Below, piece after piece: positions 1 to 64,000 of a stretch of DNA of 64,000 nucleotides. The notes beneath the pieces are model-generated. The model did not search any database. It had not been told where the DNA came from and saw nothing but the letters and a program-made list of their open reading frames with translations. How positions within the stretch are numbered: position 1 is the stretch's first letter; every line of letters begins with the position of its first letter. Where the stretch lies: contig NZ_CP065800.1 in NCBI RefSeq assembly GCF_023206215.1, positions 992,001 through 1,056,000 of the forward strand, in the 5' to 3' direction. The translations under genes were made by a program, and so were the position numbers. The stretch is from Butyrivibrio fibrisolvens. GTDB lineage: Bacteria > Bacillota > Clostridia > Lachnospirales > Lachnospiraceae.

Positions 1-59
1 TTCTTCATAATTCTTTTGGCCATCATAAAGTGCTGTGAATAGCACATTAATATAAAGAA

Positions 60-97
60 TGGCGATTTATAAGTGCGTATGACACTATAAATCGCCA
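60..97. terminator. Hairpin downstream of aguB
   Basis: A perfect 12-bp inverted repeat (TGGCGATTTATA and its complement) surrounds a 14-nt loop. It lies about 65 bp beyond the aguB stop codon on the minus strand. The T tract is short (TTCTTT), so it may act as a terminator or only as an mRNA end stabiliser. Bases 1-59 hold nothing I can assign. Confidence 0.55.
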
Positions 98-162
98 ATT
101 GTGTGCCTCTTGCGGCGCATGTTTATTATAAAAGTATGATTTTGATCATAGAATTGTAGTTT

Positions 163-1026
163 CTATTTGTAGCATTCAGGTCGTCTATCCCTGAATACTC
201 CCCAGCTCATACGCATATCTCTAAGTTCATCGAGATCAAAAGTCGCTGTAAGAACTTCTTCCTTGTCTCTTGATCCGTCTGCTACTATGGCACCTGTTCC
301 GTCTGTGATAAAGGATGAACCATAGAACTTAAGGGACGATGACTGATTATTGTTCTCCATACATGGTATTACGGACTCTGTTCCGATTCTATTAGCAGCT
401 GCAACAGGCATAAGATTGCAACCTGAATGCCCCTGCATACAGCGGCGCCAGTGAGGCATGGAATCTGTATCAAGAACCGGCTCTGATCCTATAGCTGTTG
501 GATATAAAAGGATCTCAGCACCCATAAGAGCCATATATCTGGCTGTCTCCGGGAACCACTGATCCCAGCAGATTCCAACACCGACCTTGCCAAATCTGGT
601 ATCCCAGACTTTGAAGCCGGTATTACCCGGTGTGAAATAGAACTTCTCCTGATAGAAATGATCATCCGGGATATGGGTTTTCCTGTATACTCCAAGTATA
701 CTGCCATCAGCATCTATCATAGCGATAGTGTTATACAGGACAGTTTCATCCTTTTCATAAAAGCTTATTGGCATGACTATTCCAAGCTCAGCCGCAACCT
801 TTTTAAAATGGTTAACGGCAGGATTGTCTGAAAGAGGAGTTGCATACTCATAGTAATCGTATCTTCTCTCCTGACAGAAATACGGGCGCTCGAAAAGCTC
901 AGGAAGAAGGACTACGTTCGCACCCTTTTGGGCTGCTTCACGAACAAGCTTATCTGCTTTTGCAATATTCTCATTAACGTTAGATGTCATCTGCATCTGG
1001 CATGTTGCGATAGTAACTTTTCTCAT
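163..1026 (-). CDS. aguB: N-carbamoylputrescine amidase
   Basis: Cytoplasmic nitrilase-superfamily hydrolase that converts N-carbamoylputrescine to putrescine, CO2 and ammonia, the last step of the agmatine route to putrescine. The 287-residue length is normal for AguB. The nitrilase triad is visible as Glu43 in LLPELFE, Lys116 in YRKTHIPDD and Cys153 in GICWDQWFPE. The start codon has an AAAGGA-like site upstream with long spacing. It lies 66 bp downstream of aguA on the same strand, so the two probably form one operon. The aguA neighbour makes the assignment more secure than the fold alone would. Confidence 0.93.
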   Translation of the reverse strand: MRKVTIATCQMQMTSNVNENIAKADKLVREAAQKGANVVLLPELFERPYFCQERRYDYYEYATPLSDNPAVNHFKKVAAELGIVMPISFYEKDETVLYNTIAMIDADGSILGVYRKTHIPDDHFYQEKFYFTPGNTGFKVWDTRFGKVGVGICWDQWFPETARYMALMGAEILLYPTAIGSEPVLDTDSMPHWRRCMQGHSGCNLMPVAAANRIGTESVIPCMENNNQSSSLKFYGSSFITDGTGAIVADGSRDKEEVLTATFDLDELRDMRMSWGVFRDRRPECYK

Positions 1027-1092
1027 TATCGTATTATTATCCTTTTAATTATCCTTGATCGTCACTTCTATTTTTAATAAGTGGGGCTATCG

Positions 1093-2253
1093 TTAATTTG
1101 CAGGTATCTGCTGCGTTATACAGTGGATATTGCCGCCACCTACGATGATCTGTCTTGCAGGTATCCCTATAACTTCTCTGTCAGGGAACAGGGCTTTAAG
1201 TTTTTTGATTGCAGCCTTGTCATTAACATCTCCAAACTGGGGAACAAGGACTGCTTCGTTACAGATATAGAAATTTACATAGCTTGCTGCAAGCCTTTCG
1301 CCTACCTGCCTTGTATCTTCGCCTTCTGCAAACTCGTAACCCTCAAGCTCTTCTTCCTTGATACATACAGGCTTTTTAGGAATTAGCAGCTTGTGTACTT
1401 TGAGCTTACGGCCCTTGGCGTCCTTGGTACTTATAAGTACCTGTAGGTCAGCTGCGCTCATCTTGTACTGTGGATCATCTGTATCATCTGTCCATGCTAG
1501 GACTATTTCGCCGGGCTTTGTGAAGGCGCAGACGTTGTCAACATGTTCGTTGGTTTCATCATTATATATGCCATAAGGGATCCAGATGACTTTCTTTGCT
1601 CCCAGCATGTTGCAGAGCTTGTCTGTGATCTTGGCTTTTGACATCTTGGGGTTACGGCCTTTGCTAAGAAGACAGCTCTCCGTAACTATAACTGTTCCTT
1701 CGCCGTCAGAATGGATAGCGCCTCCTTCAAGGACGAAATCCTGAGCATCATATACATCTGTATCAAGAGCCTTACATATCTTAGATGCTGCCGCGTTATC
1801 ATTCTCATAATCCGGATACAGACCGTCTATGTCTCCGCCCCAGGCATTGAACTTCCAGTCGATACCTCTTATACTGCCTCTTTTGTTAGTAACAAAAGTA
1901 GGTCCCACGTCTCTTGCCCAGCTGTCATCAGTAGGGATCACAAGGACATGTATGTTAGAGGAGCCTTCTTTGAAAAATGTATCAGGTACTGCCTCTCCAT
2001 TTTGTACATCGATGATATCTGCATCAAGAGATTTGGCAGCATCCTTGGCATGCTCCTTATCTGCCAGCATATACATTACTTCATGCTTGGCAATCTCTTT
2101 TGCAATCTGAGCGAAGACTTTCTGAGCTTCTATTCCTCCATAGGGCCAGGAACCGGGCCTTACAGGCCAGATCATTATTGTTCCAATATGCTTTTCGAAT
2201 TCGCCAGGCATATGGAAACCGTCAGCCTTGGGCGATGTAATTAGTTTTTTCAT
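1093..2253 (-). CDS. aguA: Agmatine deiminase
   Basis: Hydrolyses agmatine to N-carbamoylputrescine and ammonia and feeds aguB directly downstream. It is a member of the peptidylarginine-deiminase-like superfamily. The catalytic cysteine lies in the C-terminal motif GGGNIHCITQQ, about residue 378 of 386, and substrate-loop segments such as DDSWARDVGPTF are present. The open frame extends ten codons upstream, but the ATG at 2253 is preferred. It follows a GGAG site by about 7 nt and begins MKKLITSPKADGFHMPGE, as AguA proteins do. Upstream lies the long palindrome at 2344-2639. Confidence 0.93.
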   Translation of the reverse strand: MKKLITSPKADGFHMPGEFEKHIGTIMIWPVRPGSWPYGGIEAQKVFAQIAKEIAKHEVMYMLADKEHAKDAAKSLDADIIDVQNGEAVPDTFFKEGSSNIHVLVIPTDDSWARDVGPTFVTNKRGSIRGIDWKFNAWGGDIDGLYPDYENDNAAASKICKALDTDVYDAQDFVLEGGAIHSDGEGTVIVTESCLLSKGRNPKMSKAKITDKLCNMLGAKKVIWIPYGIYNDETNEHVDNVCAFTKPGEIVLAWTDDTDDPQYKMSAADLQVLISTKDAKGRKLKVHKLLIPKKPVCIKEEELEGYEFAEGEDTRQVGERLAASYVNFYICNEAVLVPQFGDVNDKAAIKKLKALFPDREVIGIPARQIIVGGGNIHCITQQIPAN

Positions 2254-2343
2254 ATATTCTCCGGAATCTATATATTTTGCCATAAACAGTCAAACAGGAA
2301 ATCTATATATGCAGATTTCCTATTAGTGATATTTAATATTATT

Positions 2344-2639
2344 GGGACTTTGCACTTGCCAAACATACGCCACCCTTTGAGGCAGAGCCGATACGGACCG
2401 TTTATAATATATTTTCGTATCTTTTGAAGGTGTTATAAAATTCAGGAGCATTATATCTGAATCTTTATATTCTTCTTAGGGTCCACATGTCTGAGCGAAG
2501 CGAGTTTGGACCCTAGAATATAAAGATCCAGATATCATGCCCTGAATTATAACACCTTCAAGATACGAAAATGTATTATAAACGGTCCGCATCGGCTCTG
2601 CCTCAGAGGGTGGCATATGTTTGGCAAGTGCGAAGTCCC
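2344..2639 (-). repeat. Long palindromic element, copy P1
   Basis: This is a 296-nt near-continuous inverted repeat. The left arm 2344-2484 pairs with the right arm 2508-2639 around a loop containing TGAGCGAAGCGAG. Pairing resumes outside a 2-nt mismatch (TAATATTA at 2334-2341 and 2642-2649). An asymmetric internal loop lies near the middle, with CCAGATATCATGCCCTG on one side. Its arms are almost the same as those of copy P5 (62404), in inverted orientation. It lies between the stop codon of the InlB-repeat gene and the start of aguA, both on the minus strand. No open frame of substance is present. It is a member of a five-copy family in this window. Confidence 0.9.
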
Positions 2640-2658
2640 GGTAATATTATTTTATCAA

Positions 2659-3981
2659 TCAATTCTTAACCCATGATGCATGCAGTGTTACATTAGGGAA
2701 TACCGTCTCATAAACAGTTGTCTTACTTCCTTCGTTGGTAGATACGTAGATCTTTCCGGTGGACGGGTCTATACTGATGTCTTCTACCTCTTTGGAGATG
2801 TCAATAGACCAGGTTCCTGCATAATCACCAGACATTGTGAATACGTTGACCTTCTGGTTGCCCTTCCAGTTATAGGCATCAAAACATGCGGTAAGTGCAT
2901 ATATGAAGTTGCCGTCTACAGTCATGCCCTGTATGCAGTAACCTTGCTGGTAGTTGGCACTTACATCTTTCCAGCCTGCTATCTCAAAATTGTAATTTAC
3001 AAGGAAGAAGCATGCTTTGCCGTTATCATTTTTGCCCATTACATAATAGGCACCATTATAATAGGCAATAGCATATACATTTTTGACACCTTCTATATGG
3101 TGGGTTGTGACATAATTGAGGTTCGAATCAACCTCCATGATATCGGATGCATATCCGGGGCGTGTGCCACCTTCTGCGATATAGATATGTCCGTTATCTG
3201 TGTTATAGCATAAAGCATTGCCATGATCGAACCATAGGTTATGAACCTGAGCGACAGTCTTGCCTGCTGTGAGGTCGTACTTGACGAGATTGGTCTCGTA
3301 GTGGGACAGGTCGCCGGCATAGTAGCTTGCATCATTGATAGATGCTGCAAATACTACGTATCTATGGGAGTTCTGTGTGAAAACAGTTGATCCCTGAACA
3401 CTCTTAAATGAATAGTTTGTATATACACTGGGCTTACCGGCGCTTATAGTCTTAAGCTTGGTAGAGCGCATATTGCATTTGCGAAGGTTGGAAACTGCCT
3501 GGCCGTTGGCATATACGTTGCCGCTGTTATCAACCCATCCTGCAAAAGTATAGCCATCTTTGGTATATGCATTAGCCCGAAGCGATGTAGTCTGATCATA
3601 GCTTATAAGCTGATCATTCATACTGCCGGATGTAGCACCATTGCCGTCAAAAGAGATCTTGAATACCTGCGGTTCCCAGGATGCATATAACTTTAAATTA
3701 TCAACGCCTGTGTACATAACAGAGCCCTGATCCGCATATCCTACCCCGGTGCCGTCACTACTTGTATTCCATCCGCGGAAGCGGTAGCCGGTTCTTGTAT
3801 ATTTGTTGGCAGGAAGAGTAGAAACTGATGTGGTACTAAAGGCAGCAGCGCCCATCTCGCCTGTTCCACCGTTAGCATTAAATGTTACCTTGTAACTGCC
3901 GGCTGCATAGACGTTTGTACTGTTACCTGAGAAAAAAACAATAACGATTATTACTGATAAGAATGCAAAGAATCTTCTCAT
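2659..3981 (-). CDS. Secreted protein with InlB-type repeats and a propeller-like insert
   Basis: A 440-residue exported protein of unknown function. A signal peptide spans about residues 1-27 (hydrophobic stretch, then VYAAG). Residues 29-102 form a complete Listeria-Bacteroides (Flg_new/InlB B) repeat ending KLYASWE. A second repeat starts at about 107 (FKISFDGNGATSGSM) but stops after YANGQAVSNL. Its closing strand, NVTLHASW, appears only at the extreme C-terminus (about 430-437). The roughly 250 residues between resemble a beta-propeller or extracellular binding domain, with recurring short strands and Gly/Tyr/Asn-rich turns. No anchor (LPXTG or membrane segment) is seen at the C-terminus. 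Role in adhesion or surface binding is inference. Confidence 0.72.
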   Translation of the reverse strand: MRRFFAFLSVIIVIVFFSGNSTNVYAAGSYKVTFNANGGTGEMGAAAFSTTSVSTLPANKYTRTGYRFRGWNTSSDGTGVGYADQGSVMYTGVDNLKLYASWEPQVFKISFDGNGATSGSMNDQLISYDQTTSLRANAYTKDGYTFAGWVDNSGNVYANGQAVSNLRKCNMRSTKLKTISAGKPSVYTNYSFKSVQGSTVFTQNSHRYVVFAASINDASYYAGDLSHYETNLVKYDLTAGKTVAQVHNLWFDHGNALCYNTDNGHIYIAEGGTRPGYASDIMEVDSNLNYVTTHHIEGVKNVYAIAYYNGAYYVMGKNDNGKACFFLVNYNFEIAGWKDVSANYQQGYCIQGMTVDGNFIYALTACFDAYNWKGNQKVNVFTMSGDYAGTWSIDISKEVEDISIDPSTGKIYVSTNEGSKTTVYETVFPNVTLHASWVKN

Positions 3982-4217
3982 ATTTTCACCTCGTAAGTCA
4001 TGTTGCTAATTGGATGAATCGATATGAGACGAGACAGGCGAAAAATCAGTAAGCCATGTCTCTAACACCAAATTCAAACAAAAAACAAGAAATTCTAGTA
4101 ATATGGACGAAACGTAGTTATATTATATCATATAAGGGATAGTCATTCTTTTGTGCATATAGTAGAAATTTGCCCCTTAGAATGAACATTATTGATTTGT
4201 ATAAGAGGTTCTTAGTG

Positions 4218-4904
4218 ATGTTAAGAGATGTGAATTTTGAAGATATATCTGATGGATTTGTATATAAGCCTGATGATCTTGTAAATGTAGGTTGTAACGA
4301 GTGCATGGGCTGTAGCGACTGCTGCAGGATAACAGGAGACTCCATAATCCTTGATCCATATGACATCTATAACCTGTGCAAGGGTCTTGGCCGAAGCTTT
4401 GCAGATATGATGGAGAAGGAGATAGAGATAAGACTTGTTGATAACTTAATCCTACCCAATCTTATAACCTATGATGAAGATCATCCTGACAAAGAAGAAA
4501 AATGTGCCTTTTTAAATGATGAAAACCGCTGCACGGTGCATGCATTCAGACCGGGCTTTTGTCGCCTTTTCCCAATGGGAAGATTGTATGATGAGAATGG
4601 CATGCACTACTTCTTGCAGGTTAATGAATGCACAAGGCCCGGGTCTCAAAGATATCCGGTAAAACTTAGAGACTGGATAGGGATTGAAAACCTTGCCCAG
4701 TACGAGGAGTTCGTAGTAAGCTGGCATGACTTTTGTAAGAAGATGGGAGAAGCACTTACTAAAGTGCCTGAGCCAAAGAGGACTAATACTGCCAGATATA
4801 TATTGCAGGTATTCTATGTAGAGCCTTACAAAGTGGGGATGTCCTTCTGGGATCAGTTTGATAGGAGGCTGGCGGAAGTGTCTGCACGCCTTGGCATAAG
4901 GTAA
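4218..4904 (+). CDS. YkgJ-family cysteine cluster protein
   Basis: A 228-residue cytoplasmic protein with the YkgJ/FliB-like metal-binding cysteine cluster. It has C26, C29, C32, C35 and C36 in CNECMGCSDCC, then EKCAFLNDENRCTVHAFRP and GFCRLFPMG. The family binds Zn or Fe-S; its biochemical role is mostly unknown. The frame is open from 4170, with a TTG there and an ATG at 4182. The ATG at 4218 is chosen because an AGAGG site lies 9 nt upstream and relatives begin MLRDV-x-x-E-ISDG. It ends 66 bp before rpe on the same strand and may be co-transcribed with it. Confidence 0.8.
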   Translation: MLRDVNFEDISDGFVYKPDDLVNVGCNECMGCSDCCRITGDSIILDPYDIYNLCKGLGRSFADMMEKEIEIRLVDNLILPNLITYDEDHPDKEEKCAFLNDENRCTVHAFRPGFCRLFPMGRLYDENGMHYFLQVNECTRPGSQRYPVKLRDWIGIENLAQYEEFVVSWHDFCKKMGEALTKVPEPKRTNTARYILQVFYVEPYKVGMSFWDQFDRRLAEVSARLGIR

Positions 4905-4970
4905 TCTTGAATTTTATATTCAAGATTGTATAATGAGACGTATGGTATATGGCAAAAGAAAGGATTATAT

Positions 4971-5624
4971 ATGAACATTCTTGCACCATCTATTTTATCA
5001 GCAGATTTCAAAAATCTGGGGAGGCAGCTTATCGACTGCCAGAGCGCCGGAGCGCAGTATATTCACATTGACATTATGGACGGAGTGTTCGTCCCTTCTA
5101 TTTCTTTTGGACTTCCAGTTATTAAGAGCATCAGAGATGCGTCAGACGCAGTATTTGATGTTCATCTCATGATCACCAATCCCATAAGATATATCAAAGA
5201 GTTTGCAGCAGTTGGCGCAGACATCATTACTTTCCATCAGGAAGCAGCGCCTGATCCATGGGCTGTTATAGAGCTGATTCATTCTTATGGCAAGAAGGCA
5301 GGCATATCCATAAAGCCCGGAACTCCTATAGATGTTCTTGAACCTTATCTTAAGAATGTGGACATGGTTCTTATCATGAGCGTAGAACCGGGATTTGGCG
5401 GTCAGAAATATATTCCTTCATCTACAGACAAGATTCGTGATCTTAGAAATCACCTCAATACTCTTGGCCTTAAAGATCTTGATATAGAAGTTGATGGCGG
5501 CATCAAGACAGACAATGTTGAGATGGTTGTAAATGCCGGCGCCAACGTAATAGTAGCAGGCTCAGCCATCTTCAATGGCAACGTTCAGGCCAATGTCAAA
5601 GAATTTCTGACTAAGATCGGGTGA
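4971..5624 (+). CDS. rpe: Ribulose-phosphate 3-epimerase
   Basis: Interconverts ribulose 5-phosphate and xylulose 5-phosphate in the pentose phosphate pathway. The protein is a TIM barrel of 217 residues, the usual length. It starts MNILAPSILSADF and carries HIDIMDGVFVPSISFG (metal-binding His/Asp), DVHLMI, VLIMSVEPGFGGQ and DIEVDGGI, the classic Rpe signatures. The ATG at 4971 has an AAAGGA site 7 nt upstream; the open frame before it (from 4926) has no support. Transcription probably ends at the hairpin starting 5631. Confidence 0.95.
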   Translation: MNILAPSILSADFKNLGRQLIDCQSAGAQYIHIDIMDGVFVPSISFGLPVIKSIRDASDAVFDVHLMITNPIRYIKEFAAVGADIITFHQEAAPDPWAVIELIHSYGKKAGISIKPGTPIDVLEPYLKNVDMVLIMSVEPGFGGQKYIPSSTDKIRDLRNHLNTLGLKDLDIEVDGGIKTDNVEMVVNAGANVIVAGSAIFNGNVQANVKEFLTKIG

Positions 5625-5630
5625 TATAGA

Positions 5631-5688
5631 AAACTTCCCACCTAGGCGAAGAGGCGACCCAAATGCTCTTCGAGGGTGTGGGAAGTTT
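5631..5688. terminator. Hairpin between convergent rpe and SDR genes
   Basis: An 11-bp perfect outer stem (AAACTTCCCAC with its complement) encloses a second 7-bp stem (CGAAGAG/CTCTTCG). It can serve as a bidirectional terminator. The outer sequence AAAACTTCCCAC(C/T)TAGGCG matches the ends of palindrome copy P2 (7515) almost exactly. It may therefore be an internally deleted relative of that family. Confidence 0.7.
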
Positions 5689-5710
5689 GATGTATTGATA
5701 GATATGTAAA

Positions 5711-6493
5711 TTACCCCATTTTTTTGTGCTGCTGGTGGGCAACCATGGGGATTACAAGGCTTCCTGGGAGGAGTCTTGATAATGAACATGCAAGTTTCAT
5801 GCGAAGGGTAGGGACTATTACTACCTTTCTTTTTTTCATCATTTTAAGTGCGTATGATACGCAGGATGATGCAGACATGCCTTTAAGGGCGAAGACTACA
5901 TTCGCAACAGCATTGAACTGTGTGTCTACAGGGCCGGGGCATAGTACTCCTATATAGGTCTTGGAGGCGCTTTTTTTTAGTTCATAAGCTATGGCTCTTG
6001 TAAGGCTTACAACGTAGGCTTTGGTTGCATAATAAGTCGCCATGTATGGACCTGCAGGGAAGAGGCCAGCTGATGAGCCTATGTTAAGGATATATCCGCC
6101 ATCTTCCTTATCCATAAGCGGGAGCATTCTCTTAGTAAGGCGGTGAAGGGCTTTGATATTGACGTCCACCATTTCTATTTCGCGCTTTTCATCGCAGTCT
6201 TCAAATCTTCCGGACAGGCCAAAGCCTGCATTATTGATAAATACAGATAGCTTATTCTCTGGATTTTTGCCAAGTTCATCTTCGATAGATTCGCATAGCT
6301 TATTTATCTCTTTTTTCTTGGAAAGGTCTGCGGTATAGATACTGCTTGTACCTGCAAGTTCGCTTTGAATGGCTAGGAGTCTGTCCTTCCTTCTTGCGAC
6401 CATGATTACGTGGTAGCCTTCTTTAGAAAGCTGTCTTGAAAACTCCTCGCCAAGGCCTGAGCTTGCCCCTGTTACAACTGCTATATTTCTCAT
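5711..6493 (-). CDS. Short-chain dehydrogenase/reductase (SDR)
   Basis: A 260-residue classical SDR oxidoreductase using NAD(P)(H); substrate unknown. The cofactor motif TGASSGLG occupies residues 8-15, NNAG is at about 87-90, the catalytic serine is in NIGSSAG (about 140) and YxxxK is Tyr154/Lys158. Residues VARRKDR after strand 2 suggest an NADP preference. A C-terminal hydrophobic stretch (LSRLLPGSLVIPMVAHQQ) is typical of the DltE/YqjQ-like SDR group, some of which act on lipids. The start ATG follows GAGGTTGAT on the minus strand. It converges on rpe. Confidence 0.88.
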   Translation of the reverse strand: MRNIAVVTGASSGLGEEFSRQLSKEGYHVIMVARRKDRLLAIQSELAGTSSIYTADLSKKKEINKLCESIEDELGKNPENKLSVFINNAGFGLSGRFEDCDEKREIEMVDVNIKALHRLTKRMLPLMDKEDGGYILNIGSSAGLFPAGPYMATYYATKAYVVSLTRAIAYELKKSASKTYIGVLCPGPVDTQFNAVANVVFALKGMSASSCVSYALKMMKKRKVVIVPTLRMKLACSLSRLLPGSLVIPMVAHQQHKKMG

Positions 6494-6615
6494 ATCAACC
6501 TCATTTTTTATCTGTTTTTATAATTATAATATATATCAGTGTCATGGTCTTACTCGATTTATAAAAGTCATGAATAAAAATGTTACTAATACTCAAATAT
6601 CTATGGGTGAGAACA

Positions 6616-6637
6616 TTGTGTAAATAAATGTTATAAT
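6616..6637 (+). promoter_or_regulatory. Candidate extended -10 promoter
   Basis: TGTTATAAT at 6629-6637 has the extended -10 form (TGnTATAAT) in an AT-rich gap. It sits about 55 bp upstream of the TTG start at 6695. No good -35 is seen at the expected distance, which is common for extended -10 promoters. The gap between the divergent SDR and this gene has no other clear signal. Confidence 0.45.
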
Positions 6638-6694
6638 AACAAAGTTGTTAAGTTGCAGTTAGAAAAGACTAATTCTTGTGGGGAGGATAGACAT

Positions 6695-7498
6695 TTGAAA
6701 ATTGAAGTACACGGCGCATGGGGCGATGTTATAAAGGCGCAGGATGAAGGTGATGACAGCGTGGTACTTGCATGGGAAGGCGAGTACAGGAAGGATGACT
6801 ACATAGATTTCAAGGACCTTGTACCCGGGACTTTTTATAAAGTCAAGGTAGATCCTACAATTGAGGAATCCCTTATATTTGTAACTACAGATTCCTTCAG
6901 ATACACAATCCCTTTCTATGAAAAGAAGACAAGCTATAACCCAATGTCTTTTGTAGGTAACAGGCATCTTGTCAGTATCAGAAAGGCTTATGATCATGAG
7001 ATCAGAGCTTACAGGAATCTATGCCTTAATCCCTGCGATCAGCATGAAGTTACAGGCGTATACCCTCATGCATCAGCCAATGTTGAGACAAGAGGCGAAG
7101 CAGTATTTGCCGCAAGAAACGCAATAGACGGCGTCATAGAGACAAGGTCACACGGCGAGTGGCCCTATGAATCATGGGGCATCAACAGACAGGACGATGC
7201 AACTATCAAGATTGAGTTTGGTTATCCCGTTGATATTGAAGAGATCCGCTTATATACAAGAGCAGATTTTCCTCACGATAACTGGTGGATCAGAGGAACA
7301 ATTAAATTTTCTGATGGAAGCACAGAAACTGTAGATATGGACAAGAAGGTTCAAAAACCACATATCTTTTCAATTAAAAAGAAATCAGTGGAGTGGCTAA
7401 CACTTGGGGATCTTATTAAAGCAGACGATCCAAGCCCATTCCCTGCTCTTACACAGATCGAGGTGTACGGTACCCCAGCAGTAGGCTGTGGTAACTAA
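6695..7498 (+). CDS. Discoidin/F5-8C-like carbohydrate-associated protein
   Basis: A 267-residue protein without signal peptide or membrane segment. The C-terminal half (about 115-260) looks like a coagulation factor 5/8 type C-like beta-sandwich. It has YPHASANVETRGEAVF, AIDGV near the start of the fold, then IKIEFGYPVDIEEIRLYTR and ALTQIEVYG at the end. The N-terminal 100 residues form a separate, probably beta-rich domain. The start is taken as the TTG at 6695 because GGGGAGG lies 8 nt upstream; the earlier frame from 6653 lacks a site. Function is not known. An intracellular glycan-binding protein is possible but unproved. Confidence 0.62.
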   Translation: MKIEVHGAWGDVIKAQDEGDDSVVLAWEGEYRKDDYIDFKDLVPGTFYKVKVDPTIEESLIFVTTDSFRYTIPFYEKKTSYNPMSFVGNRHLVSIRKAYDHEIRAYRNLCLNPCDQHEVTGVYPHASANVETRGEAVFAARNAIDGVIETRSHGEWPYESWGINRQDDATIKIEFGYPVDIEEIRLYTRADFPHDNWWIRGTIKFSDGSTETVDMDKKVQKPHIFSIKKKSVEWLTLGDLIKADDPSPFPALTQIEVYGTPAVGCGN

Positions 7499-7514
7499 GT
7501 TTAATTATTCACAA

Positions 7515-7824
7515 AACTTCCCACTTAGGCGTAGCAGTGTCCTTGAAGGGTTTGCGGGAACACCTGCACCCGAGCAGAGTATAAATCATTGACATACTTT
7601 TTAAGTGTTTTATAAAAATTCATGAGTATGATAGATGGGGATTTTTATTCTTCTTGGGGTCCACATGTGTGAGCGAAGCGAGTTTGGCCCCCAGAATAAA
7701 AAGCACCAGATATCATGCCATGAATTTATAAAACAATTAAAAGCATGACAATGATTTATACTCTGCTCGGGTGTAGGTGTTCCTGCAAATCCTTCAAGGA
7801 CACGGCTATGCCTAAGTGGGGCTT
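7515..7824 (-). repeat. Long palindromic element, copy P2
   Basis: A 310-nt imperfect palindrome lies between two plus-strand genes. The outer stem AACTTCCCACTTAGGC pairs with GCCTAAGTGGGG-CTT. Inner segments such as GAGCAGAGTATAAATCATTG and TTTTATAAA-ATTCATG also find their complements on the other side. The loop core TGTGAGCGAAGCGAG and the asymmetric element CCAGATATCATGCC are shared with the other copies, while the outer arms differ from P1, P3 and P5. Unlike the other four copies, the core is antisense to the upstream gene. The right end lies only about 20 nt from the ribosome binding site of the next gene. Confidence 0.88.
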
Positions 7825-7863
7825 CACGCGGTACATAACAATTCAAGGAGGATGATTTTTTAC

Positions 7864-8985
7864 GTGAACAGATCAGAACTTTTAGAGATTAAGAAGAGAT
7901 TTAAATTTAAGGATTGCTCATTTAGTGGCATGGCATATGCTGTTTTTGATAATGAGGGCAAGGAGATAGAAGGCGCTGACTCTACCCGCTTTCTAACACT
8001 TGATGACGATGAACAGAAGAAGTATATATCTCTTATAAGCAAAGCCTATTCATCAGCAGGCGGAGCCTTTGCAGAGGATGTAACAGTAATAGGCGATGAT
8101 GCAAGACTCCTTACAGCACTGGCTCAGTCTGATATCCCTGATGCAGGACTTGTTAGAGCCTGGGCACAGCAGATCATAGACAACTATGACGCAGACGGCG
8201 AATTCGCCCTTTTGGTATTCTCAGATGCCTATGACGTACCCGCTAAGGATACAGGCAAGAACAAGACCGGAGAATCTGAAGAAGTCTATAACTATATAGC
8301 TGCTTGCATATGTCCCTTTAAGCCTGCCAAGGGAGGCATCATGAAAACAGCTGACAATAAGCTCCATGCATCCGATGTTATCAAGGTTCTTGGTAATCCT
8401 GTTGCAGGATTTATGTATCCTTCATTTAATGACAGATCATCTGACTACGACAATATGCTCTGCGTAGTCAAGAATGACCCTGAGCGAAATATGATACGCG
8501 GTATATACGCAGCAGATGTCCCTGATTATGTCAAACCGCAGCCTAAGAAAAAAGATAAAGGAAACACTGAAGATGACGGCCTTACAACTCTGGCAGGAGA
8601 GCAGTCAGAAGATGCCTTTGCTACAGCAGATGGATACGGACTATATCAGGAGCAGGGTATAAGCCAGTCTGAAGGCGTTGATACATCAATTCGTCAGAAT
8701 AGTGATGTAGAGATTCAAACAAGACCTGAAAACTTTGGAGAGAATATCGAAACTCTCACAGAGAAGGCTATGCAGGAAAAGCTTCGCGAAGAAGCAATGA
8801 TGGAAGAAGAAAGTGAACAGGTATTTGAAGGCCTGAATAACTTCCACAAAGATCAGGTAGTCCTTCCTGAAGATAAGATCATAGAGCGTGATGTTAATGG
8901 ACGCAAGTTCTTCCTTGTGCCGGAATCACTTATTCCATATGACAAGCTTAAAGCGCTTCTTGATTCTCTTATGAACGAAGCGTAA
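7864..8985 (+). CDS. DUF4317 family protein
   Basis: A 373-residue cytoplasmic protein of a family common in Lachnospiraceae and of unknown function. Matching features include the start VNRSELLEIKKRF, the middle VYNYIAACICPFKPAKGG and GFMYPSFNDRSSDYDNMLCVVKNDPE. Residues 235-310 are acidic, Gln/Glu-rich and probably disordered. The GTG at 7864 is chosen as the start because relatives begin M-N-K-x-E-x-x-E-IKKRF. The ATG at 7852 abuts the AAGGAGG site and could not be used efficiently. Spacing from site to GTG is 12 nt, on the long side. Confidence 0.82.
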   Translation: MNRSELLEIKKRFKFKDCSFSGMAYAVFDNEGKEIEGADSTRFLTLDDDEQKKYISLISKAYSSAGGAFAEDVTVIGDDARLLTALAQSDIPDAGLVRAWAQQIIDNYDADGEFALLVFSDAYDVPAKDTGKNKTGESEEVYNYIAACICPFKPAKGGIMKTADNKLHASDVIKVLGNPVAGFMYPSFNDRSSDYDNMLCVVKNDPERNMIRGIYAADVPDYVKPQPKKKDKGNTEDDGLTTLAGEQSEDAFATADGYGLYQEQGISQSEGVDTSIRQNSDVEIQTRPENFGENIETLTEKAMQEKLREEAMMEEESEQVFEGLNNFHKDQVVLPEDKIIERDVNGRKFFLVPESLIPYDKLKALLDSLMNEA

Positions 8986-9052
8986 ACACATAATAAATCG
9001 AAATAACTTTAAATAACACAGCCTATACCGCCGGGAATGAAGACTGCAACTG

Positions 9053-9087
9053 AAAATGAAGACAGCCACTTAGACTGTCTTCATTTT
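9053..9087. terminator. Bidirectional terminator overlapping the AraC gene end
   Basis: A 13-bp perfect stem (AAAATGAAGACAG with CTGTCTTCATTTT) surrounds a 9-nt loop. It lies between the convergent DUF4317 and AraC-type genes and covers the last codons of the latter. Confidence 0.75.
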
Positions 9088-10038
9088 GTATAGTTTGCGA
9101 TATCCTGATGGTGTGTTGCCTGTCTTTTTAAGGAACACTCTGTTAAAAGACTGGGCTGTTTCAAATCCTACCTTTGCAGAAATTTCATTTATACTAAGAT
9201 CGGTTTTGGTTAGAAGCTCTTTTGAATGTTTGATCCGACAAGTATGTACATATTCTTTAAAACCGGTATTGGTATACTCTTTGAATATTCTTGAAAAATA
9301 ACATGTCGAGAATCCGAACTTCTCGGACACTTCCTCAAGACTTAGATGCTCACTGTAATGCGATGACAGGTACTCACATACTTCGTTTAGCGCCTTGTTG
9401 TATTTTACAAGTTCTTTGGCGCTGTTTTGATAATCTTTCTGATCAGGCAGAGCTCCTGCCAAGAGGCTGTTGCCTACTTTCTCAAGTATCTGCAGAAGAT
9501 ATGAGTACACAATAAGCTCTCTAAGTGAATTGGATCCAAAGTATGCATCATGCATCATATACAATATGGATCCTATATTCTCTGCAAGAACAGGATCAGT
9601 CTCTGACTTTATATGTATAGGCTTGTCCAGGATGTCCTTGATAAGGGCAGTACTTCTGATATCATTGATGATCGACGGATCCAGAAGATGCACATAACCT
9701 CTGCAATCATTCATAGGAAAGAGAGTATGGATCATCTTGCTGGGGATTATCAGGATATCCCCCGGACATATCTTGTATTCAACACCCTGTATAGTGCTGA
9801 TATAATATCCCCTTTCGCACTGGACGATCTCAAGGGGCTGATGATAGTGCAGTCCGAAGCATTCCTGCTTGGAGGTGTACCATATGCGAACCATGGTCCC
9901 CGGAAGATAGTCTACATATTCATATGTTCCATCATAACTTGTCCCTGTTCCGCCTATATACGGCTGCGGACGGATGGGATTCATATATCTTTCTTCTTCA
10001 GTTATGGCATTTGCGCCGGAAAAAGTTCTATTAGACAT
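9070..10038 (-). CDS. AraC family transcriptional regulator (cupin plus HTH)
   Basis: A 322-residue one-component sugar regulator. The N-terminal half is a cupin-type sensing domain (PGTMVRIWYTS, HYHQPLEIVQCERGYY, GDILIIPSKMIHTLF). The C-terminal 100 residues are a double helix-turn-helix of AraC type (LSLEEVSEKFGFSTCYFSRIF, then IKHSKELL and ISAKVGFETAQSFNRVFLKKTG, ending PSGYRKL). It is divergent from the LplB/LplC/LplA-type importer at 10524, across a 485-bp gap with several palindromes. It most likely controls that operon. The inducer is unknown. Confidence 0.9.
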   Translation of the reverse strand: MSNRTFSGANAITEEERYMNPIRPQPYIGGTGTSYDGTYEYVDYLPGTMVRIWYTSKQECFGLHYHQPLEIVQCERGYYISTIQGVEYKICPGDILIIPSKMIHTLFPMNDCRGYVHLLDPSIINDIRSTALIKDILDKPIHIKSETDPVLAENIGSILYMMHDAYFGSNSLRELIVYSYLLQILEKVGNSLLAGALPDQKDYQNSAKELVKYNKALNEVCEYLSSHYSEHLSLEEVSEKFGFSTCYFSRIFKEYTNTGFKEYVHTCRIKHSKELLTKTDLSINEISAKVGFETAQSFNRVFLKKTGNTPSGYRKLYKMKTV

Positions 10039-10104
10039 CTAATATAGCCCTCCCCTGAATATTAAACTATATTGAAAGCATATTTAATATATAAAAAGAT
10101 GACT

Positions 10105-10224
10105 ATTCCTTGACATGAATGTCAGATAAAAAACATTCCAACATTACTTCATGCAAAGGGAATAGAAATACATCCCTGTATTTCTGGACATTCCTTTATT
10201 ACATCCTGTAATGTAAGGAACAGT
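10105..10224. promoter_or_regulatory. Cluster of palindromes between AraC gene and importer
   Basis: Three inverted repeats follow one another: TGACATgaATGTCA near 10112, AGAAATACA/TGTATTTCT near 10150-10185, and TTCCTTtATTACA/TGTAATgtAAGGAA near 10190-10222. Their place in the divergent gap suggests operators for the AraC-type protein or a second regulator, or leader hairpins. The rest of 10039-10523 is AT-rich, with a weak GCATAA/TTATGC repeat near 10465 and the GGGGAGG site of the first permease. Confidence 0.45.
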
Positions 10225-10523
10225 TTGCACAAATAATAATATAAAAGCCTTCGAATATCAATCCTGTTTTGCATTTATTACACAAAAAATCAGCAAAAAA
10301 GCACGTATCATTCGGAAACTTAACCACAAATTAGTAAATTGTGCGCAAGAATTGATAATGATATGACAAAAACTGAGCGATTTAAGACAAAAAATGAGAA
10401 AATCTGACGAATACCGGATGATATATTTTTGGCATAAGAGGAATAGCTGTTAGATTTGGTAAGGCATAAAGCGATTAAGCTTATGCGATCCTATGAAAAC
10501 AGCAGATATGGGGAGGTCAAAAA

Positions 10524-11438
10524 ATGTTCAAAAACAAACGTGAGAAAAGGGCTTTTGTAAATTTTTTACTTATAGCACCTTTTATAGTTCTAACTTTGAT
10601 CTTTTGCTATTACCCGCTATATGGATGGGTATATGCATTCTTTGATTACAGACCGCCAAGGCCTATGACAATCGAGAGCTTTGTCGGACTTAAGTGGTTC
10701 AAATCCATGGTAGAGTCTCCGGTCAAGGTTCAGCAGATCCTGGGAGTACTTAGAAATACCTTCGTAATGAGTGGAATCACTCTTTCTACATCATGGATCC
10801 CTATGCTCTTTGCAGTATTTCTCAATGAGATCAGAAATACAAGATTCAGAAAGTTCGTTCAGACAGCAACGACTCTTCCTAACTTCATAAGCTGGGTTCT
10901 TGTATATTCAATAGCTTTTTCACTTTTTAACAGCACAGGTATGATGAACTCATTCCTCCAGGGACTTGGGATCATCAAGGAGCCGATCCTCTTCCTCCAG
11001 TCATCCAACCATGTATGGTTAACTCAGTGGTTATGGCTTACCTGGAAGAATCTTGGATGGGCAGCCATCATGTATATATCTGCAATCTCAAGCATAGATG
11101 AAGAGATGTATGAAGCTGCGAGAGTTGACGGAGCCAACAGATGGAAGATCATCTGGACTATAACTATCCCGAACCTGCTTCCAACATTCTTCGTACTACT
11201 TATGATCAATATCGGTAATTTCCTTTCAAACGGTATGGAGCAGTTCTACGTATTCCAGAACGCTTTCAACAAAGAATATATCCAGGTGCTTGACCTTTAT
11301 GTATTCAACCTTGCGATGGGAAGCGGAAGTTACTCTATCTCAGTTGCCATCAGTATGCTCAAGAGTATCATAAGCCTTGCACTTTTGTTCTTTGCTAATG
11401 GTGTATCCAAGATGGTCAGAGGCGAAAGCATACTGTAA
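10524..11438 (+). CDS. Sugar ABC transporter permease, LplB type
   Basis: A 304-residue inner-membrane permease of the binding-protein-dependent carbohydrate importers (CUT1). It has six predicted membrane segments, starting FLLIAPFIVLTLIFCYYPLYG. The EAA loop that contacts the ATPase reads YEAARVDGANRWKIIWTITIP. The best matches by feature are LplB/YteP-like permeases of complex saccharide uptake. GGGGAGG precedes the ATG by 7 nt. It is the first gene of a permease, permease, binding protein, esterase operon. No ATPase gene is present, so a shared MsmK-like ATPase elsewhere must serve it. Confidence 0.9.
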   Translation: MFKNKREKRAFVNFLLIAPFIVLTLIFCYYPLYGWVYAFFDYRPPRPMTIESFVGLKWFKSMVESPVKVQQILGVLRNTFVMSGITLSTSWIPMLFAVFLNEIRNTRFRKFVQTATTLPNFISWVLVYSIAFSLFNSTGMMNSFLQGLGIIKEPILFLQSSNHVWLTQWLWLTWKNLGWAAIMYISAISSIDEEMYEAARVDGANRWKIIWTITIPNLLPTFFVLLMINIGNFLSNGMEQFYVFQNAFNKEYIQVLDLYVFNLAMGSGSYSISVAISMLKSIISLALLFFANGVSKMVRGESIL

Positions 11439-11541
11439 TACATAACTTTTAGACAGCGTTTTTGCAAATGTGATGCATGAGCTTATACAAGAGCTCGTAC
11501 AAGAGCAGTAACAGTAGCTTTTTAAAAGGAGAGGCAGAGTA

Positions 11542-12540
11542 ATGGAAAGTATAATTCAGGAAAATGGTGATAAGCCATCAAACATGACAATAAAAAAGTC
11601 CGGAGTAAAGAAAATGGAAAAAACCGGTAAGAGCACCAAAAACAAAATGCACAGAACAACAGGCGATATAGTTCTTGAAGTGTGCTGCTACATATTCTTC
11701 ATATTCGCAGTTATTGTGTGTATATACCCTTTTTATTACATCATTATAAATACTATAAGCGCCAATGACTTAAGCCAAAGGGGTGTGATCCTCTTTTGGC
11801 CACAGCAGATACACCTTCACAACTATGCAAGTGTACTTAGGGTTGACGGCCTCTTCCAGGCAACTAAGATATCAGTTTTAAGAACAGCCATAGGAGCGCT
11901 TCTCACAGTATCTGCTTCATCATATCTTGGTTATATGTTCGCTCAGAGATACATGTGGGCCAAGAAGTTCTGGTACAGACTTGTTGTAGCAACCATGTAT
12001 TTCAATGCAGGTATCATCCCATGGTTTCTTACAATGAAGAACCTTCACCTTACCAATAACTTCCTGGGATACATACTTCCTGTTATTGTATCTCCCTTCT
12101 TCATCATTCTTACCAAGACCTTCGTAGAAGGAATTCCGGGAGAGCTTTCAGAAGCGGCAGAGCTTGACGGAGCAGGCGTACTTAAGACCTTCTTCCATGT
12201 AATGCTTCCTGTTATGAAACCTATCATGGCTACTATCGCCATATTCGCGGCAGTTAACCAGTGGAATGCATTCCAGGATACACTCCTTCTTGTCACTGAG
12301 ACAAGACTTTACAGCTTACAGTTCCTTCTGTATCAGTACCTGAATCAGGCAAGTTCACTGTCATCACTTGCCAACAACTCAAGCTCAAGTTCACTTGCTG
12401 CAGCTGCAGCTACTATGCAGACAGCAACCAGCATCCGTATGACAATTACAGTTATTGTAGTAATTCCTATCATGTTGGTATACCCGATATTCCAGAGATA
12501 TTTTGTAAAGGGTATCATGATTGGTGCTGTTAAGGGCTGA
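11542..12540 (+). CDS. Sugar ABC transporter permease, LplC type
   Basis: The second CUT1 permease (332 residues), partner of the preceding gene. It has a hydrophilic N-terminal extension of about 45 residues, then six membrane segments (first ICYI-like stretch FFIFAVIVCIYPFYYIIINT). The EAA motif reads LSEAAELDGAGVLKTFFHVMLP. A Ser/Ala-rich insert (SSLSSLANNSSSSSLAAAAA) lies in the last periplasmic loop. An AGGAG-like site precedes the ATG; later in-frame ATGs at 11563 and 11614 are possible alternative starts. Confidence 0.88.
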   Translation: MESIIQENGDKPSNMTIKKSGVKKMEKTGKSTKNKMHRTTGDIVLEVCCYIFFIFAVIVCIYPFYYIIINTISANDLSQRGVILFWPQQIHLHNYASVLRVDGLFQATKISVLRTAIGALLTVSASSYLGYMFAQRYMWAKKFWYRLVVATMYFNAGIIPWFLTMKNLHLTNNFLGYILPVIVSPFFIILTKTFVEGIPGELSEAAELDGAGVLKTFFHVMLPVMKPIMATIAIFAAVNQWNAFQDTLLLVTETRLYSLQFLLYQYLNQASSLSSLANNSSSSSLAAAAATMQTATSIRMTITVIVVIPIMLVYPIFQRYFVKGIMIGAVKG

Positions 12541-12692
12541 TATCACTGGATTTGATAAGAAAGTGATTTTATAAAAACGGCAATCAATGAGTTTTATAAG
12601 AACAGTTTTTAAAGACTATAGGTAACGATGATTAAATGTAACTTAGTTAATAACTGTGCGAAACTTGCGCAGAATTTATAAAGGAGGGTTAT

Positions 12693-14438
12693 ATGAAAAA
12701 CAGCTTTAAGAAAAAAGTACTTGCTACAGGTCTGACAGCCGCAATGACAGTTGCTGCTATTACCGGATGTAGTAAGGGAGCAGAAGGCGGGGCAGGCAGC
12801 CAGCAGCAGGGAGCAGGTGCCGGCGCCGGAGATCACTCTGAAGAGATGACATTTGAAGTCTACGATGTTGCAGCTAACTACCAGGGCGAGCAGACAGGAT
12901 GGTTTGGATGGGTATTAAAAGACCGTCTTAACATCAAACTCAACATCATCGCTCCTCAGGTATCAGGTGATGCTTCTCAGCTCTATCAGACAAGAGCAGC
13001 ATCAGGTAACCTTGGTGATATCGTCCTTTTGGACAATGCCGACATGCAGGATTGTATCAACTCAGGTCTTGTAATGGATATAGGTGATGAGATCTGGAAC
13101 TATCCAAACCTTTCCAAGTACAAAGAGCAGATTGAGGCATTCAATGCTAATCTTGAAGGCGCAAGTGATGGAAGCGTATTCGCAATTCCGCTTGAGATGA
13201 ACTCCAATGGACCTACAGATTATGTAGAGAATACAGTAAGCTCTATGCCTCGTGTAAGATGGGACTACTATGTAGAAGCAGGCTCACCTGATCTTAAGAC
13301 AACAGATGATCTTATCGACCTTCTTAAGACTATCCAGGAGAACCACCCTACTAATGATGACGGTGATAAGGCATACGCTATCACAATGTGGCCTGATTGG
13401 GACGGAACTAGTATTGAAAACGTTAACCAGCTCACAAAGTGGTATGGCGAAGAAGTTAACGGATCAGTTCTTATCTCCGGAGATAATACAATAAGACCTC
13501 TTACAGATAAGGAAGGCGCTTATTATAAGATGCTCAAGTTCTTCTATAAGGCTCAGGCAGCAGGTATCGTAGATCCTGACTCTGCTACACAGGACTGGAA
13601 CTCAGCATGTGACAAGATGCGTGCTACAAGAGTATACCTTATCTGGAACAACTGGATGGGTGGATTCACTAACACACCTGCTAACGGCGAAGCAAGAAAG
13701 AACTATGTTCCGCTTCCTATCGAAGATATGAACGTATTCCAGACATCAGATTCTTATTATGGTGATGGTCGTGTAATCGGTATCGGATCAGGCGTAACAC
13801 CTGAAGAGAAGACAAGAATTCTTGAGTTCCTTGACTGGTACTGCTCACCTGATGGACTTCAGACACAGCACGTTGGTATCAAGGACGTTATGTACACAGT
13901 TAATGCTGATGGCAAGTATGAGCTTACAGAAGATGGTCTTAACAGATTCACAGCTGATGTTCAGATTCCTGAAGAGTACGGCGGCGGAACATTCACAGAT
14001 GGTAACAACAACATCAACCAGTGGATCGTTGCAGGTATCGAGACCAACCCTGAAACAGGCGAGACATACTCATCTGATTACTGGGCAAGCTATGTTGAGC
14101 TTAATACAACAGCTACAACTAAGGAATGGGAAGAAAGATTTGGAGCTAAAGACGAAGTTGACTACTTAAAGACTAATGATAAGGCAGATTTCGTTCCATG
14201 GATCAACATGTCACTTCCTTCTGATGATACAGATGTTGCACTTGCAAGAAGCCAGTGTGGTAAAGAGATCTGTGATGCATCCTGGAGAATGGTATGGGCT
14301 ACAAGCGAAGAAGAGTTCGACCAGATGTGGGATGAGATGGTTACAACACTTAATGGTCTTGGATGGGAGTCAGTAGTTGCATTTGATACAGAGAAATATC
14401 AGGCAGTTGTAGATGCTCGTATTGCAGCTATGAAATAA
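12693..14438 (+). CDS. Extracellular solute-binding lipoprotein, LplA type
   Basis: A 581-residue family 1-type binding protein. The signal peptide ends at lipobox ITGC (Cys26) and is followed by a Gly/Gln linker (GGAGSQQQGAGAGAG). The remainder is a large two-lobe binding fold (QTRAASGNLGDIVLLD, DYYVEAGSPDLKTTDDL, VIGIGSGVTPEEKTRIL). The length fits LplA/YtcQ-like proteins that capture oligosaccharides. A strong AAGGAGG site lies 6 nt upstream. The hairpin at 14521 separates it from the esterase, so its mRNA may be the most abundant part of the operon. Confidence 0.9.
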   Translation: MKNSFKKKVLATGLTAAMTVAAITGCSKGAEGGAGSQQQGAGAGAGDHSEEMTFEVYDVAANYQGEQTGWFGWVLKDRLNIKLNIIAPQVSGDASQLYQTRAASGNLGDIVLLDNADMQDCINSGLVMDIGDEIWNYPNLSKYKEQIEAFNANLEGASDGSVFAIPLEMNSNGPTDYVENTVSSMPRVRWDYYVEAGSPDLKTTDDLIDLLKTIQENHPTNDDGDKAYAITMWPDWDGTSIENVNQLTKWYGEEVNGSVLISGDNTIRPLTDKEGAYYKMLKFFYKAQAAGIVDPDSATQDWNSACDKMRATRVYLIWNNWMGGFTNTPANGEARKNYVPLPIEDMNVFQTSDSYYGDGRVIGIGSGVTPEEKTRILEFLDWYCSPDGLQTQHVGIKDVMYTVNADGKYELTEDGLNRFTADVQIPEEYGGGTFTDGNNNINQWIVAGIETNPETGETYSSDYWASYVELNTTATTKEWEERFGAKDEVDYLKTNDKADFVPWINMSLPSDDTDVALARSQCGKEICDASWRMVWATSEEEFDQMWDEMVTTLNGLGWESVVAFDTEKYQAVVDARIAAMK

Positions 14439-14520
14439 TCAAAAAGAACTTTGGGGAGTATTAGTATACCAATAGTATGATCGTAAGGACTATAACTTTA
14501 TAATCTTGTGATCATAATAA

Positions 14521-14550
14521 AAGCGGGTACCAAGAAATTGGTATCCGCTT
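14521..14550 (+). terminator. Hairpin after the binding-protein gene
   Basis: A 13-bp stem (AAGCGGGTACCAA with TTGGTATCCGCTT, one G-U pair) carries a GAAA loop. The T tract is weak (TTATTT), so partial termination or 3' protection is more likely than a full stop. Confidence 0.6.
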
Positions 14551-14568
14551 ATTTAAAAATGACTATTT

Positions 14569-14662
14569 AAGATAGATGCTGAAATGTATATAGATCACAA
14601 TGAAGTGATCAAGGCTTTGCCCATAATAACACTATCAGTATCTATCTTAAGTAATCAGTAAA
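14569..14662 (+). promoter_or_regulatory. Structured leader of the SGNH esterase gene
   Basis: TTAAGATAGATGCTGA pairs with TCAGTATCTATCTTAA (one mismatch), enclosing an inner hairpin GATCAC-aatgaa-GTGATC. The 3' strand ends about 12 nt before the ACGAGGTT ribosome binding site of the gene at 14675. It resembles a regulatory or processing structure; no known family is recognised. Confidence 0.5.
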
Positions 14663-14674
14663 CGAGGTTATGAC

Positions 14675-15775
14675 ATGTATAATATCGGAACTCTTCTAAC
14701 ACCAATATGGGATACCAGTATTGTATACAGAGAGACCTTTGCAATGCTGGGTGACGGAGATGTCTGCAAAGCTCCATTTCTATATAAGCCTGACAGGATC
14801 TTAAAGATAGAAAGTTATGATGGTCAGAATGTGTACGAACTTGGCAGAGACTGTTACCTTGACGCGGGTGAAATTCATATTACACCAGGCTCAAGTATTA
14901 ATGCCATCGATAGCTCTTTTGCCATATTTAAGACAAGGCAGGAAGCGGACGAAGCCATGGAAGCTCAGGACAACAAATTCGAGTGCAGCCCTGTCATGAC
15001 CAATGATGGAAGGTACCTAAACCTTGGAGCTATAGGAAGACCATCATATGTGACAGATCATCAGATAGCTATAACCTACAGAACAACAGCTCTTTGGGAA
15101 GGATATGTTCCAACCAACCAGATAGATGACCTTCCATATCTGAAAAAGAAGATCGAAAATAAAGAAAAGATAAACATAGTATTGTATGGAGACAGCATCT
15201 GCTGCGGATTTGATGCAAGCTCTATGTATGGTGAAAATCCCAATCAGCCCATATGGCCCAAAGTCCTTATAGACGGGCTTCGTGACAGCTATGACTATGA
15301 CAATGACAAGGACGTAAGCCTTATCAATGTATCAGAAAGCGGCATGGATTCTGACTGGGCATATGACAATGTAAAAGAAAGAGTACTAGATCGCAAACCT
15401 GATCTTGTGATCCTGGGATTTGGCATGAATGACAGAGTAGACGGACCTGAATATGCATCCAAGACCCTTAAGATCATAGACAAAATAAGAGACAGATTCC
15501 CGAAGTGCGAATTTGTCCTGATATCAACATCTCTTCCCAATCCTAACGTACATACTGCGCCTTATTATTTTGACTGCTATCATGATAGGTATGCAGATGC
15601 GCTTAGGAGTATCACATCAAGAGGTATAGTACTTGCTGACGTGCAGAGCATACACAAGGAGATACTAAGGCATAAGCGTTACATGGATGTTACTGGTAAT
15701 ATGCTCAATCACCCCAATGACTTCATATCTGCAATATATGCACAGGTTCTGTATGAGACGCTAAGGTTTAATTAG
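14675..15775 (+). CDS. SGNH/GDSL-type esterase, cytoplasmic
   Basis: A 366-residue serine hydrolase. An N-terminal beta-rich domain (about 1-150) precedes the SGNH hydrolase fold. The latter has IVLYGDSICCGFD with nucleophile Ser174, the glycine block SESGMDS, GFGMNDR, and the C-terminal block NHPNDF with catalytic His346. There is no signal peptide, so it acts inside the cell. Sitting at the end of an oligosaccharide importer operon, it probably removes acetyl or other esters from imported sugars (inference). The two-domain layout recalls carbohydrate esterase family 2, which is a possible alternative placement. Confidence 0.82.
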   Translation: MYNIGTLLTPIWDTSIVYRETFAMLGDGDVCKAPFLYKPDRILKIESYDGQNVYELGRDCYLDAGEIHITPGSSINAIDSSFAIFKTRQEADEAMEAQDNKFECSPVMTNDGRYLNLGAIGRPSYVTDHQIAITYRTTALWEGYVPTNQIDDLPYLKKKIENKEKINIVLYGDSICCGFDASSMYGENPNQPIWPKVLIDGLRDSYDYDNDKDVSLINVSESGMDSDWAYDNVKERVLDRKPDLVILGFGMNDRVDGPEYASKTLKIIDKIRDRFPKCEFVLISTSLPNPNVHTAPYYFDCYHDRYADALRSITSRGIVLADVQSIHKEILRHKRYMDVTGNMLNHPNDFISAIYAQVLYETLRFN

Positions 15776-15833
15776 GCTTAACTTCACACCCTCCAAATTA
15801 ATGAGTAAGCACTAAATCCTCTCTAACACGTGT

Positions 15834-15864
15834 AAAGACCGGAGCTTTTCGCCCCGGTCTTTTG
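15834..15864. terminator. Hairpin between convergent genes
   Basis: AAAGACCGG pairs with CCGGTCTTT around a short loop, between the esterase gene (plus) and the lipoprotein gene (minus). It is followed by a short T run in the plus direction. Confidence 0.65.
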
Positions 15865-15946
15865 CGGCTTTTACTTTAGTATTTCAAACTTTCTTGGTGA
15901 TCATGTACCATACAAGTGGTAGTTTGAGTTGTTTCCTTTATGATTG

Positions 15947-17590
15947 TTATTCTACATATTGCTGCACGATGCAGGACAGCTCATTATCTACAACACTGAT
16001 AGATACAAGCATATCTGATGAGAGATAATACTCTGTAGCATCTTCAGACCAGCCGGGATAGCTTTCGGGATCAAACTCTCTGCCTATAATATAGTCTTCT
16101 TTGAGCTCGCCTGACTCATCGTTTAATACGAATTTAAGAAGGACTATAACGCAGTCTTCTTTGATATTGAAAGTTACACCCTTTGCGATCAGCTTTTTGA
16201 CAGTGCCTTCTGTCATAAGAGATACAACTTTGTAGGAGGTCTCATAGTCTTCTTTTTGCAGAGCATAATAGAAGTCATCATCGCTTGATCGTACCAGGAA
16301 TTTGTCAAAACGTGTTGTGCCAACAACGTCTTTTTTGAACTCATCATCTGTTCCGTATTCCAGCTCTTTGTTAACATCTTCAAAAGATACTACGGTAAAT
16401 GCTGTACCATTGACAGAAGAAAGGATATCGCCTTCTACCGCGCCGTCTACAAACTCCTCTTTGATCTTCTCTTCGCGGTACAGATCACCAGTTAGAGAAG
16501 TCTTGTCATAGCTTGAAACCTGCATTAAAAGAGTGTTGTCTCTTTCGTAGTAGGTTGAAGCCTCAAAAGTTTCAGGATCAGCATTGTCAAGGAATGTAAG
16601 TGTAACCTCAGGATTTTCAAAAGGACTCTCTCCTGAAAAAGTAAGAACCGGGAATGAAGCATTATCAAAACTAAAGGATGCAGCAGTATTATCATCAGCG
16701 GAAGCTATATGGAATACAATATCAGAGCCTTTAAGCTCATAATCAAAAGGTGCTCCTGATAATCCATCCGGAGTCTGCATGAAACCTGTAGTGTCAGATT
16801 CAAAGCCTATATAACAGGAGATGTTATATAAGTCATCACCTTCATAAGCAGCGTACACAGCTCCCTCAAGATTTGGAGTGTTATCTGAAGCTATACCGGC
16901 ACTTTCAAAACTAATAACTTCCGAATCCCAGTACAAACTGTCTAGTTCATCATAAAGAGTAGAATCTGTTCCGATAGAGACATCTTCCCCCTCTATATAG
17001 TCATGATAAGCGCCCTCTTCATCAGTTGTAAATTCTACATCTGATTCCCTGGTTATCACATACTTACCTGAAGCTTTGTCAATATGTGCGACCTGAACAG
17101 AATTCCTGTTACCTACAATAAGCTCATTATCTGCAGTTACAGCAATAGGATAAGCAGTGCCACCGCTCTGAACAGTAGTAACCTTCTTGACAGAGCCACC
17201 TTCTTCTATATATATAGAAGCATCATAAGTAGCTATATGACCATTAAGATCATCGAATGTATAACTCGTGACAAGAAGAGCTTCCTCTCCATCACATATA
17301 GGAGCATAAGCATATGACTGCCCTGCATGAAGCGAAGCTATAAACTCATCGAAAGATGCCGGAAGAGATGCGTCATTAGCTGATGCATCGGCATCTGTGC
17401 CCGTATTACCACTTGCAGAGTTATCTGCGGAATTGGTGTTATTAGTGCTGCTATCAGTTCCTTCGCTTGATTCTGAGATAGCACTGCTTTGATCTGTTGT
17501 GGACTCATTTGCGGAATTGTTGCTACAGCCAGCAAGAACGCCTGTAGTTATAACTGTAGCCAAGAAGAAAGATATGACATTAGATTTCAT
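15947..17590 (-). CDS. Large lipoprotein of unknown function
   Basis: A 547-residue surface lipoprotein. The signal peptide ends in lipobox LAGC with Cys22. A Ser/Asn/Thr-rich, low-complexity linker runs from about 23 to 80 (many SSNNT-type residues). The rest is acidic and beta-rich with many Tyr/Asp residues and no recognised catalytic motif. It may bind a ligand outside the membrane. It stands alone between an esterase gene and an AraC-type regulator. No family could be assigned. Confidence 0.65.
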   Translation of the reverse strand: MKSNVISFFLATVITTGVLAGCSNNSANESTTDQSSAISESSEGTDSSTNNTNSADNSASGNTGTDADASANDASLPASFDEFIASLHAGQSYAYAPICDGEEALLVTSYTFDDLNGHIATYDASIYIEEGGSVKKVTTVQSGGTAYPIAVTADNELIVGNRNSVQVAHIDKASGKYVITRESDVEFTTDEEGAYHDYIEGEDVSIGTDSTLYDELDSLYWDSEVISFESAGIASDNTPNLEGAVYAAYEGDDLYNISCYIGFESDTTGFMQTPDGLSGAPFDYELKGSDIVFHIASADDNTAASFSFDNASFPVLTFSGESPFENPEVTLTFLDNADPETFEASTYYERDNTLLMQVSSYDKTSLTGDLYREEKIKEEFVDGAVEGDILSSVNGTAFTVVSFEDVNKELEYGTDDEFKKDVVGTTRFDKFLVRSSDDDFYYALQKEDYETSYKVVSLMTEGTVKKLIAKGVTFNIKEDCVIVLLKFVLNDESGELKEDYIIGREFDPESYPGWSEDATEYYLSSDMLVSISVVDNELSCIVQQYVE

Positions 17591-17833
17591 TTTTCCTCCT
17601 AATTAAATATTATTTATTCTATAAATATACACAAAATAATACCACAAAAATTGTCTAAAAGCTACAAATAATTAACGGAATATTGTTAATAAACCAATAT
17701 GCATAACAACTATTTTAATGAAATCCGAGATAATGTAGATGCTTATAGTAAAAAGACCATTCCACCTATTTGACTTAATATTGCTAATCTAAGATTTTAA
17801 TCATTCACAATCCTATAGCGAAATTAAATACGA

Positions 17834-17851
17834 TGTGCTCGCTAGAGCACA
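17834..17851. repeat. Small hairpin GTGCTC-gcta-GAGCAC
   Basis: A short perfect inverted repeat in the gap between the lipoprotein gene start and palindrome copy P3. No function is assigned. The surrounding 17591-17868 is otherwise AT-rich without clear features. Confidence 0.4.
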
Positions 17852-17868
17852 TATACGAGAACTTACAA

Positions 17869-18160
17869 TTCGGGGCTTTGACAAATATGCATAGCCCAGT
17901 GCGAGAGCCCAGTCGGAGATGGTTTATAAAATATTTTCGCGTTTTTTGAAGGAGTTATAAAATTCAGGAGCGTGATAGATGTAACTTTATATTCCGCATA
18001 GGGGCCGCATGTCTGAGCGAAGCGAGTTTCGGCCCCTGGAATATAAAGTTACAGATATCATGCCCTGAATTATAACTCCTTCAATAACGAGAAAATACTT
18101 TATAAACCATCTCTGACTGGGCCCTCGCACTGGGCGACGCATATTTGTCAAAGCCCCGAA
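17869..18160 (-). repeat. Long palindromic element, copy P3
   Basis: A 292-nt palindrome. The outer stem TTCGGGGCTTTGACAAATATGC pairs with GCATATTTGTCAAAGCCCCGAA perfectly over 22 bp. Inner stems run almost without break to the loop TGAGCGAAGCGAG. It keeps the family's asymmetric element CAGATATCATGCCCTG, but its outer arms are unrelated to those of P1/P5 or P2/P4. It lies directly downstream of the AraC gene on the minus strand, 18 nt from that gene's stop. A 12-nt tag, GAAGGCAAAGCC, overlaps its right end and recurs near 62964. Confidence 0.9.
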
Positions 18161-18178
18161 GGCAAAGCCTACATTTTT

Positions 18179-19030
18179 TTACCCCGCATTCTCACGATAT
18201 GCCGTAGGCGTAAGACCCATCTTTTTCTTGAAGGCCTTGGAGAAAGTGTAGATGTCAGAGTATCCGACAGCGAATGCGATATAGGACACCGTATTATCCG
18301 AGTTTCTTAGCATATTTGCAGCCTCCTTGATGCGATAAGTCATAAGGAAGTCCTGGATCGTCGACCCCGTAGCATCATGGAACAGCCTTGACAGATAGCT
18401 CCTGTTAAGACCGCATGCCCTTGATATATCCTCAACCCGAAGCTGTTCAGAGTATTTTAGATGTATATATTTGATAACTGTATGCACATATTGAAGCTGC
18501 AGACTCTCAGAACTCTCATCATCTTTTAAAGAAAATTCACTAAAGTAATCCAATAATTCGTATAGTTTTGATATACATATAAATTCCCTTGTAAAGTTTG
18601 CAAAAATGTTATTAAATATATTATAGAAGTTCTCTTTTGTACTATTTCCACGATCGCAGAGAGTAAATACAGGGTTATTTTCGTCGATACCCGCATCTTT
18701 TAATACTTCTATAACCCTCGATCCCCCGATATGCAGCCATTTGTAAGTCCATGGATCTTCCTTGTCAGCTATATAATAGGCGCTGACACCGGCAGGAATG
18801 AAGAATATCTGGTCCTTGTGAACATTGTAGGTAGTATTATCAATTGTAAGTTTTCCTCTACCGGAAGTAACCAGATGGATGATTCCACGCGGCCTTATAA
18901 TAGGTCCGTAAGAGTATTCCGGTTCACATACATAGTCACCGATTTCGTATAGACGTACGTCCGAACTTGAATCAAAATCAACGAATGCACAGAAATCAAA
19001 ACCGACACCTTCTGACTTATTTCTTATCAT
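18179..19030 (-). CDS. AraC family transcriptional regulator
   Basis: A 283-residue one-component regulator. An N-terminal cupin/AraC-binding domain (GRGKLTIDNTTYNVHKDQIF, FFIPAGVSAYY) precedes a C-terminal double HTH (LRVEDISRACGLNRSYLSRLF, YIAFAVGYSDIYTFSKAFKK, ending LTPTAYREN). The ATG at 19030 has GAGGTG 4 nt upstream; the longer frame from 19072 has no site. It is divergent from the MalE/F/G-like importer and alpha-galactosidase genes and resembles MsmR/RafR regulators in domain plan and context. It very likely controls that locus in response to an alpha-galactoside. Confidence 0.9.
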   Translation of the reverse strand: MIRNKSEGVGFDFCAFVDFDSSSDVRLYEIGDYVCEPEYSYGPIIRPRGIIHLVTSGRGKLTIDNTTYNVHKDQIFFIPAGVSAYYIADKEDPWTYKWLHIGGSRVIEVLKDAGIDENNPVFTLCDRGNSTKENFYNIFNNIFANFTREFICISKLYELLDYFSEFSLKDDESSESLQLQYVHTVIKYIHLKYSEQLRVEDISRACGLNRSYLSRLFHDATGSTIQDFLMTYRIKEAANMLRNSDNTVSYIAFAVGYSDIYTFSKAFKKKMGLTPTAYRENAG

Positions 19031-19061
19031 GTCCACCTCACAAAATGACAAACTTAAATAA

Positions 19062-19085
19062 CAAAATAACATTTTTGTTATTTTG
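19062..19085. promoter_or_regulatory. Candidate operator between AraC gene and importer
   Basis: A perfect 10-bp inverted repeat CAAAATAACA-tttt-TGTTATTTTG is centred in the divergent gap. A related half-site, CAAAATGACA, lies at 19041-19050. It is a good candidate binding site for the adjacent AraC-type regulator; binding is inferred only. Confidence 0.5.
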
Positions 19086-19158
19086 ATATAAGTCTAAACT
19101 TAAAATATCAAAGGCACAAGATACTAAAGTAAAGGGTTCAAAAAACGGAGGGAAGAAA

Positions 19159-20508
19159 ATGAAAAAGAAAGTATTGTCACTACTTATGTGCACTGTATTG
19201 GCAGCTGGTGTTGTAGGCTGCAGTTCAGGCGGTTCAGGTACAACAGATGGCGGTAATGCTACGCAGACTTCTAATGACGGCTCTAAGACATATTCAACTG
19301 ACAAAATCACAATAAACATATGGGATAGCAATCAGCAACCGGGACTCCAGGAGATCGCTGATGACTGGACAGCTAAGTCCGGAGTTGCAGTATCTATAGA
19401 AGTTATCGACTGGGATAACTACTGGACACTTCTTGAAGCAGGTGCTTCAGGCGGAGATATGCCGGATGTATTCTGGATGCACTCCAATACAGCACAGATG
19501 TATATGGAGAATGGAATCCTTCTTGATCTTACAGACTATATAGCAGCAGACAGCGCTATAGTTAAAGACAATTATTATGAAGGTGTATGGGATCTTTATA
19601 ATAGCGATGGCAAGCAGTATGCGCTTCCTAAGGATCATGATACTATAGCTCTTTTGTACAACAAGGCAATCTTTGAAGAGTATGGCGTAGATGTTCCTAC
19701 AGATGACTGGACATGGGAAGATATGTATGAAGCAGCTAAGACTATCACAGAGAAGTCCAATGGTGACATCTATGGTCTTGCTCTTAACACATCCAACAAC
19801 CAGGACGGCTGGTACAATCTTGTATATGATTACGGCGCACAGGTTATCACAGAAGATCACAAAGGCACAACAATCGGATCTGATCAGGGCAAAGAGGCTA
19901 TGGAGATGGTCAGAAAGCTCCTTACAGTTGGCGCTCCTCAGTCAGTAGTTGCTGAGACAGGTACAGATTCACTCTTCCAGTCAGGTAAGGTTGGTATGAT
20001 CACTCAGGGTTCATGGATGATCAACTCTTTCTACACAGCTGAGAATCACGCAGATTATGCATGGGCTATGCTTCCATATGCTGATACTAACGGCAACGGA
20101 TCCTGCGATTCAGGTGAGAGATATTCCTGCTACAATGGACTTGGATGGGCTGCTAATGCTGGTGTGTCAGATCCTCAGGCTTGCTACGATCTTATCTCTT
20201 ATTTCTGCTCAGAAGAAGGCCAGATCAAGCAGGCTAAGCTTGGCGTAACAATGGGCGGTATGAAGGGCGTATCAGAAGATTTTGCTAACGCTTTCGAAGG
20301 AATGGACGTATCTGCATTCACAAGAGCAGAGGAAGAGGGAGACCTTTACTTCCGTCCTTACACAAGAAAGACTCCTGTATGGGAAGATGCACTTCAGCAG
20401 GCTGGCGGATTCCTTGATGCATGGCAGAATCCTGAAGATCCGGCTCTTATGTCTACAGCTTGTGATAACGCACAGAAGATAATCGAAGATGCTATCGCAG
20501 CAGAATAA
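19159..20508 (+). CDS. Sugar-binding lipoprotein (family 1, MalE-like)
   Basis: A 449-residue extracellular binding protein of a CUT1 importer. The lipobox is VVGC with Cys21, then a Gly/Ser/Thr linker. Binding-fold segments include ITINIWDSNQQPGLQEIADDW, DVFWMHSNTAQMYMENGILL and MITQGSWMINSF. The gene is preceded by GGAGGGAAG and heads an operon with two permeases and a GH36 alpha-galactosidase, so raffinose-, melibiose- or stachyose-type sugars are the likely ligands (inference). Confidence 0.92.
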   Translation: MKKKVLSLLMCTVLAAGVVGCSSGGSGTTDGGNATQTSNDGSKTYSTDKITINIWDSNQQPGLQEIADDWTAKSGVAVSIEVIDWDNYWTLLEAGASGGDMPDVFWMHSNTAQMYMENGILLDLTDYIAADSAIVKDNYYEGVWDLYNSDGKQYALPKDHDTIALLYNKAIFEEYGVDVPTDDWTWEDMYEAAKTITEKSNGDIYGLALNTSNNQDGWYNLVYDYGAQVITEDHKGTTIGSDQGKEAMEMVRKLLTVGAPQSVVAETGTDSLFQSGKVGMITQGSWMINSFYTAENHADYAWAMLPYADTNGNGSCDSGERYSCYNGLGWAANAGVSDPQACYDLISYFCSEEGQIKQAKLGVTMGGMKGVSEDFANAFEGMDVSAFTRAEEEGDLYFRPYTRKTPVWEDALQQAGGFLDAWQNPEDPALMSTACDNAQKIIEDAIAAE

Positions 20509-20594
20509 TGAATTATAAGCTATGTACTTTGGCGAAGGGTACTTACTCGGATGCTGCATAGCTATAAGAAATCCTTTCTTATCTAATTTTGATC

Positions 20595-20638
20595 AAATGG
20601 TCTGCACATAGGCCGGGTGCTTTTTGTGCAGACCATTT
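20595..20638 (+). promoter_or_regulatory. Intercistronic hairpin between binding protein and permease
   Basis: A perfect 14-bp stem (AAATGGTCTGCACA with TGTGCAGACCATTT) has no T tract after it. A second stem, AGCTATG/CATAGCT, lies just upstream near 20518-20573. Such hairpins after binding-protein genes usually protect the upstream mRNA and lower expression of the permeases. The remaining gap up to 20823 is AT-rich and could also hold a promoter. Confidence 0.55.
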
Positions 20639-20823
20639 CTAAAAAAATCCACAGAAAAAAGAATATTATTAGTATTTGGGTTTTACGTTTTCTTTAATGA
20701 CATCTTTAATTATTATCTTTGTTTTTATATTTATTTTTTGATCATTATCAAAAATGGGAATGAATTTTGATTACGAATCAACCAGTGATTCATGTGTATA
20801 TGAATTGTGTATAGGAGGGTTAT

Positions 20824-21714
20824 ATGGGAAAAAATAAAATGACTCCCTCGCAGAAACGACAGGCAATATGGGGATGGGCCTTTATCACGCCTACAATGCT
20901 GGGACTTATAATTCTTAACTTTTATCCGGCGATCAATACAGTATATCAGTCTTTTTGTAAAACAGGAGATTTTGGAAGAGGCAACATATTTGTCGGCATA
21001 GAGAACTATAAGAAAGTAATTGCAAATACAGAGACATGGCAGTCATTATGGAACACTGTCAAGTACATGATAGTAGAGGTTCCGCTTGGAATCGTGATCG
21101 CACTTATTCTTGCAGTTCTTCTTCAGAAGAAATTGGCAGGCAAGACCCTGTTTAGAACTTTATATTTCCTTCCTATGGTGTGTGCACCTGCTGCAGTTGC
21201 CATGGTTTGGAAGTGGCTTTACAATCAGCAGTTCGGCCTTCTTAACAATGTATTTCATACCAATGTAGCATGGATATCCAATCCTGCGATAGCATGGATC
21301 AGTGTAGGTATCATCGGTGTATGGTCCATCATAGGCTACAACATGGTTTTATTTATAGCAGGTCTTCAGGAGATTCCCAAAGACTATTATGAAGCAGCAG
21401 AGATTGACGGCGCTTCGGGACTTAGACAGTTCTTCAGTATCACAGTACCGCTCCTTAGTCCTACGACATTTTTTATCGTACAGACCAGGATTATCGGAGC
21501 ACTTACAGTATTCGATCTTATGTTCATGGTTATGGACAAGACCAATCAGGCTCTTAATAAGACACAGTCCATAGTATATCTTTTCTATACATATGCTTTT
21601 ACAAACTCTAACAGAGGCTATGGCGCAACACTTGTAGTAGTACTTGTGGTCTTCATCATGATAGTAACTTTCTTCCTTCAGAAACTTGAGAAGAAGATGG
21701 TCTTCTATAACTAA
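20824..21714 (+). CDS. Sugar ABC transporter permease, MalF/MsmF type
   Basis: A 296-residue CUT1 permease with six membrane segments (first FITPTMLGLIILNFYPAIN). The EAA loop reads YEAAEIDGASGLRQFFSITVP. An AGGAGGG site lies 6 nt upstream of the ATG. It forms the channel with the permease at 21863. The cognate ATPase is not encoded here. Confidence 0.92.
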   Translation: MGKNKMTPSQKRQAIWGWAFITPTMLGLIILNFYPAINTVYQSFCKTGDFGRGNIFVGIENYKKVIANTETWQSLWNTVKYMIVEVPLGIVIALILAVLLQKKLAGKTLFRTLYFLPMVCAPAAVAMVWKWLYNQQFGLLNNVFHTNVAWISNPAIAWISVGIIGVWSIIGYNMVLFIAGLQEIPKDYYEAAEIDGASGLRQFFSITVPLLSPTTFFIVQTRIIGALTVFDLMFMVMDKTNQALNKTQSIVYLFYTYAFTNSNRGYGATLVVVLVVFIMIVTFFLQKLEKKMVFYN

Positions 21715-21731
21715 GAATAATAGCTTCGGTT

Positions 21732-21858
21732 TTGAAGCATTAGTTTGAAAATGATGACATTTTCAAAGTGGCTAATTCCAAATAACTAGTTTAATTGGTG
21801 CTGCGAGCTACGCCAATACAAGACTTTTAGCCACTTGTTTCACTCGCAACATGAGGTT
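21732..21858 (+). promoter_or_regulatory. Structured leader L1 with possible pseudoknot at the ribosome binding site
   Basis: Elements in order: TTGAAGCATTAGTT; hairpin TTTGAAAATG-atga-CATTTTCAAA (21744-21767); a long-range stem AAGTGGCTAA/TTAGCCACTT (21766-21775 with 21827-21836) enclosing hairpin ATTGGTG/CGCCAAT. The loop of the latter contains TGCGAG (21802-21807), exactly complementary to CTCGCA at 21843-21848, 2 nt before ATGAGG. Three other leaders in the window share this plan (56778, 59840, 59908). It would be able to mask or expose the ribosome binding site of the second permease gene. Confidence 0.6.
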
Positions 21859-21862
21859 GAAT

Positions 21863-22705
21863 ATGGATAGTTTAAGTAGAAATTACAGAATAAACAGATT
21901 CTTTACATATTTAGTTCTGACAATAATGGCAATTGTAATGCTGGTTCCCTTTGCATGGATGATCCTTACGGCGGTTAAGACCAATCAGGAAGCCATTTCG
22001 GTCGATCCTTTCTATATATTCCCACAGGTTGACTGGCATTGGGAGAATTTTGGAAAAGTATGGAAGAGTTATAACTTCATTACTCTTTATAAAAATACTA
22101 TACTTTTCATATTTTTCAGAGTTGTGTGTGCATGTCTTACTGCAACAATGGCAGGATATGCATTCGGAAGACTTGAGTTCCCGGGCAAGAAGCTTATGTT
22201 CTCGCTGGTACTGATCCAGATGATGATCCCATCTCAGATATTCATCATCCCTCAGTATCTTATGGTTTCAAAGCTCCATTGGATGAACACAACTGCAGGA
22301 CTTGTATTCCCCGGACTTGTAACAGCTTTTGGTACATACCTTCTTAAGACAAGCTATCAGGGTCTTCCAAGAGATCTTGAAGAGGCAGCGCAGATAGATG
22401 GATGCAATATAGGACAGACATTCCTTTTTATAATGCTGCCACTTACAAGGTCAGCAATGATATCTCTTGGTATCTTCACAGCACTTTTTGCTTTCAAGGA
22501 TCTTATGTGGCCTATGATCGTATGTCCTAGTGCTGAGACTACAACACTTAGCGCAGGACTTGCCAAGATGCAGGGGCAGTATGGCAATGATTATCCTACC
22601 ATGATGGCATCAGCAGTTCTTGCTATCGTACCTATGATAGTGATCTACATCATCTTCCAGAAGCAGTTTGTAGAAGGAATCGCAACATCAGGCGGTAAGC
22701 TGTGA
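21863..22705 (+). CDS. Sugar ABC transporter permease, MalG/MsmG type
   Basis: A 281-residue CUT1 permease with six membrane segments and EAA loop LEEAAQIDGCNIGQTFLFIMLP. The ATG at 21863 is preferred because GAGG lies 6 nt before it. The in-frame ATG at 21851 overlaps that site and has none of its own. The gene is preceded by structured leader L1 and ends 98 bp before the alpha-galactosidase gene. Confidence 0.92.
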   Translation: MDSLSRNYRINRFFTYLVLTIMAIVMLVPFAWMILTAVKTNQEAISVDPFYIFPQVDWHWENFGKVWKSYNFITLYKNTILFIFFRVVCACLTATMAGYAFGRLEFPGKKLMFSLVLIQMMIPSQIFIIPQYLMVSKLHWMNTTAGLVFPGLVTAFGTYLLKTSYQGLPRDLEEAAQIDGCNIGQTFLFIMLPLTRSAMISLGIFTALFAFKDLMWPMIVCPSAETTTLSAGLAKMQGQYGNDYPTMMASAVLAIVPMIVIYIIFQKQFVEGIATSGGKL

Positions 22706-22803
22706 TCATTGAGAAATGATAAATATAAAAAGATATCACTTATCTTCGAGAACTGATCACTAATTTTTAATAGAAGTAATATTGTTTTTACGTGAGGGAT
22801 GGC

Positions 22804-25110
22804 ATGAGCATTATATTAGACAGGAGTAGTAAAGTATTCCATTTAAAAACTAAAAATACAGAGTATCAGATCAAGATAAACGAGTATGGCATGGTACTTC
22901 ATACCTATTACGGGGCGCCTTTGGGAGATGCTGATATGTCTTATCTTATCAAAGAGATAGACAGAGGATTCTCCGGCAATAGCTATGAATGCAGAGACAG
23001 AAGGGGCTTATCGCCTGATACGCTTCCTTTTGAATATTCTACAGAAGGTGCAGGAGACTATAGGATAAATGCACTTGGAATAGAAGATCCTAAGGGCGCA
23101 AGGACAAGTGATCTAAGGTATAAATCACATACTATATATGATGGAATATATACAATTGATAATATGCCTTATGTCAGATCCTCATATGAAGGAACTTCAG
23201 AATATAAGACCATGAAGGAGGCTTCGCAGGATGATAGCTGTAAAGAGGCCGAATCTACACTTGTAATAGTCCTTGAAGATAAGATTTTAGGTATTGAAGT
23301 ATCTCTTGTTTACAAAGTCTTTGAAGACAAAGATATTATAGTCAGAAGCACACGTATTACCAATATTTCATCTGATGAAGTAACTCTTACCAAGGCTCAG
23401 TCCATGTCCATAGACCTTCTTCACAAAAATATGGACTATATCCACTTCCATGGACGTCATGCCATGGAGAGACAGCCTGAAAGAAAGAGGCTTACTCACG
23501 ATATCCAATCGATAAGATCAAAGCGCGGTGCCAGCAGTCATCATAACAATCCTTTCGTGATACTATGTGACAAGAATGCAACAGAAGACTACGGCGAATG
23601 CTACGGCTTCATGCTTATGTATTCCGGTAACCATCTTGAAGAGATAGAGGTTGATCAGGCAGGAACTGTAAGACTTACTGCAGGAATCGGATCAGATTAT
23701 TTTAGATGGAAGCTATCTTGTGGTCAGTCGTTCCAGACACCGGAAGTTATCATGGCTTATTCAGACAAGGGTCTTAATGATCTTAGCTTTTTGTATCACC
23801 AGATCATAAGAGAGAATGTATGCCCCAAAGAGTTTCGTGATATGAAGAGACCTGTCCTTATCAACAACTGGGAAGGTACATATTTTGATTTTGATGAAAA
23901 GAAGATCATGGAGATCCAGGATGCTGCAGCAGATCTTGGCTGCGAGATGTTCGTCCTTGACGATGGCTGGTTTGGTGCAAGAAATGATGATAATGCAGGA
24001 CTTGGTGACTGGTATGTCAATACCAAAAAGCTCCCGGGATCTATCAAAGCTATCGCAGATCATGCCAATAGCCTTAATATGAAATTCGGCCTATGGTTTG
24101 AGCCTGAGATGGTCAATGAAGATTCTGATCTTTATAGAAATCATCCTGACTGGGCTATAACAGATGAAGGCAGAGATCCTGTAATGGGTCGCAATCAGCT
24201 GGTCCTTGATATGGGGAGGCGAGAAGTCGTAGACTACCTCTATGATATGATTTCGAAGATCCTTGACAGTGCCAATATTGAATATATCAAGTGGGACTTC
24301 AACAGATCTGTATGTAATGTATATTCCAGAGTACTTCCTGCTGACAGGCAGGGCGAAGCTTCCCACAGATTCATGCTTGGAACTTATGATCTTATGAACA
24401 GACTTCGCTCACATTATCCCAATGTCATGATAGAAGGATGTTCAGGAGGTGGCGGAAGATTTGATGCAGGTATCATGTTCTATTCGCCTCAGATATGGTG
24501 CTCTGATAACTCGGAAGCTATAGACAGACTTAGTATCCAGAAGGGCACATCCTACGGATATCCTGTCAGCACTATGGGAGCACATGTATCTGCATCTCCC
24601 AATCACCAGAACGGAAGACAGACCTCTATTATTACAAGAGGTATAGTCGCAATGTCAGGAACCTTTGGATATGAGCTGGATCCAAGGAAACTCTCAGAAT
24701 CAGACAAGGATATCATAAGGCAGCAGATAAGGGATTTTAACAGGTTCTACTTCCTGATCCAGAAAGGCAGATACTTTAGACTGACAGATAATGAGACAGA
24801 AGAGTATTTTGTTTCATGGGAGTTTGTATCTAATAGTAAGGATGAAGCTCTTATAAGCCTTGTGATGAAAGATGTGCATGCTAATCCTGTGATACCTCAC
24901 ATTAAGCTAAGAGGACTTGATGCTGATACCGTATACAAGGTTGATTATTGCAGATCTTCAGTGGAGGATACACCTGAAGACGTAGGTATCAGGAGATCCA
25001 AACTTGAGGACATGACATTTACAGGAGCAGCACTTATGAATGCAGGATTTGCTTTTGATCCTATGTACGGAGTATATCCATCTGTGCAGTTGCATTTTAC
25101 TAAAGCTTGA
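22804..25110 (+). CDS. Alpha-galactosidase, GH36
   Basis: A 768-residue intracellular glycoside hydrolase that removes alpha-1,6-linked galactose from raffinose, melibiose and related sugars. Length and order of domains fit GH36 group I: an N-terminal beta-sandwich, a central TIM barrel and a C-terminal beta domain. Motifs seen are DDGWFGARNDD, LWFEPEMVNEDSDLY, IKWDFNRS with nucleophile Asp498, EGCSGGGGRFD and WCSDNSEAIDR with acid/base Asp568. There is no signal peptide. The start ATG at 22804 follows GAGGGA; the upstream GTG is less likely. Galactose released would enter through galactokinase (galK, 63048). Confidence 0.94.
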   Translation: MSIILDRSSKVFHLKTKNTEYQIKINEYGMVLHTYYGAPLGDADMSYLIKEIDRGFSGNSYECRDRRGLSPDTLPFEYSTEGAGDYRINALGIEDPKGARTSDLRYKSHTIYDGIYTIDNMPYVRSSYEGTSEYKTMKEASQDDSCKEAESTLVIVLEDKILGIEVSLVYKVFEDKDIIVRSTRITNISSDEVTLTKAQSMSIDLLHKNMDYIHFHGRHAMERQPERKRLTHDIQSIRSKRGASSHHNNPFVILCDKNATEDYGECYGFMLMYSGNHLEEIEVDQAGTVRLTAGIGSDYFRWKLSCGQSFQTPEVIMAYSDKGLNDLSFLYHQIIRENVCPKEFRDMKRPVLINNWEGTYFDFDEKKIMEIQDAAADLGCEMFVLDDGWFGARNDDNAGLGDWYVNTKKLPGSIKAIADHANSLNMKFGLWFEPEMVNEDSDLYRNHPDWAITDEGRDPVMGRNQLVLDMGRREVVDYLYDMISKILDSANIEYIKWDFNRSVCNVYSRVLPADRQGEASHRFMLGTYDLMNRLRSHYPNVMIEGCSGGGGRFDAGIMFYSPQIWCSDNSEAIDRLSIQKGTSYGYPVSTMGAHVSASPNHQNGRQTSIITRGIVAMSGTFGYELDPRKLSESDKDIIRQQIRDFNRFYFLIQKGRYFRLTDNETEEYFVSWEFVSNSKDEALISLVMKDVHANPVIPHIKLRGLDADTVYKVDYCRSSVEDTPEDVGIRRSKLEDMTFTGAALMNAGFAFDPMYGVYPSVQLHFTKA

Positions 25111-25171
25111 AACAATAATACATAACTTAATATAACTTGTGATTCATTCCCATAATCCTATACACAAGTAA

Positions 25172-25211
25172 AAGAGTACCCGTGGTTCCCATAGCCCGGG
25201 TATTCTTTTTT
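25172..25211 (+). terminator. Terminator of the alpha-galactosidase operon
   Basis: AAGAGTACCCG pairs with CGGGTATTCTT (one G-U pair) and is followed directly by a T run. Confidence 0.85.
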
Positions 25212-25303
25212 CATAATAATAGATAACCAAAAAGAGCGTATAATAAAAAGTGGCAGGATTTTGATAGTTTTAAAGAAGAAAGTGGCTTTTCTTCAATATA
25301 TTA

Positions 25304-27069
25304 TAGGTAATTGCGAAACTCGCCGTGCGCGTTCGCAATCTTGAATTTAAACAAGGAAGAATTCATGCAGAGCATGAATTCTCTGATACAAAATGTGAAC
25401 CGTCAGTTTTAGGCGCACTTTAATAAGCATATGGCTTCATGAAGTTGGTAAGTCCTACGCGATTAGAGGTTTTGCACTACGTATATATTCATGGTGTTTG
25501 ATTTTGTCAGCGAGAACGACGGTGATGAGCTGAGTGATACCTGCAAGGATAAGGTCGGCATGCAAGGTTTTTTCATTTTGTGTGCGACGCCCTGCTAAAC
25601 AAAGATAGTCTTTCATATGATTGATATCTCTTTCGACAGCAGTCCTGATTTTATAAGTATTGTTCCATTCTTCGGTACCGCGAAGTACTCCTGGATAGGC
25701 TCGTAGATTCTTTTCGGGATAAATATGTATCATACGACCGCAGGAAGAATCGGTACAAGGGTTATCGCATTGGCACTCTCGATGTTGCTTGCCGGTAGAT
25801 TTATCGTAAACATATTTGATTTTTGGACAGACAAATTTGAACCTTACTAAACCATTCTTACTTGAAGATTTACCATCGGATTTCATCGGAAGTGAGTCAT
25901 CATTAGGACAACAGGGTATACCGTCAGCATTTACTTTGCAATCAGGATATTTGATTCCTGCTCTACTGTTTAAAGGTATATATGCTTTTGAAAAATGTTT
26001 ATCTGTTCCAAAAGTATCACCTGTAAGCAGTTGTTTATACAGAAGAGTTGAATCAAAAGCAGCATCGCCCAAAAATGTTTTGGGATTGATGAGCGGATGT
26101 TTTGAAAAGAAGTCCTGAAGTGTGGGAATGAGAAGTTTTGCGTCATGAACACATTTATCTTCGTCAGGTGAATCAGATTTCTTTTCAACAATGATATCCG
26201 GGTGAGATGCCAAAAAGTCTTTGTTGTAAAAAGAAATATGTCGGACAATTCCCAGGCCGTTTGTCACAATGCCAAACTTGAAAACGTAGCAGAAATGGCC
26301 GTTGATATATAACTGTTTGATTTCAGGATTGGCAGAAGCATGAGAAGGCATCAATCCATAAGCTGCCTTATAGGGATCATAGGATTTATAAAAACCCATT
26401 GCTTTGGCATATGCCTTAAGCTGTTTGATGATCCTGTTAGCATACTTGGGATTGTTTTCAGTGACAAAGGCTTCAATCCCAGAAGAATCAAAGATGGTCA
26501 TGTTGGCTTTTGCAGAATCAATAGCCTGACAGATAGGCTCGGTAATATCGACGAGCTTATCAAAAACAAGCTGTAAGTCATCCAGAAAATCTTGCTTAAA
26601 GCGGGTTATTTTAGAAGCATCAGGAACTTTGGTAAAACCACAGAATTCACGAAGTGGCTTCGAGTATGCAAGAAAGACCAGTAGAAGCTGATCTGTGGGG
26701 ATAGTAAAAATGCGTTGGATAATTAAAGCCCAGAGCATAGCTTTTAATGGGTATTTACGGGATCTTCCCGTTGATGCATAGAAATGCTTTATAAAAGAAA
26801 GCGGAATAATTTCATCAAGGTCGATATGGTTTTCTAATAGAGACAAAAACGCAGGCTTGTCATTTTCAAATTTATCTTGGCAATCTGCATAGATATCAGC
26901 CAAAGAAAGCTGTTTATATGGTATCATATATATCAGAATAACTCCTTTCTTGGTATTGGTCAGTGGTTTCTCGTCAATTCTATTGTACCATATCCGGTGA
27001 GGGGTTATTCATTTTTTATAGAGCAAAAGTGCCGTATTTATGCGGCTTTTGGCGTTTCGCAAACGCCTA
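25304..27069 (-). mobile_element. Complete insertion sequence, IS1182-like, with 12-bp target duplication
   Basis: A 1766-bp element. Terminal imperfect inverted repeats start TAGGTAATTGCGAAACTCGCC at the left and TAGGCGTTTGCGAAACGCC at the right (reverse complement). It is flanked by a direct repeat, TTCAATATATTA, at 25292-25303 and 27070-27081. The only gene is a transposase on the minus strand. Hairpins inside both ends (25368-25392, an 11-bp stem; about 27023-27050) would block read-through. It has inserted between the alpha-galactosidase terminator and the start of the PPOX gene. The intact target duplication suggests a recent event. Confidence 0.85.
25455..26927 (-). CDS. Transposase, IS1182-like (DUF772 plus DDE domain)
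   Basis: A 490-residue DDE transposase that catalyses movement of the surrounding element. The N-terminal DUF772-type region includes TGRSRKYPLKAMLWALIIQR. The catalytic triad appears as Asp in IFDSSGIEAFV, Asp in FLGDAAFDS and Glu in RTAVERDINHMKDY, followed by a terminal membrane-like hydrophobic helix. Cys-rich residues in CQCDNPCTDSSC form the expected insertion before the last Glu. AAAGGAG lies about 15 nt upstream of the ATG. The gene is full length with no frameshift, so the element may still be active. Confidence 0.85.
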   Translation of the reverse strand: MIPYKQLSLADIYADCQDKFENDKPAFLSLLENHIDLDEIIPLSFIKHFYASTGRSRKYPLKAMLWALIIQRIFTIPTDQLLLVFLAYSKPLREFCGFTKVPDASKITRFKQDFLDDLQLVFDKLVDITEPICQAIDSAKANMTIFDSSGIEAFVTENNPKYANRIIKQLKAYAKAMGFYKSYDPYKAAYGLMPSHASANPEIKQLYINGHFCYVFKFGIVTNGLGIVRHISFYNKDFLASHPDIIVEKKSDSPDEDKCVHDAKLLIPTLQDFFSKHPLINPKTFLGDAAFDSTLLYKQLLTGDTFGTDKHFSKAYIPLNSRAGIKYPDCKVNADGIPCCPNDDSLPMKSDGKSSSKNGLVRFKFVCPKIKYVYDKSTGKQHRECQCDNPCTDSSCGRMIHIYPEKNLRAYPGVLRGTEEWNNTYKIRTAVERDINHMKDYLCLAGRRTQNEKTLHADLILAGITQLITVVLADKIKHHEYIRSAKPLIA

Positions 27070-27103
27070 TTCAATATATTATTAAAAGGGGGATTTGCAG
27101 ACT

Positions 27104-27601
27104 ATGGACTATGATATGGCAGCATCTTTTTGGGAAAGAAAGACATCAGAATTCCCAATGGAAGAATCGGAGCTTAGAGGCGCAGTTGATGCCTTTGTAG
27201 GAAGACATAAGATATGCGCATTGGCTACAGGTAGCGGCGATTTTGTTCGCAACACTCCGATAGAATACAACTACACTGGTGGCAAGTTCTGGTTTTTCTC
27301 AGAAGGAGGACTTAAATTCAAAGCTCTTAAGGATAACAAGAATGTATGTCTTGCAATATATGAAGAAAGTTCTGATTTTGGAAGTCTTCATGGCATGCAG
27401 ATATACGGAGTAGCCCAGGTGGTGGAGCACTTTACAAGTGAATATAATAAACTCCTTGAATACAAGAAGATACCACTTGATGCTGTTAAGAAGATGGAGG
27501 AGCCTATCAATCTTATCAAGGTAGTGCCCAAAGAGATCGACTTTCTGAATTCGGATTTTAAGAAAAACGGTTTTGACTCAAGGCAGCATCTAAGCCTTTG
27601 A
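27104..27601 (+). CDS. Pyridoxamine 5'-phosphate oxidase-family (flavin-binding) protein
   Basis: A 165-residue split-barrel protein of the PPOX/NimA-like group. It has KICALATGSGDFVRNTPIEYNY and FFSEGGLKFKALKDNKNVCLAI, where FMN-contacting residues lie, and GMQIYGVAQVVE. The substrate is unknown. The ATG at 27104 is used; a TTG three codons earlier is an alternative, as AAGGGGG lies upstream of both. The insertion sequence ends 35 bp upstream and may have separated the gene from its promoter. The stop codon overlaps the start of the nagB remnant. Confidence 0.75.
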   Translation: MDYDMAASFWERKTSEFPMEESELRGAVDAFVGRHKICALATGSGDFVRNTPIEYNYTGGKFWFFSEGGLKFKALKDNKNVCLAIYEESSDFGSLHGMQIYGVAQVVEHFTSEYNKLLEYKKIPLDAVKKMEEPINLIKVVPKEIDFLNSDFKKNGFDSRQHLSL

Positions 27602-27710
27602 TAATACCAATGTTCCTGAAAAGGCTATAACAATGGGTATAAGGACTATAATGCAGGCAGGTATCGTATTGCTTATAGCAAGCGGCAAGGACAAGGCTGA
27701 GATCATATGA
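27594..27710 (+). pseudogene. nagB: C-terminal remnant of glucosamine-6-phosphate deaminase
   Basis: In the frame of 27609 the sequence reads FDNTNVPEKAITMGIRTIMQ and then AGIVLLIASGKDKAEII before a TGA at 27708. This is the well-conserved region near the end of NagB, which typically reads VP-x-x-A-(L/I)-T-x-G-(I/V)-x-T and IA-x-G-x-x-KA. A stop at 27591 closes the frame upstream, there is no start codon or ribosome site, and the first 200 or so codons are missing. The remnant ends in an ATGA overlap with nagA, the normal arrangement of a nagB-nagA operon. A deletion or replacement has removed the rest. Confidence 0.75.
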
Positions 27711-28903
27711 AAATTATTAATGGATCTGTATATACAGAAGATTATAGATTTAGTCCAAAGGATATCTGTATCAAAGGAGAATATTTTGACGGAATAACAG
27801 ATCGTCAAAAAGTGGGTGACAAGACATCGGACACGGATTCTTTAGATGATGACATCATAATAGATGCCAAGTCAGACTACGTAATCCCGGGACTTATTGA
27901 TGTTCATGTACATGGATGCCACAACAGCGATTTCTGCGATGCTACCTATGAATCCATAAGTGACTTCTTAAGCTATGAAGCATCAGTTGGTGTCACCTCC
28001 ATATGTCCTACTACTATGACGATCCCTGAGGATAAGCTTTTAAATGTAGCAAGAGTAACAGGAGATTATTTTAACAAGATAGTAGAAGATGAAGATGCGA
28101 TCAAAGCTCATAAGAAGGAAGCTTCTTTTCTGGGTATTAACATGGAAGGGCCTTTTATATCTCCTGAGAAAAAAGGCTCCCAGGAACTATCTGATATAAA
28201 GCTTCCGGATGTGTCTCTGGTAAGAAAGATGCAGGATCTGTCCGGCGGTAAGATCTGCATGGTAGATATCGCTCCTGAAAGAGACGGCGCTATGGATTTT
28301 ATCAAAGAGTTAAAAGATGAAGTAGTCATATCCATAGCTCATACAGCTTCTGACTATGACACAGCAGTTAAAGCTATGGAACTTGGAGCTCTTCATGTAA
28401 CTCACCTGTACAACGCCATGAGCCCTTATCATCACAGAGAGCCGGGAGTTGTGGGCGCTGTAATTGATAATAAAGAGTGCTATGCAGAGCTTATTACAGA
28501 TGGTATCCATCATCACAGTACAGTTGACTGCTCGACTTTCACACTGCTTGGAGATGAGAGAGTTGTCATTATAAGTGATAGTATGCGTGCTGTCGGCATG
28601 CCGGATGGAGAGTATGAGTTTGGAGGTCACAAGGTATATGTTAAGGGCAGAAGAGCAACACTATCTGACGGTACTATAGCTGCCAGCGTTTCTAATCTGT
28701 ATGAATGCATGATAACCTGTATAAAAGATATCAAGGTTCCTATAGAGAGCGCAGTCAGGGCTGCGACTATCAATGCTGCAAGATCTGTTCGTATGGACAG
28801 GATGTATGGAAGTATCACTAAAGGCAAATATGCAGATGTCCTGATCATAGATAAGGATACACTTGAACTTAAAAAAGTAATATTAAGGGGAAATGTACTA
28901 TAA
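27707..28903 (+). CDS. nagA: N-acetylglucosamine-6-phosphate deacetylase
   Basis: Removes acetate from GlcNAc-6-phosphate to give GlcN-6-phosphate, used in amino sugar catabolism and cell wall recycling. The 398-residue length is normal. Metal and substrate motifs of the amidohydrolase fold are seen: IPGLIDVHVHGCHNSDFCD, NMEGPFISPEKKGSQ, HLYNAMSPYHHREPG, DGIHHH and IISDSMRAVG. There is no strong ribosome binding site, which fits original translational coupling to the now broken nagB. A functional NagB must be supplied from elsewhere for the pathway to proceed to fructose 6-phosphate. Confidence 0.93.
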   Translation: MKIINGSVYTEDYRFSPKDICIKGEYFDGITDRQKVGDKTSDTDSLDDDIIIDAKSDYVIPGLIDVHVHGCHNSDFCDATYESISDFLSYEASVGVTSICPTTMTIPEDKLLNVARVTGDYFNKIVEDEDAIKAHKKEASFLGINMEGPFISPEKKGSQELSDIKLPDVSLVRKMQDLSGGKICMVDIAPERDGAMDFIKELKDEVVISIAHTASDYDTAVKAMELGALHVTHLYNAMSPYHHREPGVVGAVIDNKECYAELITDGIHHHSTVDCSTFTLLGDERVVIISDSMRAVGMPDGEYEFGGHKVYVKGRRATLSDGTIAASVSNLYECMITCIKDIKVPIESAVRAATINAARSVRMDRMYGSITKGKYADVLIIDKDTLELKKVILRGNVL

Positions 28904-28947
28904 AGCTCATAGGGAATCATTCATAAGAATATATTGAAGGAGGCACA

Positions 28948-29976
28948 ATGAAGGCACTTTTTATTGGAGGTACAGGAACTATAAGTACTGCTATAGTCAA
29001 AAGACTTGCAGAAGATAAAAATTGGGAAGTTTACCTTTTGAATCGAGGTAACAGAAGTGAAGTTGTTCCTGAAGGAGTTCATCAGATAATAGCGGATATT
29101 AACGATGAAGAGGCTGTATCTGATGCTATTAAGGATCTGTATTTTGACAGTGTGTGCGAGTTTATTGGTTTTACCAAAGATCAGGTTGAAAGGGATTACC
29201 GCCTTTTCAAAGATAAGACAAGGCAGTATATCTATACAAGCTCAGCATCTGCTTATCACAAGCCGGCGGCAAGTTTCGTGATAACAGAAGGCACGGCTCT
29301 GGCTAATCCTCATTGGGAGTATTCGAGGAATAAGATTGCCTGCGAAGAGTTTCTTATGGACAAGTACAGAAATGAGGGATTCCCTGTTACAATAGTGCGT
29401 CCGAGTCATACTTATGACGAAAGAAATATCCCTGTTGGTGTTCACGGAAGTAAGGGGTCTTGGCAGGTTATTAAGCGTATGATGGAAGGTAAGCCTGTTA
29501 TCATACATGGCGACGGTACATCTCTTTGGGCTCTAACTTTCAACAAGGACTTTGCGACCGGGTATACAGCACTTATGGGCAACAGACATGCAATCGGAGA
29601 AGCTTTCCAGATAACAGGAGATGAGATTCTTACATGGAATCAGATATACCAGACAATAGCAGATGCTCTTGGAGTTAAGCTAAATGCTTATCACGTATCA
29701 TCTTATTTCCTGGCACAAGCTGGCGCTAAGAAAGGATACGACTTTGAAGGCGGCCTTATCGGAGACAAGGCTGTATCTGTAGTCTTTGATAACACTAAGC
29801 TGAAAAGGCTTGCGCCTACTATGACTACGACGATTCCTTTCCATGAAGGAGTCAGGATAGCTCTTGATTATATACAATCTCATCCTGAAGAGTGTCAAAG
29901 AGATGATCCTGAATTCGATGCATGGTGTGATAATGTTATAGCTGCACTTGAAAAAGCAAAGCAAAGCATCGGGTGA
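28948..29976 (+). CDS. NAD-dependent epimerase/dehydratase-like protein (extended SDR)
   Basis: A 342-residue Rossmann-fold protein. The cofactor motif GGTGTIS starts at residue 7. YIYTSSASAY and the active-site-like HKPAASF and WEYSRNK follow, where the YxxxK reads YSRNK. The layout is that of extended SDR proteins related to sugar-nucleotide epimerases and the CSP41 group. Substrate unknown. AAGGAGG lies 5 nt upstream of the ATG. It is 44 bp after nagA and may be in the same transcript. Confidence 0.82.
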   Translation: MKALFIGGTGTISTAIVKRLAEDKNWEVYLLNRGNRSEVVPEGVHQIIADINDEEAVSDAIKDLYFDSVCEFIGFTKDQVERDYRLFKDKTRQYIYTSSASAYHKPAASFVITEGTALANPHWEYSRNKIACEEFLMDKYRNEGFPVTIVRPSHTYDERNIPVGVHGSKGSWQVIKRMMEGKPVIIHGDGTSLWALTFNKDFATGYTALMGNRHAIGEAFQITGDEILTWNQIYQTIADALGVKLNAYHVSSYFLAQAGAKKGYDFEGGLIGDKAVSVVFDNTKLKRLAPTMTTTIPFHEGVRIALDYIQSHPEECQRDDPEFDAWCDNVIAALEKAKQSIG

Positions 29977-30020
29977 ATTGTTCATCACCGGAAAATAATG
30001 TTCAAACTTCGAAACTTGAT

Positions 30021-30070
30021 AGGTGCAATATCCTTAAAGGCTCTGCCGAAATGGATGTTGCACCTTTTTT
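30021..30070 (+). terminator. Terminator after the epimerase-like gene
   Basis: AGGTGCAATATCC pairs with GGATGTTGCACCT and runs into a T tract. Confidence 0.85.
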
Positions 30071-30089
30071 AGTGTAAAGATTTAGTGAG

Positions 30090-30117
30090 ATTCTTATAGT
30101 TGTGCAATTATAAGAAT
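30090..30117. repeat. Hairpin ATTCTTATA/TATAAGAAT
   Basis: A 9-bp perfect inverted repeat in the 320-bp gap before the gene at 30293. ATTACT/AGTAAT near 30176 is a smaller one. No function is assigned; both could be operators or leader structures. Confidence 0.4.
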
Positions 30118-30218
30118 GCATTCTGTCGCATATTTAAAACAATCTGTCAGATGGGTATTGCATTTAGGTTAAAATGTATTACTATTTAGTAATGCAAGTG
30201 TCAAAAGAACTTTTTGTG

Positions 30219-30255
30219 ACCAATTTGGGTTTGAAAGTGGAACACTTTCAAACTT
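30219..30255 (-). repeat. 37-nt exact inverted match to leader L2
   Basis: This stretch is the exact reverse complement of 56778-56814, including the hairpin GTTTGAAAGTG-nnn-CACTTTCAAAC (11-bp stem). It lies 38 nt upstream of the GAGG site of the gene at 30293, in the opposite orientation to leader L2. The other parts of L2, including the ribosome-site pseudoknot, are absent here. Confidence 0.8.
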
Positions 30256-30292
30256 ATGATCAAAAAATAAATTTGTTTAAGAGGTAAAAGTG

Positions 30293-30925
30293 ATGGATTA
30301 TTTTGGAAAGTTTTGCTTATTATTTGGCGGCTTTTGGTTGCTAATTTCTGTGGCAGTATTAGTTCCTTTAGCAATAACCTTAGGTGGATCTGATCCTGAT
30401 TCAATGTTATTTATAGCGCTTTTTATGCTCCTGTTTTTTACTATAGGAGGAGTCTTTTTTGGAATTGGACTGAAGCAACTGTTTAAAAGAAATAAGATCC
30501 TAAAAAATGGAACAGCATATTATGCTAAAATCGTTGCATATGAAGAAGATAGCAGGATATTGGTAAATGGACGTCCACTTACTAATATTGTGGTGAGATA
30601 TTATGACAAAAGCGGTAGAATGAATAATGCTACTGTAAGCCCTAACGGAAGTATAAAAGGTGGATTCCCTCTTGGAGGAACAGTTGAGATTGTCGAATAC
30701 GAGGGAGAAACAATTCTTAAGAGCAAGAAAGCAGTCAATATGAAAATTCAAGGTGAAGAGAACCTTATGATGTCATATAACGGCGGAGCAGTATCTGTTG
30801 ATCAGATCCGTCCGGAGAGTTATTACTGTCCTCACTGCGGCGCTAATCTTATGATCGCAAGAGGACAGACAGTAAAGTGCCCTTATTGCGACAGCTTCGT
30901 AACCAATACAAGGCAGTTTGCATGA
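30293..30925 (+). CDS. Membrane protein with DUF3592-like domain and zinc ribbon
   Basis: A 210-residue protein. Two membrane helices span about 6-28 and 35-60 (FGGFWLLISVAVLVPLAI; FIALFMLLFFTIGGVFFG). A small beta domain resembling DUF3592 follows (NGTAYYAKIVAYEEDSRILV, NIVVRYYDKSG). A C-terminal zinc ribbon has CPHC near 179 and CPYC near 197. The ribbon faces the cytoplasm if the short N-terminus does too. Function unknown. GAGG lies 8 nt before the ATG. Confidence 0.68.
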   Translation: MDYFGKFCLLFGGFWLLISVAVLVPLAITLGGSDPDSMLFIALFMLLFFTIGGVFFGIGLKQLFKRNKILKNGTAYYAKIVAYEEDSRILVNGRPLTNIVVRYYDKSGRMNNATVSPNGSIKGGFPLGGTVEIVEYEGETILKSKKAVNMKIQGEENLMMSYNGGAVSVDQIRPESYYCPHCGANLMIARGQTVKCPYCDSFVTNTRQFA

Positions 30926-31021
30926 GCGATTTATAGCTATCTCGAAGCAAAATGACTTTTGATCAATAGGCAATTTACATTAGTTATCTTTTTAAAAAAG
31001 TAATATCTGTAATGAAAATGA

Positions 31022-31061
31022 ACAGCCTCTATACGTTTAATTCCTAACGTATAGAGGCTGT
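31022..31061. terminator. Strong bidirectional terminator
   Basis: A perfect 16-bp stem (ACAGCCTCTATACGTT with its complement) has an 8-nt loop. It lies between the convergent zinc-ribbon protein and alcohol dehydrogenase genes. Confidence 0.85.
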
Positions 31062-31076
31062 AATTGTTATCGGAAA

Positions 31077-32294
31077 TCAGAAATCAACTTCTGTATCGTA
31101 GTAGCAGCACTTAAGGAGCTTTTCCATCTCTTCCTGAGAAGGCTGGCGAGGATTAGATCCTGTGCAGGCATCAAGGATAGCATTAGCTGCTATGTCATGG
31201 AGCCTGTCAAGGAATACATCTTCAGGAACAAAGCCTTGCTCTGCATAATAGCTGTCTGCGCCGTAGTTCTTGATGCAGTGAGGGATCTTGAGATCATCAT
31301 TCATCTTGCGAAGATAAGCGATAAGGAGCTTAACTTTCTCTTCATCGCTTGATCCGCCGAGGTTCATAACATCAGCGATCTTGCCGTATCTCTTTAAAGC
31401 TACAGGGTCTTTTGCGTTAAATGCAATAACCTTAGGAAGATACATAGCATTGGCAGCGCCGTGGATGATGTGAGCACCATGATCTGCAAATGCTGCACCT
31501 GTCTTGTGAGCCATAGAGTGAACTATACCAAGAAGAGCATTAGAGAATGCCATACCTGCAAGACACTGAGCGTTGTGCATAGCATCACGCTTGTCCATAT
31601 CTCCGTTGTAAGATCCTACAAGATCAGCCTGGATCATCTCTATTGCATGAAGAGCAAGAGGATCTGTATAGTCACAGTTAGCGGTAGATACATAAGCTTC
31701 GATAGCATGTGTGATAGCGTCCATACCTGTATGGGCTACGAGCTTCTGAGGCATTGTATGAGCAAGCTCAGGATCTACGATAGCAACATCAGGAGTGATC
31801 TCGAAGTCAGCTATAGGATACTTGATACCCTTCTTATAGTCTGTGATGATGGAGAATGCTGTAACCTCTGTAGCAGTACCGGATGTAGATGATATAGCAC
31901 AGAATTTAGCCTTGGTACGAAGCTTTGGAAGACCGAATACCTTGCACATATCTTCGAAGGTAGTATCAGGATACTCGTACTTGATCCACATAGCTTTGGC
32001 AGCATCTATTGGTGAACCGCCGCCTATAGCAACGATCCAGTCAGGACCGAACTTCTGCATAGCTTCAGCACCCTTCATAACAGTATCAACGGACGGATCG
32101 GGCTCGATACCTTCAAAAAGTTCTACTTCCATGCCGGCTTCTTTGAGATAGGATACAACCTTATCAAGGAAACCGAACTTCTTCATGGATCCGCCACCTA
32201 CGCATACGATGGCCTTTTTGCCTTCGAAGGTCTTGAGGGCTTCAAGAGCGCCTTTTCCGTGATATACGTCTCTGGGTAAAGTAAAACGTGCCAT
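31077..32294 (-). CDS. Iron-containing alcohol dehydrogenase
   Basis: A 405-residue group III alcohol dehydrogenase. The NAD-binding motif GGGSPIDAAKAMW is followed by STSGTATEVTAFSI. Metal ligands are in HTGMDAITHAIEAY, HSMAHKTGAAFADHGAHIIHG and the second His of that block. It is close to the C-terminal part of AdhE and to butanol dehydrogenases, so it probably reduces short aldehydes to alcohols during fermentation. Its exact substrate cannot be read from sequence. AGGAGG lies 6 nt before the ATG. Confidence 0.92.
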   Translation of the reverse strand: MARFTLPRDVYHGKGALEALKTFEGKKAIVCVGGGSMKKFGFLDKVVSYLKEAGMEVELFEGIEPDPSVDTVMKGAEAMQKFGPDWIVAIGGGSPIDAAKAMWIKYEYPDTTFEDMCKVFGLPKLRTKAKFCAISSTSGTATEVTAFSIITDYKKGIKYPIADFEITPDVAIVDPELAHTMPQKLVAHTGMDAITHAIEAYVSTANCDYTDPLALHAIEMIQADLVGSYNGDMDKRDAMHNAQCLAGMAFSNALLGIVHSMAHKTGAAFADHGAHIIHGAANAMYLPKVIAFNAKDPVALKRYGKIADVMNLGGSSDEEKVKLLIAYLRKMNDDLKIPHCIKNYGADSYYAEQGFVPEDVFLDRLHDIAANAILDACTGSNPRQPSQEEMEKLLKCCYYDTEVDF

Positions 32295-32433
32295 AAAATC
32301 TCCTCCTAATTTATATAGTTTTTGTTATTGAATTAACAATGTAACACATATATTTTATCACAAAATAATAATATATGATGTTAATTTATTGTAAATTATA
32401 TATAAAAGGCAGACTTTGTCAGATAATTGTTTT

Positions 32434-32462
32434 TTGACGTAATATCGAATATGCCTTATGAT
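32434..32462 (+). promoter_or_regulatory. SigA-type promoter
   Basis: TTGACG and TATGAT are separated by 17 nt, about 50 bp upstream of the GAGGAGG site of the gene at 32515. It is the best -35/-10 pair seen in the window. Confidence 0.7.
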
Positions 32463-32514
32463 TAATATACGGTCTTCGTAGTTGGCAACATGTTCAGACA
32501 CGAGGAGGTTATCT

Positions 32515-33414
32515 ATGATAAGAATAACTGAAACTATCAAAAAGAGTATCGTAATATTAGTATCATCGGCGATCATATTGTTAGCTCTGTGGAGCGGGTC
32601 TTATATTACATCTTATGCTAATGGCACTGCTGAAAATGTCCTTGGCTCTCTAACAACTTATGCTGCGAACAAAGATTATGGCAAGGCAGCAGAATACCTA
32701 CATGATATTTATAAAGATAAAAGTATATACAGTCTTGGAGTATCATCTGGCCTTCCTGTAATTAAAGATAACGGAGACGGAACTGGATGCGGACTGTATC
32801 AGGGAGTTGACTCATTCCCTGATGGCAATCCCTCCATATATTTCTATTACGGAGGTATGGCTGGCGGCTTAAGGACAGGAGAAGGAGTTATATTATGCTG
32901 GTTCTGGAATGATGAAGGAGAAGCTACCGGATATTACACCTTCGAAGGAACCTTTGCAGATGATCTTCCAAACGGATCCGGAACAGCAACTGAAGTAGTA
33001 TATGGATTGTATACTAATATTACAACAGGTACATATTCAAATGGCCTTGAAAATGGTATAATGGTCGAATCGCAGATCAAAGAAGTACTTGAAGAGTTCG
33101 AATACAGAGACCTGACCTATACTTCTATAGAAGGTGTGAGGCAGGACAATACCGGAGATGCTGCTGCTCATATATACGAGCAGATAACAGCCTATGGCCT
33201 TCAGGACTACATAACCGTAGAAGAGATAGAGACTGATATCAGGAACTGGGCATATCTTCAGGGTGGTTATGTATATATGTACGATCCCAATTATACCAAT
33301 GTATGCAACCATGGATTTGGCTTTGACGAAGATGACGGACCCTTCTGTAATTATGAGTGGTGCGTATGGACTACGGATGGGTCTTTAAACGGCGTAAGGC
33401 ATCTGGCATCATGA
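32515..33414 (+). CDS. Exported or membrane-anchored MORN-like repeat protein
   Basis: A 299-residue protein. An N-terminal hydrophobic segment (SIVILVSSAIILLALWSGSY, about 10-30) acts as signal or anchor. The middle has MORN-like strands: GGLRTGEGVILCW, YYTFEGTFADDLPNGSGTA and TTGTYSNGLENG. The C-terminal 90 residues end in a Cys/Trp-rich segment (NYEWCVWTTDGS). The role is unknown; MORN repeats often bind membranes or proteins. The ATG at 32515 has GAGGAGG 6 nt upstream, so the longer frame from 32482 is not used. Confidence 0.65.
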   Translation: MIRITETIKKSIVILVSSAIILLALWSGSYITSYANGTAENVLGSLTTYAANKDYGKAAEYLHDIYKDKSIYSLGVSSGLPVIKDNGDGTGCGLYQGVDSFPDGNPSIYFYYGGMAGGLRTGEGVILCWFWNDEGEATGYYTFEGTFADDLPNGSGTATEVVYGLYTNITTGTYSNGLENGIMVESQIKEVLEEFEYRDLTYTSIEGVRQDNTGDAAAHIYEQITAYGLQDYITVEEIETDIRNWAYLQGGYVYMYDPNYTNVCNHGFGFDEDDGPFCNYEWCVWTTDGSLNGVRHLAS

Positions 33415-33609
33415 TTGGTTTAGTCCTACTTGAATAGTGCGGTATAATCAAAGGATTTTCAGGAACGGGCAGTATATAGGTCAGTGCCATGATTCTTGAT
33501 TGTTTTATCAAGTTCATGGTACGATATCCGGACATTTTCATTTATGTTTGCAACATGCAATATGACGTCATAGAAGGATTTTTATATAAAAATCCTATCT
33601 ATAATAACT

Positions 33610-33648
33610 AAAAACATTCTGGAATCAATGATTTTGGAATGTTTTTTT
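33610..33648 (+). terminator. Terminator after the MORN-like gene
   Basis: AAACATTC pairs with GAATGTTT, with an inner extension of G-U pairs, and is followed by a T run. A smaller stem, GGATTTTTATATAAAAATCC, lies just upstream near 33576. Confidence 0.75.
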
Positions 33649-33759
33649 ATTGCATCTTAACTATGTTTTCCTATATTAATCTAAAAATTGTATCCAAATT
33701 GTAAAAGAATTTTGAAGAAAGATAGAAGAATTTTCGATTTTTTTAGATTAACGGTTTAT

Positions 33760-33815
33760 TATAATTCATTTATCACAAAGAGGGAGGGTCACCCCGGCCA
33801 ATCGGCAGGTGATCA
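33760..33815 (+). promoter_or_regulatory. Candidate -10 box and leader hairpin of the monosaccharide importer operon
   Basis: TATAAT at 33760-33765 has no good -35. GGTCACC at 33787-33793 can pair with GGTGATC at 33808-33814 around a GCC/GGC inner stem. Together they suggest a start of transcription and a short structured leader for the operon beginning at 33848. The rest of 33649-33759 is AT-rich without clear features. Confidence 0.4.
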
Positions 33816-33847
33816 TCTGAAATTTATTTTTAAATGGAGGGTAAATT

Positions 33848-35008
33848 ATGAAGAAACAGTTACTCAAACAGGCACTGAGCCTTGGTATGGCTGCAGCACT
33901 TCTTGTTGGTTGCTCAGGCGGATCAACCGGTGGGGATACAACAGGATCCGGAACTGATACAGGTACTGAGAATCAGACACAGCAGACAGATGGCGGATCA
34001 GATACTGGTGCAGCAGATGCCGGCGATATCACTGTTGGCGTATCAATGCCTACTAAGGATCTCCAGAGATGGAATCAGGATGGCGCTAACATGCAGGCAG
34101 AGCTTGAAGCTGCAGGCTACAAGGTAGACCTTCAGTATGCTTCAAACGATGTTCAGCAGCAGCTTTCTCAGGTTGAGAACATGATCAACAATCAGGTTGA
34201 CGTTCTCGTTATCGCTGCTATTGAAGGCTCTTCACTTGGTGAAGCTCTTGATATGGCTAAGACAGCAGGTATTCCTGTTATCGCTTATGACCGTCTTCTT
34301 ATGAACTCAGATGCAGTTTCTTACTATGCTACATTCGATAACTACATGGTAGGAACAGTTCAGGGTCAGTACATCATCGATGAGCTTGATCTTGACAATG
34401 CTGAAGGACCATTCAACCTTGAGATTACAGCAGGTGATCCTGGTGATAACAACGCTATGTTCTTCTATAACGGTGCTATGGATCTTCTCAAACCTTACAT
34501 TGAGTCCGGCAAGCTTGTAATTCAGTCAGGCCAGCAGGAATTCGAAGATGTAGCTACAGCAGTTTGGGCTACAGAGACAGCTCAGTCAAGAGCAGAGAAC
34601 ATTCTTTCATCCTACTATGCAGATGGAACCAACGTTGATGTATGGCTTTGCTCTAACGACTCTACAGCACTTGGTGTTGAGAACGCTCTTGCAGCTAACT
34701 ACAACGGTGAATATCCTATCGTAACCGGTCAGGACTGCGATATTGAGAATACTAAGAACATGATCGCAGATCCTCCAAAGCAGTCAATGTCAGTATTCAA
34801 GGATACACGTACACTTGCTTCTCAGGTTGTTAAGATGGTTACTCAGATCGTTAACGGCGAGACAGTTGATGTTAATGATACAGATACATACAACAATGGT
34901 GTGATCACAGTTCCTTCATACCTTTGCGAGCCTGTATTTGCAGATGCATCTAACTACAAAGAGCTTCTTATTGATTCCGGATATTACACAGAGGATCAGC
35001 TTAAGTAA
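33848..35008 (+). CDS. chvE: Multiple-monosaccharide-binding lipoprotein (ChvE-like)
   Basis: A 386-residue binding protein of the periplasmic-binding LacI-like fold (PBP type I). The lipobox is LVGC (about Cys22), followed by a Gly/Thr linker. The fold begins ITVGVSMPTKDLQRWNQDG and includes VLVIAAIEGSSLGEALDMAK, VIAYDRLLMNSD and DVWLCSNDSTALGVENAL. ChvE-type proteins bind several monosaccharides such as galactose, xylose, glucose and arabinose. The gene heads an operon of ATPase and two permeases. GGAGGG lies 6 nt upstream of the ATG. Confidence 0.88.
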   Translation: MKKQLLKQALSLGMAAALLVGCSGGSTGGDTTGSGTDTGTENQTQQTDGGSDTGAADAGDITVGVSMPTKDLQRWNQDGANMQAELEAAGYKVDLQYASNDVQQQLSQVENMINNQVDVLVIAAIEGSSLGEALDMAKTAGIPVIAYDRLLMNSDAVSYYATFDNYMVGTVQGQYIIDELDLDNAEGPFNLEITAGDPGDNNAMFFYNGAMDLLKPYIESGKLVIQSGQQEFEDVATAVWATETAQSRAENILSSYYADGTNVDVWLCSNDSTALGVENALAANYNGEYPIVTGQDCDIENTKNMIADPPKQSMSVFKDTRTLASQVVKMVTQIVNGETVDVNDTDTYNNGVITVPSYLCEPVFADASNYKELLIDSGYYTEDQLK

Positions 35009-35148
35009 TTAAGTCATAATCTCGGAGTGAGCGGTTTCTGAGAGATCGTTCACTCCGTTTTTTGAATAATGGATTTTTACAGATTCATTATGTTGTTGGT
35101 GCCCCGGGCACGTTTCAGAGTAGGTAAAAAGGGAGAGTAAAAAGTGCT

Positions 35149-36693
35149 ATGACATTATTGGAAATGAAAAACATAACCAAGACCTTCCCCGGAGTCAAGG
35201 CGCTTGATAATGTAAATTTCAAGGTCGAAGAGGGCGAGATACATGCTCTTGTAGGCGAGAATGGTGCCGGCAAGTCCACACTTATGAATGTACTAAGTGG
35301 AGTATATCCATATGGCTCCTATGAAGGGGATATCATTTATGATGGTGAGGTCTGCCAGTTTGCAAAGATCAAGGATTCAGAGAGAAAAGGTATAGTTATA
35401 ATACACCAGGAACTTGCTCTTGTGCCGGAGATGTCTATCGGTGAGAACATGTATCTTGGTAATGAAAAGGGTAGCAAATCAAGAATCAACTGGAATGAGA
35501 CATATTCCGAAGCAGATAAATATCTTAAGATGGTAGGACTGTCAGAGTCTTCAAGAACACCTGTAAGAGCCCTTGGAACAGGTAAGCAGCAGCTCGTAGA
35601 GATTGCCAAAGCTCTTGCCAAGAAAGCAAGACTCCTTATTCTGGATGAGCCTACATCTTCACTAAATGAGACAGATTCTAAGGCACTTCTTGATCTTATG
35701 CTTGAGTTTAAGAAGCAGGGTATGACTATGATCATCATAACCCACAAGCTCAATGAAGTATCTTATGTTGCAGATAATATTACGGTCCTGAGAGATGGTG
35801 GAACAGTAGAGACAATCAGTAACCAAGGGAAGGAACCTATCTCTGAAGACCGTATTATAAAGGGAATGGTAGGTCGTGAGATTACAGACAGATTCCCTAA
35901 GCGTCCCGATGTTAAGGTTGGTGACATAGAGCTTGAGGTTGATAACTGGAATGTATATCATCCTCTTTATCCTGAAAGAAAAGTTGTTGATAACGTATCA
36001 CTGTATGCAAGAAAAGGCGAAGTTGTAGGCCTCTACGGACTTATGGGAGCCGGAAGAACAGAGCTTGCCATGAGTATCTTCGGTCAGTCCTACGGTATCA
36101 ATATATCAGGACAGCTCAAGATTGATGGCAAGGAAGTACACATGAAGAAGAGTACAAGTGATGCCATCAAGCACAAAATCGCATATGTAACAGAAGACAG
36201 AAAGGGCAACGGACTTGTTCTGTCACAGTCTATCAAGGTTAATACAACTCTTGCTAATCTCGATAGCATATCAAATAAATATGTTATTGATAAAGATAAG
36301 GAATATAACATAGCTGTTGATTACAAAGAAAGACTTAAGACCAAATGTCCTTCTGTAGAACAGAACGTTGGTAATCTTTCTGGTGGTAACCAGCAGAAGG
36401 TCCTTCTTGCAAAGTGGCTTTTTGCAGATCCTGATATCCTGATCCTTGATGAGCCTACAAGAGGTATCGACGTTGGTGCCAAGTATGAGATCTACTGCAT
36501 CATCAACGATATGGTAAGAGAAGGTAAGACTGTCATTATGATTTCTTCAGAGCTTCCTGAAGTGCTGGGTATGAGTGACAGAATATATATTATGAATGAA
36601 GCAAAGATTGTCGGAGAGATGCCGGCAGCTGAGGCTACACAGGAGAACATAATGGCTGCAATTCTTAGGTCAGGGAAGGAGGCAACAGCATGA
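35149..36693 (+). CDS. mmsA: Sugar ABC transporter ATP-binding protein, two ABC domains (MmsA/GguA)
   Basis: A 514-residue CUT2-type ATPase with two nucleotide-binding domains in tandem. The first has Walker [10 protein letters not shown] (about 39-47) and Walker [11 protein letters not shown]. The second has the degenerate loop [10 protein letters not shown] and keeps [15 protein letters not shown] and [17 protein letters not shown]. It energises uptake by the neighbouring permeases. The stop overlaps the ATG of the first permease by 4 nt (ATGA), so translation is coupled. Confidence 0.93.
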
Positions 36694-37865
36694 AAACAGG
36701 TGTCGTTTCTTCCTTTTTCCAGAAATATACAATGATCCTTGCGCTCATTGTAGTAGTTATATTCTTTGCAATTACAACAGACGGCAAGATCCTGTATGCA
36801 CAGAATATCAATAACCTTATATCACAGAATGCATATGTATTCGTTCTTGCAACGGGTATGCTCATGTGTATCCTTACAGGTGGTAACATCGATCTTGCGG
36901 TTGGATCTGTAGTCTGCTTTGCAGGCGGCGTAGGTGCGGTAATGCTTAAGAGTGGCCTTAATGTATGGATCGCAGTACTTGCAATGCTTGTTATAGGTCT
37001 TCTTATCGGATACTTCCAGGGATTTTGGATTGCCTGGATCAGTGTACCTCCCTTTATAGCAACACTTGCAGGAATGTACGCTTTCAGAGGTCTTTCCAAT
37101 GTAGTACTTAACGGATATGCAGTTGCTATCAATGATAAGGTTTTCCTTAATGTATTTGGCGGCGGTGCTGATTGCTATGTTCCTGATTTTTTCAAGGTAG
37201 AGAGCGTATCACTTAATGTGACCTGTCTTATAGCAGGCGCTATTGTAGCACTTATTTATCTGGCTACAACAATAAGCGGAGTTATCAAGGAAAAGAAACT
37301 TGCTATCGCTTCAGAGAACCCTGCGATCAAGCTTGTAAAGGCAGTTGTCATCTGCATTATCATTATGGTATTTGCATATATACTTGCAAGCTATAAGGGT
37401 ATTCCTTCAGGTCTTGTATGGATAGCTGCAGTAATGCTTATATACAACTATATACTTAACAACACTGCTATAGGTCGTTATCTGTATGCAGTAGGTGGTA
37501 ATGAGAAGGCTACTGCACTTTCCGGTGTTAATACCAAGCTCGTATACTTTATTGCATATGCGAACATGGGATTCCTTGCAGGTCTTGCCGGTATCCTTAC
37601 AGTAGCAAGAGCTTCATCAGCTCAGCCTACATATGGTCAGGGATATGAGATGGATGCTATTGCTGCCTGCTTCATAGGTGGCGCATCTGCTTATGGCGGA
37701 ACAGGTAAGATATCCGGAGTATTCATAGGTGCGGCTCTTCTTGGCGTAATCAACCAGGGCATGAGTATCATGGGTGTAGACTCTAACTATCAGAGAGTAG
37801 TAAAGGGTATAGTACTCCTTCTGGCAGTTATGTTTGATATCATGTCCAAGAGAGAGAAGCAGTAA
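36690..37865 (+). CDS. mmsB: Monosaccharide ABC transporter permease 1 (MmsB/GguB)
   Basis: A 391-residue CUT2 permease with about ten membrane segments. The family signature [19 protein letters not shown] lies near residue 60, and [18 protein letters not shown] and [19 protein letters not shown] follow later. It starts within the end of the ATPase gene. A second, clearly homologous permease follows 16 bp downstream, so the channel may be a heterodimer. Confidence 0.92.
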
Positions 37866-37881
37866 GGGGGGACGAGAATAA

Positions 37882-39054
37882 ATGGAAAACGTTAAGAAAA
37901 TTTTAAAATCAAATACAAGACTTCTAATTCTTGTCGCCGTATATCTTTTCTTTTGTATTACTACTAATGGTGGTATTTTCTCACCACTTAACTTTAGTGC
38001 TCTGATAGTTCAGAATGCATATGTATATATCCTTGGATGCGGTATGCTCATGTGTATGCTGACAGGTGGTAACATCGATCTGTCCTGCGGATCATTCATA
38101 TGTTTCCTTGGATCTGTTGGCGGTGTGATGATGGTAGTAATGAAATGGAATGTCGGACTATCTATCGTTGCAATGCTGCTGATAGGTATCATCTATGGAT
38201 GCATACTTGGAGCACTTATTGCTTATGTTAATATCCCGCCGTGGATCGCAACCCTTGTTGGTTATCTTGCATTCAGAGGAATAGGAACATCAATCCTTTC
38301 TGCTAACAGCACAACAGGTTCAATTGCTCCTATCCCGCCTGCATACCTTAAGATTTTCTCAGGTAAGCTTTTTGAAACAACCGCCAAGACAATGAATATT
38401 CCTTGTATGGTATTTGGAATAGTCAGTGTTATCATCATAGCTGTTCTTGAGATCAGAAGCAGAAGCGTTAAGATCTCTAAGGGATATGCACATGATTCAT
38501 TGACTGCTATGATTGCTAAGATCGTAGTATTTGGCGCATTCATCATGCTTTTTGCATATAAGCTTGCATATGCAGGTGGTATACCTACAGCTCTTATATG
38601 GGCTCTTGCAATAGTTCTTATCTATGCTTTTATTACAGAGAAGACTACCATCGGACGTTACTTCTATACAATAGGTGGTAACAGAGAGGCTACAAGACTT
38701 TCTGGTATTGATACCAAAAAGATACTTTTCCTTGCATACCTTAATATGGCAGTTCTTACTGTAATCAGTGCATGGACCGTAGTAGCAAGATTCCAGGCTG
38801 CTAACTCAACAGCAGGAACAAACTTTGAGATGGATGCTATCTCAGCCTGCGTAGTAGGTGGTGTATCTGCATACGGTGGTAAGGGATCAGTATTTGGAGT
38901 AGTTATTGGTGCTACACTTATAGGTGTTATCAACCTTGGAATGAGCCTTATGACTATAGATCCTAACTATCAGAAAGTTATCAAGGGTGTCGTTTTGCTT
39001 GCTGCAGTTGCATTTGATATCTTCTCAGCAAGAATGGCTGCCAAGAAAAAGTAA
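37882..39054 (+). CDS. Monosaccharide ABC transporter permease 2 (paralogue)
   Basis: A 390-residue CUT2 permease paralogous to the preceding gene: [35 protein letters not shown] and GGVSAYGGKGSVFGVVIGA line up along the full length. Its central cytoplasmic or periplasmic loop (STTGSIAPIPPAYLKIFSG) differs. Standard systems of this type have one permease gene forming a homodimer. Retention of two suggests a heterodimer or broader substrate range. AGGGGGG precedes the ATG. Confidence 0.9.
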   Translation: MENVKKILKSNTRLLILVAVYLFFCITTNGGIFSPLNFSALIVQNAYVYILGCGMLMCMLTGGNIDLSCGSFICFLGSVGGVMMVVMKWNVGLSIVAMLLIGIIYGCILGALIAYVNIPPWIATLVGYLAFRGIGTSILSANSTTGSIAPIPPAYLKIFSGKLFETTAKTMNIPCMVFGIVSVIIIAVLEIRSRSVKISKGYAHDSLTAMIAKIVVFGAFIMLFAYKLAYAGGIPTALIWALAIVLIYAFITEKTTIGRYFYTIGGNREATRLSGIDTKKILFLAYLNMAVLTVISAWTVVARFQAANSTAGTNFEMDAISACVVGGVSAYGGKGSVFGVVIGATLIGVINLGMSLMTIDPNYQKVIKGVVLLAAVAFDIFSARMAAKKK

Positions 39055-39069
39055 TTGACTGACTGTTTT

Positions 39070-39103
39070 AAGGCGTGGCCTTTGATCTGGCTACGCCTTT
39101 TTT
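39070..39103 (+). terminator. Terminator of the monosaccharide importer operon
   Basis: AAGGCGTGGCC pairs with GGCTACGCCTT (one mismatch) and is followed by a T run. It separates the importer from the two-component genes. Confidence 0.85.
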
Positions 39104-39229
39104 CTGGAAAAATATTTTTTTAGTATATTAGTGCTGTCATTTTATTCTTGTAACATGATAATGAGACACTAGGGGAATACTGCATCTGTGTAGTATAATG
39201 AATAGAGAGTATCTAATGGAGGCGGTATA

Positions 39230-40825
39230 TTGGGTTACAAATGTCTGCTTGTTGATGATGAAGAAGAGGTTATAAATGCCATCGTTCGAAAAATAGACTG
39301 GGAGGGACTGGGGTATGAGGTCCCTACCTATGCTCATAACGGACTTGAAGCTTTGGAGATGGCAGAGGGTGATACTCCTGACGTTGTCATGACGGATATC
39401 CAGATGCCGTATATGGATGGTCTTGAGTTTTCAAGACAGCTTCGAAAGCTGTGCCCTGGTGTCAAGATCATTATTTTCTCAGGATATGACGAATTTGAAT
39501 ATGCCAAGGAAGCTATCAAGCTTGAGGCAGAAGAGTATATATTAAAACCTGTCAATTCTGATGAGCTTAGCAGTCTTTTTACAAGGATAAGAGAATCCCT
39601 TGATAAGGAGGCAGAAGAACGTCAGAGTATCAGGAAGCTTTCAAGATACTATGCCCAGAGCCTTCCGCTTCTTCAGGAGACTTTCTATTCAGAACTTGTA
39701 TCAGGGAGGATACCCCAGGAGCATCTTGCGGAATATCTTCTTAATTATCAGATAGACTTAAAGGGGCCTGTATATGAGGTGGTCCTTATACATACGTCTT
39801 CGACATTGGCGCCGGAAGGCCTTAATCCGGTACTTCTGGGTATATCAGTAAGAAGACTTGCTCAGGAGAGACTTGAAGAGAAGTGGCGCGGTAAGTTCTT
39901 CTCCTATCAGGGAGATACCGTGATGATAGCTCAGATGGATGATTCAAGGCAGGTAATAGAGCTTACAGATGATTGTGACAGTTTCTGCAGGCTTGCCAAG
40001 ATTGCCTGCAAAGCAGTAGTTACAGTAGGTCTTGGAATGGTATGCACTGATGCGATGGATACGGTTCACTCACTTGAGGGAGCATCGCAGGCTGTATCAT
40101 CAAGGGCTATATACGGAACGGGCAAAGCTATCAATATCATGGAGATAGAGCCTGAGCACGATAGTGAGACAATTATGGATGAAAGCGGTAAGACGCTTTC
40201 AGAGATCCTTAGAAGGATCAGGGTAGAAGATACAATTGATATACCTTTGGAAGCGGGCAGATTTGTAGACAGTTACAGCCAGGATCTGGGTACTATGAAG
40301 CTGTATGAGTTTTTTATTACAGATACCATGAGCAGGCTCTATAGATTTGCTCAGGAGAACCATCTTGCCATAGAAGATGTATTTGCAGACAATACTATAG
40401 GCAAGGCGCTTCCGGATGTACTTGAATTTAAGATCATGCTGACAGATATCCTGTCAAGGATGCAGCAGATGATAGGGGATGTGAGGAGCAAGGGCCAGAA
40501 GTCTTTTGTACTTAAGGCACAGGAATATGTTGCTGCTCATTATAACGAAGAGGGGATTACTATAGAAAAGATCTGCAAGAACTTAGGGGTAAGTTCTGCA
40601 TATTTCTCAACAGTTTTTAAGAAAGAGACCGGTAAGACTTTTGTCACATATCTTACGGATTATCGTATGGACAAGGCAAAAGAGATTCTTATGACTTCCG
40701 ACAAGAAGACATATGTCATCGCGGCGGAAGTCGGTTTTACCGATCCCAATTATTTCAGCTATGTATTTAAACGCCAGTACGGGATAACACCATCCAAATT
40801 CAGAACCAGAGGCGAGATTTCTTAA
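39230..40825 (+). CDS. Response regulator, YesN type (REC plus AraC HTH)
   Basis: A 531-residue DNA-binding regulator. The receiver domain (1-120) has acidic residues DDEEEV, the phosphoacceptor Asp in VVMTDIQMPYMDG and Lys in YILKPVN. A long middle linker (about 130-420) is typical of YesN-like proteins. The AraC-type double HTH is at the C-terminus (ITIEKICKNLGVSSAYFSTVF, YVIAAEVGFTDPNYFSYVFK). The start is a TTG at 39230 with GGAGG 8 nt upstream and no ATG alternative that preserves the receiver domain. A TATAAT box lies at about 39196. It forms an operon with the kinase and two binding proteins and probably controls the importer upstream. Confidence 0.92.
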   Translation: MGYKCLLVDDEEEVINAIVRKIDWEGLGYEVPTYAHNGLEALEMAEGDTPDVVMTDIQMPYMDGLEFSRQLRKLCPGVKIIIFSGYDEFEYAKEAIKLEAEEYILKPVNSDELSSLFTRIRESLDKEAEERQSIRKLSRYYAQSLPLLQETFYSELVSGRIPQEHLAEYLLNYQIDLKGPVYEVVLIHTSSTLAPEGLNPVLLGISVRRLAQERLEEKWRGKFFSYQGDTVMIAQMDDSRQVIELTDDCDSFCRLAKIACKAVVTVGLGMVCTDAMDTVHSLEGASQAVSSRAIYGTGKAINIMEIEPEHDSETIMDESGKTLSEILRRIRVEDTIDIPLEAGRFVDSYSQDLGTMKLYEFFITDTMSRLYRFAQENHLAIEDVFADNTIGKALPDVLEFKIMLTDILSRMQQMIGDVRSKGQKSFVLKAQEYVAAHYNEEGITIEKICKNLGVSSAYFSTVFKKETGKTFVTYLTDYRMDKAKEILMTSDKKTYVIAAEVGFTDPNYFSYVFKRQYGITPSKFRTRGEIS

Positions 40826-40942
40826 AAGAATATTTTGTATTGTGACAATATACATGATCTTACTTACAGAAATGCAGGATGTAAAAAGGAATGTCCGGAA
40901 ATACAGAGATTAATTTTTAGTCACAAAATGTAAGGACTTTTA

Positions 40943-42787
40943 ATGGGATTATTCAAGCGCAAAGATGGGGGTAAACAAAAAGGTCATCATGAACTTAGAA
41001 AAAAGCTGGAATCTCGAAATATCCAGATAACGCTTCTGACCTCATATACGATAGTTTCAATATTGTCCATGAGCCTTTTGGGGGCAGTTCTATATAGTAG
41101 TTTTGCATCTATATCCAGAAGGGTTGCAACAGACAATGCAAGGACAATCCTCTCTCAGACAGGTGAGAAGCTTGAAGATTACCTGCGGCAGATGAGGCAG
41201 CTTTCTGATGCCTTTTATTATACATCTATTCAGACATCTGATATCCATGTAGACAAGATCGGAAGTCAGATGAACCTTCTGTATGAGTCCAATAAAGATA
41301 ATGTAGTATCAATGGCACTTTTTGAATCCAATGGAAGACAGCTTGGTGCAGCGCCATCTGCGATTCAAAAAGATAATATTGATGTCACAACCCAGGAGTG
41401 GTTCGTAGAAGCCACAACGCAGGTTGAGAACATGCACTTTTCGACGCCGCATGTTCAGAACCTTTTTAGCGATTCGGCAGGAAGGTACTACTGGGTCATA
41501 TCTCTTAGCAGGTCTGTAATGTATACAAGAGGAGGAATCCCCAAGCAGGGCGTACTCCTTGTAGATATGGATTACACGACTGTGTATCAGATGTTCGATA
41601 TTCTTAACAACTCCCTTTCACAGGGTTATATATACCTGTGCGACAAAGAGGGAAGGATCATATATCATCCTCAGAACATGCAGATAGTTTCAGGACTTTA
41701 TGATGAAAACAATCAGGTTGTGGCAACATACTCTGATGGCGTCTATGAGGAGAAATTCAACGGTGAAAAAAGGATCGAGATAGTCAATACCATAAGCTAT
41801 ACCGGCTGGAAACTTGTAAGCGTCATACCTACTAAGAACCTTTCGGTAGGACTTAGAAGTACCAGATCTTTTATGGTGCTGATAGTACTGCTGGTAATGC
41901 TGGCGGTACTACTTCTTAACAGGCTCATATCTGCAAGGATTTCAAGTCCCATCAAGAAGCTTACGGCATCTATCCACAATATTGAAGTTACAGAAAGGAG
42001 TGTCCCTCTTGTATACATAGGCGGTTCCAATGAAGTCCGTTACCTTGGAACTACGCTTCAAAAACTCCTTAACCAGATATCACTTCTTATGGCGGACATC
42101 ATCAAGGAGCAGGAGGAAAAGAGAAAAAGCGAGCTGGATGCTCTTCAGTCTCAGGTCAACCCTCACTTTCTCTATAATACTTTGGATTCTATCGTATGGA
42201 TGGTAGAAGATGGCAGGAACAAGGAAGCTGTTTATATGATAACCCAGCTGTCATCACTTTTCAGAATAAGCCTCTCAAACGGAAGGAATATCATAAGAGT
42301 AAGTGAAGAGATCAAGCATGCAGAGAATTATACCAATATTCAGAAGGTAAGATTCAAAGACTCTTTTTCTGTAAAATATGAAATTGATCAGGATATAATG
42401 AACTGCTGTATTGTTAAGCTTGTAGTGCAGCCTCTTTTGGAAAATGCTATCTATTACGGAGTTAAAGGGATGGAAGATCCCGGTAGTATCCGGGTTAGGG
42501 GATATAGGAAAGGTGACAATGTCTACATAGAAGTTGAAGACAACGGATATGGTATGAGTCCTGAACAGGCTAAGGGGCTTCTCACAGAAGAAGGAAGAAC
42601 AAGGGCAAGAGGCTCGGGAGTAGGTCTTATCAATGTGCACAGAAGACTCCAGCTAAGGTTTGGCAGAGACTTCGGACTTATGATAAATACAGAAGCCGAT
42701 GAGGGTACCAGGGTTACTATTCATATGCCATATATAGAATATTCGGAGGAAAACGCCAGAGATGTTGAATCCGCGGAATATATTTAA
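40943..42787 (+). CDS. Sensor histidine kinase, YesM/LytS type
   Basis: A 614-residue membrane kinase. One membrane helix near 30-55, an extracellular Cache-like sensor region (about 60-305) and a second helix (SFMVLIVLLVMLAVLLLNRL) are followed by HAMP. The His_kinase domain has QSQVNPHFLYNTLDSIVWM with the phosphorylated His. The ATPase domain has VVQPLLENAIYYGVKG (N box), VEDNGYGMS (G1) and GSGVGLINVHRRL (G2). AAGGA lies 7 nt upstream of the ATG. The end overlaps the next gene by 26 nt. It is the partner of the YesN-type regulator at 39230. Confidence 0.93.
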   Translation: MGLFKRKDGGKQKGHHELRKKLESRNIQITLLTSYTIVSILSMSLLGAVLYSSFASISRRVATDNARTILSQTGEKLEDYLRQMRQLSDAFYYTSIQTSDIHVDKIGSQMNLLYESNKDNVVSMALFESNGRQLGAAPSAIQKDNIDVTTQEWFVEATTQVENMHFSTPHVQNLFSDSAGRYYWVISLSRSVMYTRGGIPKQGVLLVDMDYTTVYQMFDILNNSLSQGYIYLCDKEGRIIYHPQNMQIVSGLYDENNQVVATYSDGVYEEKFNGEKRIEIVNTISYTGWKLVSVIPTKNLSVGLRSTRSFMVLIVLLVMLAVLLLNRLISARISSPIKKLTASIHNIEVTERSVPLVYIGGSNEVRYLGTTLQKLLNQISLLMADIIKEQEEKRKSELDALQSQVNPHFLYNTLDSIVWMVEDGRNKEAVYMITQLSSLFRISLSNGRNIIRVSEEIKHAENYTNIQKVRFKDSFSVKYEIDQDIMNCCIVKLVVQPLLENAIYYGVKGMEDPGSIRVRGYRKGDNVYIEVEDNGYGMSPEQAKGLLTEEGRTRARGSGVGLINVHRRLQLRFGRDFGLMINTEADEGTRVTIHMPYIEYSEENARDVESAEYI

Positions 42788-43784
42788 TGAAAGCAAATGG
42801 CTCTTTGCTATCATAACAGTCATAGTCATAGGCATTGTGGTCTGTGCTGTAGATGTTATTAAAGTAGACGGGCCTTCTGAGAAGTATCAGATATCTGTAA
42901 TAGTAGATGAAAGTAATAGCGCAAGATGGGACAGCTTTCAGACAGGACTAAGGCAGGCGGCAAGAGAAAATGGAATAAGGCTCAACTATGTTACCACTGA
43001 CTTTGAAGGTAGCCCTGTAAAAGAGAAAAATCTTATAGATCAGGAGATAGAAAACGGAGCCGATGCAGTGATAGTGCAGCTGTGTTCGGGCAGTAGTGCA
43101 TCAGACATACTTACGGATATACCTCAGAATGTCTACATAGAACTGATTGACAACAATGTAAACAAGGATGAGATTGCAAGCAGTAAGATGGGATATACCG
43201 GAGCTGACAGTGTAGAAGTTGGAACAGAACTTGCCACAAGGATCATAGAAGAGTACGGGGAGCTAAAAGGTGTCAGGATAGGTATACTTGCAGGTAATCT
43301 GAAACTTGTATCTGTACAGGAACGCGTGGACTCTTTTAAGGAAAAGGCTAATGAGGCTGGAGCACAGATAGTGTTCAGCGTGGAAGCAACGCAGATATCT
43401 GAAAGAGAGATTGGAGAGCTTGTAAAAAGTAACAAAGCTGATATCCTTGTGGCACTTGATAATGATGTCACAGAGACGGCAGCTGATTATGTCAAGATGG
43501 TAGATAATTATAATGCCTATCCTACCAATGAGCTGGGGAACCTGAAATTATACGGAGTAGGGTGCTCTCCCGATAACTTAAATGACCTTGATCAGGGAAT
43601 TATAAAAGGGATGGTTGTCATCAATGAATATGAAATGGGATATATGGTGATAAGTAACCTTTCGGATGTCCTAAAAGATGAGCATCTTAGGGTTAGCGAC
43701 TATACAGTAGGATATGCATATGTTACGGGGGAAACAATGTATGATGAAGGGAATCAGCAGATTCTTTTCCCAATCGGAGATTAG
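42762..43784 (+). CDS. Membrane-tethered sugar-binding protein (PBP type I), putative sensor partner
   Basis: A 340-residue LacI-like binding protein anchored by one N-terminal helix (WLFAIITVIVIGIVVCAVDV). It has no lipobox. The fold begins QISVIVDESNSARWDSFQTG and includes AVIVQLCSGSSASD, GYTGADSVEVGTELATRI and IGILAGNLKLVSVQERVDSF. It overlaps the kinase gene by 26 nt and the next binding protein by about 44 nt, so all are made together. In Clostridium beijerinckii a tethered XylFII works with LytS to sense xylose. This protein probably presents a sugar to the adjacent kinase (inference). Confidence 0.82.
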   Translation: MLNPRNIFNESKWLFAIITVIVIGIVVCAVDVIKVDGPSEKYQISVIVDESNSARWDSFQTGLRQAARENGIRLNYVTTDFEGSPVKEKNLIDQEIENGADAVIVQLCSGSSASDILTDIPQNVYIELIDNNVNKDEIASSKMGYTGADSVEVGTELATRIIEEYGELKGVRIGILAGNLKLVSVQERVDSFKEKANEAGAQIVFSVEATQISEREIGELVKSNKADILVALDNDVTETAADYVKMVDNYNAYPTNELGNLKLYGVGCSPDNLNDLDQGIIKGMVVINEYEMGYMVISNLSDVLKDEHLRVSDYTVGYAYVTGETMYDEGNQQILFPIGD

Positions 43785-44847
43785 AATAGGAATCAGAAAC
43801 AAAATAAAAAATAGAATAAAAAACGGAATTGGAACAAAGTTGTTATCTGTATATATGATACTTGCGCTTATGGCAGCAGCATTGTCAGGATGCGGCAATA
43901 TCAAAAGTATTGATAATAAGACAATTCGTATAGGTGTGTCTGTTTATGATATTCATGATACGTTCATAACACAGCTTATGGATGAGTTCAACAGCTATGC
44001 AGATACTAATGTTACTATTGTGACTTATAATGCCGGTCAGAGTACGAAAGAGCAGAACAATCAGATGCAGGAGATGATAGATACAGGTTGTGATGTTATC
44101 TGTATCAATCTGGTAGACAGGACGGAACCTGAACATATCATAGATATGGCACTTAAGTACGATGTACCTGTTATATTCTTCAACAGGGAACTGACCAAAG
44201 AGGATCTTCAAAGGTCAGCTAAGTTCTACTACGTAGGATCTGATGCGGTAGAATCAGGGATCATGCAGGGAGAGCTTGCAGCGGATGAGATACTGGGACA
44301 AGAATCTACAATAGATACTAATAATGATGGAACTATACAATACGTAATGCTGCAGGGTGAAGCAGGGCATCAGGATGCAATAGTAAGAAGTGAATACTGC
44401 GTAGAGACTCTTATAAATAAGGGAGTGCAACTTGACAGGCAGGGCCTTGCTATTGCCAATTTCAACAGGACGCAGGCTCAGAGCAAGATAGAGCAGTTAA
44501 TATCGTCCAATACCGAGATAGAGCTGATCCTGGCCAATAACGATGATATGGCGCTTGGGGCTATAGATGCCTATCTTAATATGTATGGGGAGGATGCTAA
44601 GAGTAAGATTCCGGCTATATATGGTATAGATGGTACTATAGGCGGGCTTGAAGCTGTTAAGACTGGATATATGCATGGTACTGTCTACAATGACAAGGAA
44701 GGGCAGGCGCATGCGATGTATGATCTTGCAATGGCGCTTGCAACTGGCAGTAGTCTTGATGATCTGGGCATAGAAGATGGCCACTACATAAGGCTCCCCC
44801 ACACCAAGATCACTTTGGACAATGTGAACGATTTTCTGTATAGGTGA
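43741..44847 (+). CDS. Galactose/monosaccharide-binding lipoprotein (MglB-like), second sensor or uptake protein
   Basis: A 368-residue PBP type I protein. A long, basic N-terminal leader of about 30 residues precedes a hydrophobic segment and a lipobox ALSGC. The fold includes IRIGVSVYDIHDTFITQLMD, DVICINLVDRTEPEHIIDMA, VIFFNRELTKED, YVMLQGEAGHQDAIVRSEY and ANNDDMALGAIDAY, all MglB-like. The ATG at 43741 (or 43744) is used because GGGGG lies about 9 nt upstream. It starts inside the preceding gene. It could serve as a second ligand presenter for the kinase or as an additional feeder for the importer. Confidence 0.82.
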   Translation: MMKGISRFFSQSEIRIGIRNKIKNRIKNGIGTKLLSVYMILALMAAALSGCGNIKSIDNKTIRIGVSVYDIHDTFITQLMDEFNSYADTNVTIVTYNAGQSTKEQNNQMQEMIDTGCDVICINLVDRTEPEHIIDMALKYDVPVIFFNRELTKEDLQRSAKFYYVGSDAVESGIMQGELAADEILGQESTIDTNNDGTIQYVMLQGEAGHQDAIVRSEYCVETLINKGVQLDRQGLAIANFNRTQAQSKIEQLISSNTEIELILANNDDMALGAIDAYLNMYGEDAKSKIPAIYGIDGTIGGLEAVKTGYMHGTVYNDKEGQAHAMYDLAMALATGSSLDDLGIEDGHYIRLPHTKITLDNVNDFLYR

Positions 44848-44858
44848 GTGGAGGAAAC

Positions 44859-45174
44859 GTCCCACTCGGGAGGCGAAGTATCCGCTAAAGGCTATGCGAA
44901 GGTACGTAGCCCTCGGACGGATAGTATATAAATAATTGGCGCGCTGTTAATTGTTTTACAATTCATGGCATGATATCTGGAAATTTTTATTCTGGGGTCC
45001 GAAACTCGCTGACGCTCAGACATGCGGACCCCATGCAGAATAAAAATCTCCATCTATCACGCTCATAAATTTTGTAAAACAATTAAAAGCGCGCCAATTA
45101 TTTATATACTATCCGTCCGAGGGCCACTTACCTTCGCATAGCCTTTAGCGGATACTTCGCCTCCCAAGTGGGAC
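44859..45174 (+). repeat. Long palindromic element, copy P4
   Basis: A 316-nt palindrome. The outer stem GTCCCACT...GGAGGCGAAGTATCCGC pairs with GCGGATACTTCGCCTCCCAAGTGGGAC, and inner stems run to the loop. The loop core reads ACTCGCTGACGCTCAGACATG, where the other copies have CTTCG in the middle. It keeps CATGATATCTGG and the facing GATAGATGG element. It starts 11 nt after the stop of the binding-protein gene and lies between convergent genes, so it can end transcription in both directions. The family core is in the sense direction of the upstream gene. Confidence 0.88.
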
Positions 45175-45194
45175 TATCGCCGATTAATTATAAA

Positions 45195-45271
45195 GCGCCA
45201 CCTTTCCATTGATCATTCATCAAAGATAGGATATTGTGTCCTTGTGAAATGATGTAATGGGAAGATGGCGC
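45195..45271. repeat. Hairpin next to copy P4
   Basis: GCGCCACCTTTCCATTGATCATT pairs imperfectly with AAATGATGTAATGGGAAGATGGCGC across about 25 positions, with a 27-nt loop. It lies just before the aquaporin stop codon and may be that gene's terminator. Confidence 0.6.
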
Positions 45272-45305
45272 GTTGATTGTGCGTATAGTTAAAGTTTGAT
45301 GGGGA

Positions 45306-45965
45306 TTACTTGTCGGTGTCTAGGAATTTGTAGCAGAGGGCGGCGAGGGCGGCGCCGATGAGGGGAGCTACTATGAATACCCATACGGATGAGAGGGCAT
45401 CACCGCCGGCAAAGATTGCTGGTCCAAGGCTTCTTGCGGGGTTAACGCTTGTGCCGGTGAAGTAGATGCCAAGGAGGTGTACCAGGGTTAGTGTAAGTCC
45501 TATTACAAGACCGGCAACGTTTGAGAATGCATCTCTTGATGTTACACCGAGGATTGCGAGTACGAATACGAATGTAAGGATGATCTCGATGAGGATGGAT
45601 AGTCCTACATTGCCGTTATAAAGGCCATTGGAGCCTAGTCCTGCATCGATTGCACCGGATGATGCAAATATCTTAAGGATAAGGGCACCGATAATACCAC
45701 CTGCAAACTGGGATACGATGTAATAGATAAAGTCTGATACGCTAAGCTTGCCTGATATAAGCATAGCAAGAGATACAGCGGGATTGATATGGCATCCTGA
45801 TATGTTACCGATTGAATATGCCATAGCTACAATAACAAGACCAAAAGTAAGAGCGGTTGCAACATACCCTCCCGATACGTCGCATCCAATGGCGGCAGCA
45901 GTTCCGCATCCAAAGACAACAAGTACACAGGTTCCAAGACATTCAGCGATACACTTTTTAAGCAT
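45306..45965 (-). CDS. Aquaporin/glycerol facilitator family channel
   Basis: A 219-residue MIP channel with six membrane helices and two half-helices. The two NPA boxes are seen as HINPAVSLAM and SVNPARSLGP. The start MLKKCIAECLGTCVLVVFGCG is typical. Residues around the second box (TSVNPARSLGPAIFAG) and the lack of the GlpF Asp after NPAR favour a water channel (AqpZ-like) over a glycerol facilitator. GAGGAGG lies 6 nt upstream of the ATG. TGTTATAAT in the minus direction near 46036 is a possible extended -10. Confidence 0.9.
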   Translation of the reverse strand: MLKKCIAECLGTCVLVVFGCGTAAAIGCDVSGGYVATALTFGLVIVAMAYSIGNISGCHINPAVSLAMLISGKLSVSDFIYYIVSQFAGGIIGALILKIFASSGAIDAGLGSNGLYNGNVGLSILIEIILTFVFVLAILGVTSRDAFSNVAGLVIGLTLTLVHLLGIYFTGTSVNPARSLGPAIFAGGDALSSVWVFIVAPLIGAALAALCYKFLDTDK

Positions 45966-46163
45966 GGATTCTCCTCCTCTTGACGTAAGTTAGAAGTTTT
46001 ATTAGCTTTACTATAAAAACTATAGATACGATAATATTATAACATAATTGCGATAATAATTATTAGATTGTATCAGGAGGATAATTATTAATTCAAATTT
46101 GGGGCTTTGATTGTGCAAGGCCCTGTCAGAAACTTGGAGGATATTTTCTCAGTTAAGGTTTAA

Positions 46164-46790
46164 TTAGCGATTCTTAATACTATTAAGATAGAGCTTGGCT
46201 TGATTAAGTATGAATTCTTCGCCGTAGCCTTGTTCCTGTATGTAGAAAGGAATTCTTGGGACGACTCTTTCTGCTATTCCTAAAAGGCCGTTGGATATAG
46301 TCAGGACCTGAAGCTTAGGATCATCGAAATGTCTGATGCTTCCATCTTCCATTCCTTTTTTAAAAGCAATAAACCATGGATCAGATAGGTAATCGCCCTT
46401 GATGAAATTCTTGAATCCTTCTAAGTGACTGCTTTGAGGATAAGCATTGGTATATAGGCAGTCATAATCTCTTATGAAAGTTACAGAATCGACTTCTTTG
46501 ATAAGGGCCTTGGCTCTTTCATTAACATACCATGAGAACTCTTCGAATCCGTTATCAAAATGTATATCTTTTGGAAGGTTTTGTGAAGAGCTGCTTATGA
46601 TCTGAAGAGACTCTTCCACAAGCTTTATCATGATATCGCCCTTACTTGAGAAGTGCCTGTAAAGGGTACTTCTGCTGCAGCCTATTTTCTCTGCAAGGAC
46701 TTTCATATCAAGGTTGGCAATGCCGTCATTTATGATCATCTTCTTGGCAAGTTTTAAGATCTTCTCTTCAGTAGCGCTTCCGTCTCTCAT
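46164..46790 (-). CDS. TetR family transcriptional regulator
   Basis: A 208-residue repressor. The N-terminal HTH reads LDMKVLAEKIGCSRSTLYRHF, a standard TetR motif. The C-terminal ligand-binding helices are not assignable. The ATG at 46790 is used because GAGG lies 6 nt upstream; the ATG four codons earlier overlaps that site. Neighbours are an aquaporin gene downstream and an alpha/beta hydrolase gene upstream, neither an obvious target. Confidence 0.88.
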   Translation of the reverse strand: MRDGSATEEKILKLAKKMIINDGIANLDMKVLAEKIGCSRSTLYRHFSSKGDIMIKLVEESLQIISSSSQNLPKDIHFDNGFEEFSWYVNERAKALIKEVDSVTFIRDYDCLYTNAYPQSSHLEGFKNFIKGDYLSDPWFIAFKKGMEDGSIRHFDDPKLQVLTISNGLLGIAERVVPRIPFYIQEQGYGEEFILNQAKLYLNSIKNR

Positions 46791-46995
46791 AGTTAACCTC
46801 ATACATTGAGTATATTTTAAATATTGTTTTAGTATTGGTGAAATTCAAAGCATCAATTCATTGTTTGAAAATGAATACATTTAAGCATTGAATTTGTGAT
46901 GTTCTTGATTGATATTACTAATGATTTTATCACAAATGTATGTTCCATATCTTGTATACACAAAATACCAGGCGGTAGTTTTCCATTACCAAAAC

Positions 46996-47063
46996 ATAAA
47001 AGTCCTATAAAAAAATACAATACAGGACTTTTATAGCACCAAAAACACACTATAAAAGTCCTG
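46996..47063. terminator. Three-armed competing hairpins after the hydrolase gene
   Basis: CAGGACTTTTATAG (47023-47036) can pair either with CTATAAAAGTCCTG (47050-47063, 14 bp perfect) or with ATAAAAGTCCTATA (46996-47009). On the minus strand the first pairing is followed by TATTGTATTTTTTT and would end transcription of the alpha/beta hydrolase gene. The other pairing is an alternative fold. Confidence 0.6.
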
Positions 47064-47160
47064 CAAGTAAAAGATTTACTAATATGAGAAAATGACAGAT
47101 TATGACGAGAATGGGATTTCTTATTTTGCTGCCTTGGCAAATACTGGAAGCAATAGGCTA

Positions 47161-48078
47161 TTAAGCTGTTGCTGCAAGCTCAAGGCAGTTAACCCTATAT
47201 AGGAAACCTTCCACGATTTCTTCATAACGTCTGGAATCTGCAAGTATATTTCTTGTATGGTCAGCTCCTTCAAAGATATGCATCTCTGTATAGCCGTTAG
47301 TAGAACCTTCAAGCTCCATGGTATCTTCTACAGGTACTACACAGTCGCTGTCTCCCTGAATGAAACAGATCGGAACTGTATTGCCTTTAAGACTGTCCTT
47401 AGTAAATATCTTCTTATAAGAATATCCAAACATAAGTCTGAAGAAGACTACAGCAGGATCGAAAAGCTTTGGTGATACGTGAGCGATCTGCTGAGCAAGC
47501 TTACATAGAAGAGAATAAAGTGAGTTGTAGCAGCTGTCAGCGATTACAAATGAAATGTTGGGATGATACTTAAGAGCAGTAAGCGCTGTAACACCGCCAA
47601 GACATTCTCCGTGAACACCTATTGTGATATCATCACCAAATCTTCTTACAGTATCATCGATAACACTAAGAAGGTCCTTACTTTCTTTTCTTCCCCAGGT
47701 AGAAGCAGACTTCTTATTATCTCCATGACCTCTAAGATCGAAGAGGATGCCGTTATATCCAAGCTTTCTGAAGATATTGAAGTACTTGATACCGCCTATT
47801 CTGCAATATGTTGATGAATGGATCAGTATCACAAACTTCTTGGAAGGAATAGCTGAAGGAATATATGTTGAATGAAGTTCATAACCGTCAAATGATCTTA
47901 TAACATACTCTTCACAATCCCAGCTCTTATATCCATCAAGAAAGTGCCTGCGGTTCTCCTTCTCATAAGCCTTAGCAGGATCAATACACTTTACTATGCC
48001 CATAGACCTTGCAAATACAAAGCAAAGAGAAAGATATAAAGTTAAAAGTACAATGAGATTTACTAATACTATTACCAT
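47161..48078 (-). CDS. Membrane-anchored alpha/beta hydrolase with Cys in the nucleophile elbow
   Basis: A 305-residue protein. A membrane helix (MVIVLVNLIVLLTLYLSLCF) is followed by a hydrolase fold like YqkD/DUF-type esterases: FVILIHSSTY, GILFDLRGHGDNKKSAST, the elbow GVHGECLGGVTAL, PICFIQGDSDCVVPVEDT (Asp) and FEGADHTRN (His). Relatives normally have GESMG with Ser. Here the codon is TGT, giving Cys as in dienelactone hydrolase (GYCLGG). The enzyme may therefore use a thiol nucleophile or be altered in activity. The end of the protein (LAATA) shows no further domain. Confidence 0.78.
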   Translation of the reverse strand: MVIVLVNLIVLLTLYLSLCFVFARSMGIVKCIDPAKAYEKENRRHFLDGYKSWDCEEYVIRSFDGYELHSTYIPSAIPSKKFVILIHSSTYCRIGGIKYFNIFRKLGYNGILFDLRGHGDNKKSASTWGRKESKDLLSVIDDTVRRFGDDITIGVHGECLGGVTALTALKYHPNISFVIADSCYNSLYSLLCKLAQQIAHVSPKLFDPAVVFFRLMFGYSYKKIFTKDSLKGNTVPICFIQGDSDCVVPVEDTMELEGSTNGYTEMHIFEGADHTRNILADSRRYEEIVEGFLYRVNCLELAATA

Positions 48079-48491
48079 TTTTCGTGTGATTACCTTTTTA
48101 AAATCATATTTGGAAAATAAACGTATTCTAAAATTCGTTCATTTCATTTACAACGAAAGCAATATTATCACGAATTCAAAAAGTACAAATCACACGAATA
48201 ATCATATTTTGAAGTTCTTTTGCAAAAAACATTCCGAAATCTAATCTTCTCAACATTTTATGATTGTTTTTATGATTATTTGTCCTTTTTGCTTTTTAAT
48301 AGTTCTAAAAAATGCACAGACTTTTTCATAGACAATCACACATAACAAATCAGATTATTATCAAAATAATAAAAATGCGCAGATAACAATCCTTATGCGT
48401 ATTCCAAAATAAGGAATCTGCGAACAGCGAATATAATGAGCACTAGCAAAGCATAAGCGCGAAGCGAAATTGCGAGGCAGCACAGCGATGA

Positions 48492-48654
48492 GGGAATGCG
48501 GATGGTATTATCATAGGCCGATTTTGAAAATGTTCTTCGGTTTTCTTATGTCGTGCGAAGCTGCAGTATAGCATGTCCACGGAAGCGTAGCAGGACATTA
48601 GAAAACCGAAGGTTATTTTCACATGAGGCCTATGATAATACCATCCGCATTCCC
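48492..48654. repeat. Large hairpin with perfect 28-bp stem upstream of the pantothenate operon
   Basis: The 28-nt arm at 48492-48519 (starting GGGAATGCGGATGGTATT) and its exact complement at 48627-48654 form the outer stem. Inside, CTTCGGTTTTCT pairs with AGAAAACCGAAG (12 bp) and ATGTC with GACAT. The 40-nt terminal loop contains GCTGC/GTAGC. The sequence is unrelated to the P family. A 12-nt piece of the first arm, GCGGATGGTATT, recurs at 48746-48757, closer to panG. Confidence 0.88.
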
Positions 48655-48729
48655 GGCCCCCCGCCCTCGGCCCACCACACTTCCGCCATCCCTATTTACT
48701 TTTGCAGGCTACAGTGTTACATTTCTATA

Positions 48730-48769
48730 TGGTGCACACGCACCAGCGGATGGTATTCCACATTAGTGG
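48730..48769 (+). promoter_or_regulatory. Leader hairpins before panG, with third copy of hairpin arm
   Basis: TGGTGC-acac-GCACCA (48730-48745) is followed by GCGGATGGTATT (48746-48757) and CCAC-atta-GTGG (48758-48769). The middle element could pair with the second arm of the upstream 28-bp hairpin in place of the first arm, giving alternative folds. Bases 48245-48491 are AT-rich at first, then GC-rich, with no gene. Confidence 0.45.
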
Positions 48770-48841
48770 GAACTGTACCGACAAGAGAATGAAAGTCCGG
48801 AATGAAGTCGCGTCCTCCGTTTTTAGATAAGGAGATATGCG

Positions 48842-49693
48842 ATGAAGATTGGATTTATAGGAGCAGGTAAAGTTGGTTTTAATCTGGGAAAATACTTCTC
48901 AGAGCACGGCGTTCAGGTGACCGGCTATTATAGTAGGCATCAAGAATCAGCCATTGAAGCAGCAGAATTTACAAATACAAAATGTTACGACACTCAAGGT
49001 GAGCTTATAGCAGAGAGTGACGCGATATTCTTAACTGTTCCGGACGGTGAGATTTCTTCTGTGTATGAAGAGATCAGTTCTTTTTCTATATCGGGTAAAC
49101 AGATAATACATTGCAGCGGAGCCATGACTGTAGGGGAGGCGTTCCCCGGGATTAAGAGCCGCGGCGCAGCAGGATTTGCAATACATCCGTTATTTCCTTT
49201 TAGTAGCAAATACAGTGCTTATAAGGAACTTACGGGTGTATTTTTTTGTCTTGAGAAAAGAGAAGGTGTAGGCGAATGGGTAGACTTTCTTGAGAACATC
49301 GGACTTAAGACAAAGCTTTTGGATGAAAGCATGAAGGCTGGCTATCATCTGGCATGCTCTATCGCTTCAAATCTTGTATGCGGACTTTATGAGATGTCCA
49401 AGAGACATCTGAACGAGGCCGGCTTTAGTGATGCAGAAGCTATGGCTGCAATAGGGCCACTTGCAAGGGCTAATCTTGAGAATATATTGCAAAAAGGCCC
49501 TGCAACTGCACTTTCAGGTCCTGTCGAGAGAGGTGACAGCAGTACTGTCAAAAAGCATTTGAGTCTTTTGACAGATCAGATCGAAAGAAATGTTTACACG
49601 AATCTATCTCTTGTTCTTACAGATCTTGCTAAAGAGAAACATCCCGAAAACCAATACACACATATATGTCAGCTGTTAGAGGATATGAAATGA
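48842..49693 (+). CDS. panG: Ketopantoate reductase, PanG type (Rossmann plus DUF2520)
   Basis: A 283-residue protein. The N-terminal Rossmann domain reads MKIGFIGAGKVGFNLGKYFS, with DAIFLTVPDGEIS, HCSGAMT and HPLFPF. The C-terminal helical DUF2520 domain spans about 150-280. PanG is the alternative ketopantoate reductase described in Francisella and Enterococcus; it reduces 2-dehydropantoate to pantoate. Position directly before panB, panC and panD supports this over other DUF2520 roles. AAGGAGATATGCG leads to the ATG. The large hairpin lies 188 bp upstream. Confidence 0.85.
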   Translation: MKIGFIGAGKVGFNLGKYFSEHGVQVTGYYSRHQESAIEAAEFTNTKCYDTQGELIAESDAIFLTVPDGEISSVYEEISSFSISGKQIIHCSGAMTVGEAFPGIKSRGAAGFAIHPLFPFSSKYSAYKELTGVFFCLEKREGVGEWVDFLENIGLKTKLLDESMKAGYHLACSIASNLVCGLYEMSKRHLNEAGFSDAEAMAAIGPLARANLENILQKGPATALSGPVERGDSSTVKKHLSLLTDQIERNVYTNLSLVLTDLAKEKHPENQYTHICQLLEDMK

Positions 49694-49744
49694 CAGAAGG
49701 TTTCATATTGTAATATCAATGGACTGACGAAAGGGGAAAAGGAA

Positions 49745-50623
49745 ATGAAACAGACAGTAGCTACACTTCGTAAGATGAAGGAAGAAGGAAAGAAGATCGC
49801 ACAGCTTACATGCTACGATTACACGACAGCAAGACTTATGGACGAAGCAGGTATCGACATGATACTCGTTGGAGACAGCCTTGGCATGACAATGCAGGGA
49901 TATAACGATACTCTCCCTGTAACACTTGATGAGATGATCGTGTATGGAAGAAGCGTTGCCAGAGCTTGTCAGAATACATTCGTAGTTATAGATATGCCAT
50001 TTATGAGCTATCAGATATCTCCCGCACAGGCACTTGAGTCTGCAGGCAGGATCATGAAGGAAGCACCGGGCGCAGGTGCTGTTAAGCTTGAAGGCGGCGC
50101 TCTTATGGCTCCTCAGATCAAGGCTATAACAGATGCAGGTATCCCTGTTGTAGCTCATATAGGAATGACACCTCAGTCAGTTAATGCTTTTGGCGGATTC
50201 AAGGTTCAGGGCAAGGGCGAGGTTAATGCAGAGCGTGTACTTCAGGATGCTCTTGCAGTTCAGGAAGCAGGTGCTTTTGCAGTAACTCTTGAGTGTGTAC
50301 CACCTAAGCTTGCAGCACTTATCAGCAAGAAGCTTGATATCATCACGATCGGCATCGGCGCAAGTAGCTGCTGTGATGCTCAGGTTCTTGTATATCAGGA
50401 TATGCTGGGCATGGCAAGCGGAGTATCACCTAAGTTTGTGAAGCACTTTGCAGAGATCGGCCAGCAGATGAAGGAAGCCTTTGCTGACTACAAGGCAGCA
50501 GTTCAGGACGGCTCATTCCCTACTCCCGAGCAGACATATGCTAAGAGTGACTGCTCAGATGAGTTCTTGCAGAGCCTTGATGCCAAGTACAGTGAAGAAG
50601 GCTATATAAAGAGGATTTCATAA
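49745..50623 (+). CDS. panB: 3-methyl-2-oxobutanoate hydroxymethyltransferase
   Basis: Transfers a hydroxymethyl group from 5,10-methylene-THF to alpha-ketoisovalerate, giving ketopantoate, the first step of pantothenate synthesis. 292 residues. Motifs: ITAQLTCYDYTTA-like AQLTCYDYTTARLMDEAG, ILVGDSLGMTMQGY, DMPFMSYQ, VKLEGG, VAHIGMTPQSVNAFGGFKVQG and IGIGASSCCDAQVLVYQDMLG, all standard. It is 51 bp after panG in the operon. Confidence 0.95.
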   Translation: MKQTVATLRKMKEEGKKIAQLTCYDYTTARLMDEAGIDMILVGDSLGMTMQGYNDTLPVTLDEMIVYGRSVARACQNTFVVIDMPFMSYQISPAQALESAGRIMKEAPGAGAVKLEGGALMAPQIKAITDAGIPVVAHIGMTPQSVNAFGGFKVQGKGEVNAERVLQDALAVQEAGAFAVTLECVPPKLAALISKKLDIITIGIGASSCCDAQVLVYQDMLGMASGVSPKFVKHFAEIGQQMKEAFADYKAAVQDGSFPTPEQTYAKSDCSDEFLQSLDAKYSEEGYIKRIS

Positions 50624-50666
50624 TCTAATAGTAAACTATGAGGATATACAGGTAATTGGAGGAAAT

Positions 50667-51509
50667 ATGATCAAAGCAGAAACAATCAAAGAAGTAAGAG
50701 ACCAGGTCAGAGCCTGGAGAAAAGAAGGTCTCACAATAGGACTTGTTCCTACAATGGGATATCTTCATGAAGGACATGCAAGCCTTGTAGATAAGGCAGT
50801 ATCACAGTGCGACAGAGTCATCGTATCTGACTTTGTCAATCCTACACAGTTTGGCCCGACAGAAGATCTTTCTACATATCCAAGGGATTTTGAAAGAGAC
50901 TGCAGGCTCCTTGAAGAGCACGGTGCAAGTCTTGTATTTCACCCTTCAGTAGAAGAGATGTATGGCGAGGATGCAGCTACTTATGTAGAGATACTTAATG
51001 ATATGCCAAAGCGCCTGTGCGGCCAGACTCGCCCTATACACTTTAGAGGAGTATGTACAGTAGTATCCAAGCTATTTAATATAGCAACTCCTGATAAGGC
51101 TTTCTTTGGAATGAAAGATGCACAGCAGCTGTCTATTATCAAAAAGATGGTAAGAGATATGTCTTATGGCATAGAGATCGTAGGATGTCCTATCATCCGT
51201 GAAGATGACGGTCTTGCCAAGTCATCACGTAATACATATTTAAGTGATGATGAAAGACAGGCAGCCCTTGTTCTTTCTAAAGCAGTTAAGTTGGGTAAAG
51301 AGATGGCTGAAAACGGCGAAAAGGATGCTGCAAAGATCCTTGATGCTCAGAGAGCTCTTATAGAAAAAGAGCCTCTTGCCAAGATCGACTACGTATCAGC
51401 AGCAGATTTTAATACACTTGAGCCTGCTACTGAAGTTAAAGAAGGAACACTTTTTGCAATGGCTGTATATATTGGCAAGACAAGGCTTATCGATAATTTT
51501 CTTTTTTGA
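50667..51509 (+). CDS. panC: Pantothenate synthetase
   Basis: Joins pantoate and beta-alanine using ATP. 280 residues, usual length. The nucleotide-binding motif GLVPTMGYLHEGHASLVDKA, then VSDFVNPTQFGPTEDLSTYPR, RPIHFRGVCTVVSKLFNI, FFGMKDAQQLSIIKKM and DDGLAKSSRNTYLSDDER are all present. AATTGGAGG leads to the ATG 43 bp after panB. Confidence 0.96.
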   Translation: MIKAETIKEVRDQVRAWRKEGLTIGLVPTMGYLHEGHASLVDKAVSQCDRVIVSDFVNPTQFGPTEDLSTYPRDFERDCRLLEEHGASLVFHPSVEEMYGEDAATYVEILNDMPKRLCGQTRPIHFRGVCTVVSKLFNIATPDKAFFGMKDAQQLSIIKKMVRDMSYGIEIVGCPIIREDDGLAKSSRNTYLSDDERQAALVLSKAVKLGKEMAENGEKDAAKILDAQRALIEKEPLAKIDYVSAADFNTLEPATEVKEGTLFAMAVYIGKTRLIDNFLF

Positions 51510-51648
51510 TAATGTAAAGTTTTAGATATCCGCAGATATAGATTATAGGTTATGAACTGATCCCTGTCTTTTCATTTACTTATGGTGACAAAGACAGGAG
51601 ATCAGTTAATTCATTTCTCTATCATGATATTAGTTTTTGGAGGTTTTC

Positions 51649-52038
51649 ATGTTACTTACAATGCTTAAAGGCAAGATCCACCGCGCAGTTGTAACTCAGG
51701 CAGCTCTTGATTATGTAGGTTCTATCACCATAGATGAAGAGCTTATGGATAAGGCAGGAATCTGCGAGTATGAGCAGGTTCAGATCGTAGATGTAGATAA
51801 TGGTCAGAGATTTATGACCTATGCCATCTGCGGAGAGCGAGGTTCGGGCGTTATATGTCTTAACGGCGCTGCAGCAAGATGTGTCAGCGTAGGTGATAAA
51901 GTCATAATAATGGCATATGCTCAGATGAGTCCTGAAGAGATGAAACAGCATCATCCTCAGGTAGTCTTTGTTGATGGAGATAACAAGGTAGTTCGCACAA
52001 CTACATATGAAAAGCATGGCAGGCTGGAAGATATGTAA
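51649..52038 (+). CDS. panD: Aspartate 1-decarboxylase precursor
   Basis: Makes beta-alanine for PanC. 129 residues. The pyruvoyl enzyme is made by self-cleavage at Gly-Ser in the motif YVGSIT (Ser at about 27). [18 protein letters not shown] and [13 protein letters not shown] [18 protein letters not shown] are conserved. The ATG at 51649 has GGAGG 7 nt upstream; a TTG frame extension of four codons is not supported. It lies 139 bp after panC and completes a panGBCD set. Confidence 0.95.
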
Positions 52039-52260
52039 TAAGGTGTCAAAAGTGTTTTTTGACTCTTACATTTCGTAATAGCAGATTTGACAATTATATC
52101 GCTAAAATACTTTATAAACTGCCTACAATATGTAATTGCAAGAAATTTTTACAAAAATAAGTGCCAAAGTTTACATGCCTAAAAATTTTTCCTTATAGAT
52201 AATTCATAAAATCCTCTAAATGTGATTGATTTTGTGATAGGTTTTCTGTTATTATTACAT

Positions 52261-52290
52261 TTGTTGTAATAAACGCAACAAAACTATAAT
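52261..52290 (+). promoter_or_regulatory. Candidate promoter of the cell wall hydrolase gene
   Basis: TATAAT at 52285-52290 lies 18 nt after TTGTTG (weak -35). Transcription would start near 52297 and give a leader of about 138 nt. The stretch 52039-52260 is AT-rich, with a small stem GTCAAAA/TTTTTTGAC near 52046 that may end the panD transcript. Confidence 0.5.
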
Positions 52291-52310
52291 TTTTATTTAT
52301 AAGGAGAAGT

Positions 52311-52429
52311 TAGGCTGTTTTATTTTATAAGCATCAGGTCCGGGGAGGGACTGATGATTGTAAGACCGTGATTGGGACTTATACTGATCTTCAATTCTTG
52401 AAGATTATCTTATCTATTTGATCCAGCCG
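52311..52429 (+). promoter_or_regulatory. Structured leader with mini-ORF before the cell wall hydrolase
   Basis: GGCTG (52312) and CAGCC (52423) close a region with three hairpins. The first is CATCAgGTCC/GGACTGATG with loop GGGGAG, the second GTAAG/CTTAT, and the third ATCTTCAA-ttc-TTGAAGAT. Within the first, GGGGAGGG precedes ATG ATT GTA AGA CCG TGA (52354-52371), a five-codon frame. The real gene at 52435 lacks a clear ribosome site. It does not match the c-di-AMP or c-di-GMP riboswitch consensus. Confidence 0.5.
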
Positions 52430-52434
52430 ATGTT

Positions 52435-53106
52435 ATGAAGAGTTTAAAAAGAGTATTGTTCATGGCGACTGCTATGGCATATGCCGCAGCGGTGCTTAGT
52501 TTTACTGAGCCTATTGTAGTTCATGCACAGGAAAACGAAACACAAGATGTGACGACTGACGTAACAGATGTAACAGAAAATACTTCAGAGAGTGATAATT
52601 CTCAGGCAGAAGCACAGGCCGGTGATGTATCCTCTCAGGATCAGGCTCCGGAAGATGCCGCTGCACAGCAGGCAGCGCAGGATCTTGCAGCAGCGCAGGC
52701 AGCGCTTGTAGCAGGAGACCCTATCGGATATGATTACGAATTCACAATGGAAGAGATAGTCCTTATGGCCAATGTTGTATACAGAGAGGCCAGAGGATCA
52801 TTTAACGGACAGGTAGCAGTAGCAGAGGTTATTATGAACCGTGTTAAGTCTCCTGCATATCCTAATACTATCAAGGGCGTTCTGTCTCAGAAAAATCAGT
52901 TCTCAACCTATTCATGGGCAAGTAGTAGGACTGCTGAGGAGACAAGTACTGATATGATCAATCTCTGTCTTAAGGTTTTAAGCGGAGAGTACTCATATCT
53001 TAACAATGCCAATGTTCTTTCTTTTAAGAGGAATGATGGAAGCCAAACTTTCTATGGTAAGACTCTCTTCACAGTAGTCGATAACCAGGCATTCTATTCA
53101 ATTTAA
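52435..53106 (+). CDS. Cell wall hydrolase, SleB type
   Basis: A 223-residue secreted peptidoglycan hydrolase. The signal peptide covers about 1-31 (VLFMATAMAYAAAVLSF, then VVHAQ). A low-complexity acidic/Ala/Gln linker runs to about 95. The catalytic PF07486-type domain follows: NVVYREARGSFNGQVAVAEV (Glu in YREARG), VIMNRVKSPAYPNTIKGVL and FSTYSW. The family cleaves the glycan backbone of peptidoglycan in remodelling or spore germination. There is no strong site before the ATG. Confidence 0.88.
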   Translation: MKSLKRVLFMATAMAYAAAVLSFTEPIVVHAQENETQDVTTDVTDVTENTSESDNSQAEAQAGDVSSQDQAPEDAAAQQAAQDLAAAQAALVAGDPIGYDYEFTMEEIVLMANVVYREARGSFNGQVAVAEVIMNRVKSPAYPNTIKGVLSQKNQFSTYSWASSRTAEETSTDMINLCLKVLSGEYSYLNNANVLSFKRNDGSQTFYGKTLFTVVDNQAFYSI

Positions 53107-53117
53107 TATGGATTATC

Positions 53118-53154
53118 AACCCCGGCGGATCATAAGCGACTCGCCGGGGTTTTT
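53118..53154 (+). terminator. Terminator of the cell wall hydrolase gene
   Basis: AACCCCGGCG pairs with CGCCGGGGTT and is followed by a T run. GC-rich and strong. Confidence 0.92.
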
Positions 53155-53277
53155 GCTTGTGGTAGGAGGTTAAGCTTGGAGCAAAAAGTATGGTACAATC
53201 ATTTGGTGAGCTGATGGACTGATTATTGATAGGGTATTATTAAAGTAAAGATTTAGGAATTTAGTAGAGAGGCAGAT

Positions 53278-54150
53278 ATGGATGCACTTGAGATAATGTT
53301 TGGAAAAAGAAGTATTGCGGATAAGATTGCGGAAAGTAAAGAAGGATATAAAGAAGAAATTACTGAAGGTGCTAGAGAAAAATATGTTGCGGACAGTTTG
53401 GTTAAAAGGTCAGATAAAAAGGCAATAGTTCCGTATAAAACTGGTATAGATAAGACAACTATAAAAAAGACAACAACTAATAAGACAGATAGAGAAAATG
53501 CTATTGTAAAGAAGACAACTGTAAATAGGACTGATAGAGATAAAGATAAAGCAGATAAAGGAAAAGATGCGGTTATGGCAAGTGGTGTTAGTACGATGCA
53601 GATAAAGAGTGTTGAGAAGATCAAGGATAAGCTTTCTAAGCGCTATATAGCTTTTGATACTGAGACTACAGGTTTTTCTGCATATAATGACAGGATCATT
53701 GAGCTTGGAGCGGTTCTTTTTGAAGATGGCAAGGCAGTTAAGAGTTTTGGGTCACTTGTTAATGCTGGTAAGAGGGTTCCGGCTAGTGCTACGAGAGTAA
53801 ATAATATCACCAATGACATGTTGGCAGGTTCACCTAAGGAAGATGTGGTATATCCTGAATTTGTAGAGTTTTTGGGTGATGCTATCACAGGCGATACTAT
53901 TATATGTGCGCATAATGCAAGCTTTGATATGCGTTTTTTGTCTGCGACATTTGAAAGGCTTGGGATCGATGCCAATATCAAATTTGTTGATACTCTTGCA
54001 CTTTGCAAGAAGTATGTAACAGGTATTTGTGATCACAAGCAGCCTACTATGGCTCAGCATTTTAATATAAGTCAGCAGGATGCTCATAGAGCTGAGTCTG
54101 ATGCTCTTGTGTGCGGCGGGATCATGGCAGAGCTTTTGAAGCTTATGTGA
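53278..54150 (+). CDS. DnaQ/PolC-like 3'-5' exonuclease with basic N-terminal extension
   Basis: A 290-residue DEDDh exonuclease. The catalytic domain (about 120-290) has exo I FDTETTGF, exo II HNASFDMRFL, exo III-epsilon HRAESDAL and VNAGKRVPASATRVNNITN. The first 115 residues are Lys/Thr/Asp-rich with tandem units (TDRENAIVKKTTVNRTDRD) and likely unstructured. Roles in proofreading or DNA repair are typical; the extension is unusual and may bind nucleic acid or a partner. AGAGAGG lies 6 nt before the ATG, and TGGTACAAT (53191-53199) is a possible extended -10. Confidence 0.88.
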   Translation: MDALEIMFGKRSIADKIAESKEGYKEEITEGAREKYVADSLVKRSDKKAIVPYKTGIDKTTIKKTTTNKTDRENAIVKKTTVNRTDRDKDKADKGKDAVMASGVSTMQIKSVEKIKDKLSKRYIAFDTETTGFSAYNDRIIELGAVLFEDGKAVKSFGSLVNAGKRVPASATRVNNITNDMLAGSPKEDVVYPEFVEFLGDAITGDTIICAHNASFDMRFLSATFERLGIDANIKFVDTLALCKKYVTGICDHKQPTMAQHFNISQQDAHRAESDALVCGGIMAELLKLM

Positions 54151-54263
54151 ATAGAAGTAACTATTGGCAGAGAATGATTTCTTAAATGTATATATCAAAA
54201 ATACGCATTTACTGAGTGTTTCGTGAAAAAACTTTTAAATACAGTAACGATTTTAGAAATTAT

Positions 54264-54310
54264 AAAAAGCAGTTCCTTTGGTACTCTCAGTATCATAAGA
54301 ACTGCTTTTT
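54264..54310. terminator. Bidirectional terminator between exonuclease gene and trmL
   Basis: A 12-bp stem, AAAAAGCAGTTC with GAACTGCTTTTT, separates convergent genes and has A/T runs on both sides. Confidence 0.9.
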
Positions 54311-54326
54311 AACAATATGAATTCAA

Positions 54327-54818
54327 TTACTTCCAATGAAGGTTGTGTAGTTCTCCTGTAAGGGAGAGTCCTTCAAAATTGTTCTGTCTTAATGCTTCAT
54401 ATAATACGATGGCGACACTGTTGCATAGATTGATGGATCTTGTATCTTCAAACATGGGGATACGGACACATTCATTTTCATGATCGACAAGGATTTCTTC
54501 CGGGATGCCTCTGCTTTCAGGTCCGAACATTATATAGTCATCGCTTTTATAAGATACGTCAGTGTAGACCTTATGAGCCTTGGTTGTGGCCATCCATACT
54601 TTTGGATTATTGTTTTTTTTCATAAAGTCTTCGAAGTTTTCATATACTTCGTAGTCAAGTTTTGGCCAATAGTCAAGGCCAGCACGCTTTATCTCTTTTT
54701 GGTCAAGGCTGAAGCCAAGAGGCTTTATGAGATGGAGCTTTGTGTTGGTTGCAACGCAGGTTCTTCCTATGTTGCCTGTGTTATAGGGGATTTCCGGTTC
54801 GTATAATACTATATTCAT
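54327..54818 (-). CDS. trmL: tRNA (cytidine(34)-2'-O)-methyltransferase
   Basis: Methylates the 2'-OH of the wobble base of tRNA-Leu isoacceptors, using S-adenosylmethionine. It is a 163-residue SPOUT protein. Conserved segments: MNIVLYEPEIPYNTGNIGRT (motif 1), MFGPESRGIPEEIL (motif 2) and RIPMFEDTRSINLCNSVAIV (motif 3, trefoil knot). The length and start fit TrmL rather than TrmH. The gap 54819-55022 on its upstream side shows no gene; a 65-codon open frame there has no support. Confidence 0.93.
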   Translation of the reverse strand: MNIVLYEPEIPYNTGNIGRTCVATNTKLHLIKPLGFSLDQKEIKRAGLDYWPKLDYEVYENFEDFMKKNNNPKVWMATTKAHKVYTDVSYKSDDYIMFGPESRGIPEEILVDHENECVRIPMFEDTRSINLCNSVAIVLYEALRQNNFEGLSLTGELHNLHWK

Positions 54819-55022
54819 TTCAATTTCCTTTTGGTTCTTATATTAAGCGACTTTAGAAAATGCCTTATGCCAGTTATCTTATGCTGGCATATAGGGCGTT
54901 TGATGACAGGCAAAGTGCATTTTTCTTAAGACGCTTACTATACTATTCGCTATCTATTATAACTGATTACGGTTATTGCAAGTTTGATGATTTTTACAAA
55001 AAAGCTTTAGCCATCAATAGTG

Positions 55023-56372
55023 TCAGATGGTGTGAATCTTCTTTTCCCAATGACTGAGTTTGAAATATATCATCATAAGGATGCTGCACATCATCCATCC
55101 AACAGGGAATGACAGGCTTACAGGGTATATGGATGGTGTAAGCCTTGTGATCACAAAAAGGTATATCTGTCTGAATACTACAAAGCTGAATATCATGATG
55201 AACATGGGTGCTGTTGCATCTCCGATACCTCTTAGGACACCTGCATGAATCTGATTGAAGCAGCAGAAGAAATCGAACATGCAGTTACATCTTATAAAGA
55301 TGATGCCGTATTTCATAACAGCTTCATCCTTGGTAAAAAATCTAATGATATACGGAGCTCCTGCGTATTCTGCGGCGCAGATGATTATTGTCACGATTAT
55401 TGCAAGAAGGAGTGATACTCTTATGCCTTGTTTGATACGATCAGGGTTTTTGGCGCCTGCATTCTGTCCGGTAAATGTGGTATTGGCAAGGGCGATGCTC
55501 TGAAGAGGGAGCATTACAAAAGCATCTATCCTTCCATAACTTCCCCAGCCTGCCGTTGATGCGGCTCCGAAGCTGTTGATATAGCTCTGGACGAAGATAT
55601 TGGAGAAACTGATTATAGCCATCTGTAGTCCTGCGGGAAGACCTACTGCAAATATCCTTTTAAGTATAGAAGTGTCTATATGCATCTCTTTAAGGGATAC
55701 ACTGTAGCTTTCTTTGGACCTTATCAGTACGAACATACCCATGAATGCAGATACAAACTGTGCGATGATAGTGGCATAGGCAACTCCGGCAACTCCCATT
55801 TCAAATTTGATTACAAATACAAGGTCCAGGATTATGTTAAGGACGCTTGTAAGTATCAGGAACATGAGCGGTCTTACAGAATCTCCGATAGCACGTAGTA
55901 TAGCAGAAGTCATGTTGTAGAACATAAGTCCAAGGATACCCAAAAAGTAGATCCTAAGGTAGGTTGTGGCAGGTTCTATAACTGTCACGTCGGTCTTCAT
56001 GAGAACGATAAGGGGCGGTGTTATAAAATAGCCCAGTATCATAAAGATGATACCCATGATGAATGTTGCAGATAGCGCAGTATGAATTGACTTTCTGAGC
56101 ATATCACCTTTCTGGGCTCCGAAGAACTGGGATATTATTACAGAAGATCCTGTAGAAAAGCCTACAAAAAGTCCTACAAGTGTATTGATGATAACAGCGG
56201 TACTGGTAACTGCTGCAAGTGATTCGGGACCTACAAACTGTCCGACTATAACACTGTCAACTGTGTTATAAAGCTGCTGAAAAGCATTGCCAAGTAGTAG
56301 CGGCAAAGCAAAAAGGACCAGTTCCTTAAGGATCGGTCCCTTGGTCATATCGATATTTTTAGATCTAGCCAT
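55023..56372 (-). CDS. MATE family efflux transporter
   Basis: A 449-residue inner-membrane multidrug/sodium antiporter with 12 membrane segments. The start MARSKNIDMTKGPILKELV is typical of clostridial MATE proteins, followed by FALPLLLGNAFQQLYNTVDS, VGQFVGPESLAAV and GFSTGSSVIISQFFGA. Internal symmetry between halves is seen (GAASTAGWGSYGRIDAFVML). The ATG at 56372 has TAGGAGG 6 nt upstream; the frame extends ten codons further without a site. The substrate is not known. Confidence 0.92.
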   Translation of the reverse strand: MARSKNIDMTKGPILKELVLFALPLLLGNAFQQLYNTVDSVIVGQFVGPESLAAVTSTAVIINTLVGLFVGFSTGSSVIISQFFGAQKGDMLRKSIHTALSATFIMGIIFMILGYFITPPLIVLMKTDVTVIEPATTYLRIYFLGILGLMFYNMTSAILRAIGDSVRPLMFLILTSVLNIILDLVFVIKFEMGVAGVAYATIIAQFVSAFMGMFVLIRSKESYSVSLKEMHIDTSILKRIFAVGLPAGLQMAIISFSNIFVQSYINSFGAASTAGWGSYGRIDAFVMLPLQSIALANTTFTGQNAGAKNPDRIKQGIRVSLLLAIIVTIIICAAEYAGAPYIIRFFTKDEAVMKYGIIFIRCNCMFDFFCCFNQIHAGVLRGIGDATAPMFIMIFSFVVFRQIYLFVITRLTPSIYPVSLSFPVGWMMCSILMMIYFKLSHWEKKIHTI

Positions 56373-56427
56373 GATAATCCTCCTAAAACAAGTATAGCAC
56401 AATTACATTGTGGGATATAGAATGCGC

Positions 56428-56486
56428 CAAACTTACCACCTTGGTGAGATTTCCTCGGACATGGCACTGATCAAGTGGTAAGTTTG
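56428..56486. repeat. Short hairpin with P2-like outer stem
   Basis: CAAACTTACCACcTTG pairs with CAAGTGGTAAGTTTG (15 bp with one bulge) around a 28-nt loop. The ends recall the outer stem AACTTCCCAC(C/T)T of copy P2 and the hairpin at 5631. It lies between divergent promoters, so it is not a terminator. Confidence 0.6.
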
Positions 56487-56578
56487 CTAAAATGCATAAA
56501 AAGCAAGTGCAATTGAGTGTTTGAGGTGGTATAGTTATTAAAAATCCTAAATAAACAGCATAAAAAGGGGATGGGGAA

Positions 56579-56776
56579 ATGTATTACGTAGAAGTTATTG
56601 TTCTTTTGATCATCGGTATGTACGGCCTTGCGCAGGCTTTTGTAAGAAACAGCGTTGCAAAAGATTCTAAGGGCAATGCTAAGAGCACAAAGCCTATTAA
56701 AGTATCCGGTGCACTTCTTGCACTTGTGTCATGGCTTCTGGCTGGATATATCATCTATCATTATCTGGGAGTGTAA
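56579..56776 (+). CDS. Small membrane protein
   Basis: A 65-residue protein with two membrane helices (VEVIVLLIIGMYGLAQAFV at 5-23; ALLALVSWLLAGYIIYHYL at 45-63) and a short basic, Lys/Ser-rich loop between them. GGGGATGGGG lies just before the ATG. It is likely a real small gene, of unknown function. It is followed at once by structured leader L2. Confidence 0.65.
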   Translation: MYYVEVIVLLIIGMYGLAQAFVRNSVAKDSKGNAKSTKPIKVSGALLALVSWLLAGYIIYHYLGV

Positions 56777-56777
56777 A

Positions 56778-56872
56778 AAGTTTGAAAGTGTTCCACTTTC
56801 AAACCCAAATTGGTGTCGCGAGCACCACCAATTTGAAGCATTAGTTACTTCCTTTTCTCGCGACATGAGGTT
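56778..56872 (+). promoter_or_regulatory. Structured leader L2 with possible pseudoknot at the ribosome binding site
   Basis: Hairpin GTTTGAAAGTG-ttc-CACTTTCAAAC is followed by hairpin CAAATTGGTG/CACCAATTTG (56806-56835). The loop of the second contains GTCGCGAG (56815-56822), an exact 8-nt complement of CTCGCGAC at 56857-56864, which abuts ATGAGGTT. TTGAAGCATTAGTT (14 nt) and CTCGC-x-ACATGAGGTT are shared with leader L1 at 21732. The first hairpin plus flank recurs exactly, inverted, at 30219. Confidence 0.65.
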
Positions 56873-58424
56873 AAAACATGGCATTATGAATGAATTCAAC
56901 GCTTTAGAATGCATTAATAAAATCTGGGACAGATTACAAAAGGCAGGGTTATTAAATGGCGGAAGCGGGAGTATTCACAGTCTTTTGGCAGATCAGGGCG
57001 GATGCAGGATATTTGAAGAATATGTTTATCCATATAGCGCTTCAAGGATGCATAGGATGTTCTCTGTTACTAAGTCTTTTGTATCTCTTGCTATAGGCTT
57101 TCTTATAGAAGAGGGGAAGTTATCTTTAGAAGATAAGATCGTGACTTTTTTCTCTGAATATAAGCCTGAAGGGGGATTCCATCCGTATCTTTCTGATATG
57201 ACGATCAGGGATATGCTTCGTATGGAGACCTGTCATACGTCTACGACCTACAAGTTCCATATAAATATTAACTGGGTCGAGAGCTTTTTTGTCACACTGC
57301 CTTCTCATAGAAGCGGCAAGGTGTTTAATTATGATACTTCATCGTCACATACTCTTGCGGCTCTTGTTAAGAAGTTATCCGGTATGGGAGTGCTTGATTA
57401 TCTTAGGACCAAGATTCCTTCGAAATATATTTTTTCCAAAGATGCATATATTATCACTGACCCTTTTGGGGACGAGATAGGCGGGGCAGGGCTTATGTGC
57501 TATCCTGAGGATCTTCTTAAAGTTGGAAGATTCGTAATGGATGAGCTTTTGAAAGGTGATAAGCTGTGTGATGGTCAAAACGGGGAGAGCCTGTCAGAGG
57601 ACGCTGCCTTGGCATTTTGTAAAGGTGATCATTGCACAGAGGTAACAAGCTTTGGAGATTATATTAAAGAAGCTGTGAGCTTTAAAGTTCCTAATATCCA
57701 GACCGGCCAGGTGACTGAGGAGCGGCAGGGATACGGATATCAGTTCTGGCGGATCAGGGGCGGCTTTTGTATGTACGGAATGGGTGGTCAGTACGTCCTG
57801 TTCTATCCCCAGTATGATCTTGTGATCGTGACAACTGCTGATCTTCAGAATATTAAGGGCGGCACCCAGCCTCTGCTTGATATCATTCACGATAGCCTTT
57901 TGGAATATGCTCCTTCTTTTTCCAAGTATGAAAAAGATATAGAGGAGTGCACTTTATTAAAGAATTATAGCCCATGTTTTGACTATACTTATAGAATACT
58001 TAATGAGCCACTGACTGATGGTTTTAAAGAATCAGGTGATAAGGCAAGGTTTGAGTCTTTTCATATAAGTTATGGTGATAGTGGCTGCCTGTCCATAAAG
58101 CAAAGATCGGGTAGCGGCGTCATAGATTACATTATTCCTTTTGATCTGACTAAAGAATGTGAAGGAAGTCTTCCTCTTGTGGATCCTGCCACAGGGCAGT
58201 CTCTAAGCGCCACCAGCAAGGAAGTTCCTTTTATATCCAAATCCGGATGGACGGCAAGTGATACTTTATATATAGAACTGAGCCTTATAGGAGAAGATGT
58301 TGGATCTATCCATATCAACATGAATATTTCTGCTGATAATCTCACAGTTCAGATGAGGAAGATAGTAGAAGCAAGGTTTGAAGACTTTACGGGATTTATC
58401 GAAGGTGTGGCAGATAGTATTTAG
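56865..58424 (+). CDS. Serine hydrolase, class C beta-lactamase-like esterase
   Basis: About 519 residues, cytoplasmic by prediction. The beta-lactamase family domain has SVTK (nucleophile Ser, SxxK) within MFSVTKSFVSLAIGFLIEEG, YDT-S in FNYDTSSSHTLAALVKKL (YxN-like) and GMGGQYVLFYP near the third motif. The C-terminal 150 residues form an extra beta domain. It is probably an esterase or D-Ala peptidase homologue, not a drug-resistance enzyme. Starts possible: ATG at 56865, overlapping the GAGG site, or ATG at 56886, 15 nt beyond GAGG. The upstream frame from 56655 is not used. Leader L2 precedes it directly. Confidence 0.75.
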   Translation: MRLKHGIMNEFNALECINKIWDRLQKAGLLNGGSGSIHSLLADQGGCRIFEEYVYPYSASRMHRMFSVTKSFVSLAIGFLIEEGKLSLEDKIVTFFSEYKPEGGFHPYLSDMTIRDMLRMETCHTSTTYKFHININWVESFFVTLPSHRSGKVFNYDTSSSHTLAALVKKLSGMGVLDYLRTKIPSKYIFSKDAYIITDPFGDEIGGAGLMCYPEDLLKVGRFVMDELLKGDKLCDGQNGESLSEDAALAFCKGDHCTEVTSFGDYIKEAVSFKVPNIQTGQVTEERQGYGYQFWRIRGGFCMYGMGGQYVLFYPQYDLVIVTTADLQNIKGGTQPLLDIIHDSLLEYAPSFSKYEKDIEECTLLKNYSPCFDYTYRILNEPLTDGFKESGDKARFESFHISYGDSGCLSIKQRSGSGVIDYIIPFDLTKECEGSLPLVDPATGQSLSATSKEVPFISKSGWTASDTLYIELSLIGEDVGSIHINMNISADNLTVQMRKIVEARFEDFTGFIEGVADSI

Positions 58425-58484
58425 AATATTAGCATAGCTAAAACATTTGGAATTTATTATTTCTCGCGATGTTATTGTAAATAT

Positions 58485-58534
58485 GTCATAATAGATATGA
58501 ACGGTATAACGCACATATCTGTTATGACTTTTTT
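58485..58534 (+). terminator. Terminator after the serine hydrolase gene
   Basis: GTCATAATAGATATG pairs with CATATCTGTTATGAC (one mismatch) and is followed by a T run. Confidence 0.85.
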
Positions 58535-58603
58535 ATTTGCAAATTTACTATCATGCGGGGGACATAGATATCAATAGGCAGTAAATGGGAGAGGTTTTGC
58601 CTC

Positions 58604-59839
58604 ATGAAAAAGTCTTCTCTTGCTGTTCTGTGTACATGCATCTTAATAGTTAATTCTATAGCGCTTCCTGTACTTGCGGCAAGGCAGCCCTCTGATACCT
58701 TGACGGATTACAGGGATATATTTATTGATGCCTTAAATGAAGCGAGACAGGAAGTTGGTCCTGAAGAAGATTACAGCGGCATGACAGATGAACAGAAGCA
58801 GGAAGCTATAGAGAAGGCCGAGGAGGAAGATGACAAGGCAAGGGATGAGGCTAAAGAAAGCGTAGAGAATATTCAGGATGATCTTAAGGATCAGCAGCAG
58901 GCATCCGGCCCTGTAGGTATAATCATTGATGCTGATATGTCCACAGACGTAGATGATGTCACAGCAGTTCGCATAGCGCAGGAACTTGAGTATCAGGGAC
59001 TGTGCGATATCCTGGGCTTTGCATACTGCTCCAGGAATCCTTCAGGCAATAATATCAAGGCAGCAGAAGGCCTTTTTGACTATGCAGGACTTACAGACGT
59101 ACCTATAGCCAAGGCGTCTGTAAGCTATGAATACGGTGGAAACGGAGATTACTGGGGAGTTTTGTGGCAGTACAAGACTACAAGTCATCCCGTATACGAC
59201 AATGCCGTAACTATGTACAAAGAAGTCCTATCCGCCCATGACGGTAAGATAAGGATAGTGACTACCGGATTTCTAACTAATATACGTGAGCTTCTCAAAG
59301 ATCCCCAAGGCTATGAACTTGTCAAAGACAAGGTTGATGCTATCTATATAACAGGAGGAGAGTATCAGGGACTCTGTTATAACCTCTCCTATGATGAGAC
59401 CAGGGTTGGAGCCACTGATTATGTTGTTAAGAATAGCCCTGTACCATTGTATTTCACAATGGATGTCCTTGGTGCTATAAGATGCGGAGGTCATCTTACT
59501 AAGATGGATACAGCTAACAGTGATATCTTGTCCAAGGCATATGCACAGTTCGGTCTTGAAGATGGCCAGAACTACGGCAACTGCGATGGAACAGCGGTAT
59601 ACTGTGCGGTGACTCAGGATACAGGTTATGGAGGATACTTCGAAGCTATCCCTTGCGATTTTAAGATCAATCTAAGTAACGGAGGTGTCATCACTCAGAC
59701 CAGGAGTGATACAGTTACCGGAGTATATATGCTGGAAGCTACCTATACAAAAGATAAATATGTACTGTACGGATCAGCGACTTATACTAATCTTTTTGAT
59801 TCATTTATTGAAGCGGATTATCTTAGAAGGCATCAATAA
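58604..59839 (+). CDS. Exported nucleoside hydrolase-like protein
   Basis: A 411-residue protein. A signal peptide (about 1-26, ending VLAARQ) is followed by a Glu/Lys-rich predicted coiled coil (about 50-100). The remainder is an inosine-uridine nucleoside hydrolase fold: IIIDADMSTDVDDVTAVRIA supplies the Ca2+-binding DxDxxxDxDD cluster, IRIVTTGFLTNIRELL and AIYITGGEYQG follow. Nucleoside hydrolases are usually cytoplasmic; an exported form with a coiled coil is unusual and may scavenge nucleosides or act on other ribosides. It has GAGAGG before the ATG. Confidence 0.75.
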   Translation: MKKSSLAVLCTCILIVNSIALPVLAARQPSDTLTDYRDIFIDALNEARQEVGPEEDYSGMTDEQKQEAIEKAEEEDDKARDEAKESVENIQDDLKDQQQASGPVGIIIDADMSTDVDDVTAVRIAQELEYQGLCDILGFAYCSRNPSGNNIKAAEGLFDYAGLTDVPIAKASVSYEYGGNGDYWGVLWQYKTTSHPVYDNAVTMYKEVLSAHDGKIRIVTTGFLTNIRELLKDPQGYELVKDKVDAIYITGGEYQGLCYNLSYDETRVGATDYVVKNSPVPLYFTMDVLGAIRCGGHLTKMDTANSDILSKAYAQFGLEDGQNYGNCDGTAVYCAVTQDTGYGGYFEAIPCDFKINLSNGGVITQTRSDTVTGVYMLEATYTKDKYVLYGSATYTNLFDSFIEADYLRRHQ

Positions 59840-59907
59840 AACGTTGCGAACGTTTCAAGTACATCACTGTACTTGAAATACGTTTGGCATTCGTAGTATG
59901 AGGTTTA
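59840..59907 (+). promoter_or_regulatory. Structured element L3a
   Basis: AACGT-tgcga-ACGTT hairpin is followed by TTTCAAGTACA-tcac-TGTACTTGAAA (11-bp stem). The loop bases GCGAA can pair with TTCGT at 59890-59894, just before ATGAGGTT (59898-59905). This is the same plan as leaders L1 and L2, with hairpin order changed. No gene starts here; the next element L3b follows at once. Confidence 0.5.
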
Positions 59908-60034
59908 GTGTGAAAAATTGTATCGATATAACAATTTTTCACACGGCTATTTGATACGAGCCCAAATAGCCATTATGGCAAATCCAAATCTGATATTCAT
60001 ATTGCCAGACTCTCACAAGTACTCGTCATGAAGG
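59908..60034 (+). promoter_or_regulatory. Structured leader L3b before the lipoprotein gene
   Basis: Hairpin GTGTGAAAAATTGT/ACAATTTTTCACAC (14 bp) is followed by GGCTATTTG-atacgagcc-CAAATAGCC. The loop ACGAG (59956-59960) is complementary to CTCGT at 60022-60026, 1 nt before ATGAAGG. TGGCAA/TTGCCA lies between. AAGGA is the ribosome binding site of the gene at 60041. The order is the same as in leader L2. Confidence 0.55.
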
Positions 60035-60040
60035 AATAAT

Positions 60041-61495
60041 ATGAACAACTTTCATTCTAAGTATAACTTTATAGTGGCAGTCCTGGTAGCCTCTATGGTT
60101 TTGGGGCTAATGTCTTGCAAAGCATTTAGAAACTCATCTATAGAGGTTATATTTGCTGACAATATTATTCAAATAGACTGCGGTGACAACTATACTATAA
60201 AAAGTGAACCGGATGATAATGGCATATATACTATAAAGCATAAAGAAGATGGAAAAAATATATTGTTATCTTTCTATACAGATGCAGATTTTAGCGCTCT
60301 TGAAGCTGATATGATGACCTGGACCAGAAAGGGTTATGTGACCGGAGCTTCTTTTTTATTTGATGCATCAGGAAATGGAAAGCTTGATTATAGCGGGTTT
60401 GATGGTACGACTTCATACTATAGGCAGGTTAGATACCTGGCAGGTACAGACATCTATGCCATATTAGATGCTGCGTCAACAGTAGACATGACAGAACTTG
60501 ACCAGATAAGCATTGTGGTCAAGGAGATCTCAGCGCCTTTTGACCACTCCAAGAGAATCAATGAACTTGCCAATTATATGCAGAACTATGCAGGAACCAA
60601 AGCCAATATTGAAGAAGGTCAGAAGGCTTATGATGGAAGCTCTGCTGCAAGTGGTGATGGGGGATTAACAGATGCATCCGGCATTGGAACATCCCCTTTA
60701 GATAATGCCAACATAGATGAAAGTCTCTTGACATTGGACGGCGTTACAAGTGTGCTGGAAGAGTTTGGATATACTAGTACATCTAAAGAAGAGACTGATG
60801 ATTATAAGACAATCCTATATACCAAGGCAGGAAGTGCAACTCAGATAAGTCTTACGATCATGTATGATCTTTCGCAAACAGATGATCGCTACAGGGATGA
60901 GCTTTCATCAACAGGATATGACAAGGTTCACAATCCGGTAGTAATGCGCGTTCCGAATGATGAAGGATATGCAAGGTACTATGCAGCAATGCATGATGAT
61001 GACGCAATACTTATAATATATACAGATGATGCAGATGAGTGCAGCAGGATTTGTGCAAGGTTTGGACTTGTATATCAGGCAGATTCTGATGCCTATGATG
61101 AGATAACCTATGGAGAAGAACCGGCAGTCCCTGCAGAAGGCGTTGTAGATCTGTCCCTTGAAAAATACAGGGCAGTAGCATCATATTTTGGAATAATCGA
61201 TGATATCTCCGAAACTCTTGATGATGGTAATATTGTGGGCGGAGATTTCATGGACGGGACGACTATGAGCCATGCGTATGTGGATTCCAGATATGTTCAG
61301 GCGACATTTGAAGAGATGCTCAAAGCTTATGGGATACAAGGCCCTAACCCATGTGTATTCAAGATGAATTCAAGATTTATAGTGATAGCATATGATACAG
61401 GTGGTAATATAATCATGGTGTCCAGTACGTCAGGAACAAGGCTTGCCAGGATATGCGGATATTTCGGACTTGATGTTACCAAGGATGACCAATGA
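60041..61495 (+). CDS. Lipoprotein or membrane-anchored protein of unknown function
   Basis: A 484-residue exported protein. The N-terminus has a hydrophobic segment (FIVAVLVASMVLGLMSCK) with a possible lipobox LMSC at about 27. The middle and C-terminal parts contain two similar segments: ILIIYTDDADECSRICARFG (about 325) and a later MVSSTSGTRLARICGYFGL, each ending a mixed alpha/beta unit, so two diverged repeat domains may exist. No family is recognised. AAGGA lies 6 nt upstream of the ATG. It is 32 bp before the fructokinase gene and may be co-transcribed. Confidence 0.62.
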   Translation: MNNFHSKYNFIVAVLVASMVLGLMSCKAFRNSSIEVIFADNIIQIDCGDNYTIKSEPDDNGIYTIKHKEDGKNILLSFYTDADFSALEADMMTWTRKGYVTGASFLFDASGNGKLDYSGFDGTTSYYRQVRYLAGTDIYAILDAASTVDMTELDQISIVVKEISAPFDHSKRINELANYMQNYAGTKANIEEGQKAYDGSSAASGDGGLTDASGIGTSPLDNANIDESLLTLDGVTSVLEEFGYTSTSKEETDDYKTILYTKAGSATQISLTIMYDLSQTDDRYRDELSSTGYDKVHNPVVMRVPNDEGYARYYAAMHDDDAILIIYTDDADECSRICARFGLVYQADSDAYDEITYGEEPAVPAEGVVDLSLEKYRAVASYFGIIDDISETLDDGNIVGGDFMDGTTMSHAYVDSRYVQATFEEMLKAYGIQGPNPCVFKMNSRFIVIAYDTGGNIIMVSSTSGTRLARICGYFGLDVTKDDQ

Positions 61496-61526
61496 CAATA
61501 AAAAATTATAAGAGGAGAAGAGAAGT

Positions 61527-62396
61527 ATGATTTATGGTGGTATTGAAGCGGGCGGAACTAAGATGATATGCGTTATAGGCGATGAGAACGGCAGGATACT
61601 TGACAGGATGCAGATTCCTACCAAGACTCCCGAAGAGACTATGCCTATAATGATCGATTATTTTAAAGGCAAGGATATCAAAGCTCTCGGAATAGCATGC
61701 TTTGGGCCTATTGATCTTAACAGGGATTCTAAGACCTATGGTTATATAACATCTACGCCCAAGCTTGCCTGGAAGAACTATGACATAGTCGGTGCTTTCA
61801 AAAAAGAGCTGGGTGTACCGATAGGTTTTGATACAGATGTTAACGGATCACTCCTTGGAGAGATAACCTGGGGATGTGCCAAAGGCCTTACGGATGCTCT
61901 GTATCTCACTATAGGAACAGGTGTCGGCGGCGGAGTTATGGCAGGTGGCAAGCTCCTGCACGGCATGCTCCATCCTGAACTTGGACATATCAAAATGGCA
62001 GTAGCAGATGGAGATACATATAAAGGCAAGTGCCCATACCACGGAACCTGTTTTGAAGGAATGGCAGCAGGTCCTGCTATTGAAGACAGATGGGGCAAAA
62101 AAGCTGTAGAACTTGCAGATGACGATAAAGTCTGGGACCTTGAAAGTACATATATAGCTCAGGCTCTGTGCACATATATCCTGACACTTAGCCCTCAGAT
62201 CATCATCCTTGGCGGAGGAGTAATGCATCAGGAGCAGCTCTTTCCACTTATAAGGAAAAAAGTCCTGGAGCAGCTAAACGGATATATTGTAACCAAAGAA
62301 CTTAAAGACATAGATAACTATATAGTTCCTGCCAGCCTAAACGATGACCAGGGAATAATGGGATCCATAAAGCTTGCAATGGACGCAGATATCTAA
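61527..62396 (+). CDS. scrK: ROK family fructokinase
   Basis: A 289-residue sugar kinase. The ATP-binding motif is GGIEAGGTKMICVIG at the start, and TIGTGVGGGVMAGGKL and the zinc-binding CPYHGTCFEGMAAGPAIEDRWG are characteristic of ROK fructokinases (B. subtilis YdhR-like), as is HPELGHIKM. It phosphorylates fructose to fructose 6-phosphate, probably fructose released from raffinose or sucrose after galactose removal. GGAGAAGAG lies before the ATG. Confidence 0.9.
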   Translation: MIYGGIEAGGTKMICVIGDENGRILDRMQIPTKTPEETMPIMIDYFKGKDIKALGIACFGPIDLNRDSKTYGYITSTPKLAWKNYDIVGAFKKELGVPIGFDTDVNGSLLGEITWGCAKGLTDALYLTIGTGVGGGVMAGGKLLHGMLHPELGHIKMAVADGDTYKGKCPYHGTCFEGMAAGPAIEDRWGKKAVELADDDKVWDLESTYIAQALCTYILTLSPQIIILGGGVMHQEQLFPLIRKKVLEQLNGYIVTKELKDIDNYIVPASLNDDQGIMGSIKLAMDADI

Positions 62397-62403
62397 TTTA
62401 TTG

Positions 62404-62699
62404 AAACTTCGCACTTGCCAAACATACGCCACCCTTTGAGGCAGCGCCGATGCGGATAGTTTATAATGCATTTTCATATCTTGAAGGTGTTATAATTCAG
62501 GGCATGATATCTGGATTTTTATATTCTAGGGTCTGAAACTCGCTTCGCTCAGACATGCAGACCCTAAGAAGAATATAAAAATCCATCTCTCATGCTCCTG
62601 AATTTTATAACATCTTCAAAAGATATGAAAATGCATTATAAACTATCCGCATCGGTGCTGCCTCAAAGGGTGGCGTATGTTTGGCAAGTGCGAAGTTTG
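62404..62699 (+). repeat. Long palindromic element, copy P5
   Basis: A 296-nt palindrome whose arms pair almost throughout: AAACTTCGCACTTGCCAAAC at the left and its exact complement at the right. The loop core is AACTCGCTTCGCTCAGACATG. It differs from copy P1 (inverted) at many paired positions, for example GGACCG/CGGTCC in P1 and GGATAG/CTATCC here, or CGTATC/GATACG and CATATC/GATATG. It begins 8 nt after the fructokinase stop, core in the sense direction. Confidence 0.9.
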
Positions 62700-62915
62700 A
62701 GAAAATTAATCGATTAAAATTAAAAAAGCTTATATCTATCAGATTCGGCATGATAATAATGCTTAATAAGATGGATATAAGCTTTTTAACATTTTGACAG
62801 TTTTCAAAAACAATAGATGCTAACACAAGCGAAGATTATATTATAATATAATCATAGAAAATAAAAGGGAAGCAGCGCATAGAATCGTTCCTTGGAATCG
62901 GTAACTTGGAATTTG

Positions 62916-62962
62916 GGACTATAACAAATGAAATCAAAAGCTGATTTTATTTGTTATAGTCC
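62916..62962. repeat. 21-bp hairpin upstream of galK
   Basis: GGACTATAACAAATGAAATCA pairs fully (one G-U) with its complement around a 5-nt loop. GAAGGCAAAGCC, the tag found at the end of copy P3, follows at 62964-62975. It is 85 bp before galK; with no T tract it is not a simple terminator. The rest of 62700-63047 is AT-rich and contains the galK ribosome site GACGAGG. Confidence 0.65.
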
Positions 62963-63047
62963 TGAAGGCAAAGCCCCTACTTACCGTAAAGCCATGCGCA
63001 GCCATCCTGTTAACAACAATATTTAAGCAAAAAGACGAGGTATTTTT

Positions 63048-64000
63048 ATGATCGATCAGGAAATGAAACAGGCCGTTCTTGACGGCTTTGCAAAAGAATT
63101 TGGCGATAACGAAGGCGTTAAGTGCTACTTTGCACCGGGCCGTGTAAACCTTATAGGAGAGCACACAGATTATAACGGCGGTCACGTATTCCCATGTGCA
63201 CTCACAATCGGAACATACGCCGCTGCCAGAAAGAGAGATGACCGCGTAATGCGCTTTGTATCTCTTAACTTTGACGGTTCAAGACGCGAGACATCCCTTG
63301 ATGACCTTGTTCCAAACGATCCCAAGGCTGGCTGGACCAATTATCCCAAGGGTGTTGTATGGGCTTTTGAAAAAAGAGGAATGAAGCTTGAAACAGGCTT
63401 TGATATGGTTATCATCGGTAACATTCCTAACGGATCAGGCCTTTCTTCATCGGCTTCACTTGAAGTCCTGACAGGATTTGCTCTTCGTGATATGTACGGA
63501 TTTGATGTTCCTAATCAGGAACTTGCTCTTATCGGTCAGGATGCAGAGAACAATTTCAATGGTTGCAACTGCGGAATCATGGATCAGTTTGCATCTGCTA
63601 TGGGCAAAAAAGATAATGCTATTTTCCTTGATACGGCAGACCTTTCATTTGAATATGCTCCGATCCATCTTGATGGAATGAAGATCGTAGTAACTAATAC
63701 TAACAAAAAGCATAAACTCACAGATTCTCAGTACAATGCAAGAAGAAGTGCATGTGAACACGCCCTGTCTCAGATGCAGACAGTTTGTGATATCAAGGGA
63801 CTTGGAGATCTGTCTATTGAAGAGTTCGAAGCTCACAAGGATGTTATCACAGATGATGATGAAAGAGTAAAGGCAAGGCATGCAGTATATGAGAATCAGC
63901 GCACACTTGATGCTGTAGCAGCTCTTAAGGCAGGTGACCTTGAGAAGTTTGGTAAGCTTATGAACGCTTCTCACGTATCCCTTCGCGATGATTATGATGT
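63048..64000 (+). CDS. galK: Galactokinase (5' part, runs off the window)
   Basis: The first enzyme of the Leloir pathway, phosphorylating galactose at C1. 317 codons are visible, open to the window end; about 75-80 more are expected. GHMP kinase motifs: APGRVNLIGEHTDYNGGHVF (galactokinase signature), PNGSGLSSSASLEVLTGFAL (ATP loop, motif 2) and the active-site CNCGIMDQFASAMGK with Asp. The ATG at 63048 follows GACGAGG by 7 nt. Together with GH36 (22804) it supports galactoside use. Confidence 0.95.
   Translation, partial: MIDQEMKQAVLDGFAKEFGDNEGVKCYFAPGRVNLIGEHTDYNGGHVFPCALTIGTYAAARKRDDRVMRFVSLNFDGSRRETSLDDLVPNDPKAGWTNYPKGVVWAFEKRGMKLETGFDMVIIGNIPNGSGLSSSASLEVLTGFALRDMYGFDVPNQELALIGQDAENNFNGCNCGIMDQFASAMGKKDNAIFLDTADLSFEYAPIHLDGMKIVVTNTNKKHKLTDSQYNARRSACEHALSQMQTVCDIKGLGDLSIEEFEAHKDVITDDDERVKARHAVYENQRTLDAVAALKAGDLEKFGKLMNASHVSLRDDYD

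Follow-up and report, generated by a model that had tools for sequence, protein, structure and literature searches.

What are the five palindromes, P1 to P5, that lie scattered over the 64-kb window (the whole stretch of Butyrivibrio fibrisolvens DNA analysed here)? The initial annotation offered three alternatives, large non-coding RNAs, mRNA 3' structures or a mobile family, and described five hairpins folding nearly end to end with a common tip, closing stem and internal loop. All five are present: their inverted-repeat arms of 78-103 nt are 91-96% complementary, and the stretches of 316-356 nt that contain them fold with minimum free energies of -199 to -252 kcal/mol. Four core stretches were also compared with 200 shuffled sequences each, and in every case 0 of the 200 folded as well as the real one. 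Folds and alignment also match the first description of the common tip, closing stem and internal loop.

The element bounds, however, had been drawn with the terminal inverted repeats (TIRs) overlooked. P1 is a full element of 300 bp (2342..2641, + strand; core 2432-2554, tip 2486-2507), flanked by a target-site duplication, the 8-bp direct repeat TAATATTA, identical on the left (2334..2341) and right (2642..2649). P5 is likewise full (62401..62701, - strand; core 62488-62611), with exact 14-bp TIRs at 62404-62417 and 62685-62698. P2 (7514..7826, + strand; core 7610-7732) has its left TIR at 7514-7527 and P4 (44855..45178, - strand; core 44954-45078) has a TIR with two mismatches at 44855-44868, the right ends of both being placed by eye, while P3 (17869..18160, + strand; core 17954-18077) is without a recognisable TIR. 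Within the window, AAACTTCSCACTTG is exact at both ends of P5, present at one end of P2 (one mismatch) and of P4 (two mismatches), and degraded at both ends of P1 (three and two mismatches); scanning the ends of P3 gave none within three mismatches. Two short TIR pairs with the centre missing, one of 58 bp (5631..5688; 2 + 3 mismatches) and one of 57 bp (56429..56485; 3 + 1 mismatches), are probable relics; such short forms with both ends may arise where short direct repeats allow slippage across the palindrome. The cores of P4 and P5 are on the minus strand.

Across copies, the outermost arms carry a TIR with the consensus TCAAACTTCSCACTTG, and AAACTTCSCACTTG ends with at most one mismatch occur at 193 places in the genome compared with 1 for the control. 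The fetched loci hold 64 TIR-bounded elements, 45 of them of ~300 bp (at most four mismatches over both 14-bp ends), 18 short and one an insertion sequence (IS); many other copies, P3 included, have no recognisable TIR. An exact 8-bp target repeat, lying 3 nt beyond AAACTT at either end, was found in 7 of the 64 (shuffle mean 0.67, maximum 5), and a 7-bp repeat with at most one mismatch at the same register in 15 (shuffle mean 2.23, maximum 7), this register being the one with most matches among 64 offsets scanned. Target duplications of 7-8 bp are kept in a minority of copies only. At the three sites compared with relatives, the orthologous position is empty: P1 and P2 in both G299 and G374 (2/2 each), and P3 in G374 (1/1). 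IS-matching TIRs, target duplications in some copies and three empty sites mark the palindromes as non-autonomous DNA transposons (MITEs). The mobile family among the three alternatives is thus borne out, and support for an RNA core is indirect, coming from the G.T/A.C asymmetry discussed below.

The ends also point to a candidate transposase. Two genus-mates, G314 (four copies) and G369, encode an IS4-type element of ~1.64 kb with a 475-aa transposase, and this IS is bounded by the exact 14-bp MITE ends in both genomes. The transposase scores 569.5 bits against NCBIfam NF049925 (IS4_4; cut-off 250) and carries DDE domains. In G350, a 1575-bp element bounded by ACTAAAACTTCCCA codes for a transposase 48% identical, and its ends share AAACTTCCCA with the MITE TIR (10/14 bases). 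No such TIR pair was found around transposase relatives in G363 (51% identical) and G308 (45%) in the fetched stretches, which lie near contig ends. The annotated IS4_4 relatives are the ISTeha4 family of Tetragenococcus plasmids, 40% identical. P5 matches neither G314 nor G369 at the DNA level, so the likeness between MITE and IS is limited to the ends. With a median length of 292 bp (95 copies in the host genome, G000), the elements are too short for a 475-aa transposase; a DDE transposase of type IS4_4 would bind the AAACTTCSCACTTG ends and move the elements in trans. An intact IS4_4 transposase was found in none of the four genomes tested (G000, G299, G374 and G331), so the copies in G000 look stranded. 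Half copies at locus L062, considered as a transposase carrier, proved to be the right half of one copy doubled around an IS1634-type insertion as a 116-bp direct repeat, and were rejected as the mobiliser.

Another possibility is that the palindromes are host genes for large non-coding RNAs, or mRNA 3' structures, under host selection, with repeats and ends incidental. Consistent with that, the core is better conserved than the arms, with a mean pairwise identity of 0.71-0.93, while the outermost 40-50 columns of each arm reach 0.33-0.53; compensatory change is seen at 21 of 38 core pairs; the core has an RNA-like G.T excess; and many copies lie near a stop codon (84 copies have 47 stop codons no more than 40 bp from one side or the other). 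However, the ends shared with an IS, the target duplications and the empty orthologous sites are difficult to reconcile with host genes, as are copies 97-99% identical at scattered places in the genome and a mixed orientation to genes (tandem sense 23/95, antisense 30/95 in G000). Further copies, whose absence the initial annotation would have counted against a family, are abundant: the host genome has at least 101 intergenic places (102 are listed, one probably a contig-end overlap) and G299 at least 45 copies. The core motif CCAGATATCATGCC, with at most one mismatch, matched 96 genome places, a few of them non-elements, whereas the reversed control matched 0. Promoter-like sites directed into the core were seen on the core strand in 71/148 and on the other strand in 15/148, but this score had no shuffle control and is given no weight. 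A reading as terminators was rejected: by eye, there is no T run after the closing stem, whichever way it is read. With the orientation-independent G.T excess described below also against it, a host RNA gene or 3' structure is highly improbable.

The conserved core with differing outer arms that had been described was recovered in that the core is kept and the arms vary, but in many copies conservation extends to the ends. Despite drift, the arms stay complementary, with 69-89% of arm changes mirrored overall (0.69 at 0-10% divergence and 0.81-0.89 at higher divergence, with no shuffled control). One arm may template the other during replication, via template-switch correction of imperfect palindromes, which would account for the retained complementarity. 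Alternatively, the arms could be matched by selection for long double-stranded RNA, for example as an RNase III substrate, rather than by DNA copying between arms. The mirrored changes fit that, and for 47 copies in tandem context G.U exceeds A.C on the transcript strand (83:49). Against it, outer-arm G.T is not above A.C on the core strand (137:186), although that count is for the core strand and not the transcript strand, and copies stand in either orientation to genes; selection for double-stranded RNA is accordingly unlikely, and template switching is preferred. The first arm analysis was run after removal of 13 of the 99 core hits, which lacked a left half, were too short, lay on the opposite strand or were not elements; P1 (L018) was one of them. 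Copies that agreed in all 120 nt of the core were treated as one (P5 is L001). These reductions affect the mirrored-arm, transcript-strand G.U:A.C (47 copies) and stop-codon counts; the degenerate minus-strand L046 was left out of the mirrored-change and transcript-strand G.U counts.

The core behaves differently from the outer arms. In an alignment of 149 copies, P1 to P5 included, that treats all mispairs alike, G.T:A.C on the core strand is 168:17 in the core, 94:46 in the inner arm and 137:186 in the outer arm, and parsimony events in the core are 72:11. By genome, again with P1 to P5 counted, the core ratio is 122:12 in G000 and 42:5 in G299, and that of the outer arm 110:102 and 26:78, respectively. 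Most of the core counts are inherited among copies: mispairs unique to a single copy give 14:8, and those in at most three copies 35:12. The excess is equal in gene-sense (49:3) and gene-antisense copies (50:3), which argues against a role in a host message. Such a strand-specific asymmetry suggests an RNA-like constraint on the core and indirectly supports an RNA core. What was conserved in the inner 120 nt may be a hairpin formed by one strand, most likely as RNA, because G.T is tolerated and A.C is not on the core strand and because the tip is common to hairpins with unrelated arms; we are less sure of this step.

A strand-specific single-stranded DNA hairpin, serving transposition or replication, could yield the same asymmetry. 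DNA hairpins, too, tolerate G.T better than A.C, and the asymmetry is independent of transcription direction. However, core orientation has no bias between chromosome halves (+/- 25:22 and 28:23 in 98 C1 copies, with the origin assumed at base 1), and DDE transposases, the type to which the matched enzyme belongs by its domains, act on double-stranded ends. A DNA hairpin thus appears the less likely form of the core, though with a fair share of the odds. Taken together, we consider it very probable that the palindromes are MITEs, presumably moved in trans by an IS4_4-type transposase and with arms matched by template switching; a core preserved as a hairpin of one strand, RNA rather than DNA, is the less certain part of this reading.

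The tip recurs outside this family of copies. Counting the own genus, it was found in 22/298 genera of the family (at most two mismatches) and in 11/266 genera of the phylum (at most one), though in the phylum-wide search the control also gave matches. The recurring tips mostly cap long hairpins with unrelated arms. A search for the exact core pattern in genomes of named species, with records near the own genome excluded, gave three isolated matches in distant organisms, which we take as chance. Among 54 hairpins of other genera, the nearer gene lies 3' of the tip in 42, and stop-codon polarity is 27:8 within 120 bp; L264, L275, L318 and L325, where the tip is in no long hairpin, were excluded. 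Start-codon polarity was rejected as a general trait, since the 31:4 in 140 Butyrivibrio copies compares with 4:4 (within 60 bp) and 10:9 (within 120 bp) among the 54, with gene calls from simple ORF scripts and rough start-codon distances. Outside Butyrivibrio, the G.T:A.C asymmetry is weak (the first 45 pairs give 46:28 and those after them 32:40, 48:57 and 60:45; L264 and L275 excluded for the same reason), and with one hairpin per genus it is 19:10, not significant.

The conserved tip across Clostridia suggests an undescribed kind of hairpin element, and the tip may itself act in some process. The tip module would then reach beyond this MITE, the latter being a single lineage among tip-carrying palindromic elements. 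More tentatively, and with the balance somewhat against it, there may be a phylum-wide, unrecognised class of Clostridia elements: hairpins of >160 nt whose arms and ends change by lineage around a 20-nt tip nearly identical in its letters, the tip and inner stem forming a functional RNA (or one-strand DNA) module of different palindromic transposons. The polarity to neighbouring genes suggests that such a module may aid spread or tolerance near genes. The 14:8 ratio of single-copy mispairs and the control matches in the phylum search lower the odds of such a class.

The initial annotation knew of no described RNA of this form, and this holds for Rfam: there were 0 matches in the window, only MIR7807 (18.6 bits, threshold 90) for P4 at E<=1, and only T-box, TwoAYGGAY and tRNA, all outside the hairpins, at 20 other tip-bearing loci. 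It had set its proposal against a known MITE with transposase-type ends; such ends are present, but no published MITE matched. No description of the family was found in the portions available of the open-licence literature on MITEs, Butyrivibrio repeats, Lachnospiraceae and long Clostridia hairpins (including PMC2864571), and the tip letters retrieved only titles on unrelated subjects there. An odd repeat thereby becomes a mobile element with a candidate transposase, and ~150 natural copies provide material for studying the upkeep of arm pairing in palindromes. Several Clostridia families share a conserved hairpin tip for which the searches of the RNA-family library gave no match; should this tip prove to be a functional RNA, gut and rumen bacteria have a feature that was overlooked because the arms do not align.

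REP and REPIN sequences are moved by RAYT. Like the elements described here, they are high-copy intergenic palindromes, as far as the available parts of the reports go (PMC2817692, PMC3116915, PMC3733652). Size and ends set the two apart: REPs are 20-40 bp in the part seen of PMC3733652, while these elements are ~300 bp with IS4-type ends and, in some, target duplications. With the IS4 family (NF049925, IS4_4) the MITE has TIRs in common, but it is without a transposase gene and shares the ends only. Template switching that keeps a stem complementary via multi-base compensatory changes is described for RNA genes in the available text of PMC8794818, and here it would apply to the arms of a mobile palindrome. 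Prokaryotic MITEs such as Correia, ERIC, QMITE1/2 and Chunjie are, in the portions available of a review (PMC10969869), <500 bp and numerous, with TIRs, truncated variants, predicted hairpin folds and, where copies are young, direct repeats; 'IS4', 'hairpin' and 'Lachnospir' each gave 0 hits in a search of the review's text. The elements described here are like these reviewed MITEs in size, TIRs, direct repeats, copy number, truncated variants and hairpin folds. They differ in being a ~300-bp palindrome over the whole length, with arms that vary yet stay complementary, and in a centre that is conserved besides the ends, with a tip common to hairpins with other arms.

The initial annotation had reported five long palindromes in the window, and a repeat search together with RNA folding found each of them where it had been placed, at 2342-2641 (P1, +), 7514-7826 (P2, +), 17869-18160 (P3, +), 44855-45178 (P4, -) and 62401-62701 (P5, -). 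In the repeat search, each centre of 110-137 nt is flanked by inverted arms 78-103 nt long that are 91-96% complementary; folded as RNA, each palindrome forms a structure spanning its whole length, with energies from -199 to -252 kcal/mol. The core motif CCAGATATCATGCC lies at 96 places, a few of which are not elements, in the 4.45 Mb, two-contig B. fibrisolvens genome at up to one mismatch (control, 0). A covariance model of the core, built from 48 B. fibrisolvens cores and run on this genome, G299 and G374, gave at least 102, at least 45 and at least 3 matches, respectively, among the 150 listed; P1-P5 are all among the 102, every one of which scores at least 124.8 bits. The model's totals of 149, 140 and 25 include opposite-strand matches of the same palindromes and come from no more than 150 scored candidates per genome, so they were not taken as copy numbers. 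Probable double counting affects one of the 102 copies near the ends of contig C1, where the ends of the circular chromosome seem to overlap by about 11 kb, doubling the repeats there; 261 bases near 4,106,980 of C1 are identical to those near 2,165 (loci L120 and L121). When one genome was taken for each genus of the family (299 in all), the 20-base core pattern at up to one mismatch was absent from every one but that of B. fibrisolvens.

What the initial annotation overlooked was the terminal inverted repeat (TIR), as many outermost arms end in AAACTTCSCACTTG, a 14-mer found at 193 places in B. fibrisolvens at up to one mismatch versus 1 for the reversed sequence. The genus-mate G314 has four pairs of these ends in facing orientation, 1,633 bp apart; between them lies the gene of a 475-aa protein scoring 569.5 bits on the NCBIfam IS4_4 transposase model (cut-off 250). 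The same IS4_4-type element is present in G369, and G350 carries an element of 1,575 bp that has ACTAAAACTTCCCA ends and encodes a transposase 48% identical; for the transposase relatives in G363 (51%) and G308 (45%), no such end pair was found in the stretches examined.

Several observations bear on mobility. The fetched loci contain 64 TIR-bounded elements, and 7 of these are flanked on both sides, 3 nt outside AAACTT, by an exact 8-bp direct repeat, this register being the one with most matches among those scanned. A 7-bp direct repeat with at most one mismatch flanks 15 of the 64, versus 2.23 (maximum 7) with shuffled flanks, and P1 has TAATATTA on both sides. The window is syntenic with G299 and G374; among the sites examined (P1, P2 and P3), both genomes lack P1 and P2 at the corresponding intergenic positions, and G374 likewise lacks P3. 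Since no IS4_4 transposase was found in B. fibrisolvens, its elements look orphaned, unless another transposase serves them. None was found in G374 or G331 either, and that of G299 is only a fragment with two stops. One palindrome (L062:2949-5137; C1:951126-953314) has itself received an IS1634-type insertion sequence encoding a 579-aa transposase, with a 116-bp exact direct repeat on both sides, an unusually long target duplication.

Changes in the left arm are exactly mirrored in the right arm in 69% (0-10% divergence) to 89% (40-50%) of cases in pairwise comparison of copies, with about d/3 expected if arms vary independently; these figures are a description rather than an event count, as the pairs have common ancestry, palindromic arms were selected for the comparison and there was no shuffled control. 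Template switching is a known route by which complementarity of this kind is kept or restored (PMC8794818). In the copies at L119:950-1420 and L008, a second, small palindrome lies within one arm and carries letters resembling GTTACA.CCTGTAAC; it is probably another repeat that inserted there. Short TIR pairs, 42-177 bp in length, also occur at 18 places in the fetched loci (15 in B. fibrisolvens), of which some at 4 mismatches may be due to chance; those read by eye resemble elements that lost their centre by a deletion between a few bases in common. The window contains two more probable relics of this kind, at 5631-5688 and 56429-56485. Elsewhere in the window, an inverted repeat at 48492-48654 (76-nt arms, 83% complementary, 11-nt centre) has neither the TIRs nor the tip of the family in its sequence, and two adjoining ORFs at 36816-39026, which have a 201-bp (71%) and an 80-bp (83%) direct repeat in common, are probably tandemly duplicated genes.

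The core is more uniform than the arms, with pairwise identities averaging 0.71-0.93 over 110 core columns and 0.33-0.53 over the 40-50 outermost columns on either side, and RNAalifold predicts 38 core pairs, 21 with compensatory change. Counting G.T against A.C mispairs on the core strand is telling because mutation acting alike on both strands gives equal numbers. With all mispairs penalised alike in the alignment of 149 copies, the core gave a G.T:A.C count of 168:17, the inner arm 94:46 and the outer arm 137:186. The core excess was seen by distinct position and type (37:11), as parsimony events in the core alignment (72:11), without the commonest site (127:17) and in each genome (B. fibrisolvens 122:12, G299 42:5). 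It is the same for either gene orientation (sense 49:3, antisense 50:3, in copies with a tandem gene), and is mostly inherited: mispairs confined to one copy give 14:8, and those in at most three copies 35:12 (summed over contexts). Given this orientation independence and inheritance, constraint on the core as a one-strand hairpin, most likely RNA, seems to have acted in the spreading lineages, not in individual stranded copies or on behalf of the adjacent gene.

By crude gene calls, the 140 copies in B. fibrisolvens and G299 lie near gene ends, and it is more often the core's 3' side that is turned towards the gene; counted to a distance of 60 bp, this side versus the other has 61 versus 34 stops and 31 versus 4 starts, with the same polarity in G299 alone (stops 22:13, starts 8:1). 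An orientation-dependent effect on transcription may explain this polarity. All 10 pairs of C1 copies closer than 1.3 kb are arranged (-,+), for example 1106721/1107224 and 2242714/2243159, and L249 has an eleventh such pair; the closest listed pair after these, with 1.45 kb between 1654282 and 1655732, is (-,-). Such neighbours often belong to different subfamilies, and similar (-,+) tip pairs occur in genomes G404 and G644 (L321, L322).

The ~20-nt tip extends further. A 22-base tip pattern (up to two mismatches) matches 22 of 299 family genomes, B. fibrisolvens included, and 22 of 298 genera, the reversed pattern having 8 matches in B. fibrisolvens and 1 in the other 298 genomes; at 26 of 28 other-genera loci read (not L264 or L275), the match is at a hairpin tip. 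Across the phylum, TGTYTGAGCGNAGCGAGTTT (up to one mismatch) is found in 14 of 398 genomes, B. fibrisolvens included, and 11 of 266 genera, at up to 38 places (G581), and 18 of 20 loci read are hairpin tips (not L318 or L325). The reversal, which resembles TGTYTGAGCGNAGCGAGTTT itself, has 10 matches in B. fibrisolvens, and a further 9 are spread over five of the remaining 13 genomes (G422 4, G461 2, G527 1, G620 1, G733 1); since this control also matches, the low counts of some phylum genomes may be chance. Four of six viral-contig matches are at hairpin tips; in L304, L305 and L308 the hairpin precedes another one, which is A/T-rich, has the form GATACTTT...AAAGTATC or one like it, and may be a terminator or attachment site. 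One per genus, tip windows fold at a mean of -72.6 kcal/mol (n=18), versus -41.3 for windows placed at random in these loci (n=77). Lineages have different arms and ends: in G333, a 78% complete genome, the shared tip sits on a long palindrome with arms of its own in a GC-rich contig that may be stray, and 5 of 7 G046 copies read by eye have a GTTAC.GTT-like start, unlike the Butyrivibrio TIR. Of 54 hairpins in other genera, 42 have the tip 3' side towards the nearer gene (within 120 bp, stops 27:8, starts 10:9). The RNA reading rests on Butyrivibrio, because outside it the G.T:A.C excess is weak (46:28; one per genus, 19:10).

Rfam searches matched no family to the hairpins of the window or of 20 other tip-bearing loci, and a literature search by tip letters matched only papers with titles on unrelated subjects. 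The conserved hairpin tip is wider than the MITE family, firmly so for the Lachnospiraceae-level relatives read and less so for any single phylum match. The Butyrivibrio elements themselves are a new family of MITEs, with the ends of an IS4-type insertion sequence and an unusual build.
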